Shown: in pieces, positions 1 to 64,000 of the stretch
Position numbering within the stretch: position 1 is the first letter of the stretch
Layout of the letters: each line of letters opens with the position of its first letter
Assembly (NCBI GenBank): GCA_032622095.1
Contig: CP136067.1
Span: 129,907,990 to 129,971,989, forward strand
Reading direction: 5' to 3'
DNA: 64,000 nucleotides
Origin: Siphonodentalium dalli
Lineage: Eukaryota; Mollusca; Scaphopoda; Gadilida; Siphonodentaliidae
Notes under the pieces: model-generated
Databases searched by the model: none
What the model was told of the DNA's origin: nothing
The model's input: only the letters and a program-made list of their open reading frames with translations
Position numbers and translations under genes: made by a program

Positions 1-195
1 AGCGGAATCAGTAAATTCCGGAACGAACTGTTTCGTAAATCTGATCTTTTGATCGATTCTCACACATTTTATGACCAAAATAAATAATTTCTCTTCATAA
101 GATTGAGCTTACAATATATTTCACTGGATAAAATGACACATGTTTGTGGATAGTGAGAACCAAATGTCACTGTCCCAATTAAGTTCAACCTTTCG

Positions 196-898
196 CAGGC
201 CTGGCATTCTGAGGCGAGCGATAAAATCGCTCGCCTACCGCCCGCCTGAAAATAATCCAGGCGGACGAAATAACGCCCTCCCAAACGGCAAAACATCGCT
301 CTCCAGGACCCGGGTGTAAGTAATGATCTATGTACTAACAGAGTCGGCAACGAAGTGTTAAACGATGTCGGTATGGGACCTTTGATCTATAAGCCGCATT
401 CCGACTGTCCCTGGCGAAATGTACAAGCGATATTAATTACGTTGTAGCAATATTTCCACCGGAAGCACGTGCCTCTGTGAAATAGACACACCGTTCAGAG
501 TTATGTCACTTTGAAGTATTGCGTCATGCCTCCCACGCAACTGGACAGTGCTATATAATGTCAGGCATCATTGAGGCATTGTTATGAGGCAATGTAAAAA
601 GAATAGTTGTATGAATTGTTACTAAATACATTACTAGCTAAAGTAACAACATATCTTGTTATTTAATATTAAAATATTTTGTGTAATGAAAACAACAAAC
701 TCAGCAATTATTGTAATAGTTTAATACTGACATGTACTTTATTTTTATCAATACTGTACATGTGGAGTGGAATATTTACTATGTCTGATTTTGGCAAACA
801 TTTTCGCCCTCATGTGCTCGGCACAAATAATAGCCCTCCTAGACCTTTTCAGGAGGGCGATTTTTAGCTCTCCTAGATTTCTGAGAATGCCAGGCCTG
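196..898. mobile_element. Non-autonomous DNA transposon, ends CAGGCCTG
   Basis: The ends are inverted repeats (CAGGCCTGGCATTCT at the left, AGAATGCCAGGCCTG at the right). The hexamer CTTTCG flanks both sides (190-195 and 899-904) and reads as a target-site duplication. The left end folds on itself (GGCGAGCGAT / ATCGCTCGCC). No transposase is seen. It shares its end type and internal segments with the element at 24352-25145, so the two form one family. The CAGG..CCTG termini resemble hAT elements, but the 6-bp duplication is shorter than the usual 8 bp, so the superfamily is uncertain. Confidence 0.75.
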
Positions 899-904
899 CT
901 TTCG

Positions 905-1555
905 TTCCGTTTCCGGTTCCTATCAGTGAAAATTGTATTTAGCCTGCAGCCGTCTTTTATCGCTTCGATTGACAATATTTTAATATAATTAGCTAAATGT
1001 ATCCACGTATTCTAGTTTACACTGTTATTCAATTATTAAAGTTCAGAAACTATTTTCTATGTCCCCAATTGCAAACACCCAGTAAATCTATAGATAGCGA
1101 CTTGACCGCTGCAAGCAGCAGTCTGCGATCGACAATGGAATATGGATTACTTTGAGAGAAAAAGCAGTCAATATTCAAGTGCAAATATACTGGATTTAAT
1201 ATTGTTCTTGATTGTGTATTTTACGTAAAATTACACTTTCATGGAGAATGCTTTTAATGTGGACAAACTCGCCCAATTCCGTTGCATGGGTTGGACACCG
1301 ACTGACAAATTGTTGAGTACAAACACTCTTACATTTTGTTTCTGGTTCATATAGATTATCACAAGTTATACAACATATAAAACATAGTTAAATATTCACC
1401 ATACCATAATTACTGTGGGGGATTTTGACATTCACAACTCTGTGGACACTTTGTTTCCACATGAAGAAAATTAATTTAAATGGAGTTATACAACATCAAA
1501 AATAGACAAACTAACGACAGTAGTAACTCAGATAAAATAAATCATAACTTTAAAA
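905..1555. other. AT-rich stretch with no gene recognised
   Basis: No exon, RNA gene or complete mobile element is recognised. The first coding exon of GTPBP4 (about 16 codons in animals) was looked for here and was not found. Confidence 0.5.
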
Positions 1556-1637
1556 GTTGAGGAGGGCTATAGCCCTCCTAGGCATATCTAGGAGGGCTAT
1601 TAATAGCCCTCCTGGATTTTCTAGATTGCCAGCCCTG
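1556..1637. mobile_element. Terminal fragment of a CAGG..CCTG DNA transposon
   Basis: Palindromic AGGAGGGCTATAGCCCTCCT and a second similar hairpin end in TTGCCAGCCCTG. This matches the right terminus of the element at 196-898. No opposite end was identified. Confidence 0.5.
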
Positions 1638-1995
1638 ATCTCCTCCTACAGATTTCATCCCAGAGATTTGAAACTTCAGAATAATGTTGCCCATATATTG
1701 AAGATGTGCAACATGTATATAGATGACGAAAAAATTATTTTTTGACAGTTATTTACCCTTTCGACTTAGAAAATTTCAACATTTTTTATAATTGTCTGTA
1801 TGAGGGTACCTTCATGGTGTAACCAACTCCTCCTACAGTTTTGATCGTAGATATTTGAAACTAAAGAGTATTGTTATCCACATATTGGAGATGTGCAACA
1901 TGTATATAGATGACGGATTTTTTTTTTTTTACGGAGTTATTAACCATTTTCGACTTTGAAAATTTCAACTTTTGTTTTAATTTCTTTTACAAAGC
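1638..1995. repeat. Two degenerate HINE-type core repeats
   Basis: Two consecutive copies of a unit of about 180 bp share ATGTGCAACATGTATATAGA and a 'TCGACTTnGAAAATTTCAAC' segment. The same core type occurs in the HINEs at 17108-17890 and 48150-48710. No microsatellite or end is left, so this is an old fragment. Confidence 0.5.
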
Positions 1996-2201
1996 GGCAT
2001 CGACTTGCCACGTGATCGGGGGACACTGTGGTCAGCTGACCTTTTATTAATGTAATAAAAAGGCGACTAAAAGTCCTTCCTGTTAATGCCTAGTGGCTGT
2101 AAGGTGCGGATAGTGAAGATCCATGCTGGTGTCAGTTGTGTGCTGTTTTCTGACCATTTTGGGTCTGATTTTAGAATGTCTATAATGCAGTATTTAAATG
2201 A

Positions 2202-2640
2202 ACTCAATCCGATCAGAGGGTCCCCATCTCAACAGATTCCAACAACAACAATCCGATCAGAGGGTCCTATATTACTATTTCTTTGGCTTTGGGGTTAAAA
2301 AATATTTGATTCGAGTCGAGGAACCCATCAAACAAAGCTCAGAGTTATTAGATATTGATTTTTGAAATTTGTAATTTTCCCGAGATGAGTACTAATAATT
2401 GCCCTTAACTTCGTAATCTGCTCGAGATGTGTACACCAAAACACTATTCAAACAGACAGGGTAATAATAACGCAATTTTGACTGTGTTCTGGGACAGAAA
2501 GAATAGAAATAACGAAACTTCAAATATCGATATCTGATCACCTTGAGCGTTGATTGGTAGGTTCCTCGACTCGAATCAATTATTTTTTACCCCCAAAGCC
2601 AAAGAAATAGTAATATAGGACCCTCTGATCAGATTGAGTA
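2202..2640. mobile_element. MITE with long terminal inverted repeats
   Basis: The arms CTTTGGCTTTGGGG..GATTCGAGTCGAGGAACC (about 2251-2323) and their reverse complement (2570-2640) give terminal repeats of roughly 70 bp. Part of the left end (ATCCGATCAGAGGGTCC) is duplicated at 2208 and 2251. There is no coding capacity. A diverged half copy lies at 41865-41962. Confidence 0.65.
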
Positions 2641-3463
2641 CCTTTAAGCATATGTGGGCCGTGTCTGTAATACTCTGTATTGTGTGAAATGCAGAGCTAC
2701 CGGTTTGGGGAGGATGTGTTTGTTGTCTGCGTAGTGTTCTAATAGACGATTGTGGAGGTTCCTTTTAGTTTCTCCGATGTAATGTTTGGAGCAATAGGAA
2801 CAAGTAATTAGATATATACTGTTCCGTGTCATACAGTTGTATTTGTAGGGCCCTTTGTACCTCATGTATGACTGCTTTGGAACCAAGTCTGTTTTTCAAA
2901 GCCTGTGCATACATGTATGTTACAATGTTGGAGTGCATTCAGTGAATGGGTTTGGTATGAAGTGTCCTGTGATACATGTACCTCTGGGTTGTGGCAGTTT
3001 TGCCTTTACTATGATGTCTGATAGGTTTTTGTTGCGTCTGCGAGCCATGATGGGTGGCTTAGGGAAAATCGTGTTGTATCTGGCGGGCATCATGATAAGT
3101 ACATGTAGGGGCCAGTGATTTCTGAATTTGCCGAAGATGCAGTAGGATTCAGGGTGGTGGGAAGTGACGAGGTAGGGTGTCCTCGTCTGCGACTTTCTCC
3201 TTATGTTTGAGGAGGTCGTCGCTGTTGCATTCGGCTGCACGTTTGATTGATAGGTCGATTTTGAAAAGCGAGTAGCCTCTATTGAGGAAGTACTTCTTGA
3301 ACCTTAAGGCTGTGTCCCCAATGTCGGGGAGTTCGCTGCAAATGTGTCGTTGGCTGTATGGTATGTCTTCGAACATGCTAAAATTAGGGTGACATGAGTT
3401 TGCTTTAACGTAGGCATGTGTGTCTGCGGGTTTAATATAGACCGACATTAGCAACTTAGCATT

Positions 3464-4785
3464 TTTAGCTCAACTTACTTTTGTAAGTTTGAGCTATTGC
3501 CATGGTTTGGCGTCAGTCGTCCGTGTGTCCGTCAACAATTTCCTTTGGCGCGGGCTACAGGTCGTAGCTTTGATCGGAACATCATGAAATTTGTCATGGA
3601 TGTTAACAATGACATCTAGATGGGAACGAGTCATTTTGGGGTCGTCCAGCCGAAAAACATGGCCACCAGCAGCCATCTTGGATTTTACTCTTTGCATGAC
3701 TAAATCCTTTGGCGCGGGCTACAGGTCGTACCTTGGTCTAATCTTTATGACATTTGTCATGAATGTTGGCATTGACATGTAGATGGGAATGAGTCATTTT
3801 GGGGTCATTCGGCCTAAAAACATGGCTGCCAGCAGCCATCTTGGATTTTACTCTTTGCATGACTAAATCCTTTGGCGCGGGCTACAGGTTGTACCTTTGG
3901 TCTAATCTTTATGAAATTTGTCATGAATGTTGACATTGACATGTAGATGGGAATGAATCATTGTGGGGTCATTCGGCCAAAAAACATGGCCGCTGGTGGC
4001 CATCTTAGATTTCAAAATTCAATCCATTGGCGCGGGCTACAGGTCGTACTGTTCGTCTGATCATCATGAAATTTGTCATGGATGTTAATATTGACATGTA
4101 GATGGGAACAAATCATTTTGGGGTCGTTCGGCCAAAAAACATGGCCGCCAGCAGCCATCTTGGATTTTACTCTTTGCATGACTAAATCCTTTGGCGCGGG
4201 CTACAGGTCGTACCTTGGTCTAATCTTTATGAAATTTGTAATGAATGTTGACATTGACATGTAGATGGGAATGAGTCATTTTGGGGTCATACGGCCAAAA
4301 AACATGCGCTGGCAGCCATCTTGGATTTCAAGATTCAATCCATTGGCGCGGGCTACAGGTCGTACTGTTCGTCTGATCATCGTGAAATTTGTCATGGATG
4401 TTAATAATGACATGTAGATGGGAACGAGTGATTTTGGGGTCGTTCGGCCAAAAAACATGGCTGCCAGCAGCTACATGTATCTTGGATTTTACTCTTTGCA
4501 TGACTAAATCCTTTATTGCGGGCTACAGGTCATAGGTTTGGTCAGATGGTCATGAAATTTGTCATGGATGTTAACAATGACACGTAGATGGGAACGAGTC
4601 CTTTTGGGGTCAATTGGCCAAAAAACATGGCCGCCAGCAGCCATCTTGTATTTACTCTTTGCATCACTAAATCCTTTGGCGCAGGTTAGACATTTCAATT
4701 AGCACCTTTCCTATTCCTCCATTTACTGTCAACCATTAAATTATTCCCCTACCTAAGTTGAGCTACAGTGTCATTGACACTTTCA
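3464..4785 (+). mobile_element. HINE-a: Helentron-associated element with ~160-bp core repeats
   Basis: It begins AGCTCAACTTAC..GTAAGTTTGAGCT, a short inverted repeat, followed by a degenerate CCGT-type microsatellite (GTCCGTGTGTCCGTC). Then come about eight tandem cores of ~160 bp marked by GGCGCGGGCTACAGGTCGTA and AACATGGCCGCCAGCAGCC. It ends in a tail hairpin AGTGTCATTGACACT. Microsatellite plus core repeats plus hairpin tail is the pearl/CvA (HINE) architecture. It sits inside the Penelope-like element. Sister copies lie at 33018-34332 and from 63471 to the window end. Confidence 0.8.
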
Positions 4786-4786
4786 T

Positions 4787-5294
4787 TATATGCCCATTTG
4801 AAAAAAACGGCCTTATTATGTGATTGGTCTCCACCCGTCTGTCCGTCCGTTAGCTGTGTGGGTTTATGGATGATAACTTTAGTTTGGGTTATTGTATTGG
4901 AACTAAATTTGGTACGTGAGTATTCCAGACCAAATTACAGGTCAAGTTCGAATTTGGGTTCTTTACGATTATTTTGTACTGACTTATGGCTCTTTTCGAC
5001 AGAATTTTCAATATTTGAGGTTTCCGGATGATAACTTGAGTTTGGTTTATTTTATCAGAAAAAAATTTGGTATGTGAGTTTTCCAGACCAAAATACAGGT
5101 CAAGGTCGATTATGTGCAGACTGCATGGAATGGTAAATGAACTTCATAAAGGTACAACAAACTCTATTAACATACCTTGTTTTTTGTCCATTTGTCCAAT
5201 ACTACAATTTAGTGTCACTGCCATTGTTTGTTTGTGGACAGTTCATAAAAGCACACCAGGCATATTTTGCCATGCCCAGCGTAGCTCTTGTTAT
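4787..5294 (+). mobile_element. HINE-b, short copy
   Basis: It begins TATATGCCCATTTGAAAAAA and has CCGTCTGTCCGTCCGTTAG, two to three cores containing CCGGATGATAACTT, and the tail GCCCAGCGTAGCTCTTGTTAT. A full-length relative lies at 15761-17107. It abuts the tail of HINE-a with no gap, and both sit inside the Penelope-like element. Confidence 0.75.
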
Positions 5295-5847
5295 GTGTTA
5301 CGCTGATATCGAGGAAATTAGTGTAGTCTGTGCTGTGTTCTGAAGTGAATTTTATGGTTGGGTGAGAGCTATTAAAATGTTGTATGAACTTCAGAAAATT
5401 GACAAAAATGTCGTCGATAAACCTGAGGTAAAGGAAATGTTGGGCTGGGCTGGTTGTGAGTAATTTATCTTCAAGTTTGCCATGAAAATATTTGTGTAGG
5501 AGGGTGCTACCTTGGTGCCCATGGCTATGCCTCAGATTTGGAGGTAGTTTTGCCCTTGAATGTGAAAATACATGTATTGCAATGGAGGACCAATCTTAAA
5601 AGATTGAGAACACTGCTCTATTCGATGAGCCATTGTGGTTTGTCTTGAAAGGCATTTGAAAACAGCCACCTGTCCTTCCCTATTTGGGATGCCGGTGTAT
5701 AGTTGAGTAACATCTAGTGTGCAAAGGATGAAGTTACTGGGTCAATTACATAGAGAAATGTAGTAGTTTATGCTCACACACACACAGAAAACTGTAACAT
5801 AAACCTGTGCTTTAATTTTACTGTATACATGTACATTGTATTTGCAG

Positions 5848-6018
5848 GATTTTGTGGACATAATCTTATCCAAGACCCAGAGGAAAACACCTACAGTGGT
5901 ACACAGACATTATAAAATATCAAGGATTCGGCAGTTTTATATGCGGAAAATAAAATACACACAACAGAATTTCCATGATAAGTTGACACAGATCATCCAG
6001 GACTTCCCAAAACTTGAG
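5848..6018 (+). CDS. GTPBP4: GTPBP4 exon 2
   Basis: It follows acceptor TTTGCAG, encodes 57 complete codons ([20 protein letters not shown] and on to QDFPKLE), and ends at a GTAGAA donor. It matches the N-terminal NOG1 domain just after the ~16 residues of exon 1. Phase 0 on both sides. Confidence 0.95.
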
Positions 6019-9000
6019 GTAGAATTAGCTAAATATCAACCCCGTGGTCACTCAATATGTTCACTATAGGTTACACTGGTGTAAATATGGTTCGGAGTGA
6101 CATCTAGTGGATGCAGGAGGAATATATAGGAATGAATAAAATAGACACTGGGCACTGATTGGTCAATAGCCTTGTGTGCTTTTTGCATAAAAAAATCATC
6201 ACACCTCTTCCCTATGATTTCCCATTTGTAAAATAGCCATTGGCACAGGAATTAACCCTTTGAATTTTTTGGTGTGGTCTAAAATATGACAGTATTTTTT
6301 ATGCGGTTCTGACACTAGTTAGAAAAACACAAGATTTAAAGGCGAATTCCCTGCCAGATGGACATGAATTTTTTTTGCGTAAAAATGTTTCCCCAAATGT
6401 CAATTTTTCAGATTTAAACAAAATTTTGGACCCAAAATTTATATTGCCAACAGTATACGCTAAAACGTTAGCACTGAGGCCTAAGGGAAACATTTACACC
6501 AGTGTAACCTATAGGATCGAATATTCCATCTTCTATATTTGATTACAATTAACATATACATGTGTATTCAAAATGTCAACTGATTTCATTTACAAACAAA
6601 CTCAGGGCCTTCGTAGTGGGTTCATGTAAAACAAAATAAATTTGAGCCTGTATTCCGTCATTTTCCAGACATTTTTTTAAAACATGGCACAGATGTCAAC
6701 CAGCATTGGAACCTGCACACATGCGATTTTGAGTTCATTCAGAGTCATTTTGGTGGAGTTTTGCCATTTTTCGACATATAATCGTCCCTGCTGCTTGGCA
6801 TCTGTTTAACCAACTCAAGGTCAAAATGATCTTCCAACAGCTCACCTTGTTTTAACTTTTGAGTCCCCAAATACAGCCAAATATATTTACCAAATAACAG
6901 AACCCTGAGTCTACAATATAAATCTTGGCAATTTGCATGTATCTTGGCTCAACATGATAACATTTTAGAAAATTTAGGGTTGAATTATTCATTGATGTAT
7001 ATGTACAGTAATGCCCTAAGTAATCGACCCCTTAACCACAGCAGAATTATGTGTAACGGAAATATGGCTTGTTGCCATTCATTGGAAAGCTCTCACTGAG
7101 AGCTTTCCGATGAATGGCTACAAGCCATATGTCCGACTAAATCCTGAAAAGTTACCCATAATTCTGCTGTGGTTAAGGGGTCGATTATTTAGGGCATTAC
7201 TGTATTTCCTTTTTTTTGCACTAGGACATACATCCATTTTATGCCGATCTGATGAATGTTCTCTATGACAAAGATCATTTTAAACTGGCTCTGGGACAGA
7301 TCAACACAGCTAGACATCTCATAGACAAGTGAGTTACATGTATACCTCATAGACAGGTGATTAGTACCTTTAACCCATTCTATACTGAATGGATTCTCCC
7401 ATCCAGTTATAAAAGTATACATTGGAATGGTCTATTATTCATTTGGTGGGGTGTTCAGGTAATAAAAGCAGATGACAGACAGAAAAACAGATATAGTTAA
7501 ACAAGAAAGTTGAAACTATAAAAATTTGATTAAAACCAGTCATGTCACTAAAGCGCCACACCACAGTTTAATATATTGTTGAAACTGTTAATCGACTTGA
7601 TTATTGAATGTCACAGTCGACTCTGCCAGTCTATTGGTCAAAACAACTTGCCTCCTGATCGCTGCAAGCAGCAGAATTGTAACAATGCAATTCAAATAAT
7701 GAACAATCTTCAAGAAAACGGCACCTAAATTGTTCTAAGACCCAACTATTTACTCAATGTAGCGACCCATTGATGATGACACTGCGATGTTTAGCATTGT
7801 GTAGCATGTGTGGGCTTGAACAGAACTCGGCATGCACATTCTCGGCATGCACATTCTCGGCATGCACATTCTCGAATCGCGATTTCATAACATGCTACTC
7901 TCACCTGCCGAATAATAGTGCTGCCGAATAATAGTGCTGCACTATTATTTGGCCTGCACTATTATTCGGCCTGCGCTATTATTCGGCAGGTGAGAGTAGC
8001 CAACTCCACTGAATATGATTACGATTTTTAAAATTAGTGATGGCATTATTACTTTCCATTAATAAACAGCCTTGGCAAATTTGTTAACTATAGACATGTA
8101 ATAGGAAAAAAATTTGTACTTTCAGTAGTAAAAAAAGGAAATGTGCATTTCTTTGTCATTGCAATCCTTATTTCATGAATATTTTTGCAATTCTGCAACG
8201 GTGCTCTTGTTATATGAGGACTGTTTGGCACCTTTTCCAATATGCATTTGTAAACATTTATTTTTTTATTTTTCAAAAGTGTTTCCAAAGATTATGTGAG
8301 GCTGTTGAAGTATGCAGACACTCTGTACAGATGTAAACAACTGAAGAAAGCAGCTCTAGGAAGGTGAGATTATAGTAGGGCCCTGCAATCCTGGTTGTAT
8401 TTATAGTGTGTCTGACATTTGCAGAATGAGGTCCTCAGAAGGTGAATTTAGTGAGACTAGCCCCAAAATTCACCCTCTTGGGACCTCATTCTGCTAAAGC
8501 CTCAACTCCTATGGGAGATCTAAGACCAGATTGAAGTTTTCCAGTTGAAGTTGCTGATTTTCACCCATTTTGTCATGTCACGTCTGATTATGCAATTTAT
8601 CTTCTGCAAATTAGGGGATAGAAACTTCCAGGAATGGAAAAAGTGACTAAAAACAATGTTAATTTGAGACTAGATGCTTCCCAGATGATGAGGTCTAAGC
8701 AGAATGAGGTCTCCAGAGGGGGAATTTGGTGATGTTAGCCCTGCATTCAGAGAGAGTGAATTTGGTGATGCTAGCCTGCCATGTGGGATAGCATCACTAA
8801 ATTCACCTCTAGGCACCTCATTCTGCAAATGTCAGATACACTATGTCCAGGCTTGGAATAGACGTGTAATATATAACCCTTTCATGACTGGATGTTCCTG
8901 AATTTTTGCGACAACCCTGTGCCAATGCATTCTCTTATATATGCGTGTCAACCATTGCTCACCTCGCATATATAAGAGAATGCATTGGCCTAACAAATTT

Positions 9001-12000
9001 TATTATTATTATTTTTTATAATTGTTAAAAAATGTGAGAAAAAATGAAAAAAAATGTTGAATTTAAGAACAAAATATATAAAGTGATAAAGTATGTCAGA
9101 AAAAATGATAAAAAATTGTTAGGCCAATTCATTGTCTTATATATGCGAGGCAACCTATGGTCGATTCGCATATATAAGAGAATGCATTGGTACAGGGTCT
9201 TTAATGTTGCACCAGCTCAGCTCTGTCACATTTCTTTAATCAAATTTGATTCTCGATTCAGTCCCCCTGAATCAATCGTTTTCGATTTTGAGTCATCGAG
9301 TTTAGATTCACGGTAAATGAACCCCACTATGTTCTTGTTGATTTATCGACTACCAGAGCTTCAAAGTATCAAAATAAAAAAAATCATGATCAAACAATTC
9401 CATCGCAGATATAGACAATCTTTAACGAGTTTTGTTGGGATATAAGATTTTATGAAATGAGTTTGATAATTCGAGTTTCATAAAATCTTATATCCCAACA
9501 TAATGAGTTGATGGTCTTGTATATCACATGATAAAAACTAGAACTTTATGCCTTAACAAATCAAAATCCTTAAAAGAAGTTACAAAATGCATAATATTTA
9601 GAGCGTTGGCTGAGACATATCACAACCGTATAAGACAGTATTTCACTCTGGGGCTTGCAATGGAAAATTTAGTCCCCAATTTACGTCTATGTTTTTGTGT
9701 CTATTTTCTTTAATACAACAAAGTTGGACAAAAATTTAACTTTAACTTTAACAAAGCAATCATTTTGTATTGTCTGGTGTTGGTGTCATATGCGGTTTTT
9801 CAAAAAGTATTAATCTGCATATAGTACAGCGGCCAAACGCCAAAAGTGGTCGGGTACCCCTACCCACGGTAGAACAAGTTAAAACCGACTTTTTTTGAAG
9901 GAGAAATACATACTGTAGACGAAAATGATAGTGAAAAATAACGGAATTGGTGGTGGCTATTCTCAAATCGACGATTAACGATACCCACCAGTGACTTTTC
10001 CCAGAAATTAACGATTTTGGTAAAGTGAGCCCTGCGGCTATGTCCTAAGTTATTAGCCCACATTGTAGGCGTTAAAATGCCAACAGCATACCATATCTGT
10101 ACCTGATATGCAAGAAGTGTTGGTTATTTTGATTTTCGTGCCATTTGGAGCCGAAAAATTTATTTTTTGTTGAAAAATCGCTCTTTTTCAAAACAATTAT
10201 ATTTTTCGAACATTATCATTCAAACGGATATTGCAATAATATTGAAATATTTAATTCATATGGTGTAGTAGTTATCTAACAAGCATATGAAGAAAGAAGT
10301 TAACAAAAAATTTGAACGGTTTGCGAGATATTTGATTTTAGCTACCCCTACCCCAAACACGTTTTTGGTCGAAAAAAATACATATTTTTGTAAATGACAT
10401 TACAAACATTTTCGAATTGATCTGAATGAGACCCAATATGAATCTTGTACTGAAAGTGTTGTCCAGAGATGCCGTTTAATCGATTACAGATGTGTTCAGG
10501 CTTTCAGACCCCAGTTACAACAACAACAATTATTTTATTGATAACAGGTAATTTTGCATGCATTAACATCGATGTTAAGTACTAAAACCTTTGTTATAAA
10601 CAATACGTGACCAACTATATAATTCAAATGGCTCAGTAGTTATCTGGACATCACAAGTAGAAAGAATTTGACAGAAATTGTCAACGGTTTTCAAGATATT
10701 GGAATTAGGTACCGCTATCCCGTACTCGATTTGGTAGAAAAACTACATATTTATGATAACAAGACAGACCTTTCTAAATTATTCTAACGAGCATCTAATC
10801 ATTATTCGTGTGATGAAAACCTGATCCGTAGACTTCGCGAGCCTGGTTTTAGATGACCTAAGGTTTCCAATTAAACCCCCAGTTACAACAACAACAACAC
10901 AATATTTTATTTATGACATGTAATTTTATATTAACACATATCGACTTTGAGCAACTGAAGTATTTGTTCTAAAGGACACATAATATAGAATAACATAATC
11001 ATACAGAACAAAATTATTGTGGCTCCCCCGCCCTATTAGACGTCCTGAACACACCACGAACTGAATAAAATATGATCTCAATATTAAGAATCATGTAATT
11101 ATAAAGGACAGTTACATAAAGAAATATACAATGTTTATGGATGGGTTGGTGGCACTTTGCTTGGCAAATATGAAGGGCGAATTTGCTATATTTTTCAAGA
11201 ACACTCTACCCAGTTTAAAGACTTCAAAGCAGTACGAAATTAATCTATATGATCTCTAATTCTCTATATTAACCGAGAATGTGACGGGAATGTAGTTCTA
11301 TCAGAGAATACATAATTTGTATGGATGGGTTGTGCATGTGTCGCTTTACAGAAAGTGGCTGATAAATAAGAAAGACGAATTTGCTGTTTTAGGCCCCCCT
11401 ACACAATTAAAGTGTTAAAGTTGAACAACTCACGAACTGAAATGATTGCTGTAAATATTAACTGAGGATGTGGGCAAAAAATAGTCATATCGGGGCGCAT
11501 ACATGGTGTTGATTGATGGGTTGGGGTTGGATCCCGAAAGCCTTTAGCACTTTACGAAAAACGGATGGCAAACTCCAAAGGCGAATATTTTTTGTTTTGT
11601 GGGACCCCTTTATATGCCCATTTAAACTCTTGAACACACCATGCTCCGAATATTCATGCTTTTATTATTAAATCACAGTGTGAAAGAAAGGTAGTGCTAT
11701 CAGGGAATATACACGTTATATGGGTAGTTTGGTTCCCAAAATCCTAGGGTACTTTACAAAAGGCGGCTGGCAAAAACCAAAGCTGAATATTTTCTTTGAG
11801 CACCCTACCCCATTAAAAGTCTTAAACACACTAATGGATGGACATGTTCTCAATATTAACTGGGGTGTGGACAAATGGTATATAATTCAGGAAATATACC
11901 TCTTCAGTGCACGATGGGCTGGCTTCCCAATGTCTAGGGCACTTTACAAAAAGTGGCTAGCAAAGAGAAGGCGAAATATCACTGTTTTTGGGTACCCATA

Positions 12001-15000
12001 ACCCTTCTAAACTCGTTGGCACACACTGAACCGAATCTATATGCTCTCATGTATTATTTACAATTAGTATGGGTGGTTTTGTTCTCGAAATCCTGGAACA
12101 CTTTACAAAAGGCGGCTGGCAAATACGAAATGTAATGTGTTAGGACACACTGCCCCATTTGCAGTATTGGGACACACGATGAACCGAAAGGATGTGCTCC
12201 CATTATTAACTGCGTGTGTAGAGAAATGGACGCTATATAAAGAGTATAGTATACCAGGGTCTTGAATGTCTGGGTCACTTTACAAAAAGTTGTTGATGAA
12301 TACTCACTGTTTTGGGGGGCCCTACTAACCCATTTAATATCTTGATCAGAGCATGAACTGAAATTATATTCTCTCATACTTAGCTGAGTGTGTGATCGAA
12401 AGGTATTGCTATCATGGAATTATTAATTGATATATGGGTGATTTGGTTCCCCCGAAATCCTGGAACAGTTTACAAAAAGCAGCTGGCAAACAAGAAGGCG
12501 AATTCTCTATGTCTTGAGGACCCCATTATCCAACTTGAAATCTTAACAAAATGATATTCTCTCAATGTTAACTGAAGTTGTGGACAAATGGGATTATTAT
12601 CTGGCAATACGAATCTGTTATGGATGAGATGGTTCCCGAAAGCCTATGGCACTTTACAACAAATGGTCAGCAAATGAAAGGGCTAAATTTTACTCTCAGA
12701 GGACTCCATCCCTATTTGAAGTCTTGAACACACCACTAGCTCAAGGCATAAGCTATCAGTATTACCCGAGATTGTGGCCGAATGGCTGTTCTGTCAGAAA
12801 AGATGCAATGGTCTCGCGAGCCCGCCGTTCGCGAGAAGACAGTGGCACCTTACACAAAGCAGATGGCAAACGATGAAGGCGAATTCTAAGGGACCCCTAC
12901 CCCATGTAAACCATTGAACCTACCACAAACTGAATGGATGTGCCCTCAGGGTGGAAACGACGATCTGGACAAATGGCTATTCTATAAAGAAATACACGAT
13001 TGTTATAGATGGGTTAATACCCGACAGTCAGGGACACTTTACAAAAAGCGACTGAAAAATAATAATGCGATTTTTCAATGTTTGTATTACCCCCTTCCCA
13101 ATTTGAAGACTAGAACACACCACAGACTGGAACGATATCATCATTGACTGCGTGTATGGACAATGGCGAGTTAATTGTACAAGGACGTAAACAATGTAAA
13201 TAGATGGATTTGGGTTCTGAAAGAATGAACACTTAACGAAAAGTGACTGTGAAATAAGAAAGGCAAAATTTTGAGGACCCCTACTTTCTTTGAAGTCTTG
13301 GAAGACACCACATGGTGAAATGATATGACCCCAATATTAATTGAGGGCTTGACCAAAGGTTAGTTTTTATCAGAATATGCATATGTGTTGGTTCCCGAAA
13401 GTCTGCATCATGTGGCTCTCCACAACAAGCGGCTGGCAAATGTTCACTGTTGTATGTACCCCTACCCTATTTGAAGTCTTGAACACATCATGTACTGAAG
13501 GGATTATGAATTCAATATCAACATATATTGTGGCCGAAACTATGCGATATATAAGTATGTGGTAGTTCTATCCGGAGGTAAACAATTTATCTGGGAGAGA
13601 GATTGTATGGGGAAAATTAGGATGTAATCCAGTTGGAACTGATTGGATACAATGATATACACATAGTTTCGTTGGAGCTGATTGGACGCAATGCTACACA
13701 GATCATTGATACGCCCGTCGTCGTGAGATTGCAGACGATCTGGTGGTGGTAAATTTCGCGCTCAGCAGGGTTTCAATGCTTTTCACGAAGTTTTAACAAA
13801 TGGCAGCGTTATGGAAATCGCTTTGTCTGAACCCCGTTAACAATTTTAATATTTTCGCGATGACTTGAGTTGCTGTACATAAAAAAGAGTATTTCTGATA
13901 AAATTAGAAGTTCAGTCTTAGGACCACTGTTTTCCAAAAAGTAATGATATGGTTTTTCTATTTGCCACAATGACAGAGAGGGGACGTTTTAATGTGATTA
14001 CTCAATTGGCCATAGTTCAAACTACTGTATTTCAATCTTAAACGCGAATGGAGTACTTGTGCATCTATACGTCGGACATGCTGGGTTCCCCAGCTGTCCA
14101 ATTATTGTAATCTCTGTATACCATTATTGTTTTTTTGAGAATAAACTATTGATTGGTTGATTGATATGCGACACGTATTGTATGTAACAGCAAATACAAT
14201 GCGTTGTTGTTGTAATTTGGGGTCTGGAAGCGTGAACACGTCTTTAATCACTTAAGCAATGTCCCCGGGCTCAATTTTCAGCAAAAGAATTATGTTGGGT
14301 CCCAGTATGATCAATTGGGAAATTTGGTAAAGTTCTGAACAAAAATATGTAATTTTTCGACCAAAAATGTGTAGCTAAAATCCATTATTTCGCAAATTGT
14401 TCTAAATTTCTGTTAACTTCTTCCTGCATATGCTTGGCAGATAACTACATCACCATAAGAAATAAATATTTGGGCATTATAACAATATCCATTTCAATGA
14501 TAATGTTCGAAAAATAATATTTTTGTGAAAAAGTGCGATTTTTCAGCAAAAAATAAATGTTTTGGCTCCAAATAGCAGGAAAATCTAAATTAACCAACAC
14601 TTTTTTTCATATCAGGTAGAGGTATGGTATGATGTAGTAATTTTAACCCCCAAAATATGGGCAAATAGGCTAGGATATAGCCACAGGGCTCGCTTTACCA
14701 AAATCGTTAATTTCTGGAAAAAGTCACTGGAGGGTATCGCTCATCGTCGATTTGACAATAGCCACCACCTATTCCGTTATTTTTCAATTTCTGTCAAATT
14801 CTTTCGACTTGTGATGTCCAGATAACTACTCAGCCATATGAGTTATATAGTTGGTCACGTGTTGTTTATAACAAAGGTTTTAGTACTTAACATCGATGTT
14901 AATGCATGCAAAATTACCTGTTATCAATAAAATAATTGTTGTTGTTGTAACTGGGGGTCTGAAAGCCTGAACACATCTGTAATCGATTAAACGGCATCTC

Positions 15001-18000
15001 TGGACAACACTTTCAGTACAAGATTTATATTGGGTCCCATTCAGATCAATTCGAAAATGTTTGTAATGTCATTATCAAAAATATGTATTTTTTTCGACCA
15101 AAAACGTGTTTGGGGGAGGGGTAGCTAAAATCCAATATCTCGCAAACCGTTCAAAGTTTTTGTTAACTTCTTTCTTCATATGCTTGTTAGATAACTACTA
15201 CACCATATGAACTAAATATTTCAATACTATTGCAATATACGACTGAATGATAATGTTCGAAAAATATAATTTATTTGAAAAAGAGCGATTTTTCGACAAA
15301 AAATAAATGTTTCGGCTCCAAATGGCACGAAAATCCAAATTAACCAACACTTCTTGCATATCAGGTACAAATATGGTATGCTGTAGTCATTTTAACACCA
15401 ACAATGTGGGCAAATAACTTAGGACATAACCGCAGGGCTCACTTTACCAAAATCGTTAATTTCTGGGAAAAGTCACTGGTGGGTATCGTTCATCGTCAAT
15501 TTGAGAATAGCCACCACCAATCCCGTTATTTTTCACTATCATTTTCGTAAATAGTATATATTTCTCCTTCAAAAAAAGTTAGTTTTAACTTGTTCTACCG
15601 TGGGTAGGGGTATCTCGAAAACTAGAGCTCTTTTTCGATTTGGCCGCTGCACTAATAATCAATGTAAAGACATGGCTCAGTAAATTTGTTGGTGCAATTC
15701 CAAGTGATATGTAGCTCGCACCTATTCTTCACGAGTGACAGATAAGTAAATATGTAATGGCTTTTTATACGCCCGTTTGAAAAAACGGCCGTATTATAGT
15801 ATTGGTCTGTCCGTCCGTGTTTACTAATGACTACTTATGTGGCTAAGATTGTGTAAAATGGATATTTATGTGCATAACTTCCGTTGCGTGGCTAGCCACG
15901 TAACAGCTTTCAGATGGACGTTCAAAAATGATCTATTTGGCCTAATCAGCTTATTTAATTTTGTAGTCACTCAAAATTTGGAAACAAAAAGTCCATCGAT
16001 TTAGACATCCATGACCTGTCAATAGGAGATGTCGGACACTGACTGACATTTATGTGGCTAGCCACCCAATCACGGACCTGTCAGTTTCTCCTATTCCACT
16101 GTCCCAGTTGCTGTGTGCAAGTTTTTGAGTTTTAATCAGCTTCTTCTGCTATAATTCCAACATGTTATGAATCCATAATCTGGAGTTTTATCACTATCTA
16201 CTACTTGATAGCCACATAAAATTTTATGGCTACTTGAGAAGCCACATAAAAACTAAAGCCACATTACCATTTCTAGCCACATAGGTCGGAGCCACATATC
16301 TACCCATTTGTTCGTCCGTCCGTCTGGGCGTCCGTCCGTCCGTTAACCTGGATTCCGGATGATAACTTTAGTTAGAGTGAACCAAATTTAATAAAATTTG
16401 GTATGTGGGTTTATTAGCCGAAAAGTAAGTTCAAGTTCGAATTTGGGTTCCGCCCGCCAATTTTCACCGGAGTTATGCCCCTTATTTGACGTTTTTTGAC
16501 TTAGAAAATCACAGGTCAAATTCGAACTTGGGTTCTGTCCGACCATTTTTGGCAGAGTTATGCCCCTTTTTCGACTCAGAAAATTCTGTTTTTCTTATGT
16601 TTTTTGGTTTCCGGATGATAACTCGATTTTGGAATGTTTATATGCAAAACCCGTTTTTTGTGGATTACATATATCGAAATACAGCTCAAGTCCGAATTTC
16701 GTTTTAATCCGATAATTTTTGCGAGAGTTATGGCCCCTTTTTTGACGTAATTTGACTTAGAAAATCCCTGAAATTTGTTGTCCGGATGATAACTTTAGTT
16801 AGAGTGAACCGATTTCAATAAAATTTGGTATGTGGGTTTATTAGGAGAAAAGACAGCTCATGTTCGAATTTGGGTTCCGTCCGCCAATTTTCACCGGAGT
16901 TATGCCCCTTATTTGACGTAATTTGACTTAGAAAATCCCTGAAATTTGTTGTCCGGATGATAACTTTACTAGAGCTTATCGGATTCAATGATAATTTGGT
17001 ATATTACTTTCTCCCACCAAAACACAGGTCAAGTTCAAATTTGAGTTCCGTCCGCCAATTTTCCCCAGAGAGGGCGTATTTTGCACGCCCAGCATAGCTC
17101 TTGTTATACCCCCCGCAACGAAGTTAGGGGGGGTATACTGGAGTCAGCTTGTCCGTCCGTCCGTCCGTCGTCCGTCCGTCCGTGGACACAAATTTGTCCG
17201 GAGTTTTTCTCAGTCGTTTTTTGATCAATTTCCGTGAAACTTGGCACAGACATCAACCACCATGGGAACCTGTGCACCTGCGATTATGACGTCTGTCAGA
17301 CTTTTTTTTTTTGGAGTTATCCCCCCTTTTTTGACTTAGAAAATTTTCGCAGCATGTATAGTTTTGTCCGAGCTTTTATTCCTACATTTTTTGGTCAATT
17401 TTTTTAAAACGTGGCACAGATATTTAGTACCATTGGAACTTGTGCATCTGCGATTATGACATCTGTCCGACATTTTTTGGTGGAGTTATCCCCCTTTTTC
17501 AACTTAGAAACTTTTTTTGCAACATGCATAATTTTGTCCGAGCTTTTATTCCTACATTTTTCAGTCAATGTTTTTTAATCTTGGCACTGATATTTAGTAC
17601 CATGGGAACCTGTGCACCTGCAATTATGACGTCTGTCCGACATTTTTTGTGTGGAGTTATTCCCCATTTTCGACTTAGAATTTTTTTCGCAACATACATA
17701 ATTTTGTCCAAGCTTTTAATTCCTACAATTTTCGGTCAATAGGTTTAAGATTAGGGTTATGGTTGTACACCTGCAATGGGAACTGTTATTTTATTATTTT
17801 AACTAAATGTTTACTGACATGTCAAACATCTTAGTATTTTTTAAAAAGGGGGGTATCCGTAGTGCCATTGGGACAGTCACACCTCTAGTTTAATGATATA
17901 ATAGGGGTTTCATGTGATATAAGAAGTTCTCAACAAATTTAGCTCTTAACCCTTTCAGTGCCAGGTCCGATTTTTGTATCAACCATATACCCTGTGCCAA

Positions 18001-21000
18001 TGCATTCTCTTATATATGCGAGTCGACCATAGGTCGCCTTGCATATATAAGAGAATGCATTGGCCTAACAATTTTTCATCATTTGTTATTATTTTTTACA
18101 ATTTTAATAATTTTTTCTTATATTCTACTCTCTTTCAGTGCCAGACTTATTTTGTAGGTTTAGTGCCAGGGAATCTTACGTTTTTCATGGGCATCAAAAT
18201 TATTACTATGATTACTTGGTGATAGTTTTGAGTTATAGCATGCCCCTATGGTTTTAACCAGTTTGTTTTTAAATTCGCTATAGCATGCTTAAGCATACCC
18301 AAATTTCAACCCAAACAAATCTATAACAAAACAAACAAAAACAGACCGTAAATTAGGGCCGATGAGATCGGCCTGGCACTGAAAGGGTTAAATCAATTGT
18401 GTTTGAATGATATAACATTACATGTTGACTAATAGTTTGTTTGCTTTGTTGCAGGATGTGTACTATTATGAAGAGACAAAAACAAAGTTTGGAATATCTG
18501 GAACAAGTTCGACAACATCTATCCCGACTTCCATCCATCGACCCAAACACAAGGACTCTCCTCATCTGTGGTTTTCCAAATGTGGGAAAGTCTAGCTTCA
18601 TTAATAAGGTCAGTGTGTTATATTTGTTATCGCAATTTAGCAACATAACAATCTCGTTGAAAGCCACACCTGGCACACTACTCTGTATGTTTTTGGCAAT
18701 TTATAGGTTTCATATCATGAAGCTGACACTGTTAAAGATAAGCTCTTCCTAGAGTTATTTGGTTGCAAGTGTGTACCTTTAGTGTTGATTAACCCTTTCA
18801 TGACGGGAGCTGCGCTGGCGCAACATTCAACACCTTGTGCCAATGCATTCTCTTATAATGCGAGTCGACCATAGGTCGCCTCGTATATATAAGAGAATAC
18901 ATTGGCCTAACAATTTTTTATCAATTTTGCTTTATAATTTTTTTCTTACATTCTTGAACAATTTTTATCATTTTTTTTATCATTTTTTCTTACATTCTTT
19001 AAAAAAAAAATTAAATTTTCTTTTTTCTTTCATTTTTTAACAATTATAAAAAATAATATAAAATTTGTTAGGCCAATGCATTCTTTTATATATGCGAGGC
19101 CCAGGGTTTTCGCAAGAATTCAGGAAGCTCCAGTCACGGAAGGGTTAAGTGCCAGTATTTTAATATATTAGATATAAATAGAGGCATGTTTTGCCCATTG
19201 AATTAATTCCGGAAGGACAAGCTGATTCAAGTATACCCCCACAACTTAGCCAAGCCTTGAAAATAGTATGTCTATCATATGTAGAATGAGGTCCCCAGAG
19301 GGTGCATTTAGTGATGCTGTACCACACTTTGGGCTAGTGTCACCAACTTCACCCTCTGGGAACCTCATACTGCTTAGTAGCTCTAGGAAGGTGAGATTAT
19401 AGTAGGACCCTGCAATCCAGGTTGGATATATAGTGTGTCTGACATTTGCAGAATGAGGTCCCCAGTGGTGAATTTAGTGACACTAGCCCGCGAATTCACC
19501 ATCTTGGGACCTTGTTCTGTGAAAACCTCAACTGCTATGGGAGACCTAGGTTCAGATTGAAGTTGCCCAGTAGAAGATGGTGATGTTCACCCATTAGTCA
19601 CATCAATTAAGCAATTTATCTTTTGCAAATTAGGGGATATTGAAACTGAACAGAAGGGAAAAAATTCACTAAAAACAATTTTAATTTGAGACTATAGATA
19701 CTTCCCGGAAGATGAGACCTTAGCATAATGAGGTTTCCAGAGGGTAAATTTAGTGATGTTAGCCTGCTGTGTGGGGTAGCTTCACTAAATTGACCCTCTG
19801 GGGACCTCATTCTGCAAATGACAGACACACTATTTCAAGGCTTGAGCTTGTTTAATTAGTACTGACAAACAAGAGACAAGTGAGATCACTGAGTCCAAGC
19901 CTTGAAATAGTTGTCTGTCATTTGCAGAATGAGGTCCCCAGAGGGTGAATTTAGTGATGCTACCCTGCATAGCGGGCTAGCATAACTAAATGCACCCTCT
20001 GGTGACCTCATTCTGCTTACACCTCAGCAGAATGAGGTCCCCAGAGGGTGAATTTGGTGATGCTAGCCCGCTATGCGGGGGTAGCATCACTAAATTCACC
20101 CTCTGGGGACCTCATTCTGCAAATGACAGACACACTATTTCAAGGCTTGTTCATCCAACTCCGATCCCAGTCCTTCCCATGAGGAAAACACAGCGAGAGC
20201 ATTTATTTGCTCCATAATTCAGAAGACGGTGTAATATTGCACCCATACTATAACTGTAAGTTGGGTTTTTCTCAAACAAAAAGTCATTGTGGAATAGACC
20301 TATGTCTAGTTGTCCCCCGAAAAAAATATTGGATGACCCACTATGTGACCCACTCTGTGCCTATTTGTGAGATTTTTTTCATACCCAACAAGGGAACCCA
20401 ACAAGATTTTGGACAACTGACCCAATTTTTGCCCAAGTGAGAACCCAAGATGACTTCAACTTATTTGAATTTACTCAACAATGTCTGCATTTTTTAGCCA
20501 ATAAATATCTGAACAGATCTATGCAGCCAACAATATTTTAATTGTGCCCAACCAGAACCCAACAAAAAAATATTGGATGACCCACTATGTGCCTATTTGT
20601 GAGAACACATTTTTCATACCCAACAAGGGAACCCAATAAGATTTTGGACAACTGACCAAATTTGTGCCCAAATGTGGGTACGTCCGTCCGTCCGTCCGAG
20701 GTTTCCGGATGATAACTTTAGTTAGAGTGAACCAAATTAAATTAAATTTGGTATGTGGGTTTACTAGCAGAATAGACAGCTCAAGTTCAAATTATGGTTC
20801 CGTCCGCCAATTTTTACCAGAGTTATGCCCCCTTTTCGACTTAGCATTTGACCGTCTGTTAACATTTTTGGTTTCCGACCGATAACTCCAGTTTGGATTA
20901 TTTGATCTGAACCAAAGTTGGTATGTGTATTTCCCAGCTAAAGATACAGGCCAAGTTCGAATATGGGTTTCGTCCAATTATTTTACATGAGTTACGGCCC

Positions 21001-24000
21001 TTTTTTCGACTTAGAATTTGACCGTCTGTTAACATTTTTGGTTTCCGACCGATAACTCCAGTTTGGATTATTTGATCTGAACCAAAGTTGGTATGTGTAT
21101 TTCTCAGCTAAAGATACAGGCCAAGTTCAAATTCGGATACCAGACTTATTCAATTCAATTTTCACCAGACTTATGTCCATCTTTGACTTGGAATTTTTGC
21201 CAATTTGAGGTTTCCGGATGATAACTTTAGTAAATGTGTACTGAATGAAATTAAATTTGGTATGTAGGTTTACTAGCACTAAAGACAGGTTTTTATGCGC
21301 AAACAACGGTCGTATCAAGCCGACACTTAGAGGCGGACATGAGGTCTACCGACCTTTTATTGTCCGCCGACCCAACGGGTTCGGAGGACTATTATAATCA
21401 GCCTGTGCGTCCGTCCGTCCGTCCGTGTTTACATATGGGCATATATTGGTTACTTTGTGGGTACAATGGGCACTTGTTGGGTATTTTCCGCCTTGTTGGG
21501 TATTTTCCCGCCTTGTTGGGTATACCCAATAGCCCTGACAAGTTATTCTTTGTCCAAACATATTTTTTGGCTTTCATGTGAATGTACTCAACAGGTGGTT
21601 TGGACTTCATTTGTCCTAAAAAAAAGTCCATAATGTCCAAACCAGAACCCAACAAAAAAATATTGGATGACCCACTATGTGACCCACTATGTGCCTATTT
21701 GTGAGATTTTTTTCATACCCAACAAGGGAACCCAATAAGATTTTGGACAACTGACCCAATTTTTGCCCAAGTGAGAACCCAAGATGACTTCAACTTATTT
21801 GAATTTACTCAACAATGTCTGCATTTTTTAGCCAATAAATATCTGAACAGATCTATGCAGCCAACAATATTTTAATTGTGCCCAACCAGAACCCAACAAA
21901 AAAATATTGGATGACCCACTATGTGCCTATTTGTGAAAACACATTTTTCATACCCAACAAGGGAACCCAATAAGATTTTGGACAACTGACCAAATTTGTG
22001 CCCAAATGTGGGTACGTCCGTCCGTCCGTTCGAGGTTTCCGGATGATAACTTTAGTTAGAGTGAACCAAATTAAATTAAATTTGGTATGTGGGTTTACTA
22101 GCAGAATAGACAGGTCAAGTTCGAATTCTGGTTCCGTCCGCCAATTTTTACCAGAGTTATGCCCCCTTTTCGACTTAGAATTTGACCGTCTGTTAACATT
22201 TTTGGTTTCCGACCGATAACTCCAGTTTGGATTATTTGATCTGAACCAAAGTTGGTATGTGTCTTTCTCCCAGCAAAACACAGGTCAAGTTCGAATTCGG
22301 GTTCCGCCCGCCAATTTTCACCAGAGTTATGTCCCTTTTTTACTTAGAATTTTTGCCAATTTGAGGTTTCCGGATGATATCTTTAGTAAATGTGTCCTGA
22401 ATGAAATGAAATTTGGTATGTAGGTTTACTAGCACTAAAGCCGACACTTAGAGGCGGACATGAGGTCTACCGACCTTTTATTCAACTTGTTTTACTTAGA
22501 AAATTTCTCACTTTTTCGGTTTCCGGATGATATCTCAAGTTTGGATCCTTTAATTGTTACACTTTAATATGCCATATTTGAACTAAGGTGGTAAAGGATC
22601 TAAATAAACCTTCAAATAGTTCACTATTGAACCAACAATTACAGTCTTCATTAGTATTTTGAGATGAGGGACGGGTGCGAATTTTAGCACCCGTGATTTG
22701 AAAATTACGAGTGTGTACGGGTGCGAGAGCAATTACTCCCGTCTCCTGGAAAGGACTGCGATCCGTTGTCCGTCAGGGATTCATCCAGCTCCTGTTCAGT
22801 GGTTTAGTGCTACAGGTCAAAGTTTTGGAGTAGCATTTTGACCTGTAGCACTAAAACCACGGAACTGGGCCTGGTGGATCTAATATGGCTGAGAGTTAGT
22901 AACAGGGTGTATATCATTCACACCAACTAAGCGACAAGCTAACTTAATAGTATCAATATAAATAAAATTTTATATAAAAACATAATGTTAAAGTAAAACC
23001 TCCATTACGATAAGTAAATAAGGATTCTCTGGATTAACCTGGTTAATTATTGCATAATCACAAGCTAAGTCACTCGTTTTAATAAGTTTTATTTTTATTT
23101 CCAGATCACGAGAGCAGATGTTGAAGTTCAGCCCTACGCTTTCACCACAAAGTCACTGTTTGTCGGTCACACAGATTATAAATATCTCAGATGGCAGGTC
23201 AGTCGGTTACACAGATTATAAATATCTCAGATGGCAGGTCAGTCGGTCACACAGATTATAAATATCTCAGATGGCAGGTCAGTCGGTTACACAGATTATA
23301 AATATCTCAGATGGCAGGTCAGTCGGTTACACATATAAATATCTCAGATGGTAGGTCAGTCGGTCACACATATTATAAATATCTCAGATGGCAGGTCAGT
23401 CGGTCACACAGATTATAAATATCTCAGATGGCAGGTCAGTCGGTTACACAGATTATAAATATCTCAGATGGCAGCTCAGTCGGTCACACAGATTATAAAT
23501 ATCTCAGATGGCAGGTCAGTCGGTCACACATATTATAAATATCTCAGATGGCAGGTCAGTCGGTTACACATATTATAAATATCTCAGATGGCAGGTCAGT
23601 CCGTCACACATATTATAAATATCTCAGATGGCAGCTCAGTTGGTCACACATATTATAAATATCTCAGATGGCAGCTCAGTTGGTCACACATATTATAAAT
23701 ATCTCAGATGGTAGGTCAGTCCGTCACACATATTATAAATATCTCAGATGGCAGGTCAGTCGGTTACACAGATTATAAATATCTCAGATGGCAGCTCAGT
23801 TGGTCACACATATTATAAATATCTCAGATGGCAGCTCAGTTGGTCACACATATTATAAATATTTCAGATGGCAGGTCAGTTGGTCACACAGATTATAAAT
23901 CAGGAGTAATCCAGGGCTAATCTGGCGTGTCAGTCGAGTGAATTTGGCCGGCTCATAAATACTTGATTTGGCAATTTTGGGTGCTCAATTCATTAGCCAT

Positions 24001-27000
24001 ATTTGCAGGTCCGGAATCTTTGTTCTGGCAAATAAAATAGGATCATTACTATACAAATATGCCGATACCAAGACAGCCCCTTTTTCACGAAAGTAAACAA
24101 CAAACAAATTCGTGAATTCAAGAAAAACATGCATGCAAATACCTGTACAACATCACTCCTCTGTAACTTTGCGCCAGAGTTGAGTAGGGATGACTTGTGA
24201 AAGGGAATTACTTTAATTTAATTGACTTCATGTGTTTCGTCTGCAAATGTACTTCAACTGTATTATTTAGGCACACTTTTGCTGCTTACAGTCAAGTTAT
24301 ATATTGATGATTAAAAAGGAGACAGGTTCGCAATTGTGAGAGATAGATTGCCAGGCCTTCGATTATGAGGCGTGCGATCGCGCTCGCGCACCATAGCACG
24401 CCTGAAATTAAATCTTGGCGAGTAATTAATCACACTCCTCGGCGATATTCGGCGCACGATTGAAAAAGACCCATTTGATTTTGCAAGCTTGCAAGCGTCG
24501 CGCTTCGGATTAATTTGAATTTTCTAGTCCAGGAGATCAGTTGACCTCGCCACTATGTTGTACAGTAAGCAGTCGGCACCCGGCCTTTGATGTGCCGCCC
24601 ACTGCTCCACATGTGACATCGATCATCGGCACAGGGAGCACGTGACGTGTTTATCTCAGCTTGCAGAAAAACTGAATGAAAGTATGGAGTCTTCGCACAG
24701 GCTCAGTTCCGGACAGCCGAAACGAGCCAGGTTATCATTATCTCACAGCAGCGGAGATGATTCCGGATCGGATTCCGACTTTTTGAATGACAATGACTCA
24801 TCAGATTTGAGTAGTTCCGGGTTAGTGACCGTTACCGGGGTCTGTGGAGAGTACCGACAGTGACACGGAAGATGAACGTTCAGAGTGAACAATTCAGTTG
24901 ATTTTAACCCTCTATCGTCCATCACCATGGATACTTCCAAATTAATATAAAGATTTGTTTTAGTTTTAATTGTTCATTACTTCAATGTGTACAAGATGAA
25001 TCACAATGGTAATACAAATTGATTTAATTTTGAGTCTTCGTTAGTGATTTTATACCCCCGTAATATCCACCAAAATCACACGCCTGGGTTTCAGGTTAGG
25101 GGAGTGACCAATCACACTCCTGCATTTTACAGAATCGAAGGTCTGGATTGCCATCGGTGGCTGTTCTATTCCATTTCCCACCATTTTCGAAACACGTGCG
25201 CATGCTAGTAGAGTTATCTTTTTTCTTCCTGCGAAATTTTCATATGTTTTAACTACCAGCACCTACATTCAGTAGTCTGTGTTGATTGAGTGAGTGAATG
25301 TCAAGTACACAGAAAGCAAATGAAATGAAAGGATTTTCCCACTACATCCAAGCCTTGAAATAGCGTGTCTGTCATTTGCAGAATGAGGTCCTTAGAGGGT
25401 GAATTTAGTTATGCTACCCCGCTAGCATCACCAAATTCACCCTCTGGGGACCTCATTCTGCTTACACCTCAGCATCTTGACATGCAGGTTGTTGACACAC
25501 CTGGTATATCGTTAACTAATAATTTTGTCCAAGCTTTTATTCCTACATTTTTCGGTCAATGTTTTTTAATCTTGTCACTGATATTTAATACCATGGGAAC
25601 CTGTGCACCTGCGATTATGATGTCTGTCCGACTTTTTTTTGTGGAGTTATTCCCCTTTTTCGACTTAGAACATTTTCGCAACATTCATAATTTTGTCCAA
25701 GCTTTTATTCCTACGTTTTTCGGTCAATAGGTTTAAGATTAGGGTTAGGGTTTTGCACCTGCAATGGGAACTGTTATTTTATTATTTTAACTAAATGTTT
25801 ACTGACATGTGAAACATCTTAGTATTTAAAAAAACAGGGGGGTATCCTTAGTCCCATTGGGACAGTCACACCTCTAGTTATTTCTACCTGCAGGTTGTTG
25901 ACATACCTGGTATATTGTTAACTAATAATTATTTCTAACTGCAGGTTGTTGACACACCTGGTATATTGGATCATCCGTTAGAGGAACGAAACACAATTGA
26001 GATGCAGGCCATCACGGCACTGGCACATCTGAGGGCGGCGGTGTTATTCATGCTGGACTTATCAGAACAATGTGGCCACACACTCGACGCACAGGTGAGT
26101 TTTTGGTACTTGGGTACATGTGAAGAAGTATATTGAGATTATTCTTAGGTGCCTTATAATACTGTCAGCATGATTATTAATTTTGGAGAAAATTCCCAAT
26201 GATCACTATTATTTGGCATTGAGACATAGAGTGAAATTGCCATCACTATTGTTAATTTCAGCCCAAATCACCACCCATTACCATTATTAGGCAAAACAAA
26301 AATTATATGAATCTCAAACAATTTTTATTCTGAATCAATGAGGGAGGGAAGATTTTATTTATATTTTTTATTTTTTTTGTGCACATCTTAAGTATAGATT
26401 ATGATAGCTTCCCTTATCTAATAATTGTGAGAAAATGTAGAGGGAACGTTGTTATGCATATGTGACCCGCCATATCAAATCCAGTCGTAAGTCGGGATTT
26501 TATTACCCTGTGCCAATGCATTCTCTTATATATGCGAGTCGACCATAGGTCGCCTCCCATATATAAGACAATGCATTGGCCTAACAATTTTTTACAATTT
26601 TAATAATTTTTTCTTGTATTCTTTAACAATTTTATAATTTCACCCATACAGAGCCCCAGACAAACATGAGCAGACGACACTCTTCTATATGCTTCTATAT
26701 ATGTGTGGGGCTCCCTGCAGGGTAATGGATGTTTTTTATTTTATGTCCTAAAAATTGTAAGAAACATTTATTTAAAAAAAATGATAAAAAATTGTTAGGC
26801 CAATGCATTCTCTTATATATGCAAGGCGACCTATGGTCGACTCGCATATGTAAGAGAATGCTTTGGCACAGAGTACAAAAATCCCGACTTACGACTGGAT
26901 TTGATATGGCGGTTCACATATATGCTCATTTAATCTGATATAAAAAGTACATTGTGGTACTATTATATGACACGGATTACCTATAATGTTCCTAATGCCC

Positions 27001-30000
27001 CTGACTACTCACAATTGTTATTGTTATCTATAAATTGACACCTCTCCACTATAACATGTGATCCTAAATTTCCTCCAGTGCCTTTCAATTGTTCTGGAGT
27101 TACAATTAGTACACCAGACTATGATGATCTTCTAATCATTTTCTTCAATGTAGTCATCTACTTAATGTTCTATGTCACTATATGTATACATGATAGTCAA
27201 TCTTCACACATTACACAGAGATATGTATACAAGCCTTGAAATAGTGTGTCTGTCATTTGCAGAATGAGGTCCCTAGAGGGTGAATTTAGTGATGCTACCC
27301 CGCATAGCAGTCTAGCATCACCAAATTCACCATCTGGGAACCTCATTATGCCGAGATGTAAGCAGAATGAGGTCCCCAGAGGGTGAATTTGGTGATGCTA
27401 GCCCACTATGCGGGGTAGCATCACTAAATTCACCCTCTGGGGACCTCATTCTGCAAATGACAGACACGCTATTTCAAGGCTTGTATGTATATATAAATAA
27501 CAATAATGCTGACAACAATTCTCTTTTGAGCTAACATTGTAATATTGTCAGTAGGAGATACAGATTGTTATTCAAGCAAAATTAGTTGCCATTGTGACAA
27601 GCCTTGAAATAGTGTGCCTGTCATTTGCAGAATGAGGTCCCCAGAGGGTGAATTTGGTGATGCTAGCCCGCTATCCTACCCCGAATAGCGGGCTAGCATC
27701 ACCAAATTAGTAGTTATCCCTCAGGACCTCATTCTGCTTACACCTCAGCAGAATGAGGTTCCCAGGATGTTAGCCCACTATGCGGGGTAGCATCACTAAA
27801 TTCACCCTCTGGGGACCTCATTCTGCAAATGACAGACACACTATTTCAAGGCTTGATTGTGAACAAGCCTGCAAATAGTGTGTCTGTCATTGCAGATGAG
27901 GTCCCCAGTGGGTCAGTTTAGTGATGCTACCTGCACAGCATCTCCAAATTCACCCTCTGGGAACCTCATTCTGCTTTGGTCTCATCTGCTATGGGACACC
28001 TAGGATCAAATAGAAGTTCCCCAGTTGAAGTTGGTGATGTTCACCCGCTTTATGCATTTTATCTTTTAGGGGTTATAGAAACTTCCCAGATGGGAAACAA
28101 AGTTAGTTTCGGACTATAGATACGTCCCAGAATATGAGGTCTAAGCAGAATGTGGTCCCCCAGAGGGTGAATTTGGTGATGATAGCCCACTAAATTCACC
28201 CTCTGGGGACCTCATTCTGCAAATGACAGACACACTATTTGCAGACTTGATTGTGAAACTTTGTAATTTCACATGCTGATCTCCATCTCATTCATTGCAA
28301 GCCTTGAAATAGGGTGTCTGTCATTTGCAGAATGAGGTCCCCAGAGGGTGAGTTTAGTGATGCTAGCCCGCTATGCGGACCTCATTCTGCAAATGACATA
28401 CACCCTATTTCAAGGCTTGATTCATTGCACACAAAGCTGATTTTTCAAAAATTCAGGCCTGATCACCAAGCCTTGAAATAGTGTCTGTCATTTGCATAGT
28501 AGTTTGATGAGTAGTTATCCCTCAGGAAAGGTCGTTTATGGCAACAAACATCTCCCTCCAAAAAAAATTTTTTACCCTGTGCCAATGCATTCTCTTATAT
28601 ATGCGAGTCGACCATAGGTCGCCTCGCATATATAAGAGAATGCATTGGCCTAAATTGTTTTTACAATTTTAATAATTTTTTCTTGTATTCTTTAACAATT
28701 TTGCATTTGTTTTATCTGTTGTCTACTTATCTACTTGTCTACAAATCATATATGGACCATTCCAAAGTACACTTTATTAATTTGGTGGTATAACCCCAAT
28801 CTCTACCAGAGCGCACCAGTCATACTTCCTTTCTGACGCTGTCACTGGCTGGTTACTAGTCTGGTTTCTATATTTAGTGCGGGTTTTTCCAGACAAATGG
28901 TGAGACCGCGATCGACCAATGTCAAATTTCCTATGTGCTTTGAGAACAATTCTCGCACTAAAAATTTATTGATAGAATGGAGAATTAGAGCGGTAGTTTT
29001 GTTGACAATTTTCGCACATTTCTTAGCAAAATAGCAGCAAAATAGAACTCTTGTGTTCGTCTTGCCATGAATGTTGTCGTCCATGTGCGTTTTGACTTTT
29101 GTATTGATAAAATAATTGGAGAACCAAATCACGCCATTACGCAATATAGTTCTTTGGTTCTAGAGGGTAACTTAAGGTACAAAATTACACAAATGTTGTT
29201 CGATATTTTTTGTGCTTAATAAGGCCAACATGTTGCTCTGTTCACTTAGTATATATATTTATATCACTGAAGTTCACAAAATGTGGGTAAAATGTCACCG
29301 GTAACAGCGCTCTTATCGAGTCATCAAGGGAGGTAAACCCTGCATGGAGTTTGGTATAATCCATTTAGTATCGAAAGGGTTTAAATAAAATGAGTTTGTT
29401 TATTCTTTTCAGATTAAATTATTCAATAGTATCAAACCTCTGTTTGTAAACAAACCTCTACTGGTGTGTGCTAATAAGATTGACGTGGTCAGGCCAGAAG
29501 AACTGAATGATGAGAAAAAGGTGAGTGTTATACAAATTGAATGATTCCCATAAAAATCACAGGTTCCTTAAAAAGAACTAAGCCAATAAAAACAAAGGTT
29601 TTGTTGAACAAACTTATGTATTTAACCCTTTCATGACGGGAGATTAAAGATGTAGCATTAAAGATCCTGTGCCAGTTCATTCTCTTATATATGCGAGGCT
29701 CCTTATGGGAGACTTGCATATATTAGATAATGCATTGGCACAGGGTTTTCGCAAAATTTCTGGAAGCTCCAGTCATTGAAGGGTTAAAACTAGTGTGTTT
29801 TGTGGAATAAAAGCATGTTCTTTACAATGTTGGTGTCTTGTGATATACTGGTGAGATATAACAGGTAATATGGAATAGAGCTATGCATGTTAAAGTTATG
29901 TGAAACCACTTGGGTGCACAGCGAATAAACTTGCTCAAAGCAACTATTTTAATTAATTTTATATCAAAATTTCCAGCACACAACATCATTCTATCATATA

Positions 30001-33000
30001 AATCTAATATAGTGACTCTTGTTAGCATATCAGTCTTGTTTGTATGTTTGCTCGGGATGAATTGTGCATTGCGTAGTTCTGATACCATGTTTTACGAAAT
30101 AGTCCATCCATTGTTGTTGAATATTTCGACAATAATAATTCAATGACACATTCTTCAAATGTGTGTAGTGGCTGAGTCGTAATATATCAGTTTGATTTAG
30201 TGAAATAGGTGCATAATATGTCTTTAAGAAATGGTGGATCTCGTAACATTCAAGATTCGATGAACCGATATGGGCCACCATCGGCCCATACCCAATTAAA
30301 ATTTAATAATCGGCCAATGTCAATTATACTAAAAAGTATATACAGTACAAAATGTGAAGCAATGTTGACACTTATTTACTGTAACTAGTTAGATACGCAT
30401 AGTAGCTGTTAGAGCTTGACGGTATCCACCTTCACAATACCGACTACAGTATTAATTTCAATACCGCGGTATGACTAAAACCGTCAAGAATAATGTCCAA
30501 ACATTTCGCTAGTTAAGATTCTTTGGAACATGCAGTACGAAATTCAATATTCACGTGTGAATGCAGTGTCACGCGGATATACGAAAAGAGGACAACGCAA
30601 TGCATGTCGCTTGTGATCTTAACAATGTGTGGGGTACTACTGACGTCGCTTATGCAAAAAACAAACAAGTATATACAATGAGGGGATTTAAGTCCAGATT
30701 ATACTAAAAAGGTCCCCAAGCAATACGTATTTATCCGTGGTGTCTCGATGGTGGATAAACATTAGCACGGAAACAATGGTGAGAGTATAGTTTACATTTC
30801 ATAATTGTATGGATGGCGATCATGGTCTAATTATTCCTTTGTGTACACTAATTTGAGCTGCATATGAGACGACTATAAACACACATATAATATGGTGAAG
30901 TCAGTCAACTATATTCGGTACACACTTTAACATCCATCAGCGTACAACGTGTTGGCACTGTCTTTGTGATAATTGATTTTCGCACTTTGCTGCAGTTACA
31001 CGACTGGCTGGTTATCGTCTCGCCTCGCTGGTTCTCGTTTCATCTTGCTTGTTCTTGTTTCATCTCGCTGGTTCTCGTTCTTTACTTACAGGCATGCTTT
31101 ATTGCCTCAGAATATGTATTTTATTGACATTTGCTGTCGTAAAACCCACTAAAAGAAGAAAATATAGTGTGCAGCGGTATACCGACTATTCAAGAAATCC
31201 AATACCGACTACACATTATTAAAAATAAAACCGCGGTATAACTAAATACTGACCCGCGTTTAGGCCCAGGGGGCCTTTGTTTTATTTGAGCTCAAAAATC
31301 CCAGTGGGCTTAAACTCGGATATGGCCCTTTGCAAAAATGCAAACCAAAAATCCTAAGAAATCGGGACAGTAAAACTAATGAAAGCCGATCTGACGCCGA
31401 TTATTTGGGAATTTTTTCAATTAAATGTGAATATTAAAATATTATAATAACACTTTAAGTCTTGTAGTTTTATTGGACAACATTCCCATGTTAAAATGAC
31501 ACTATTATGTAAGTACATGTAGTCTTGACTGACAGCCGTCTTGTTCCCAAAGTGTTTGCTTGGAGTCAGGAATGCCCTGGTTATTATGTAAGCGGCAATG
31601 TGGGTTATCTATAGTCTGACTATAGTTTATATCAATGTTCAGATTTAATCCGATTAGGACTGATTAGGAAAACAATAAGCCCGGCGCTTTATTCGTCATC
31701 CATTGTCTACATAGAGGATGTTACAATAGCGACTAATTGCATGTTTAACAAAAGCCAGTGAGTGTAATTATTTAACAGCACTGACAAGGCAGTTGTATTT
31801 CTACTAAAACGGCATTCTGAACTCCTCGACCTGTGACCTCTGGGGGCAAACGGTGACGGAATCTGACGAGGTTTGCCGAATGCTAAAACGTATAAAAAAC
31901 GTATAGAAAAACACGTGTTTGAATATTTTGGTTTCGAGTGAATAAAGTTGACGCAGTTTGGAAGACATTTTTGTTAATTGACAAGTTCCCCCTTCTGCTC
32001 CATTATGATACCCACTGTGTGTTTACATAACCAAGAGGCCAGTTCTTTGTGTTTGGCCACATGTAGAAAAATATGTTTTTACAGTACCGGTACTGTAGTT
32101 GGAACAGGTGCGCTTTGATTAAACTTAAAAGTATTGCACGCGCATAGCCGCACATGGCTTTTAAAGCTATACGCTGTTAGCAAGTGGGTTCTATTGTATT
32201 TTATGTCTGTTAAACGTTTGGTTTCCCTAGGGAAGTATAATTGAATAAAGAAATGTGAATTTAAGATTCACTTTATTTTATTTCATTTAATATTATCACT
32301 TACCTACAGATTTTAACTTTCCATTTTTCGTGGCATTCTCGCCGTCACCGATCGTTTGTGAATATACTTCTTGGAATTATTTATTTGGGGAGTATCATTA
32401 ACAAATACTTACTTACCACTGCTGAAATTGAACAAAATTTGGGGTGGGCTTAAACACGACTATACCCCTGTGCATGGAATTTGGCCAAAATATATGGGTG
32501 GGCTTAAACACCGGCATGGGCTTTGAACCGGGTCAGTACGGTACCGAAAAACCGTGAAGCCCTAGTAGCAGTACATTCAATAAAATTGATTATCTCCTGA
32601 TGTAACTGCACAGTGTAGTCACAGTTACTGAATACAAAATGAAAAATAAATTCATAATGCATTTAGTTGATAATATGATGAACATTTATGACCAAGCAAT
32701 GAAGACATTTATTCAAAGATTGCACGCGAGGCCAGCAGGCCGCGACAAAATGCGACCTATGAAATACGAATGGATAACGAATTACATCATAATTATGTCG
32801 AGTGTTCAAGGACATGTTATATGCGCATGCGCTGCATTCTACTTTCACATACATGTACTGTTGCAATAATGCTGTGTTAGCATTTACAATGACATGACAT
32901 GATTACAGGTTAATTTTTCTGATATGTCACTGATTTTAAAACGTGTGTTGATCGATATGGTCATGCATTGAGCACCCTCTATATAAAATAGACTACAATG

Positions 33001-36000
33001 TTAAGACAGGTTTCCATTTTTAGCTCAACTTACTTTGTAAGTTTGAGCTATTGCCATGGTTTGGCGTCCGTCGTCCATGTGTCCGTGTGTCCGTCAACAA
33101 TTTCCTTTGGCACAGGCTACGGGTCGTATCTTTGGTCTGATCTTTATGAGATTTGTCATGAATGTTGACATGTAGATGGGAACGAGTCATTTTGGTGTCA
33201 TTCGGCCAAAAAACATGGCCGCTGGTGGCCATCTTGGTTTTCAAAATTCAATCCATTGGCGCGGGCTACAGGTCGTACTGTTCGTTTGATCATCATGAAA
33301 TTTGTCATGGATATTAATATTGACATGTAGATGGGAATGAGTCATTTTGGGGTCGTTCGGCCCAAAAAACATGGCTGCCAGCAGCCATCTTGGATTTTAC
33401 TCTTTGCATGACTAAATCCTTTGGCGTGGGCTACAGGTCGTACCTTTGGTCCTATGTTTATGAAATTTGTCATGTATGTTGCCATTGACATGTAGATGGG
33501 AATGAGTCATTTTGGGGTCATTCGGCAAAAAAACATGGCTGCTGGCGGCCATGTTGGATTTCAAATTTCAATCCATTGGCGCGGGCTACAGGTCGTATCG
33601 TTCGTCTGATCATCATGAAATATGTCATAGATGTTAATATTGACAAGTAGATGGGAACGAGTGATTTTGGGGTCGTTCGGCCATAAAACATGCCGCCAGC
33701 AGCCATCTTGGATTTTACTCTTTGCATGACTAAATCCTTTGGCACGGGCTACAGGTCGTAGCTTTGGTCGGAACTTCAAGAAATTTGTCATGGATGTTAA
33801 CAATGACATGTAGATGGGAACGAGTCATTTTGGGGTCGTTGGCCGAAAAACATGGCCGCTGGTGGCCATCTTAGATTTCAAAAATCAATCCATTGGCACG
33901 GACTACAGGTCGTACTGTTCATCTGATCATCATGAAATATTTCATAGATGTTAATAATGACATGTAGATGGGAACGAGTGATTTTGGGGTCGTTCGGCCA
34001 AAATACATGGCCGCCAGCAGCCATCTTGGATTTTACTCTTTGCATGACTATATCCTTTGGCGCGGGCTACAGGTCGTAGCTTTGGTCAGATCTTCATGAA
34101 ATTTGTCATGGTGTTAACAATGACACGTAGATGGGAACGAGTCCTTTTGGGGTCAATTGGCCAAAAAAACATGGCCGCCAGCAGCCATCTTGGATTTTAC
34201 TCTTTGCATGACTAAATCCTTTGGCACACGTTAGACATTTCAATTAGCACCTTTCCTATTCCTCCATTTACTGTCAACCATTAAATTATTCCCCTACCTA
34301 AGTTGAGCTACAGTGTCATTGACACTTTCATTTAAATCTATAATCTGTTCCGGCATTCAACCACAAGGCCGTGAATATATTCCCAATTTTGCAATTTCTC
34401 ATTTTATGTAAATAATATGGTGAAGTCAGTCAACTATATTCGGTACACACTTTAACTTATCTCAAAGTTACCCATTATTCACTGTATTAATAGCCACCAC
34501 GTACTGCATAAATTAAGTATTAATTAGTACTGTTTTAAATACATTACATAAAACAACTGTTTATTTGAACAATCATTTACTGTTTACTTGCTGTGCTGGA
34601 AAAGCGAAAACAATTGGAACGGCATGACATTTTTTGTCTATGCCGATTATAACCCAAATATCCACCGATTCTGATTGCCGTTGCAGTTAATCTGTTCATC
34701 ACTAATATCACCGGTGTGATTCGGTGTCAACACTGAATCAAATCGAATACCCAGTCCGAATATCCACTGCATACCCATCATTGTAGCAAACTTTGTGCAG
34801 ACTGATGATAAAATAGGAGTGATGGATCTACGATATTTGTTGCAACTCATCAAATTATCAGAGGCTGGTTCATTTTTGTAGCATCAAATAGTACACATAC
34901 TTAAGAGACAAACTGTCCAAAAGGGCCTAACGTTTAATTATATTTGTTAACTGAGTTTTATTTCAGTTATAAGGACCGCTATAGACCTACAGTAATGCTC
35001 TAATTAATCGACTCCATAACCACAGCAGAATTATGGGTAACTTTTCAGGATTTAGTCGGAAATATGGCTTGTTGCCATTCATCGGAAAGCTCTCGCTTAA
35101 TTAGAGAATTACTGTATGTGCCTTATTTCCACAAACTTGTTGATTGTGGGTGTACTGAGTCTACATGTAAATAATATGAATCGTACGTGACACGTAGTTG
35201 AGCAACCACACATGATGTGCCTCAAATTTACCTTTTTTCGGCGACATAACGCTAAGAATAATTTATGTAACACCATGAAGTGGTCACGACTGAGACGACA
35301 TGCCAAATTGACAAGACGTGTCATGGATTGTAAAATCGTGTTTGGATTATCGTCATGACTTCTTCATTTTTCGTTTTCATTAAGCTGACCAACGAAATTG
35401 GTCTAAATGAAATTAATAGATTTAAATCACATGTGAATTTTTCGTAAGTTGTGAAGTAGTTACTTTCATTTTTATCGTGATGCTTTATTTCCAATTCCGC
35501 GTTTTTTGCAATCTCCACACCGTTGCTAACCGGAAGTTACGTGATAATTTCTCCCAAATCTATACCCGCGATCTTGAAAAATCACTGATGGATATAGAAA
35601 AAATTATATGACGTCATTCACCTGTCTTAGGTATAAGCACCCTTGGTGGTTGCTATAATGCCAGTTGGGGGTCATGTGATATCGCCACAAATCTGTCTGC
35701 AGATTATCCAGTAATGTCACCATAATGATATAAACTTACATCGAGAAAAATGATTAACTGAAAACTACATACTTATTTAACATATAAACATACTCTGAAA
35801 CAATTACTTAAACTTAATCGGAATATATATGAATTATAAAAATGGAAAATTGCATATGCAATGTTGTTTTCTTTCAAAATACTTTCACTGAAATGTCCAG
35901 GAGCCTTATAGGAACAAACGTGTGTCTGACTTGGAAAACCTATATGTTATGCACAGGTAGCTGTTTTTATTCAAGATTCAATTTGATATCAGCCTCCCGA

Positions 36001-39000
36001 TCTGATATCGGATTAAGTGCCGATTCGCAGGGCCCTATTGCATGAAACTTATATGCCTGTTAAAAAATAGGAAAAAATCTTTTTCCAAATTGTATTATAT
36101 TAAATTGTTTAAAGTTATGTGAAACATTCCGCTGAGGTGTTCAGAACGGAATAACAAAGACTCATGCCAAAATATGTTATTTAAAATTTTTTGATATAAA
36201 ACTAGGCAGAAAAAGAGTCGTTTTTATAAATATCATACATGCGGTGACCATTGGCCATCGTCATAATGTTTATGCCAAATAATTCACCCAAAATAAACTA
36301 GTAAAGATTTACGTTTGTGCATAGTTCTGAAATGGTTTAGTTTACGTGGTTGGAATTTTCGATAATCTTAGTTTATTGCTATATTTGTCCAGTGGAGAAA
36401 GTGTTTTGATACTAATGGTTTTATTTGCTGAAGTAAGTCCATAATATGTCTTTTAATAAAATTTATTCTAGTCACTTTTGGATGAGTTGGAGAAGGATGG
36501 CATCCCATTGCTGCCTATGAGTACACTCACTGAGGAAGGTGTTATGGATGTCAAGACAACTGTAAGTCTCAAATTCTCTTGAACCAGGTGAAATATACAT
36601 ATTTAAAAATAATTGCTTTTAAGGTCACAAACATGGAGCATGGTGTGTGTATATATAACAATTACATCATTTGTGCTGCCTGGAGTAAATATTTACAATG
36701 AATATATTCCATATATGATCTAAGGCGCCAATATAAAAAAATTGCTAGTTTTACATCCCCTCCCGACCCTATTTTAGTCCCCTCAATTTTGTTTTATTTT
36801 GATATCTTTTTACATGTATATGTCAATTTTAGTGCTGGGACGGTTGTCCGGATAACCGGTTACGGTTCGGTTACGCGTGTCAACCGGTTGGAGGAGGCCA
36901 CAACCGGATAACCGTAATATTGATAACGATCGTACTATCATCGTAGTACTCCGTGTAAATGTTGCCGAAATCATTTACGGAAGTTTAAGTAACGAGAGTA
37001 AGTAATAAGAAGTCGCTTAGAAGCGATTTGGACAGTTGATTGTGTATTCATATACCCCATAACACACGCCTGTTTGATCACCGGCGGCTTTTCTAGACAT
37101 GAAACCAACAACTCTGTGAATCACTTGCTACACATTCAATGCCAATTTCCTTTGGCGGCATTACATGACGTTCCGGCTGCACGCGCACTGCGGCATACAT
37201 CACAGCAATCAAGTCTAGACTTTTACTACGTCATCATTAGTATGTCTGTTTTCTAGAAACTCCCCCCCCCTTTGTCATTACCATTAGTTCGTCTCAAAGC
37301 GATGACAGAAGACCTACAAAAACGGAAATCGAACGTTTGGGGACATTTAATTCTAATTGAAGATGACAGAAAAAAAGAAGAAATGGGCGATATGCAAGGC
37401 CCGTCGAACGCGATTCGTTTATTGTGGATCAACATCCAATATGAAGTCGCACATCCAGAAAAAAACACAGGCCTACTGGGAGTGGGAAATCAGAGTACAT
37501 CTAGTGATGTGTTCGATTACTTTATTTCCTAAACACTGGCTGGGGCTTGCGTAATAATGAATCGAGACGATTTAATTTTGTTCGAATTTGTTTATGAAAT
37601 AATTGAAGTAACATCGTGTAGCCACTGTGATTAATACATACCTGCCTATACACAAACACTAGTAAACATTACTAAACAACAGTATACCTACCTTCAGTAC
37701 CTTGTTTGGGCTAATCGTGTCCGGGATATACACAAGGGAGGAACTATATTTCGTCGCTGAAGGGTTTGCAAGCAAGCGTTGTTTATGCGGTGCGGAACTC
37801 CTGTAAACATCGATATACTACCGCACCACTAATATATATTATATTTTAGTTTGTTTGGGCTCAAAACTGAATTAATTTATACACATTTACAACTATGACC
37901 GCCGTAACAGGAACGCATTGTATGACTAAAACATCGTTTGTGATCGCATGTATATCAACATTTCCGGGACGCGTAATAAACACTTGTTTTGCCGATATAG
38001 TGACCAGTGTATTCAATCTCGTACTTAGGGTAATGCTGGTAGCGGTTAACCGGTTATGGTTAGGTTAATGCCCGTGGTTAACCGGTTAGGAAAAAACCCC
38101 AACCGTCCCAGCACTAGTCAATTTGTTTCTATGCCTTAACCATTAAATTACATTTCATTGACCATTAATCAGTCTATTTTGTTCAAACTGGACAATCGAA
38201 ATTACCTTGTATCATATAAGTTAGGATGCTGCTTCAATATCTAGAACTGTTCATGACCATTTATGATAGGAAGAGTAAAATATAAAAAATTAATTTCGCC
38301 CTCCATTTCTCTGAAAAAGTTGGATGTAAATCTAGCAATTTATATTGGCCTTATGGATGTTAAAACAAATTAATATCAGACCACCGACCCTACTTTTTCC
38401 CCATTTTACCAGAAAAATCACTATATTTTGTTAGGCCTTACTTATTGTTAAGTTATGTGTACACCATTATGTCAGTCATCATCGTGTGACTCCATCGCAT
38501 CATTCAACGAAAATGTTATATTTAGCAGCAAAATTATTTTATTTATAACGAGTGGAATTTATTACCTTGCAGGCATGTGAGAAACTTTTATTACACAGAG
38601 TTGAGGGGAAGATTAAAACTAGGAAAGCTGATGCTATAGCTTCGCGAATCCATGTAGCGATGCCAAACAAACGTGATGCCAAGGTGAGTTCCACAAATCC
38701 ATGTAACACAAACAAACGTGATGCCAAGGTGAGTTCCACAAATCCATGTAGCGATGCCAAACAAACGTGATGCCAAGGTGAGTTCCACAAATCCATGTAA
38801 CACAAACAAACGTGATGCCAAGGTGAGTTCCACAATTACATGTAGCGATGCCAAACAAACGTGATGCCAAGGTGAGTTCCACAAATCCATGTAACACAAA
38901 CAATCATGATGACATCAGACAAGGTGAGTTCCACAAATCCATGTAGCGATGCGAAACAAACGTGATGCCAAGGTGAGTCCACAAATCCATGTAACACAAA

Positions 39001-42000
39001 CAATCATGATGCCAAGGTGAGTTCCACAAATCCATGTAGCGATGCCAAACAAACGTGATGCCAAGGTGAGTTCCACAAATCCATGTAGCGATACCAAACA
39101 AACGTGATGCCAAGGTGAGTTCCACAAATCCATGTAGCGATACCAAACAAACGTGATGCCAAGGTGAGTTCCACAAATCCATGTAGCGATGCCAAACAAA
39201 CGTGATGCCAAGGTGAGTCCACAAATCCATGTAACACAAACAAACGTGATGCCAAGGTGAGTTCCACAAATCCATGTAGCGAAACCAAACAAACGTGATG
39301 CCAAGGTGAGTTCCACAAATCCATGTGGCGATGCCAAACAAACGTGATGCCAAGGTAAGCTCCATGAATCCATTTAACACAAACAAACGTGATGCTAAGG
39401 TGAGTTCCACGTTTCTTTTATCACAGATCTAACTTGCACATCAGCCTCTTCGCTGCTATTGCCATGGATCATTGTTTTATAGAGCCCATATACAGAATGA
39501 GCAGGTGAATGGAGGTTTGTCAGGAGAAATTTTGCGAAAACCTGTGCCTAATCAATCTCTCATATATGCGAGTCTCCCATAGGGAGCCTCGCATATATAA
39601 TAGAATATATTGGCCTAACAATAATTACCTTGACCTTGTAAGCCAGTGCATTCTTGTCAAGGGTTGATTTAATTTTTAAAATTTGTATAGCATTTTGCAG
39701 CACAGGTGTAGATTTTGTATACCATTATCTACCAATACATGTTTTTGATTGTAAATTGGTTAGCAGAAATTGGAAAATTCATCGCACATTGCAATGCATA
39801 TCCAGTTAAATCAAGCCGTGATTCTCGTCTATATAAGAGAATGCACTGGCACAGGATCTTTAATACTGGACCAGAACAGCTCTCATCATGAAAGGGTAAT
39901 CCTTCCGGATCAGTGCCTAATCTCCCGCACTCTTGAAGGGGAATGATAATTCCCAGATTAGAGCACAATCTCACACACTCTTAGACAAGCCTTGAAATAG
40001 TATGTCTGTCATTTGCAGAATGAGGTCTCCCAGAGGGTGAATTTAGTGATGCTACCCCGCATAGGACCTTATTCTGCTTACACCTCAGCAGAATGAGGTT
40101 CCCAGAGGGTGAATTTGGTGATGCTAGCCCGCTATGCGGGGTATAATCACTAAATTCACCCTCTGGGGACCTCATTCTGCAAATGACAGACACCCTATTT
40201 CAAGGCTTGCTCTTAGATCATACCATGATTCTCTACTCTAGCTACCCCTGTAGCGATCATATTCCACGCATACAAAACCTTGGAACTTTTTGATGTTCTG
40301 ACAGGGAACTTAATAACATTGAACAAACAAGGCAGGGAATAATCTTGTATGTTAATATTTGTTCCTCAATCTACTTCACATTAGGGGGTGTTCCTAGCCT
40401 GAGATTGAAAGCTTTTTTGAGACTTTTCAACCTGAAAACGCCATAAACAATTTGAATTAATTATATGGGAGAAATTCCATGATTGTAAGCGAAGCGACGC
40501 AAAATATCTCATAAAGTCCGTTAAATCATACAATTTCGAGTTGGGTCCTTCACTTACAGTGCAAAACAGTATTAAGGAACATATATTGTAACCGGGACTG
40601 CTTTTCTCAATGTTATAAACTTTCCTGTAACATGAAAAAGTTCCCAGGTTTTGTACTTGTGAAAAAATATCCTGCTGGGCATAGCTAGAGTAGAGTCAAG
40701 CCTTGAAATAGTGTGTGTCATTTGCAGAATGAGGTCCCCAGAGGTTGAATTTAGTGATGCTACCCCGCATAGTGGGCTAGCATCACCAAATTCACCCTCT
40801 GGGAACCTCATTCTGCAGAGGTGTAAGCAGAATGAGGTCCCCAGAGGGTGACTTGGGTGATGCTAGCCCACCATGTAGGGTAGCATCACTAAATTCACCC
40901 TCTGGGGACCTCATTCTGCAAATGATAGGCACAATATTTCAAGGCTTGAGTAGAGTTTCATGGCATGATCTCCCACACTCCTGAAGAGGAATGGTTATCT
41001 CCCGGATTCCATTGATTTAAAAACTTATCAAAAATTTAAGCATTTCTCTTTGACTATTAGACAGACTGTCAATGTGGCAGGTACATTCGGCTGTCGTGTC
41101 TTCGTGGCAATCAACAGTTAATCTAGGAATAAAACTGATATCGTTAGCTCATACGAATATGATAATAAAACAACCACCTCATCTTGAAACGAAACATTTG
41201 ATGATTGTTATCACATGTTGATGTTCTCAATCAATGAATCTTCTTGAGATAAGGTAATGTTACTCAAGGTATATTGGCTTGTGACATGCCTCTGTTTCCG
41301 TTCCAGGACAGACCTGCATTCATACCTGCAGCTGTGATGCAGAAGAAACAAGTTATGGAAGTTGAGGGAGCCAAGAGAAAGAAACTGGTAAGCTTTTAGA
41401 ATGACGATGCAGGACTGCAATAGTGAGGCGGGAAAAAAAAACCCTGTTTCCTATAACATTGGGATAATATAATAGTGTACAGTAATGCTCTAATTAATCG
41501 ACTCCTTAAACACAGCAGAATTATGGGTAACTTTTCAGGATTTAGTCGGAAATATGGCTTGTTGCCATTCATCAGAAAGCTCTCGGGGAGAGCTTTCCGA
41601 TGAATGGCAACAAGCCATATTTCCGACTAAATCCTGAAAAGTTACCCATAATTCTGCTGTGTTTAAGGAGTCGATTAATTAGAGCATTACTGTAGTCATG
41701 GTCACATGGAATATGGTAGATCTATGTGTATTGGAAATGAGCCAAGCATTGGATAAAAACATGTTGTCTCATATATCATTTTGTCCAATACAATTTGGTA
41801 TCGAGTATGTCAGTCGGCTCGTCAAATATTTGCTAGGCCACCAAATATTCCAGGTGGTAAAATATAATAGATTTCAAAAATCGATATCATTGATGGGTAG
41901 GTTCCTAGACTCGTATCAAAGATTTTTTACCTCCGAAGCCAAAAATAAGCATAGTTTAGGAGCTTTATTTCGGATTATGTATCTTTAACCTGGTGATATG

Positions 42001-45000
42001 TAATCAGAACATTTATTTGTTGCACATAAGAAGGCCTCTGAGTGTTAATATTCCCAAGAAGTGGGCTGCAATTTGCTGGATGTTTGCTATAATGTCTTGT
42101 TTTTTATTTCAGGAGGTAGATATCGAACAAGAACTGCAAGATGACTACAGTTTAGATCTGAGAAGTGCGTACCTGTTGTTTATAACTAACTTAGCTGTCA
42201 TTGTGCAACAACCAACTTTAGATACTCCAACAACACTTCACTTTCTGTGTAGACAGGTTATCCCTCTTGCTCGAGAATCGAGATTGTCTGTAGCATCACT
42301 GCCCTATACACTATTGGGAATCCAAATTGTCTATAGTGTTACTGCCTTAACCCTTTGAGTGCCAGGTCGATTTTTGTATCAACCCATATACCCTGTGCCA
42401 ATGCATTCTCTTATATATGCGAGTCGACCATAGGTCGCCTCGCATATATAAGAGAATGCATTGGCCTAACAATTTTCTCTTTTTTTTACAATTTTTTACA
42501 ATTTTAATAATTTATTCTTATATTCTTTAACAGACTTATTTTGTAGGTTTAGGGCCGATGAGATCGGCCCCTGGCACTCAAAGGGATAGTGTTACTGCTC
42601 TATACTCTATCGGGAATCCAGATTGCTCACAGTTACTGCCCCTATCAGTCCTTCAATTTTGAGGCGCACATTTGCTCTTGCATGCCATCACGCACCTGGA
42701 ATTGAAAAGTAGCACGCAAAATGTTGTGTGCCCCACTCAATAATTTACTCAATAATTAAGTAATAAAATACAGCACAGTAAGGGTTGGGTTAACAACGAT
42801 CATTGGAGAAGTAATAGCATTAAAGTAAAACAAGCCTGAGTTTAGTGTGCCTGTCATTTGCAGAATGAGGTCCCCAGAAGGTGAATTTAGTGACGCTGTC
42901 CCGCATAGCGGGCTAGCATCACCAATTCACCCTATGGGGACCTCATTCTGCATGGCCTCATCTGCTAAGGGAGACATAGACACAGATTGAAGTTCCCAAA
43001 TGGTGAATATTGTGATGTTCACCTATTGGGAACCTCGATTATGCAATGTGTCGTCTGCCACTTTGGGGATATAGAGAAAATAAACTAAAAAAGAAATAGA
43101 ATCTTATGTGAAGAAATTTCTATAGAAATTTGAATATAAAGAAACTTTCCAGAATAGATGAGGCCTAAGTAGAATGAGGTCCCCAGAGGGTGAATTTAGT
43201 GATGCTAGCGGCTATGTGGGATAGTGTCACTAAATTCACCCTCTGGGGACCTCATTCTGCAAATAACAGACGCACTATACTCAGACTTGAAGGTTTTTTG
43301 AACCCATCATTGTCAATGCGTACTGTTCAATGTGTATGTGTCGCAGACAAAGGAATGAAAAAGACAACATTGTCAAAACAATCATGATATTACGATGTCA
43401 TCGTTTAATACTTGTAAGTACGTGGTGAAATTGATTCAGAGTCACGATTAAACACATCATTCTGTACAAAATAGGAAAGAGTAAATGGTACCGATTACCA
43501 ATTCACCATGATGACTTAATATATTTCCACGGCACCACTTTCAAATTTTAAAGCTGATATATTCTACTTTCATATGATATATAATTTTTCGTTGTGTCCA
43601 AAAAACATTCTACTTTCATATGATATATAAATTTTCCGTTTGTCAAAACAAAATTTAACTCGGAAAAATAAGCCCCTTTGTGGCTAAGACCGCTCCTCTA
43701 TATGTTCACTTTCTTATTACAGAAACATGGGATCTGAAAAATCCAGATGAGAAGTATGACATTATACCAGAACTATTGGACGGTCGTAATGTACAGGACT
43801 TCATTGATCCAGATATAATGAAGGTAAGGCCAGTATTGTTAAAACGACTCGTAATCACCATGCATAAAATTAGATATAATAATTTCCCACTCCCGTTGAT
43901 TTATTAGGCTTATCTATATTAGTATTACATTAACTCTGTTGATGCTAAACGCTCCATTTTGCGAATTGACATATGATGCCAAAGGCGCATTTATATGCAA
44001 AATTGGAGGGTGTCCATGGCTGGGATGTGTAATTCTGTGAATACTGGTACAATCGGTTGCCTATTTATTTTCTATCGATGGACCTGATGTCAGCGGACAA
44101 TAGTTTGATGAAACAGGGTCAAGGTCATTGCAGAAAAATGTGCTATTATTTTGCCCATTCCCTACCCTATGTTTTTTAATTGGGTAGGTAGGAAGGTAAA
44201 TAATTTTTTTTATTCTAAATTTGAGTAATTTCTATAAGTAAATTAAGTAAATGTCCCAAAACAACATTTTATTTCTCAATAATTAATAGAACAAGAACAT
44301 TATTTCAATTCAAGATATACTAAGGAGTATTAGAAAAATTGGCACAATTTCACACACAAATACTTGAATATACTATTAAATACTATATCAAGCCTTGACT
44401 TAAAAAGAAACTACAAAGGTCTTGGGCTGAGGTAAATGTAGTTGTCACTCCCTGGCTTTGCGTTAGTGTAACATGAGCGTCCGAATCAGAATGATATAAA
44501 CCAGTGTTAAAGTTGGTGCCGATATCACCAGCCCTTTTAATTCAGATTGTTTGGCTTCGGCAATCTGCTACGGCAACCCTTTATCGTGGCCCAGTTTGCT
44601 TCAGCAAATGGCTTCGGCATTGCCGATTGCCGTAGCCAATTATGAGGGCTGTATCACTGTCGCTTAATAACATGTGATTGAGGAGATCACACCAAGATAT
44701 CTCAACATCGTGTGCGCCTATCCTATTCTCAATCACCACAGAAGATATGTTGCCTTTGTTTACAACCAAACTGGTGCATAATGTGACATTTGTCGTCGCT
44801 AATTGCTTTTGGCGCTTTGTAGCAGACGGAGCTTCATCGGACTCCATTGACAACAACGTCGTGTGTCCGAAAAGCGGACGTTTGAGATACCGGAAGTTGG
44901 GCAGTTTGTTAAAAGTGCGGAATTAAAAACTACTCTCGAAACGGAATAAACCTGAGCCGATTTTCTGGGGGGGGGGGGGGGGGAAATTAACATTCAATAC

Positions 45001-48000
45001 GGCAATAAAAATTTCTCAGTCAGGCTGTTTTTTTTCGGGTCGGTCGCGAGTGGGCAAACAATGAATCTTTTAATTTAACCCTTTACCCAACAAAACGGCC
45101 AAAAACGCCCAAAAAAAGCTTCAACAGCCTAAAATATCTTCGGTCTGTCTCAATAACACCATACAAATATGGATATCATTGGAACCGGTTCATTGACCAC
45201 ATTGTGATGGTTACAGTTATGCCCTGTGCCAATGCATTCTCTTATATATGCGAGTCGACCATAGGTCGCCTCGCATATATAAGAGAATGCATTGGCCTAA
45301 AAAAAATCTTTTTTACCATTTTTTCTTACATTCTTTAACAATTTTTTTTAATTTTTTCTTAGATTTTTTAACATTTTTTATAATATTTTTCTACATTCTT
45401 TGACAATTTTATCATTTTTAATATGTGTTAAGCCAATGCATTCTCTTATATATGCGAGGCGACCTATGGTCGACTCGCATATATAAGAGAATGCATTGGC
45501 ACAGGGCCGTTCTGTTGGGTAAAGGGTTAAGCCTTGGTTGTGTTCTAATTGTATAATTGGTGGTATTTATTGTAATAGAATAAAGGGATGATATCCAGAT
45601 ATGATTCGCAAGAGTATACTTGGTTATATAACAATGTTGAGCAAGGGGAGGTGGGAGGGTTTATGTTAATGGGTAATACTGGAAAACAATTTGTAGGATG
45701 GATAGTTTGAAGTCATACCAGTTCAAGCAAGCCTTGAAATAGTGTGTCTGTCATTTGCAGAATGAGGTTCCCAGAGGGTGAATTTGGTGATGCTAGCCTG
45801 CTATGCGGGGTAGCATCACTACAAATGTAATTTTGTCACCAAAAAAAAACACATTACCAATTTGGCACGACTCTGTTTTTAATCATTTTTGTGAAACGTA
45901 ATTTATCAAATTCACAAAGCGGCATGTAACCAGGCCTGAGTATAAGGTGCCTGTCATTTGCAGAATGTGGTAACCAGAGGGTGAATTTAGTGATGCTATC
46001 CTGAATAGTGGGCTAGCATCACTAAATGACAGCCACACATCGATATTCAACTGTTATAGTTAGATCCAAGACGTGCCTGATTTGATATTGTATAAAAATG
46101 GCTGAAACAACGACAAACCTCAATAAACTGAACCAAAGTTTTCCTTCTGCAGAGACTTGAGGAGTTAGAGGAAGAAGAAGGAATGCGAGAAACAGCTGGT
46201 TTCTATGACAATGAGTCAGAGAGCGAAGACGAGGAGATGAAGGACATCAGGTCAACTGCCAGAGTGTGAGTAGCAATTTCAAATTGATTTAATCTCTGGA
46301 CTGGAATTAATTCTTATATATGAGAGTATCCCATAAAGAGCCTCGCATATATTAGAGAATACATTGGCCTAACAATTTTATCTTCAACTTGTAAGCCAGT
46401 GCAGTCTCTTACATATGCGAGGCTCCCTGTGGGACACTCACTTATATAAGAGAATGCACTGGAACAGGATCTTTAATGCTGCACTAGTGCAGCTGCTGTC
46501 ATGAACCTCATGAAAGGGTTAATGCCTAAGGGTCAATTCATGCCTCATTTACATGCCTCAATTACATGCCTCATTTAATCCTTTCCATAATTAACACTCA
46601 ATTGTGTCTATTACTGTCTTTTTATGTAGTACTGGTATGTTCTCATCATTATGCTAATTGCACACCTACTAATCTCATGTATATTTTGAAGACCTCTCTC
46701 TGTCTGTATGTCCTTTATAGAATCGAAAACGACTGCACCCATCGAGCTCAAATTTCGTATATAAGTGTAAAAACCCACGGGGATCGTCGACGTCGCGTTT
46801 TGGACAAGCTCTGAGCACCGATTCTCCACTCCCAATCTTCAAAATCACTGCAAACGCCATTTCGGGGGTTACGGCATCAACAATCTTTATATTGACCATA
46901 TTCGGAGGTGTTAAGGATGAACGCTCTTTATTACAATCGAAGCTGCTAAACGGCTACCCATGCGTAAAATACGGATGCAAAACGAAACGCGGAATGCAAT
47001 TATCTCGATTAAAAAGGCAGAATGGGTTGTTGTGTCATATATGTCCTAGGAACAGGGGAATTTTTCATCGGGTCAGTCTTTGAGGGACGGGTACCATGAA
47101 TTAATTCATGAAAAACAAAAAATGCGTGTTGTGCTGTCTTTCATAGGAAGGGAAGGGGGGATTTCATCGGGTCATTTTTCCGCCGATAACAATCGATGCT
47201 GCTAAACGGCTACCCATGCGTAAAATACGGATGCAAAACAAAACGCGGAATGCAATTATCTCGATTAAAAAGGCAGAATGGGTTGTTGTGTTATATATGT
47301 CCTAGGAACAGGGGAATTTTTCAGACGAGATCTCGGAAACGGGTGGAGCTATCAACTTGAAATTTGCTATCTGAATGTATCTTGCCCCGGATACAAATTT
47401 TATCGGGTCGCCGAGCCCGTGCGACGCAAGCTTCGCGCATGCGCAGACCAGATCTCGAAACGGGTCGAGCTATCGACTTGAAATTTGCTATGTGATCAGA
47501 TCTCGGAAACGGGTGGAGCTATCGACTTGAAATTTGGTTTTTGAATAGCCCGGACAACGTCGGGCTCATCGGCTAGTTGCATATATAATGATAGCTAACT
47601 ACTTGAATGTGTGTTTGGTCCATACTTTTCTGGTGAAATATTTCAAATCCAGTTAACAGTATTTATTTAGTTACCTGACATGAGTTACCATGGTGATGTC
47701 ACTACAATTATGTGAAGTCGTCCACTGGATGGTCTTGCAAATTGATGGGTAGTCATCACTAGTCAAGACAATATATGGGTTCCCATACCTACCATATCTA
47801 TGAATACTAGTAGTATGTATGCACTACATCGGAGTGGGGGGGGGGGGGGGGGGGGGGGGGGGGTCCATAGAACCCAAATATTTTTTTTGTGATGTTCAAT
47901 TGTAATAGAGATATACCAAGTTAAACTGAACATTTCACGTTTAATAATTATCACAGAATACGAGACAAGAAAGCTATGATAGTCATGGAATCAAGAGAAA

Positions 48001-51000
48001 AAAGAAGAATAAAAGGATCTAGGCTCCCAAGAACAGGAAAATCAGTCGAGAGGAAAAGGATACAGTCGGAGATGGGCGAGTTGGGTATCGAGTTTGATAA
48101 CATTAACAAGGTAAAACTATTTTGCGCAACCTACAATTTTCCCTTGACATTCCGTTGGAGGACTATATTAATGACCCTCATCCGTGTGTGCTTCCAGTGT
48201 GTGCGTCCAGTGTGTCCATGTGTTTCCATCCGGAACTTTGTCTGAGTCTGTACACTGTCATTTTCTGGTCAATTTAAAAAAAATTTGGGACATATATCAA
48301 CCAGCATGGGAATCTGCACACCTGCGATCTTTAGTTCGGTTGGACTCATTTTGGCAGAGTTATTGCACTTTTTGTACTATGTTTTAATGTTTTATATTTT
48401 AGAGTTATTGACCCTTTCTCGACACATTGAAGATGTGCAACAGGGATCTGAAACCCATAAATCCTTCCAACCTGTCACCTTCGTCGGGGGGCCATTTTGG
48501 TCAGCGACCTTTTATTTTATTTGGTATATGTACCCGCATCCATGGTCTGACCCAAACAGGAAGTGCCATGTCATTTCATCACTTATATATACCACATCAG
48601 GTAGATTTTTGGCACAGCTGCATATGTACTGGTCTCCGAGACATGCCGAGCGTTGCCCTGTGCACATTCCTGGGACTATATTACACACTTACCAGAAGTC
48701 ATAAAGTTCAATTTATTTTATAACTTTACCTTTCTGTGATCAAATAAGAATTATACAATTCAAAATGCCCATTTAAAATTCCATTATAAATGAGTAAGTG
48801 CACCAAATTAGTATATACACCACTGAATACACTGAATGCTGTTTTGAAATATGCATACTTGTATATGAGAGAGAGAAGTCAATTCTCCCTGGGACAAAAA
48901 TAGGGAGAAGACATCTCATTACACTTCTATATTAATAGACTCTATGCCCTGAATGATGGGCGGGAGTTATCTTGCTTGTATGTGTTCAGATTAGGTCAAA
49001 TAGAATCTTCATGTATATTTATTCCACACCCATTGACGTGAGGCACATGTATTCAACGGAATCCCAGCCATTGAATACATATTAGTGTATACCTCTAGTG
49101 GAATACAAGCCGGAACTATTCTTGTTGACGTTGTCGCCAAGAAAGATGACGTACATTACGTTGATCATCCGCTTCCGGTGACCCCCCCCATAATTACTGG
49201 TTATTTGTCAGACTTAAATCAAAATAAAGGTAGCTATACTAACAATGGGGGTGACAGTCATGGATTGAACTTATCTGACTGAACGGTGTAGAATAAATAC
49301 AGAACACAACTTACATCATAATCTCAAATCTTTTATCGAACTCGTTGCGGACGGTGCAAAGTTATATTTCGCTCGAGCGTATATCCTTGCGCCATCCGCA
49401 ACTCATTCGATAAAAAATTCTCGATTAAGATGCGCGTTGTGTTCTGTCTATGTATATGAACATAGCGTAACCTAACCATGATGATATCAAACATGCATAT
49501 ATTGGAGGTATGTTAAATATTAAGCAACAAGATTTATAAGTAAACAAAGCCTTGTTTTCCAGAGAATTTTGATTTGTCATGCTATCAGAAAATGTATGTA
49601 AACAATACATTAAACCAGGCCTCAGCTTACCAGGCGAGTAGGGCGAAATAGTCGCCCTCGACGCCTCGAAGTCGCCTTAGTGTCGCGTCAGGGAGAAGTG
49701 AAGTCGCCTTCCGATTTCGTCGGGAGTCTCCCGATTTTGTGTCATTTCTCCAGTGCATACTCCCGATTGGGAAACGAAATCTCCCTATTCAAAAGATAAA
49801 ACCCGAAATTAGCCTACGGCTGTAGCAAGCGATAAGCCATGCATGCTATAGTGTTACAAATCAATTATGAATATATCGCCTGCGAGTCAAACAGTGACAA
49901 AATGTTGACACAAGGTCGACTCCTTTTGTTTAACAGCGCTGAGTAAGTAAATGCGGTCTTCAATGTCCAGACAAGGATTATAATATATCAAACAAAGAAG
50001 CCTTCTGTTTTGGCCATACTTAATAAAGTGTTGGTTTCTGCTCGTCCCGACTGACTGCTTTAAAACCGCCGACTCAAATTATTATTATATTGCCGATTTA
50101 AACATTTTGTTTGTTTTAGTTCCGTTTCCGTCTTTGTGGTATTCCGTGTTTTTACGCAATAACAGAATGCTAATCGAACGGACCTCAAATAATTCTATTG
50201 AATCGTACTCCCTTTAAATTATCCGATGTTACCTGATGTTACTGAATATATTTGACGACAAAATTATCCGAGAGCACCATTTTATAGTGTGCAAATAAAG
50301 TTTTAATCGTTGTATTGCCTTGTTCGAAATAAAACGTGATCCATAACCGGAAAATCGTAATTTTATTCCCAATGATTCAGTGATTTTAGAGACACTCGGT
50401 AGTCGATGTCAAGACTCAAGTCAAGGCCGTTAATTGTGGCATATATATGCAAACCAAATGCAACAAACAATCTATATTACATTTAAATGAAAAATTTGAA
50501 TTTTTTTTCCATGATAATGTTTTTTTCGTTTGTTTAACCTCATATTAAATAAATTATCAGATGAAATTATTCTCCAGTCTCTCACTTCTCCCTATTTTTC
50601 TCTCACTTCTCCCTATTTCTGCCAGAGGGAGAAGTCACTTCTCCCTATTCTCAACCTGCAAGCTGAGGCCTGCATTAAACGATCGTATCATCACTATACC
50701 TTGTATTATCACTGTAAACTGTAAATGATATATCATTTTGAAGACAGATTCAGGGGTTTTCACGAATGCCAGGATTCCACTTATAAATTTAATACGTCTT
50801 TTGAATGAAAGTCCGTTATAGAAGAGTTACAGGGCGGGACTCTGTCCAAAACAGCATCAACCCAACCGATATCCAAGCTGTTGTGGACCGAGAAGACTTG
50901 GTATAGGCTGGTCCCTGTATAGTGATTCTGTTGTGATATAATCCATTAAGACATTCTCCATCATATTCCTTTCAGACTCACTTCTGTGTAGTGATTCTGT

Positions 51001-53164
51001 TGTGATATAATCCGTTAAGACATTCTCCATTATATTCCTTTCAGACTCACTTCTGTGTAGTGATTCTGTTGTGATATAATCCGTTAAGACATTCTCCATC
51101 ATATTCCTTTCAGACTCACTTCTGTGTAGTGATTCTGTTGTGATATAATCCGTTAAGACATTCTCCATTATATTCCTTTCAGACTCACTTCTGTGTAGTG
51201 ATTCTGTTGTGATATAATCCGTTAAGACATTCTCCATCATATTCCTTTCAGACTCACTTCTGTGTAGTGATTCTGTTGTGATATAATCCATTAAGACATT
51301 CTCCATCATATTCCTTTCAGACTCACTTCTGTGTAGTGATTCTGTTGTGATATAATCCGTTAAGACATTCTCCATCATATTCCTTTTAGACTCACTTCGC
51401 CAGGCAGAAGTCCAGAAGCTTGAGCAGAAAACCACTGAAGAGGAAGCGTGACGCATCTGAGGGCGGCGGCAGCAGATCCCGAAGCATGTCACGAACTCCG
51501 AGAGATAAATCTGGTGTCCGAGATGAGGTGGTAAGTAAAAGTTTAAGGATCTGGTTCATCTTACAAAACAATACACAAAAGATAACTTTATAAAACTAAT
51601 TTTGAAGACAGGTTTGTATTATCATCCCCGAACACCAGCAAGTCTGAATTTAATGTGTCTGACATTTGCAGATTGAGGTCCCCAGAGGGTGAATTTAGTG
51701 ATGCTACCCTGCACAGTGGGCTAGCATCATCAAGTTCACCCTCTGGGGACCTCGTTCGGTTAGACGCATCTTCTGGGAAGTATCTTATAGTCTCAAATTA
51801 ACATTGTTTTAGTTAATTTTTCCCGTCGATCTGTTTCTATATCCCCTTATTTGCAGAAGATAAAATGCATAATCGAGGTGACTAATGGGGGATAGCATCA
51901 CTAAATTCCCCTCTGGGTGCCTCATTCTGCAAATTTCAGACACTCTATTTGAAGGCTCGAACACCAGGGTCTGCATAGACCAAAATTTACTTTTGCCAAA
52001 ATGAAAATATTTTTTTGCCAAATTGTTTTAGAAATTGCTGAATGCTATCACTGATAGTATCAGTTTATGCAACATTGAGCCTTTATTTCTACAATCTCTG
52101 TTTAAGCGACTTTTGATATTGATAAGAAAGCAGTTAGTTAAAGGCACGGGTGGCGTTCGTTGCAGAAATATTCATATTTGTTCAAATCGCCATCAACAGA
52201 AGGAATATTAAAATATATATAGTTTTGTTCATATGCCAAACATAATCCGCACGTAAATAGTATATTGTCGTCAAGACGTACGATGGTGTCTGCTTGTGTT
52301 ACAGAGGTTGTGCTTCTGTTTAAATAACATAGCGCAATTCTATTGGTTAATCACACACAAATTATATAAACGCTCTTTATTATTTCCATATCAGGAAAAC
52401 AGTAACAAATAACGCTCTTTATGTTTACCATATCCGGATCTAAACAAAAGCCAGGAAATGTAACGTTTTTTGCTTTTGTTTACATAACAAAGGAAACAAA
52501 ATTGACAATAACATACTGTTTATGCCATATTTCTGATTGGTATAAGAACAAGGTCTGTCCTTATTTTACTATTTCTGTTTATGGCGGTTTTTGACGGAGC
52601 TGAATATTTTAACAGCATACTCACCTCCAACGCCGCCCGTATCTTTAATAATGATTCTCGCCTTTCTATTGTGGTTTATCATACAACAATAAACAAATAT
52701 CTGAAAAGTAACATTTTAGAAAAGTTTTCCATCAGAAGGGCTCGCCAAAATAGGATTAGCTTTGTAAGCACCACTGCAATAACTACAAGTAATCCCTTCA
52801 CCCGTCGATACTAATCCTATCAGATTTACTGCATGCTGGCAATATTGATACAAAAATCATTAAATTACCTGCTTTGACAACTGCTTTGGCTTTGAGTAAA
52901 TTTAATCGCTGTGCACCTAAGCGGAGTATTTTACATCACTTTAAGTAAATTTAATCGCTGTGCACCGAAGCGGAGTATTTTACATCACTTTAAATGTATT
53001 TCTAATTGCAGATGTGTAAGAAGATCAAGAGAATTGGCCGCAGAGCACAGCACCCCATGCAGCACGGTGCGAGGAAGGGTGAAGGAGACAGACATGTACC
53101 AGATCTTAAACCCAAACATCTGTACGCAGGAAAAAGGAAAATGGGCAAAACTCAGAGACGATAA
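5848..53164 (+). CDS. GTPBP4: GTPBP4/NOG1 nucleolar GTP-binding protein, 16 coding exons (first exon not found)
   Basis: This protein is the conserved nucleolar GTPase of the NOG1/OBG-HflX-like group, which binds pre-60S ribosomal particles during large-subunit assembly. Sixteen exons join in frame across consistent phases to 619 codons plus stop. Human NOG1 has 634 residues, and the missing start would add about 16. Counted from the first visible residue, the order is the N-terminal helical domain (1-170), the GTPase domain with G1 GFPNVGKS, G3 DTPG, G4 NKID and G5-like STLTEEG, then the NOG1 C-terminal region, acidic SESEDEE, and basic KRKR and KxKH tails. The start ATG exon should encode the family's YNFKK-type N terminus. 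It was not found upstream and probably lies outside the window. Introns are large because of transposon insertion. Several splice junctions are tandemly duplicated into introns, yet the reading frame is intact and looks functional. Confidence 0.96.
6070..6510. mobile_element. MITE with GGTTACACTGGTGTAAAT ends
   Basis: The left end GGTTACACTGGTGTAAAT is inverted at the right as ATTTACACCAGTGTAACC. TATA flanks both sides and reads as a target duplication. The interior is non-coding. It lies in intron 2 of GTPBP4. Confidence 0.7.
6600..6860 (+). repeat. Degenerate HINE core repeat
   Basis: ACATGGCACAGATGTCAACC and GAACCTGCACACATGCGATT match the cores of the HINE at 17108-17890 (GGCACAGACATCAACC, GAACCTGTGCACCTGCGATT). 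No ends remain. Confidence 0.5.
7006..7202. mobile_element. Near-perfect palindromic MITE, ends CAGTAATGC
   Basis: It opens CAGTAATGCCC and closes GGGCATTACTG, flanked by TA on both sides, which suggests Tc1/mariner-like mobilisation. The two halves are almost entirely complementary, giving a hairpin of about 95 bp per arm around AGAGCTTTCC. Sister copies lie at 34990-35114 and 41480-41692. Confidence 0.8.
7225..7328 (+). CDS. GTPBP4: GTPBP4 exon 3
   Basis: It follows acceptor TGCACTAG and encodes [20 protein letters not shown] and on to ARHLID plus two bases of an Asn codon. The donor is GTGAGT. The end of this exon with its donor is partly duplicated 28 bp downstream. Confidence 0.95.
7318..7364 (+). 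repeat. Tandem duplicate of exon 3 end plus donor
   Basis: CTCATAGACAAGTGA spans the exon 3 donor, and CTCATAGACAGGTGA recurs 28 bp downstream. The copy keeps a GT donor. Confidence 0.75.
7368..7460 (+). repeat. Dispersed repeat, AATGGATTCTCCCA family
   Basis: TGAATGGATTCTCCCATCCA, GTTATAAAAGTA and TGGAATGGTCTATTATTCAT recur at 61010-61095 with few changes. The family's superfamily was not determined. Confidence 0.6.
7893..7996. repeat. 104-bp palindrome made of short repeats
   Basis: CTACTCTCACCTGCCGAATA at the left is inverted at the right. The arms contain repeats of GCCGAATAATAGTGCT. A three-fold CTCGGCATGCACATT repeat precedes it (about 7836-7874). No target duplication was recognised. 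Confidence 0.7.
8280..8363 (+). CDS. GTPBP4: GTPBP4 exon 4
   Basis: It follows acceptor TTTCAAAAG, completes the split Asn codon and encodes [20 protein letters not shown] and on to AALG plus two bases of Arg. The donor is GTGAGA. Its last 12 bases plus donor recur at 19378. Confidence 0.95.
8399..8862. mobile_element. hAT-type MITE, CAAGCCTTGAAATAG family, long diverged form
   Basis: Two internal hairpins (GCAGAATGAGGTCC..CCTCATTCTGC) are separated by about 200 bp. The terminal repeats are badly diverged (TCCAGGCTTGGAATAG at the right). Its sequence and about 40 bp of left flank match 19377-19846. Confidence 0.65.
8874..9240. mobile_element. TAACCCTTT MITE carrying two inner palindromes
   Basis: TAACCCTTTCATGACTGG at the left is answered by an inverted arm at about 9198-9240. 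Inside, two palindromes built on GCCAATGCATTCTCTTATAT and TTATATATGCGAGG flank an AT-rich core. Confidence 0.7.
9434..9501. repeat. Palindrome of about 68 bp
   Basis: TTGGGATATAAGATTTTATG is inverted after a short loop as CATAAAATCTTATATCCCAA. No flanking duplication was seen. Confidence 0.65.
9824..15652. mobile_element. Giant foldback element with long inverted arms and an internal satellite
   Basis: The left arm starts CAGCGGCCAAA and has ACCCCTACCCACGGTAGAAC. The right arm is its inverse, ending at GGCCGCTG near 15649. The arms are highly similar over ~850 bp (9824-10690 against 14765-15650). Each side also has a second, less similar arm unit (10509-10900 and 14205-14760), so the arms are themselves tandem. 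The interior holds a degenerate satellite (11100-13600) and a unique segment (13620-14000). No transposase is seen. The structure recalls Foldback/Galileo elements. Exact ends are uncertain by a few bases. Confidence 0.75.
11100..13600 (+). repeat. Degenerate ~190-bp satellite array inside the foldback element
   Basis: The marker ACTTTACAAAAAGCGGCTGG recurs with changes near 11154, 11343, 11549, 11748, 11939, 12099, 12279, 12466, 12648, 12845, 13033, 13228 and 13411. Spacing is 160-206 bp (average near 190), about 13 monomers. Monomers also share a 'GTCTTGAACACACCA' segment. They are far more diverged from each other than the arms are. Confidence 0.75.
15761..17107 (+). mobile_element. HINE-b, full-length copy
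   Basis: It begins TACGCCCGTTTGAAAAAACG and ends GGGCGTATTTTGCACGCCC then AGCTCTTGTTAT. It has a (CCGT)n-type microsatellite near 16316-16344 and about five cores with CCGGATGATAACTTTAGTTA. A 480-bp interior stretch (15830-16310) rich in TGTGGCTA/TAGCCACA looks like a later insertion between two microsatellite pieces. Confidence 0.75.
17108..17890 (+). mobile_element. HINE-c
   Basis: It begins ACCCCCCGCAACGAAGTTAG with a CCCCCC/GGGGGG inverted repeat. It has GTCCGTCCGTCCGTCCGTCG and about four cores of ~150 bp (GGAACCTGTGCACCTGCGAT). It ends GGGGGGTATCC..CCATTGGGACAG. It starts exactly where HINE-b stops. Confidence 0.75.
17946..18391. mobile_element. piggyBac-like MITE, TTAACCCTTTCAGTGCCAGG type, with inner palindrome
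   Basis: TTAA bounds both sides. The ends AACCCTTTCAGTGCCAGG and CCTGGCACTGAAAGGGTT are inverted. One inner palindrome (CCCTGTGCCAATGCATTCTC to GAGAATGCATTGGCC) lies near 17989-18068. TTAA targets are the hallmark of piggyBac elements. There is no coding capacity. Confidence 0.8.
18455..18608 (+). CDS. GTPBP4: GTPBP4 exon 5 (P-loop)
   Basis: It follows acceptor TTTGTTGCAG and encodes [18 protein letters not shown], then the G1/P-loop [14 protein letters not shown]. The donor is GTCAGT. The P-loop Gly-Lys-Ser that contacts GTP phosphates is intact. Confidence 0.97.
18789..19148. mobile_element. piggyBac-like MITE, TTAACCCTTTCATGACGGG type, with inner palindromes
   Basis: TTAA bounds both sides. 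The ends ACCCTTTCATGACGGGAGCT and AGCTCCAGTCACGGAAGGGT are inverted with some mismatches. One complete and one partial inner palindrome (GCATTCTCTTATAATGCGAG; ATGCATTCTTTTATATATGC) flank an AT-rich core. Confidence 0.8.
19250..19376. mobile_element. hAT-type MITE, CAAGCCTTGAAATAG family, half copy
   Basis: AGCCTTGAAAATAGTATGTC leads into one hairpin (AGAATGAGGTCCCCAGAGGG / CCCTCTGGGAACCTCAT). It stops abruptly where the exon-4-derived duplicate begins. Confidence 0.7.
19377..19846. mobile_element. Duplicate of exon 4 donor flank plus long-form MITE
   Basis: AGCTCTAGGAAGGTGAGATT and TATAGTAGGACCCTGCAATC match 8352-8392, which includes the last 12 bases of exon 4 and its donor. The rest aligns with the long-form MITE at 8399-8862. 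Here the right terminus is intact (CTATTTCAAGGCTTG). Confidence 0.75.
19896..20149. mobile_element. hAT-type MITE, CAAGCCTTGAAATAG family, standard form
   Basis: The terminal repeats CAAGCCTTGAAATAG and CTATTTCAAGGCTTG enclose two ~110-bp hairpins, each AGAATGAGGTCCCCAGAGGG inverted around GATGCTA. No clear target duplication was seen at this copy. Confidence 0.85.
20270..22490 (+). mobile_element. HINE-d pair, tandemly duplicated with a nested CCCAACAAGG repeat
   Basis: Two near-identical blocks lie about 1334 bp apart (20310-21300 and 21650-22490). Each has a repeat rich in ACCCAACAAGGGAACCCAA, then (CCGT)n, then cores with TTTCCGGATGATAACTTTAG, and ends GGCGGACATGAGGTCTACCG. The start of the second copy (TGTCCGCCGACCCAACGGGT, 21360) abuts the end of the first. 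A single clean copy lies at 61835-62556. Confidence 0.75.
22799..22860. repeat. Hairpin, 25-bp stem
   Basis: GTGGTTTAGTGCTACAGGTC is inverted across a short loop as GACCTGTAGCACTAAAACCAC (one bulge). No target duplication was seen. It could be a small MITE remnant. Confidence 0.6.
23105..23197 (+). CDS. GTPBP4: GTPBP4 exon 6 (switch region)
   Basis: It follows acceptor ATTTCCAG, has 31 complete codons ([20 protein letters not shown] and on to YLRWQ) and donor GTCAGT. It contains the threonines of the G2 region. The last ~34 bases and the donor are the founding unit of the array that follows. Confidence 0.97.
23163..23905 (+). repeat. 40-bp minisatellite made of the exon 6 end and its 5' splice site
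   Basis: The unit reads TATAAATATCTCAGATGGCA then G|GTCAGT. Eighteen copies of ATCTCAGATGG(C/T)AG occur including the true exon end, nearly all at 40-bp spacing. Each copy keeps a GT donor. The unit is not a multiple of 3, so use of a downstream donor would change the frame. The array ends in a partial unit at about 23900. Confidence 0.95.
24352..25145. mobile_element. Non-autonomous DNA transposon, ends CAGGCCTTCGAT, with ORF remnant
   Basis: The ends CAGGCCTTCGAT and ATCGAAGGTCTG are inverted, with GATTGC on both sides (24346-24351 and 25146-25151). The left subterminal region folds (GCGTGCGATCGCGCTCGCGC). Inside, on +, an open frame from about 24684 begins [20 protein letters not shown] and is Ser/Asp-rich. 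It may be the N terminus of a lost transposase. The interior around GCCTTTGATGTGCCG resembles that of 196-898. Confidence 0.75.
25349..25470. mobile_element. hAT-type MITE, CAAGCCTTGAAATAG family, half copy
   Basis: The left terminal repeat and first hairpin are present, and the copy stops at ACACCTCAG. It directly precedes the first partial exon 7 duplicate. Confidence 0.75.
25481..25944 (+). repeat. Partial duplicates of the exon 7 acceptor and first exon bases
   Basis: GCAGGTTGTTGACACACCTG at 25485, GCAGGTTGTTGACATACCTG at 25891 and the true site at 25942 form three units of ~51 bp. The units are joined by GTTAACTAATAATTATTTCT. A HINE-c fragment is inserted between the first and second. 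Each unit ends its coding similarity after GGTATAT. Confidence 0.9.
25524..25880 (+). mobile_element. HINE-c fragment
   Basis: It starts in a core (TTTTGTCCAAGCTTTTATTC) and runs to the HINE-c tail CCCATTGGGACAGTCACACC. It lacks the microsatellite and left end. It lies inside the exon 7 acceptor duplication, so it is younger than that duplication. Confidence 0.75.
25945..26094 (+). CDS. GTPBP4: GTPBP4 exon 7 (DTPG, G3)
   Basis: It follows acceptor TTTCTAACTGCAG, has 50 codons starting [20 protein letters not shown], includes the G3 DTPG motif, and ends at a GTGAGT donor. Two upstream partial copies of its first ~24 bases lie at 25488 and 25894. Confidence 0.97.
26462..26916. mobile_element. 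MITE with GTGACCCGCCATATC ends, carrying two inner palindromes
   Basis: The terminal repeats CCATATCAAATCCAGTCGTA and its inverse are about 40 bp. The same inner palindrome as in the TTAA MITEs (CCCTGTGCCAATGCATTCTC) occurs twice, flanking an AT-rich core. A third small hairpin insertion (AGAGCCCCA..TGGGGCTCCCTG) lies near 26648-26718. Confidence 0.75.
27230..27483. mobile_element. hAT-type MITE, CAAGCCTTGAAATAG family, with 8-bp TSD
   Basis: Complete two-hairpin form. TATGTATA is duplicated at 27222-27229 and 27484-27491. The 8-bp duplication supports hAT mobilisation for the whole family. Confidence 0.92.
27598..27855. mobile_element. hAT-type MITE, CAAGCCTTGAAATAG family
   Basis: The ends are complete, with two hairpins of which one is damaged. 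The flanks share ATTGTGA (27590-27597 and 27856-27863). Confidence 0.88.
27864..28249. mobile_element. hAT-type MITE, CAAGCCTGCAAATAG variant, with 8-bp TSD
   Basis: Long-form copy. ATTGTGAA is duplicated at 27856-27863 and 28250-28257, so it inserted at the very edge of the previous copy. Confidence 0.88.
28298..28419. mobile_element. hAT-type MITE, single-hairpin 122-bp form, with 8-bp TSD
   Basis: ATTCATTG flanks both sides (28290-28297 and 28420-28427). Only one hairpin remains between the terminal repeats, the smallest complete form in the window. A further fragment begins at about 28470. Confidence 0.9.
28575..28653. repeat. Inner palindrome alone (CCCTGTGCC.. type)
   Basis: CCCTGTGCCAATGCATTCTC to GAATGCATTGGCC, the same palindrome as in the TTAA MITEs, followed by an AT-rich tail. 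No outer TTAA ends were recognised. Confidence 0.7.
28660..29412. other. Intron 7 sequence, nothing recognised
   Basis: AT-rich intronic sequence without an element, palindrome or exon that I can support. Confidence 0.4.
29413..29520 (+). CDS. GTPBP4: GTPBP4 exon 8 (NKxD, G4)
   Basis: It follows acceptor TTCTTTTCAG and has 36 codons. [11 protein letters not shown] contains the guanine-specificity motif NKID. The donor is GTGAGT, phase 0. Confidence 0.97.
29622..29787. mobile_element. piggyBac-like MITE, TTAACCCTTTCATGACGGG type, short
   Basis: TTAA bounds both sides. A single inner palindrome (TTCTCTTATATATGCGAGGC) gives a 166-bp element. Confidence 0.75.
30410..32564. mobile_element. hAT-type element, ends TAGAGCTTGACGG..CCGTGAAGCCCTA
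   Basis: The flanks GTAGCTGT (30402-30409) and GTAGCAGT (32565-32572) match at 7 of 8 positions, an 8-bp target duplication. The subterminal regions repeat ACCGCGGTAT and AATACCGACTACA. No transposase frame is left. A second element is nested at 31248-32537. The interior near 30890-30933 (GAAGTCAGTCAACTATATTC) recurs at 34417-34456. Confidence 0.75.
31248..32537. mobile_element. Nested DNA element with ACTGACCCG ends
   Basis: ACTGACCCGCGTTTAGGCCC at the left and GGGCTTTGAACCGGGTCAGT at the right are imperfect inverted repeats. Both subterminal regions contain GTGGGCTTAAAC-type motifs. There is no coding capacity. It sits inside the hAT-type element. Confidence 0.55.
33018..34332 (+). mobile_element. 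HINE-a, second full copy
   Basis: It begins TAGCTCAACTTACTTTGTAA, has GTCCATGTGTCCGTGTGTCC and about seven ~160-bp cores, and ends GAGCTACAGTGTCATTGACA. Similarity to 3464-4785 is high throughout. Confidence 0.8.
34990..35114. mobile_element. CAGTAATGC MITE, internally deleted
   Basis: The left half matches 41480-41692 up to AGCTCTCG, then jumps to the terminal CTTAATTAGAGAATTACTG. TA flanks both sides. Confidence 0.7.
35130..35330 (-). repeat. Dispersed ~190-bp repeat (copy 1)
   Basis: On the - strand, TTGTCAATTTGGCATGTCGT, TTATTCTTAGCGTTATGTCG and TTTGAGGCACATCATG match 61420-61580 on the + strand at roughly 90%. Both copies keep an open frame with VNLAC and LRHIM, but no known family was recognised. 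Confidence 0.6.
36472..36561 (+). CDS. GTPBP4: GTPBP4 exon 9 (G5-like)
   Basis: It follows acceptor TTATTCTAG and has 30 codons. [18 protein letters not shown] aligns with the STLTEEGV stretch of animal NOG1. The donor is GTAAGT. Confidence 0.96.
36830..38116 (+). mobile_element. hAT element with BED zinc-finger remnant, 8-bp TSD
   Basis: The ends TAGTGCTGGGACGG and CCGTCCCAGCACTA are perfect inverted repeats. GTCAATTT is duplicated at 36822-36829 and 38117-38124. Subterminal AACCGGTTA repeats occur at both ends. At about 37357-37490 on + a frame encodes [20 protein letters not shown] and SNMKSHI, the C-x2-C-like start and STSNM..H of a BED finger of hAT transposases, although here only one cysteine of the first pair is clear. 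The rest of the transposase is missing, so the copy is non-autonomous. Confidence 0.85.
38573..38683 (+). CDS. GTPBP4: GTPBP4 exon 10
   Basis: It follows acceptor TTACCTTGCAG and has 37 codons ([20 protein letters not shown] and on to AMPNKRDAK). The donor is GTGAGT. Its final ~30 bases and donor seed a 16-junction array reaching about 39410. Confidence 0.96.
38640..39410 (+). repeat. 45/49-bp minisatellite made of the exon 10 end and its 5' splice site
   Basis: Two unit types alternate: CCATGTAGCGATGCCAAACA-type (49 bp) and CCATGTAACACAAACAAACG-type (45 bp). Both end CGTGATGCCAAG|GTGAGT. Sixteen junctions including the real one are present (aag at 38681, 38726, 38775, 38820 through 39397). 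The first extra unit is 45 bp and open in frame, and the second carries an in-frame stop. Confidence 0.95.
39500..39897. mobile_element. Diverged CCCTTT MITE copy with inner palindromes
   Basis: CCTGTGCCTAATCAATCTCT and GAGTCTCCCATAGGGAGCCT at the left. At the right, GAGAATGCACTGGCACAGGA then ATCATGAAAGGGT. It is old and has an AT-rich insertion in the middle. Confidence 0.6.
39986..40209. mobile_element. hAT-type MITE, CAAGCCTTGAAATAG family, with 8-bp TSD
   Basis: CTCTTAGA is duplicated at 39978-39985 and 40210-40217. The first hairpin is shortened. Confidence 0.9.
40218..40688. other. Intron 10 sequence, nothing recognised
   Basis: AT-rich intronic sequence between two MITEs, with no feature that I can support. 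Confidence 0.4.
40697..40948. mobile_element. hAT-type MITE, CAAGCCTTGAAATAG family, with 8-bp TSD
   Basis: AGTAGAGT is duplicated at 40689-40696 and 40949-40956. Both hairpins are present. Confidence 0.92.
41307..41387 (+). CDS. GTPBP4: GTPBP4 exon 11
   Basis: It follows acceptor CCGTTCCAG and has 27 codons ([20 protein letters not shown] and on to KRKKL). The donor is GTAAGC. It matches the RPPFIPEGV segment of human NOG1. Confidence 0.95.
41480..41692. mobile_element. CAGTAATGC MITE, complete palindrome
   Basis: It opens CAGTAATGCTCTAATTAATC and closes with the inverse, flanked by TA on both sides. The arms are about 100 bp and nearly perfect around CTCTCGGGGAGAGC. Confidence 0.85.
41865..41962. 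mobile_element. Half copy of the MITE at 2202-2640
   Basis: TTGATGGGTAGGTTCCTAGA then TCCGAAGCCAAAAATAAG corresponds to the right half of the 2202-2640 element, diverged. Confidence 0.5.
42113..42164 (+). CDS. GTPBP4: GTPBP4 exon 12 (short)
   Basis: It follows acceptor TTTTATTTCAG. The exon is 52 bases long ([17 protein letters not shown] plus one base of Lys), with the non-consensus but usable donor GTGCGT. The split Lys codon is completed by exon 13. Confidence 0.93.
42347..42588. mobile_element. piggyBac-like MITE, TTAACCCTTTGAGTGCCAGG type, with inner palindrome
   Basis: TTAA is present on the left and degenerate on the right. The ends and the inner palindrome position match 17946-18391. 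Copies of an intronic repeat (TATTGGGAATCCAAATTG / TATCGGGAATCCAGATTG) flank it, so it landed inside a short tandem repeat. Confidence 0.75.
42647..42725. mobile_element. Terminal fragment of a CAGGCCTTCGAT-type transposon
   Basis: CAGTCCTTCAATTTTGAGGC then GCACGCAAAATG aligns with the left end of 24352-25145. No right end was found. Confidence 0.5.
42831..43289. mobile_element. hAT-type MITE, CAAGCCTTGAAATAG family, long form
   Basis: Two hairpins are separated by ~170 bp, as at 8399 and 19440. The ends are CAAGCCTGAGTTTAG and CTATACTCAGACTTG. No clear target duplication. Confidence 0.75.
43561..43650 (+). repeat. 45-bp tandem duplication in intron 12
   Basis: ATTCTACTTTCATATGATAT plus about 25 further bases occurs twice in a row. 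It lies upstream of the exon 13 acceptor but does not include it. Confidence 0.7.
43723..43823 (+). CDS. GTPBP4: GTPBP4 exon 13
   Basis: It follows acceptor TTCTTATTACAG, completes Lys and encodes [20 protein letters not shown] and on to FIDPDIMK. The donor is GTAAGG. It matches human YWDLMNLSEKHDKIPE..YIDPAIMK. Confidence 0.96.
43930..44500. other. Intron 13 sequence, nothing recognised
   Basis: AT-rich intron without a supported element. Confidence 0.4.
44510..44985 (-). mobile_element. Probable hAT-like fragment with short ORF
   Basis: On the - strand an open frame contains [20 protein letters not shown], similar in style and start context to the ORF in 24352-25145. It runs into repeated GGCTACGGCAATCGGCAATG and CTGAATTAAAAGGGCTGGTG, a transposon-like end. 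The opposite end is unclear, and a G17 tract lies at 44967-44983. Confidence 0.4.
45075..45530. mobile_element. piggyBac-like MITE, TTAACCCTTTACCCAACA type, two inner palindromes
   Basis: TTAA bounds both sides. The ends AACCCTTTACCCAACAAAAC and GTTCTGTTGGGTAAAGGGTT are inverted. Two perfect inner palindromes flank a T-rich core. The element at 62692-63064 is the same family in the opposite orientation, with the inner block at the same place. Confidence 0.85.
45728..46040. mobile_element. Two truncated CAAGCCTTGAAATAG-family MITEs
   Basis: 45728-45825 keeps the left end and one hairpin. 45933-46040 keeps CAGGCCTGAGTATAAG and one hairpin. Between them TTTGTGAAACGTAATTTATC resembles the interior of the foldbacks at 57366-59411. 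Confidence 0.65.
46153..46265 (+). CDS. GTPBP4: GTPBP4 exon 14 (acidic)
   Basis: It follows acceptor CCTTCTGCAG and encodes [29 protein letters not shown] and IRSTAR plus two bases of Val. The donor is GTGAGT. The phase fits exon 15. Confidence 0.95.
46300..46523. mobile_element. Diverged TTAA MITE with inner palindromes
   Basis: Palindromes of the GAGAATGCACTGG type appear twice. The right end TCATGAAAGGGTTAA is clear and the left end is eroded. Confidence 0.6.
46700..47575 (+). repeat. Tandem-repeat element (GCTGCTAAACGGCTACCCAT family)
   Basis: A block of ~130 bp (GCTGCTAAACGGCTACCCAT to GGAACAGGGGAATTTTTC) occurs at about 46942 and 47198. TCTCGGAAACGGGTGGAGCT with TATCGACTTGAAATTTGCTA occurs three times between 47328 and 47545. 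The tail AGCCCGGACAACGTCGGGCT is a hairpin. The organisation resembles a HINE but lacks a CCGT microsatellite. Confidence 0.6.
47836..47863 (+). repeat. Poly-G tract of 28
   Basis: 28 uninterrupted G, shortly upstream of exon 15. Shorter G runs lie at 44967-44983, 58499-58511 and 59685-59700. The length as assembled is unreliable. Confidence 0.9.
47957..48110 (+). CDS. GTPBP4: GTPBP4 exon 15
   Basis: It follows acceptor TTATCACAG, completes Val and encodes [30 protein letters not shown] and on to FDNINK. The donor is GTAAAA, a weaker site. Confidence 0.95.
48150..48710 (+). repeat. Degenerate HINE
   Basis: A microsatellite-like GTGCGTCCAGTGTGTCCATG is followed by cores with ATCAACCAGCATGGGAATCT and TTGGCAGAGTTATTGCAC. 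No clean ends. Confidence 0.5.
49299..49447. mobile_element. Small palindromic MITE, ends ACAGAACACAAC
   Basis: ACAGAACACAAC at the left is inverted as GTTGTGTTCTGT at the right. The interior TTTTATCGAACTCGTTGCGG is complementary to CCGCAACTCATTCGATAAAA. 149 bp in total. Confidence 0.7.
49616..50672. mobile_element. hAT-type non-autonomous element with 8-bp TSD
   Basis: CAGGCCTCAGCTT..AAGCTGAGGCCTG ends are bounded by CATTAAAC at 49608-49615 and 50673-50680. Subterminal repeats of GGGAGAAGTGAAGTCGCC and CTCACTTCTCCCTATTT occur at both ends. No transposase frame is seen. Confidence 0.88.
50921..51398 (+). repeat. 69-bp minisatellite made of the exon 16 3' splice site
   Basis: Unit ATATTCCTTTCAG|ACTCACTTC followed by TGTGTAGTGATTCTGTTGTG. 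Acceptor AGs fall at 50975 and every 69 bp to the true site at 51389, seven in all. Each copy includes the first nine exon bases. The genuine acceptor differs (CCTTTTAG against CCTTTCAG). Confidence 0.95.
51390..51530 (+). CDS. GTPBP4: GTPBP4 exon 16 (basic, SR-rich)
   Basis: It follows acceptor CCTTTTAG and has 47 codons ([20 protein letters not shown], then [20 protein letters not shown]). The donor is GTAAGT. It has the KRKR nuclear-localisation-type cluster of NOG1. Its acceptor is the last of seven tandem copies spaced exactly 69 bp. Confidence 0.95.
51640..51960. mobile_element. hAT-type MITE, CAAGCCTTGAAATAG family, diverged long form
   Basis: One hairpin is intact (AGGTCCCCAGAGGGTGAATT / ACCCTCTGGGGACCTC). 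The second is partial, ending TCTATTTGAAGGCTCG. Confidence 0.65.
51965..52890. other. Intron 16 sequence, no gene supported
   Basis: AT-rich. A 77-codon open frame from 52581 ([12 protein letters not shown]..) has no recognisable domain or splice support, so I do not call it a gene. Confidence 0.4.
52896..52993 (+). repeat. 49-bp tandem duplication just before the exon 17 acceptor
   Basis: GTAAATTTAATCGCTGTGCA plus CGGAGTATTTTACATCACTT occurs twice in a row, ending 18 bp before the exon 17 boundary. Related sequence on the other strand occurs near 29900-29930, so part of it is a dispersed repeat. Confidence 0.75.
53012..53164 (+). CDS. GTPBP4: GTPBP4 exon 17 (terminal)
   Basis: It follows acceptor TTTCTAATTGCAG and has 50 codons plus [23 protein letters not shown] matches the GEADRHVFDMKPKHLLSGK tail of human NOG1. 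Candidate AATAAA polyadenylation signals lie at 53480 and about 53514. A HINE fragment with GTCTGTCTGTCCGTCG at about 53190-53310 would fall in the 3' UTR. Confidence 0.96.
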   Translation: MCKKIKRIGRRAQHPMQHGARKGEGDRHVPDLKPKHLYAGKRKMGKTQRR

Positions 53165-53744
53165 TAAAAACGTTTCTTATAATTCCTTTGGTTATAATTA
53201 TACCCCCATCCCAAAAGATGGGAGGTATACTGGATTACATGCGTCTGTCTGTCCGTCGAGCCATACGTCCGTCCGCTCATGTATCTCATCCAGAGTTAGG
53301 CCAAACAAAATTAATGAATTGATTCTCAGGCAATTTTTTTTTCAAATGAATGAGGGAGGGCGGTTTTTATTTTTATTTTTTATTTCCAGCGACCAGTTCA
53401 GACATGCATCTGGGATCCCCGAAATCAAGACCAGAAGGCTCAATTAATTGTGGAATCATTATAATTGAAACTGCGAACCAATAAACAAAACAAAACAACA
53501 GACTAGTAGTGAAATAAAACTGGAAAAGTGTATAAAATAAAATATATGCATTGAAGTATCTTACTTCTAAAATAACATCGAGGTTGTTCCTCTTAAACTT
53601 TAAAGCTAAGCAAATGAAAGGACTGAAAATGGAATGATTATATTAAATATAGTGAGGTATTAAACTGATGTTTGCCATTCACACTGTTTAAATGCGTCTT
53701 GGGAAATTGCAGACATGCTCATTTTGCCTTGTTTCGTTTAGCTT

Positions 53745-54065
53745 TCAACTTCTCCTGTTTCTCACAGAGAAGTTGCGCTTACGAGATAGCACTGTCTGAA
53801 ATTTTTCAAGACACGTCTTACACTGTGGGTGGCAACCATCAACCTTGTCCAAATCTTCCATTCCACCACATTTTATGCAGATGTCTGGGAAGGAGATGGA
53901 CATATGTACGTATGGTTTCTTTTTTCTGACTTCTTCATGATCATTTTGGCTACTGTCACCGTCACTGGCGTCAGTGTCAATGTCATTTTCACAAATATAG
54001 GGGTTTATATTTGTCGGTATCGACTCGGCCGATTCATCCTCATCAATGAATATTTTTTCGGCCAT
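53745..54065 (-). CDS. Hypothetical small acidic, cysteine-containing protein
   Basis: I do not recognise this protein. The ATG at 54065 opens a 106-residue frame beginning MAEKIFIDEDESAES. The first half is acidic (DIDTDASDGDSS), followed by a basic patch (RKKKPY) and a Cys cluster CIKCGG..GCHPQCKTC (C-x2-C-x11-C-x3-C-x2-C), which could bind zinc. The end is basic (SRKRNFSVRNRRS). The frame is open 11 codons upstream of the ATG, so an upstream exon is possible. It is tail to tail with GTPBP4, 580 bp away. Promoter-like motifs lie 250-400 bp upstream. It could also be a transposon-derived fragment. Confidence 0.4.
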   Translation of the reverse strand: MAEKIFIDEDESAESIPTNINPYICENDIDTDASDGDSSQNDHEEVRKKKPYVHMSISFPDICIKCGGMEDLDKVDGCHPQCKTCLEKFQTVLSRKRNFSVRNRRS

Positions 54066-54299
54066 TTGCCCAATTGTTTTATCGCATTCTATGGACAATA
54101 CAGCCCATTTTCTGACAATTTTGTCACGAAATATAATTCGGTGTCAACAACATCGTGTTTTTTCAAATCACGGAATTTGCCAGTGTAGAAACTGCAGGAC
54201 TCGTTTGTTTGTGAACTTATAAATAACTGTAAATAATGCAACCTGCTTTAATGAATGACATTAGTTCGCTTTATTTAATCATGTTTTTTGCGTAAATAC

Positions 54300-54480
54300 C
54301 GAGGCCTATCATCTCCCCAGCAGCGCACTGCCATAACTCGCCGTAGTTCGTTTCGAAGTGGTATTCCTGTCGTAATTATTACATTACCACGTGCTAAAAG
54401 CGTAAACCGGAAATAGCGAATTCCGGCACTTCCGCAAACGGAGAACTCGCCACTTGAACGTGAATCGGCTGCGATTTGAA
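54300..54480 (-). promoter_or_regulatory. Possible promoter patch (ETS-like and E-box motifs)
   Basis: CCGGAAAT and TTCCGGCACTTCCG are ETS-type motifs common in housekeeping promoters. CACGTG is an E-box. Both lie in a locally GC-richer stretch upstream of the - strand ORF at 53745-54065. Direction and use are inferred only. Confidence 0.35.
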
Positions 54481-54569
54481 TTATTTGATCGTTGGTTGTT
54501 TGGATTTCAAATAAAAAGAGTTAGGCGGCCCCTATTTTATGAGAGCGGCGGTGCCTGAGAATCAATTAA

Positions 54570-54880
54570 TTAATTTTTTTTGGCCTTATCTCTCTTTGTT
54601 TATCTGAAAATGTTGGATTTCTGTCCGTCTGCTCATATATCTCAACCATCGGTTATCGGATCTCAATGAAATTTGGTTTGGCATCATGATGGCTTTCAAA
54701 AGAGGGTTCAATGGCGTTGTTCACATTTTCTGTTCAAGAGTTATCCCTCTTTATCTGAAAATGTTGGACTTCCATCTGTCGATTGTTAGAATTGTCAAGT
54801 AATTTGTTCATTCATCACTTTATTTTTCAAAATATGTTTTCCGACCTGCCCATATTTCAATTTTCACCATGGGGTTATCC
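54570..54880 (+). repeat. Degenerate HINE core repeats
   Basis: TTTATCTGAAAATGTTGGA followed by CTGTCCGTCTG recurs (54598 and 54750) with GATCTCAATGAAATTTGGTT between. No ends were found. Confidence 0.5.
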
Positions 54881-54896
54881 TAGCACCACTGGTGCA

Positions 54897-55150
54897 CAAG
54901 CCTTGAAATAGCGTGTCTGCCATTGGCAGATTGAGGTCCCCAGAGGGTGAATTTAGTGATACTACCCCGCATAGCGGGTTAGCATCACCAAATTCACCCT
55001 CTGTGGACCTCATTCTGCTTACACCTCAGTTGAATGAGGTTCCCAGAGGTTGAATTTGGTGATGCTAGCCCGCTATACGGGGTAGCATCACTAAATTCAC
55101 CCTCTGGGGACCGTATTCTGCAAATGACAGAGACACTATTTCAAGGCTTG
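54897..55150. mobile_element. hAT-type MITE, CAAGCCTTGAAATAG family
   Basis: Complete form with two hairpins. The flanks CTGGTGCA (54889-54896) and ATGGTGCA (55151-55158) match at 7 of 8. Confidence 0.9.
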
Positions 55151-55563
55151 ATGGTGCAACCTCTTGTTTCCTTGGATTGTTGCTGTAACTGCCAGACTTT
55201 GACCCACGTTTGTACATAACATAAGGCGCCAATTGAGCGTATCAGTTTTAGAAAAGGTTTAATGCAAACGAACAGCTGAAACTAATAGTTGAAGACCATT
55301 GGATAAGTAAGTTGAAATCCCGGACTGGTCACGGTTTCAATGCTAGATGAAATGGTGCTAACATTTGGATGTCACTGCTGAGATAGCATTGCCTTGTGTT
55401 AGTTGACATTCTGATAAAAAGACCTTTAATAAACATCCGCCATTGTTATTTGTATGTTTACTTGAATGCCATCATGTGATCTGGTCTGAATAATATCAAC
55501 TGAAGAAGGCCTAAGGACGAACGCTTTTGAGGAGCGACTTCTTTTATTTGTCAGCCTACACAC

Positions 55564-56002
55564 GGTGGGGAATCACGTGGTTTCGAGATTGGTGAGTACC
55601 ACGCATTCAAAATGTGCAAACACACAAAATCATAATATACGAGGAACTGACACAAAACATAGCAGTTTGAATGTTACGAGCATATGCTGGTTTATTTTTT
55701 AAACAAGTTGATACCTTATTTGTTCGGAAATACTTAGTGGTTTTCTATAACATTCTGACCAAGGTTGCCAGTCGGAGGTTCGTGGAATACACCAGTCCAT
55801 ACATCTTGGAAAATCCTTCGACTGACAACTTTGGTCAGAATGTTAGAGCAAACAATAGCATAGCATCTGCTCGTATACGTCAAAATACTATGTAATATGT
55901 CATATCTGAGTTTATTACCTTTTTTCCTCGCTTCTGGTCGCGTTTTAGATCGCCTCGGCCATGTGTGATACTCCTCAACTCAAAACCATGTGATTCCCCA
56001 CC
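55564..56002. mobile_element. MITE with GGTGGGGAATCACGTGGTTT ends and internal hairpin
   Basis: The right end AAACCATGTGATTCCCCACC inverts the left. Inside, ACATTCTGACCAAGGTTGCC and its imperfect inverse (about 55760-55850) form a second stem. No clear target duplication was seen. Confidence 0.65.
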
Positions 56003-56183
56003 ATGCTACAGGGTCCCTCATTCTCTTGACCATTTACACAACATAAATAATTAAGTTTTCTATAAATAACAATCTGGGATTTCCATTCTGACATTTGTCT
56101 TTGCGGCCCACCATGTGATGCTCCCTCAGCTAATCAGAAAAGAGAATTGGATAACAATGAAAACTATTGCATTGAGTATATAC

Positions 56184-56739
56184 ACACTGTATCAGTCTCT
56201 TAAATTTTAAAAGCCGATGAAAATCCTATATCGGAATTACATCTCTAGAAGTGTCCATAATATTTCATTTCTACGACAACATGGCATTCCGAACATGACG
56301 TAATAAACTGTTTCCAAATATGGAGTGCATTCCTGGCATAGTAAATGTTTGTGAGAATCGTAGTATTTAGAAATAGTTATTAATACAACTAGATGGGAAA
56401 GAATAATCCATCATGAATATTGTTGACTGAGAAAAAACTCAAAGATGATGTCTCCTATATTGCGATGAGTAAAATGAATTATGGATATATCGCCTGTATG
56501 CAGTTTTCCAACAATAGTTGAGTTTGACAATGCATGGGAAGATTGCCAACATGTCATTGACCTCTGATCTCTGACGTGATCTGCTATGCCATAAACCAAT
56601 GAAATTTTGTGCAGTCTGTACCACTCTCCAATGAAATGGAGGGAATCCCTTCAATACAGAACCTAATTTTAATAGAGAGTTCTTGAGACGTAATTCCGAT
56701 ATAGGATTTTCGTCGGCTTTTCAAAGAGACTGACACTGT
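56184..56739. mobile_element. MITE with long inverted ends
   Basis: ACACTGTATCAGTCTCTT and AAAATCCTATATCGGAATTA at the left are inverted at the right (TAATTCCGATATAGGATTTT, AAGAGACTGACACTGT). The interior is non-coding. Confidence 0.7.
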
Positions 56740-56747
56740 ATATACAC

Positions 56748-57003
56748 TCCCATAGGGAGCCTCGCATATATAAGATAATACATTGGCCTAACAATATTTA
56801 CCTTGACCTTGTAAGCCAGTGCATTCCCTTTGGGAGACACGCATATATAAGAGAATGCATTGGCACAGGATCTTTAATCCTTTGAACCCTTGTGACCTTA
56901 GTGGTATCTGCCCCTGGTTCTACATGTGTTGTAGCCGAATATCGGCCTACGAGGTTCAAAGAGTTACTGCTGCAACAGCACAGATCCCATCATGAAAGGG
57001 TTT
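56748..57003. mobile_element. Diverged TTAA-type MITE with inner palindromes
   Basis: CCCATAGGGAGCCTCGCATA and GAATGCATTGGCACAGGATC, then ATCATGAAAGGGTTT. An extra segment (56881-56970, GAACCC..GGTTC flanked) interrupts the right arm. Confidence 0.6.
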
Positions 57004-57044
57004 ATATGGTTAATCATTTAATTCTGCCATTGTTGGTGGCAGTT

Positions 57045-57345
57045 CACAAGCTTCCTGAATTTTTGCGAAAACCCTCTACCAATGCATTCTCTTATATTTG
57101 CGAGTCGACCTTAAGTCGCCTCACATATATAAGAGAATGCATAGGCCTAACAAATTTTATATTATTTTTTTAAATTGTTAAAAACTGTAAGAAAAAATGA
57201 AAAAAATTATAAAAAATTGTTAAAGAATGTATGAAATTATGATAAAAGAATTTTTTTTTTTTTTTTTTTTTTTTTAATGTAAGCAAAATGATAAAAATAA
57301 TAAAAATTGTGAAAGAATGTAAGAAAAATTGATATAAAAAATTCC
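57045..57345. mobile_element. Partial TTAA-type MITE with inner palindrome and A/T-rich core
   Basis: AAGCTTCCTGAATTTTTGCG then ACCAATGCATTCTCTTATAT and its inverse, then a long T/A-rich stretch with a poly-T run at about 57250-57275. The right end is missing. Confidence 0.6.
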
Positions 57346-57365
57346 TTGACTTTATCGACTTATAT

Positions 57366-58235
57366 CAGGTCAGGCACATCCTGAATTCAACTATTATAGT
57401 CATATTTAACTATTATAGGCATATTTAACTATTATAGTCATATTTAACTACTATAGTTGTTTTTGCAGTAATAAATCCAACATTTCCCTGTTTATGTGCA
57501 AACTATGGGATCGGATCGCTCAACTCAGTAGTCAGTACACAGAAATATCGTAACAATATTGCAGCAAATGAACAGACTCCAGCTAAAATTGGTTTTGCGC
57601 CAGCTTATTTTATCTAGTAATGGCACTGGTATGCCTTTCTAAATGACATCAACATGATGACACCATCTCTCCTTCATATCAATATTTAGACAAATTGAAT
57701 GTTAGTTGATTTCCTTATCATGATTTAATCATTCTCGTGGATCGAAACATGTTATTTCGTCACAAAAAGACACATGATACAGAATTAGAGCAACACTGAT
57801 TTTCAATAATTTTTGTGAAATATTATTTTGGATTATCGTTCTTTAAAGACATATTATGGACTTATTCGGGTGCGCATTCAACTAACATCGTCAAACATTT
57901 CAAGGAAATCGACCATACCACTCCGTAGAAAACATTGTCTGAACTACACTCAATTGTTAATATTTACATCTCAATTCGGGACGCATGTATCAGCGACAAA
58001 CTAACACAAATTATTTCGCCATAGAGAGTCATTGCATACAATTAATATATAATTATGGTGGTGTGTATTGTCAATTTGGATTAATATTTGTAAAAAATAA
58101 CTACCTTGAGCAAGAATATTCTCAATTTCTATTTGATCACCCTACCGGAGTGTTTCACATCACTTTAATAAAATTCACAAAATAATAATATCCATATTGA
58201 ACTATAATAGTTTAATTCAGGATGTGCCTGACCTG
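57366..58235. mobile_element. Foldback-type element, ends CAGGTCAGGCACATCCTGAA
   Basis: The left end CAGGTCAGGCACATCCTGAA is inverted at 58214-58235. The left half matches the left arm of 58528-59411. The right half is different, so this copy has been rearranged or is a longer family member. Confidence 0.75.
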
Positions 58236-58527
58236 TATATTAATACCATAGACATTCAGAATTTGGGGATATATTATGGGTTGATTTACTAATACTAAGA
58301 GTTGCATTTTAGGTGATGTTGTAGGGGTCCCATAACTCCCATTCACCAAACACCCATCAGAAATCCTACACAAGCCATATTTAGGTAGTAGACTGCGACA
58401 TTGTCCACAATAAGTCCCTGAGCATAGTTAATTGCCCATTGTATAATTTTCATGTTTTATATCCCAGAAATATTATGTCCCTGAGCCAGGGACGGAGAGG
58501 GGGGGGGGGGGCATAGCCAGGGTAGAA

Positions 58528-59411
58528 CAGGTCAGGCACATCCTGAATTCCACTATTTATAGTGGTATATGCCCATAACATATTCATGTTTCCTTTATTT
58601 GTTTCGGGAATAGAAGACAGCGCATACCAGTGCACGGCCAAATATCAATTGTTAACAATATCGCAGCGATTGAACAGTCTTCTGATAAAATTGTAGTGCA
58701 ATCTTTTGCGCCAGCATTGTTATTCAATAATATTACCAATATATGTCTTTCTTTACGAAAATAACAGGATGACTCAATCGCTCCTTCATAACAACATTAC
58801 AATGAATTGAATGATAATTAGGTTGTTAATAAGCTTGTCGTGTGCCGTCATGATTAATCATTTTCCTGGACAAAATATATATATGTGATACAGAATTATG
58901 ACACTGATTTTGAATAATTTATGTGAAGCATGATTTTGGATTATCCCTCTTATCAAATTCACAAAACGCTAATGGTCATATACCACTATAATTAGTGGAA
59001 TTCAGGGATGATTACCGTTTTGTGAATTTGATAAAAGAGGGATAATCTAAAATCATATTTCACGCAAATTATTGAAAATCAGTGTCACACTAATTTGGTA
59101 TTATACATATAATTTGTCCAGGAGAATGATTAATTATGATGGCACACGATAAACAACTCAATTAGCATTCAATTAGTTCAAATGCTGTTAATGAAGGAGA
59201 GATTGAGTAATCCTGTTATTGTCATTTAGAAAGAAATATATTAGTAATAATATTGAATAACAAAGCTGGCGCAAAAGATTACACAACAAATTTTTTCGGA
59301 AGACTGTTCCTTCGCTGCGATATTGTTAAGTGTGAAATTTGGCTGTGTACTGGTGTGCGCAGTCTTCTATTCTATTCTTCTATATGATATATAGTGGATG
59401 TGCCTGACCTG
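58528..59411. mobile_element. Foldback element, two ~430-bp inverted arms
   Basis: CAGGTCAGGCACATCCTGAA at the left and ATGTGCCTGACCTG at the right. GTAGAA lies on both sides (58522-58527 and 59412-59417). The arms are complementary over most of their length, with pairs such as ATTATCCCTCTTATCAAATT near the centre (about 58990). No coding capacity. It lies about 400 bp beyond the stop codon of the receptor exon, so it could be in that gene's 3' UTR. Confidence 0.82.
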
Positions 59412-59803
59412 GTAGAAGTTGGAAATTTCATGCCTGACTCGGCATCGTTTGGAAATTCCACATCAAAAGTAAGTTAAAATTGTTGTGGTAGACAAATTTT
59501 CCAAACAGTATTTAATGTGAATTTTGTTGTCATTTAGAAAGGAATTTATTAGTTTTTTGGTAATATTTTTGGACTGAAATTGCCATTTGTTCAGATTAGT
59601 TGGAAAATTTCTATTCCAACCTTAGTGAGCTGTCAGGTTTGAAATTTCTAACAAATCGAAAGCTTGAGATACCAGGAAATTTATGGGGGGGGGGGGGGGG
59701 CTGCTGTTGGAAATTCCAAGGTTGACACCCCCCAAAATGTAGACCCTATAGCCACGTCCCCGCCCTGAGCATAGATAACTGTCCATTGTATCATTTTCAT
59801 GTT

Positions 59804-60982
59804 TTATATCACAGAATTATTATGTTGCAATTGTATTGCCTCCAGATTTTCATCCCACTGCACATAGTTTCTATAAGGAATTATAAACAGAATTATCACA
59901 TAAGCTGTCAATGTCACCAATAAATAAACCCAGAATAATATTCGGTCCATCACCGATGCAATCCTCTGCCATTCGGCCACCACATATTTACGTCTCATGA
60001 GTTCGCAGTAGACCAAGCACCCATTATAATCTTCTGGCGTACATTGCTTAGGTTCATTAGTTTTGATATATGTATGGTTGTCGGTTGTCTGTTTTTTTCC
60101 AGAGTTATGTCCCTTTTCTATCTGGTTGGCAGACTCCCCAATGTCTGTAGAACTCAATTTAACCCTATCCCGGCTGTCTGCTATTTCGCATGATTCAGTA
60201 CTATCTGTGGTACTCAATCGAACCTTTGGTATGATGTCTACTCCTTTACACGACTCTGCACTATCTGTAGAACTAATGCGAACCCTATTTCTACCGTATG
60301 CACCCCTACTAGTCTCAAAGTTATATGTTGTTATTTGAGCGTTTTCTCGATCACCTGCACTTTTGGATGATTTGATACTATCTGTCTTACTTAATCGAAC
60401 CCTATGTCTTCTGTCAACCAAAGGTGTGCTCCCGGCACAGAATGTGCACTGCTGTGATGTCTCGGGATTGCTCAGTTCTTGAGCCATGCATTTTAATTCA
60501 TCTGCGGATATGTATTGAGCACCATTTAGTATCTCTTGTGATGATTCATTCTCTTCGCTATCAGTTCTAGTTGATATTGCATCCATCGGGATAATCTCAG
60601 ATATCTCATCCTGAGGAATAAAATCAGATCTTTGTGGGGTATGATTCAAAACCGTATTGCTATTTTCAGTGAATAATTCTGAAATCATCTGACCCCAATT
60701 CTCATTACTGGATCGCCTAGTCACATGACATAATGGTATATCCTTTGCACACACAGAAATCTTTTCATCGCACAGAGCTGATGGTTCCTTTGTCATGTTC
60801 ATATCACCTGAATTATATATTCCACCGTTGTTTTCAAGAACTTCAGTATTATTTTCAGCACATGTAGATTTCGGAGTCACACAATTGTTAGTTAACTCTT
60901 TATCATCCCGCGGTAGCCATATCTCTGTATTAGCCTCGAGTAGTTGCGCCTGTTCCTCAAGTAATCGCAACTGGTTATCAGC
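59804..60982 (-). CDS. Nicotinic acetylcholine receptor-type subunit, last coding exon
   Basis: Cys-loop receptors are pentameric ligand-gated channels in the plasma membrane. This - strand exon starts after acceptor TTCATTTTCAG (exon from 60982) and has 392 codons before TAA. Most is a long hydrophilic M3-M4 cytoplasmic loop. Near the end EWQRIASVMDRILFWVYLLV begins the amphipathic pre-M4 helix and M4, matching the family's EW..VA.V.DR..LW pattern. A tail of about 20 residues follows. The loop holds four imperfect repeats of R-V-R-L-S-x-T-D-S-x-E-S, rich in phosphorylatable Ser/Thr. The ligand-binding domain and M1-M3 exons are not in the window and would lie to the right. The loop is much longer than the usual 100-200 residues. 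The exact subunit class cannot be given. Confidence 0.88.
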   Translation of the reverse strand, partial: ADNQLRLLEEQAQLLEANTEIWLPRDDKELTNNCVTPKSTCAENNTEVLENNGGIYNSGDMNMTKEPSALCDEKISVCAKDIPLCHVTRRSSNENWGQMISELFTENSNTVLNHTPQRSDFIPQDEISEIIPMDAISTRTDSEENESSQEILNGAQYISADELKCMAQELSNPETSQQCTFCAGSTPLVDRRHRVRLSKTDSIKSSKSAGDRENAQITTYNFETSRGAYGRNRVRISSTDSAESCKGVDIIPKVRLSTTDSTESCEIADSRDRVKLSSTDIGESANQIEKGHNSGKKQTTDNHTYIKTNEPKQCTPEDYNGCLVYCELMRRKYVVAEWQRIASVMDRILFWVYLLVTLTAYVIILFIIPYRNYVQWDENLEAIQLQHNNSVI

Positions 60983-61400
60983 CTGAAAATGAATGTTGGT
61001 ATTGTATTAACCTTTTCTATACTAAATGGATTCTCCCACCCAGTTATAAAAGTAAATATGGAATGGTCTATTATTCATCTGGATGGGTGTTCAGAACACA
61101 TAAGCAGACAACAGATAATATAAGTGCAGAAAGAGTCATATTTGTTGAACTTATTATCTCATCCCTGGTCCTGCTAATGTGCTATGGTGCTGGTACATGG
61201 GTCCTGCTGAATTGATGTGATGCTGTTAGGGCAAACTAATGCTGTTAAGAAAAAGTACCAATATTTTTTCTAAAGTCGTCATTTTCGCGGTGTTCTGATA
61301 ATCTGAACATATCTGGGAAAAGCATTTATATGTGTATCAAACATTCAAAAACATATATTGCGAAATATGTCCGCTGTGTATCACTAAATGAAGTCATGAC
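60983..61400. other. Receptor gene intron, mostly unique
   Basis: It contains the dispersed repeat AATGGATTCTCCCA at 61010-61095, shared with 7368-7460. Nothing else is recognised. Confidence 0.45.
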
Positions 61401-61409
61401 GATAATCCA

Positions 61410-61590
61410 GACAAGATTTTGCAATCCACGACACGTCTTGTCAATTTGGCATGTTGTCTCCGTCGTGACCACTGCATGGTGTTACATAATTTATTCTTAG
61501 CGTTAGGTCGCCGAAAAAAGGCAAATTTGAGGCACATCATGTTGTGGTTGCTCCACTACGTGCCACGTACGATTCATAATCTAACTTTTC
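61410..61590 (+). repeat. Dispersed ~190-bp repeat (copy 2)
   Basis: TTGTCAATTTGGCATGTTGT and TTATTCTTAGCGTTAGGTCG match 35130-35330 in inverse orientation. Confidence 0.6.
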
Positions 61591-61834
61591 TGTTAAATTT
61601 CACATAGAATATGCCATATAATTAAGAGTAACCACACATTGTTTATGTTTACAGCACGATGGTCACTATGCGAAGTCAAATTAGTTTGTATTCTTTTGAA
61701 ATTATGTAAAGATTGTGATAAAATATATTTTTCACATTAAATTGCCGCATTCGATTGGCTTTTTTTAAACAAATATTCTTCTATGGAATAAACTGGATAA
61801 GTTTCATAATTGTGACAATTTATCACATTCATTT

Positions 61835-62556
61835 TTGTCCGCCGACCCGACGGGTTCGGAGGACTATTATAATCAGCCTGTGCGTCCGTGCGTGCATCAG
61901 AGGTTTCCGGATGATAACTTTAGTTAGAGTGAACCTAATTAAATTAAATTTGGTATGTGGGTTTACTAGCAGAAAAGACAGGTCAAGTTCGAATTCTGGT
62001 TCCGTCCGCCAATTTTCACCAGAGTTATGCCCCCTTTTCGACTTAGAATTTGACCGTCTGTTAACATTTTTGGTTTCCGACCGATAACTCCAGTTTGGAT
62101 TATTTGATCTGAACCAAAGTTGGTATGTGTATTTCACAGCTAAAGATGCAGGCCAAGTTCGAATATGGGTTCCGTCCAATTATTTTTACATGAGTTACGG
62201 CCCTTTTTCGACTTAGAATTTTACCGTCTGTTAACATTTTTGGTTTCCGACCGATAACTCCAGTTTGGATTATTTGATCTGAACCAAAGTTGGTATGTGT
62301 CTTTCTCCCAGCAAAACACAAGTCAAGTTCGAATTCGGGTTCCGCCCCGCCAATTTTCACCAGAGTTATGTCCCTTTTTTACTTAGAATTTTTGCCAATT
62401 TGAGGTTTCTGGATGATAACTTTAGTAAATGTGTACTGAATGAAATTAAATTTGGTATGTAGGTTTACTAGCACTAAAGACAGGTTTTTATGCGCAAACA
62501 ACGGTCGTATCAAGCCGATACTTAGAGGCGGACATGAGGTCTACCGACCTTTTATT
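61835..62556 (+). mobile_element. HINE-d, clean single copy
   Basis: It begins TGTCCGCCGACCCGACGGGT, has a short CGTCCGTGCG microsatellite and about four cores (GGTTTCCGACCGATAACTCC), and ends GGCGGACATGAGGTCTACCG then ACCTTTTATT. It gives the ends of the family seen twice at 20270-22490. Confidence 0.8.
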
Positions 62557-62691
62557 ATCTTTAATAGATTTATAAGCGGGTAATTAACACCTGGTATAGA
62601 TCCCTTTGATCGATGTAAAGCTAAAGCAGTATCTATCCCTACTGATTTCACTTGCTTGAATAAAACTTGGACAAGGTATGTTGGTATTGCA

Positions 62692-63064
62692 TTAACCCTT
62701 TACCCAACAGAACGGCCCTGTGCCAATGCATTCTCTTATATATGCGAGTCGACCATAGGTCGCCTCGCATATATAAGAGAATGCATTGGCTTAACACATT
62801 AAAAATTATAAAATTGTTAAAGAATGTAAGAAAAAATGGTAAAAAGTGTTAAAAAAAGATTTTTTTTAGGCCAATGCATTCTCTTATATATGCGAGGCGA
62901 CCTATAAGAGAATGCATTGGCACAGGGCATAACTGTAACCATCACAATGTGGTCAATGAGCCGGTTCCAATGATATCCATATTTGTATGGTTCTATTGAG
63001 ACAGACCGAAGATATTTTAGGCTGTTGAAGCTTTATTTGGCCGGTTTGTTGGGTAAAGGGTTAA
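62692..63064. mobile_element. piggyBac-like MITE, TTAACCCTTTACCCAACA type
   Basis: TTAA bounds both sides. Inner palindromes sit between AGAACGGCCCTGTGCC and CACAGGGCATAACTG. It is the reverse-orientation sister of 45075-45530. Confidence 0.85.
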
Positions 63065-63221
63065 GGAGCCAGGATTGTCAATTAAGGTGGGGCTGGGGAC
63101 ATTTTAGAGATTAGTCTATCATAGGTGGGCTTTTAAAGAGTTGTATACTCAAAAATTCTAATTTTACAGGAGATAAAAACTATTTATATCTGGAAATAGT
63201 ATTGCTATTTAATCCCTTTCA

Positions 63222-63470
63222 AGCTTGGAAATAGTGTGTCTGTCTGCAGAATGAGGTCCCCAGAGGGTGAAATTAGTGATGCTAATTGTAAATTTGTACA
63301 GCCCTTTTTATTGGAATTTGCATTTAATTTTCATTTCCGGATGATGACATTAGTAAATCTGAATTGAATGGAATGAAGTTTGGTATGTGAGTTTACTAGG
63401 ACAAAGTACAGGTCAAGTTCAAATTCGGGTTCCGCCCGCCAATTTTTATAAGAGTTACAAGTTACGTAAT
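63222..63470. repeat. Fragment of CAAGCCTTGAAATAG MITE followed by one HINE core
   Basis: CAAGCTTGGAAATAGTGTGT and one half hairpin (63222-63285). Then TTTCCGGATGATGACATTAG and AGTTCAAATTCGGGTTCCGC, a single HINE-d-like core. Confidence 0.55.
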
Positions 63471-64000
63471 TTTTAGCTCAACTTACTTTGTAAGTTTGAG
63501 CTATTGCCATGGGTTGGCGTCCGTCGTCCGTGTGTGTGTCCGTCAACAATTTCCTTTGGCGCGGGCTATAGGTCGTATCTTTGGTCTGATCTTTATGAAA
63601 TTTGTCATGAATGTTGACATTGATGGGAACGAGTCATATTGGTGTCATTCGGCCAAAAAACATGGCCGCTGGTGGCCATCTTGGATTTCAAAATTAAATC
63701 CATTGGCACGGGCTACAGGCCGTACTGTTTGTGTGATCATCTTAAAATTTGCCATGAATGTTGACATTTACATGTAGATGGGAACGAGTCATTTTAGGAT
63801 CATTCGGCCAAAAACATGGCCGCTGGTGGCCATCTTGGAATTTACTCTTTGCATGACTAAATCTTTTGACACATCCTACAGACCACATCTCTGATCCGAT
63901 CATCACCAAACTTCATATGGATCATCGGGGCGACCTATAGATGGGAACGATTCATTTTGGGGTCATTTGGCCAAAAAACATGGCCGCCGTCAGCCATCTT
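63471..64000 (+). mobile_element. HINE-a, third copy, cut by the window end
   Basis: It begins TTTTTAGCTCAACTTACTTT, has GTCCGTCGTCCGTGTGTGTG and at least three ~160-bp cores. The tail lies outside the window. Confidence 0.8.

Follow-up and report, generated by a model that had tools for sequence, protein, structure and literature searches.

Minisatellites that span exon-intron boundaries are known from amphioxus under the name of mirages, and the parts of these reports on which we draw place them in Adh3 and in the globin genes BflGb6 and BflGb9 (PMC3087553), with PGBD5 added as a further case and TnC cited (PMC3902484). Their units, of 10-160 bp, lie at donors as well as acceptors, and RT-PCR by the authors suggested that regular splicing is undisturbed (PMC3087553, PMC3902484). 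Mirages vary in length, and their authors proposed them as a source of new introns (PMC3087553). Excerpts of other papers describe related arrangements: a survey of human paralogs within segmental duplications covered tandem repeats at exon-intron boundaries (PMC2812944), an IFI6 (6-16) minisatellite supplies multiple splice donor sites (PMC4526556, PMC2572611), and a tandem duplication crossing a boundary created a new intron (PMC4974935). Earthworm metallothionein was set aside as a parallel; in the part of that source consulted, its tandem repeats lie inside an intron (PMC12783039).

Here we describe arrays of this type in a single molluscan gene. A first-pass annotation of the same DNA had suggested that copying of splice junctions into tandem arrays may be an unreported route of intron growth; judged by the excerpts consulted, the amphioxus mirages (PMC3087553, PMC3902484) and the human boundary repeats (PMC2812944) show that it was wrong on this point.

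Junction arrays in NOG1/GTPBP4

The window, by which we mean the whole stretch of 64,000 nucleotides analysed, contains exons 2-17 of a NOG1/GTPBP4 gene. Joined together, these exons form one uninterrupted frame of 620 codons including the stop. The product carries the Pfam domains NOG1_N, NOG1 and NOGCT and gives a full-length match to the PDB NOG1 chain 6lss_4 (E 3.2e-267, 619 aa). Exon 1 was found neither by tblastn nor by two pattern searches of the first 6,200 bases of the window, and Rfam gave zero matches at gathering score within the window. The coding exons amount to 1,860 of 47,317 bp (3.9%), matching the earlier estimate of about 4% of the gene span, and the introns to 45,457 bp. 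The gene and its three large arrays, which were established with Tandem Repeats Finder and direct reading, are as follows:

5848-53164, forward strand: NOG1/GTPBP4 exons 2-17, with 15 introns between them and 31 junctions counted
23105-23197, forward strand: exon 6, donor CAG/gtcagt at 23197/23198
23162-23900, forward strand: exon 6 donor array, 18 full copies and a 22-nt fragment; 40-bp unit of 36 exon and 4 intron bp
38573-38683, forward strand: exon 10, donor AAG/gtgagt
38647-39410, forward strand: exon 10 donor array, 16 copies of 44-52 bp; exon-edge copy of 37 exon and 12 intron bp
50915-51398, forward strand: exon 16 acceptor array, 7 copies; 69-bp unit of 61 intron and 8 exon bp
51390-51530, forward strand: exon 16

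The units of all three arrays straddle a splice junction, taking in 8-37 bp of exon and 4-61 bp of intron. Most of what the first-pass annotation said of them holds: the 18 copies of 40 bp at exon 6 are there (17 of exactly this length and one of 37 bp), as are the seven 69-bp copies at exon 16. At exon 10 the reported 16 copies were recovered, but the reported unit lengths of 45 and 49 bp apply exactly to only 10 of them, the full range being 44-52 bp. In each array it is the exon-edge copy that holds the true junction, all further copies being intronic. This regularity had also been pointed out and is indeed seen in all three, but it is no independent evidence because coding constraint would place the true junction at the exon-side edge in any case. 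By hand count, about 25% of intron 6, 27% of intron 10 and 13% of intron 15 consist of extra copies, whose share of the 45,457 bp of NOG1/GTPBP4 intron as a whole is only about 4%.

Partial duplications had also been claimed at the exon 7 acceptor and at the donors of exons 3 and 4. The features that bear on these claims, together with a duplication near exon 17, are:

25878-25968, forward strand: exon 7 acceptor tandem duplication, period 51; true acceptor at 25944/25945
25483-25509, forward strand: third copy of the exon 7 acceptor segment, a 27-bp match 457 bp upstream with other repeat sequence between
8349-8855, forward strand: exon 4 donor, with 15 bp of exon, and intron 4 segment
19376-19844, forward strand: dispersed counterpart of the preceding segment, within intron 5
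7318-7364, forward strand: weak, imperfect repeat at the exon 3 donor, period 28, borderline
52890-52993, forward strand: 49-bp duplication that stops 18 bp short of the exon 17 acceptor, which it does not span

The fourth case, at the exon 7 acceptor, is real: it has an adjacent copy at period 51 whose unit, read by eye, comprises 24 bp of exon and 27 bp of intron. Self-BLAST overlooked this duplication; it was detected by an ungapped offset scan with shuffled controls, which returned 365 segments in the real window and 1 and 0 in two shuffled versions at equal threshold. Over all offsets from 10 to 700, the scan found local duplications across 4 of the 31 junctions, namely those of the three large arrays and the exon 7 acceptor. 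The sequence that separates the exon 7 acceptor copies resembles, by eye, a family with a period of about 170 bp.

The other two claims did not survive. The exon 4 donor segment has no local partial duplicate of the kind proposed; its copy lies 11 kb away (399 of 513 columns identical, 78%) and consists mostly of repeat-element sequence, and we dropped it as a tandem case. The donor, with its 15 exon bp, sits at the edge of this 513-column, repeat-rich copy in intron 5. At the exon 3 donor the repeat reaches a score of 12, as do 3.0% of 3,000 gene positions drawn at random from outside the four arrays, and against this background we no longer treat it as a firm junction case.

Several other repeats occur in the window. 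Arrays of about 160-bp units at 3541-4682, 33103-34227 and 63552-64000, some 30 kb apart, appear by eye to be one satellite family; the family with the period of about 170 bp occurs at 16349-17740, 20698-21288, 22032-22546 and 61900-62485. An element of about 100 bp is dispersed over 8421-8826, 27229-28496, 40028-40920 and other places; by eye it is palindrome-like, and it has tens of distant self-matches in the window. Intron 3 has neighbouring arrays of 16- and 17-bp units at 7905-7987, the units being near reverse complements by eye, and a 15-bp array just before them at 7826-7874. Outside the gene there is one open frame:

59804-61006, reverse strand: open frame of 400 aa, its C-terminal part weakly matching acetylcholine receptor (E 0.0091)

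This frame has no Pfam match. A degenerate repeat of about 60 bp lies inside it at 60132-60418, and four repeat families are found in its neighbourhood, two within the frame and two beyond 61006.

Decoy sites and array growth

A junction that is copied 7 to 18 times while the reading frame stays intact is a natural test of choice among identical splice sites, and a minisatellite of IFI6 (6-16) giving multiple splice donor sites is said to have been described by Turri in 1995. We predicted the outcome of splicing at 39 decoy positions, made up of 17 from exon 6 (5 of them without GT), 15 from exon 10, 6 from exon 16 and 1 from exon 7, where the third copy was left out of the set. Use of 38 of the 39 is predicted to yield a premature stop, so the harmlessness of the arrays would depend mainly on splicing at the exon-edge site, with the copies treated as intron. 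This fits one of the first-pass proposals, selective tolerance of junction-copying duplications. The sole exception is the first exon 10 decoy, at 38728, which would add 45 nt (15 codons) in frame without a stop; it is a possible natural isoform. On these predictions, the exon-edge splice sites are probably those used.

The decoys differ in how well their signals are kept. Among the 17 exon 6 decoy donors, 12 retain GT and 5 read CT, a decay that is expected for unused sites. All 15 exon 10 decoys keep GT, and AG is kept by all 6 exon 16 decoys and by the one tested at exon 7. Full retention at exons 10 and 16 could reflect youth, homogenisation or use.

The differences among copies bear on how the arrays grew. 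At exon 10 the unit occurs in two recurrent forms, and at exon 16 two variants are each found in two non-adjacent copies; this sharing of variants among copies points to several rounds of amplification. Neighbouring copies are not significantly more similar at lag 1 (P 0.08, 0.99 and 0.55 for exons 6, 10 and 16) or at lag 2 (P 0.85, 0.08 and 0.07). Some divergent copies lie at the far edge of an array, but others are interior, such as copy 5 of exon 6 and copy 6 of exon 10. The same variation makes it very improbable that the arrays are an assembly artefact. One published mirage array was apparently misassembled in a genome draft, as stated in the portion of the literature drawn on here, and copy numbers of the lancelet PGBD5 array differed between assemblies; on the other side, re-sequencing of PGBD5 upheld the original sequence, according to excerpts of the same report (PMC3902484), and the copies described here differ by several variants and length forms that mis-assembly would not readily invent, even if it may still have altered their number.

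Our preferred reading, to which we give a probability of roughly two in three, is that these are mirage-type minisatellites: short tandem duplications that copied a junction, were hidden in the intron and were later enlarged. In the first step, a short duplication arising with little homology, perhaps through end-joining, fill-in or slippage, would copy the junction. At exons 10 and 16 the unit edges share at most 1 bp of homology by eye, which would fit end-joining or fill-in duplication. The duplicate would then be nearly unseen by selection; splicing would keep the exon-edge site, and the extra copies would therefore become intron. Finally, unequal exchange or slippage may enlarge the array, as in any minisatellite. 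Four observations speak against this reading: the full retention of decoy signals at exons 10 and 16, a base in the true exon 16 acceptor copy that is private to it among the seven, the lack of significant likeness between neighbouring copies, and a concentration in one gene above the edge-unit expectation described below.

A bias of retention could also leave arrays beside exons, if exon-adjacent arrays last longer because deletions there are constrained and the intact exon copy serves as a seed. Consistent with such a bias, 3 of the 17 other full copies at exon 6 and 2 of 15 at exon 10 match the exon-edge copy of their array exactly, and self-matches in the same window mask 33% of the gene as dispersed repeat, so intron sequence turns over. 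At exon 16, however, not one of the other six copies equals the exon-edge copy. A simple effect of this kind should moreover be small beside the excess of edge units described below, and we consider it unlikely, with perhaps one chance in four.

Placement of the arrays relative to junctions

We compared the arrays with 15 single-locus tandem loci, the junction cases among them, that were hand-picked from 51 clusters as lying in the gene, with adjacent copies, a unit of 10-100 bp and few distant matches; the cluster at 25483-25968 was entered as its period-51 pair. Clusters with offsets above 100, dispersed families, and poly-G and AT-rich runs were excluded, as were small Tandem Repeats Finder rows including those at 14327, 18068, 21473, 21668 and 45309, whose inclusion would raise the expectation slightly. 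Provisional exon ends, up to 2 bases off for some exons, were used in the self-BLAST, the offset scan, the whole-array placement and part of the seed-unit simulations; the joined reading frame, the array coordinates and the edge-unit, decoy, per-position and masked tests used corrected ends. No junction is spanned by 11 of the 15 loci. The first-pass statement that all three classical minisatellites contain a junction is true of single-locus arrays with at least five copies, but these 11 loci and the larger dispersed satellites lie off junctions.

When the whole array is counted, the overlap of 3 of 3 large arrays has P 0.009 under a joint circular shift and 0.014 under independent placement, and the overlap of 4 of 15 loci has P 0.030 and 0.024, respectively. 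We prefer an edge-unit model because an array interior placed over an exon border would damage the coding exon. Under this model each large array is expected to meet a junction with a frequency of 3-5%, and P falls to 4.1e-5 for 3 of 3 and 1.6e-4 for 4 of 15 (0.30 expected), for a window selected after the fact. Seed-unit simulations with or without dispersed-repeat masking put P between 2.5e-5 and 1.5e-4 for 3 of 3 and between 1.5e-4 and 7.5e-4 for 4 of 15, the smallest of these values representing 1 to 3 draws among 20,000-40,000. Limiting the null to sequence outside dispersed repeats raised P for 4 of 15 five-fold, to 7.5e-4. Whether the overlap exceeds chance depends on the null: the earlier judgement that chance overlap of all three is unlikely agrees with the edge-unit value but is borne out only at P 0.009-0.014 when whole arrays are counted.

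Two further comparisons were made. A per-position score of at least 16 (offsets 10-60) is reached at 3 of the 31 junctions and at 1.9% of 3,000 random positions, a background lowered by drawing these positions outside the four arrays. Of the 15 tandem loci, 6 lie no more than 70 bp from a junction, where 1.0-1.4 are expected (P 2e-4 to 1.5e-3), with the 70-bp limit set after one locus was known at 67 bp. All the P values given here apply to a window picked for its striking look and stand uncorrected for that choice.

These numbers can be read in part as chance combined with the choice of window: minisatellites arise wherever they are tolerated, and several here happened to begin on junctions. 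The whole-array P values, the 11 loci that miss junctions, and the selection of the window by a reader who had perhaps looked through many others all point this way. The edge-unit P values for 3 of 3 and 4 of 15 speak against it, with the caveat that the window was chosen after the fact, as does the recurrence of similar arrays in several lancelet genes in the portions of the mirage reports drawn on (PMC3087553, PMC3902484). We regard this reading as only a little short of even odds; it is compatible with a mirage-type origin of each array, and our confidences in the two overlap. That several junction arrays occur in one gene is probably due partly to tolerance and partly to chance and window choice. 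Tolerance alone is insufficient to explain the edge-unit excess in this gene, and a moderate local preference for junctions is possible but unproven.

Alternatively, a mutational process linked to junctions, such as R-loops, splicing-coupled breaks or replication slippage, might seed duplications at splice sites, as the first-pass annotation had proposed in suggesting a recurrent junction-linked amplification process. The edge-unit P values, the 6 of 15 loci within 70 bp of a junction and the fact that donors and acceptors alike are affected argue for such a process. Against it, the four unit segments showed no unusual stability when folded as single-stranded DNA (z 1.7, 2.3, 1.1 and -1.1), their folds being equalled or bettered by 199, 197, 180 and 26 of 200 shuffles; the evidence comes from one gene chosen after the fact, where the masked null gives P 7.5e-4 for 4 of 15. 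The recurrent process is therefore not borne out in this gene, and we hold it to be improbable, at about one chance in five. Hairpin seeding of the arrays was dropped from consideration because none of the four segments was unusually stable, three of them being less stable than the shuffle mean.

The widest claim is that junctions in this genome are preferred starts of tandem duplication, with introns growing repeatedly by copying of their borders and the mirage process running at a far higher rate than one would gather from the scattered cases in lancelets. Such a genome-wide preference, if true, would bring to light a mutational route by which introns lengthen. We think it improbable. A single gene in a window picked after the fact cannot show a genome-wide preference. 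A genome-wide test of arrays at junctions is not mentioned in the parts of papers retrieved from one open-licence library, a search narrower than a full survey.

Comparison with known systems

The mirage-type reading rests on a close anatomical likeness. Repeats span the exon-intron boundary at 4 of the 31 junctions, 2 donors and 2 acceptors, and many but not all copies carry GT or AG; in these three respects the arrays resemble the amphioxus mirages, as far as excerpts of the mirage reports describe them. Unlike the cases in those excerpts, NOG1/GTPBP4 has up to 18 copies and four affected junctions in one gene, known here from one DNA sequence.

The other systems share single features, judged from the portions of each source that we used. 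The human boundary repeats are likewise of minisatellite size and located at exon-intron boundaries, but they vary between paralogs and are tied to novel introns with transcript evidence, whereas we describe one gene copy from DNA alone (PMC2812944). In IFI6, as here, splice donors are supplied by tandem repeats; there two downstream repeat units are used as donors, whereas 38 of our 39 decoys are predicted to lead to a premature stop. The case in PMC4974935 is also a tandem duplication across an intron-exon boundary, but it created an intron, whereas only the lengthening of introns is suggested here. In the Rogers model of intron gain by tandem duplication a new intron arises within the duplicated sequence; the NOG1/GTPBP4 reading frame is complete with the exons listed. 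Taken together with the partially consulted literature, the NOG1/GTPBP4 arrays exemplify well a kind that is already known, and their density in a single gene is unusual.
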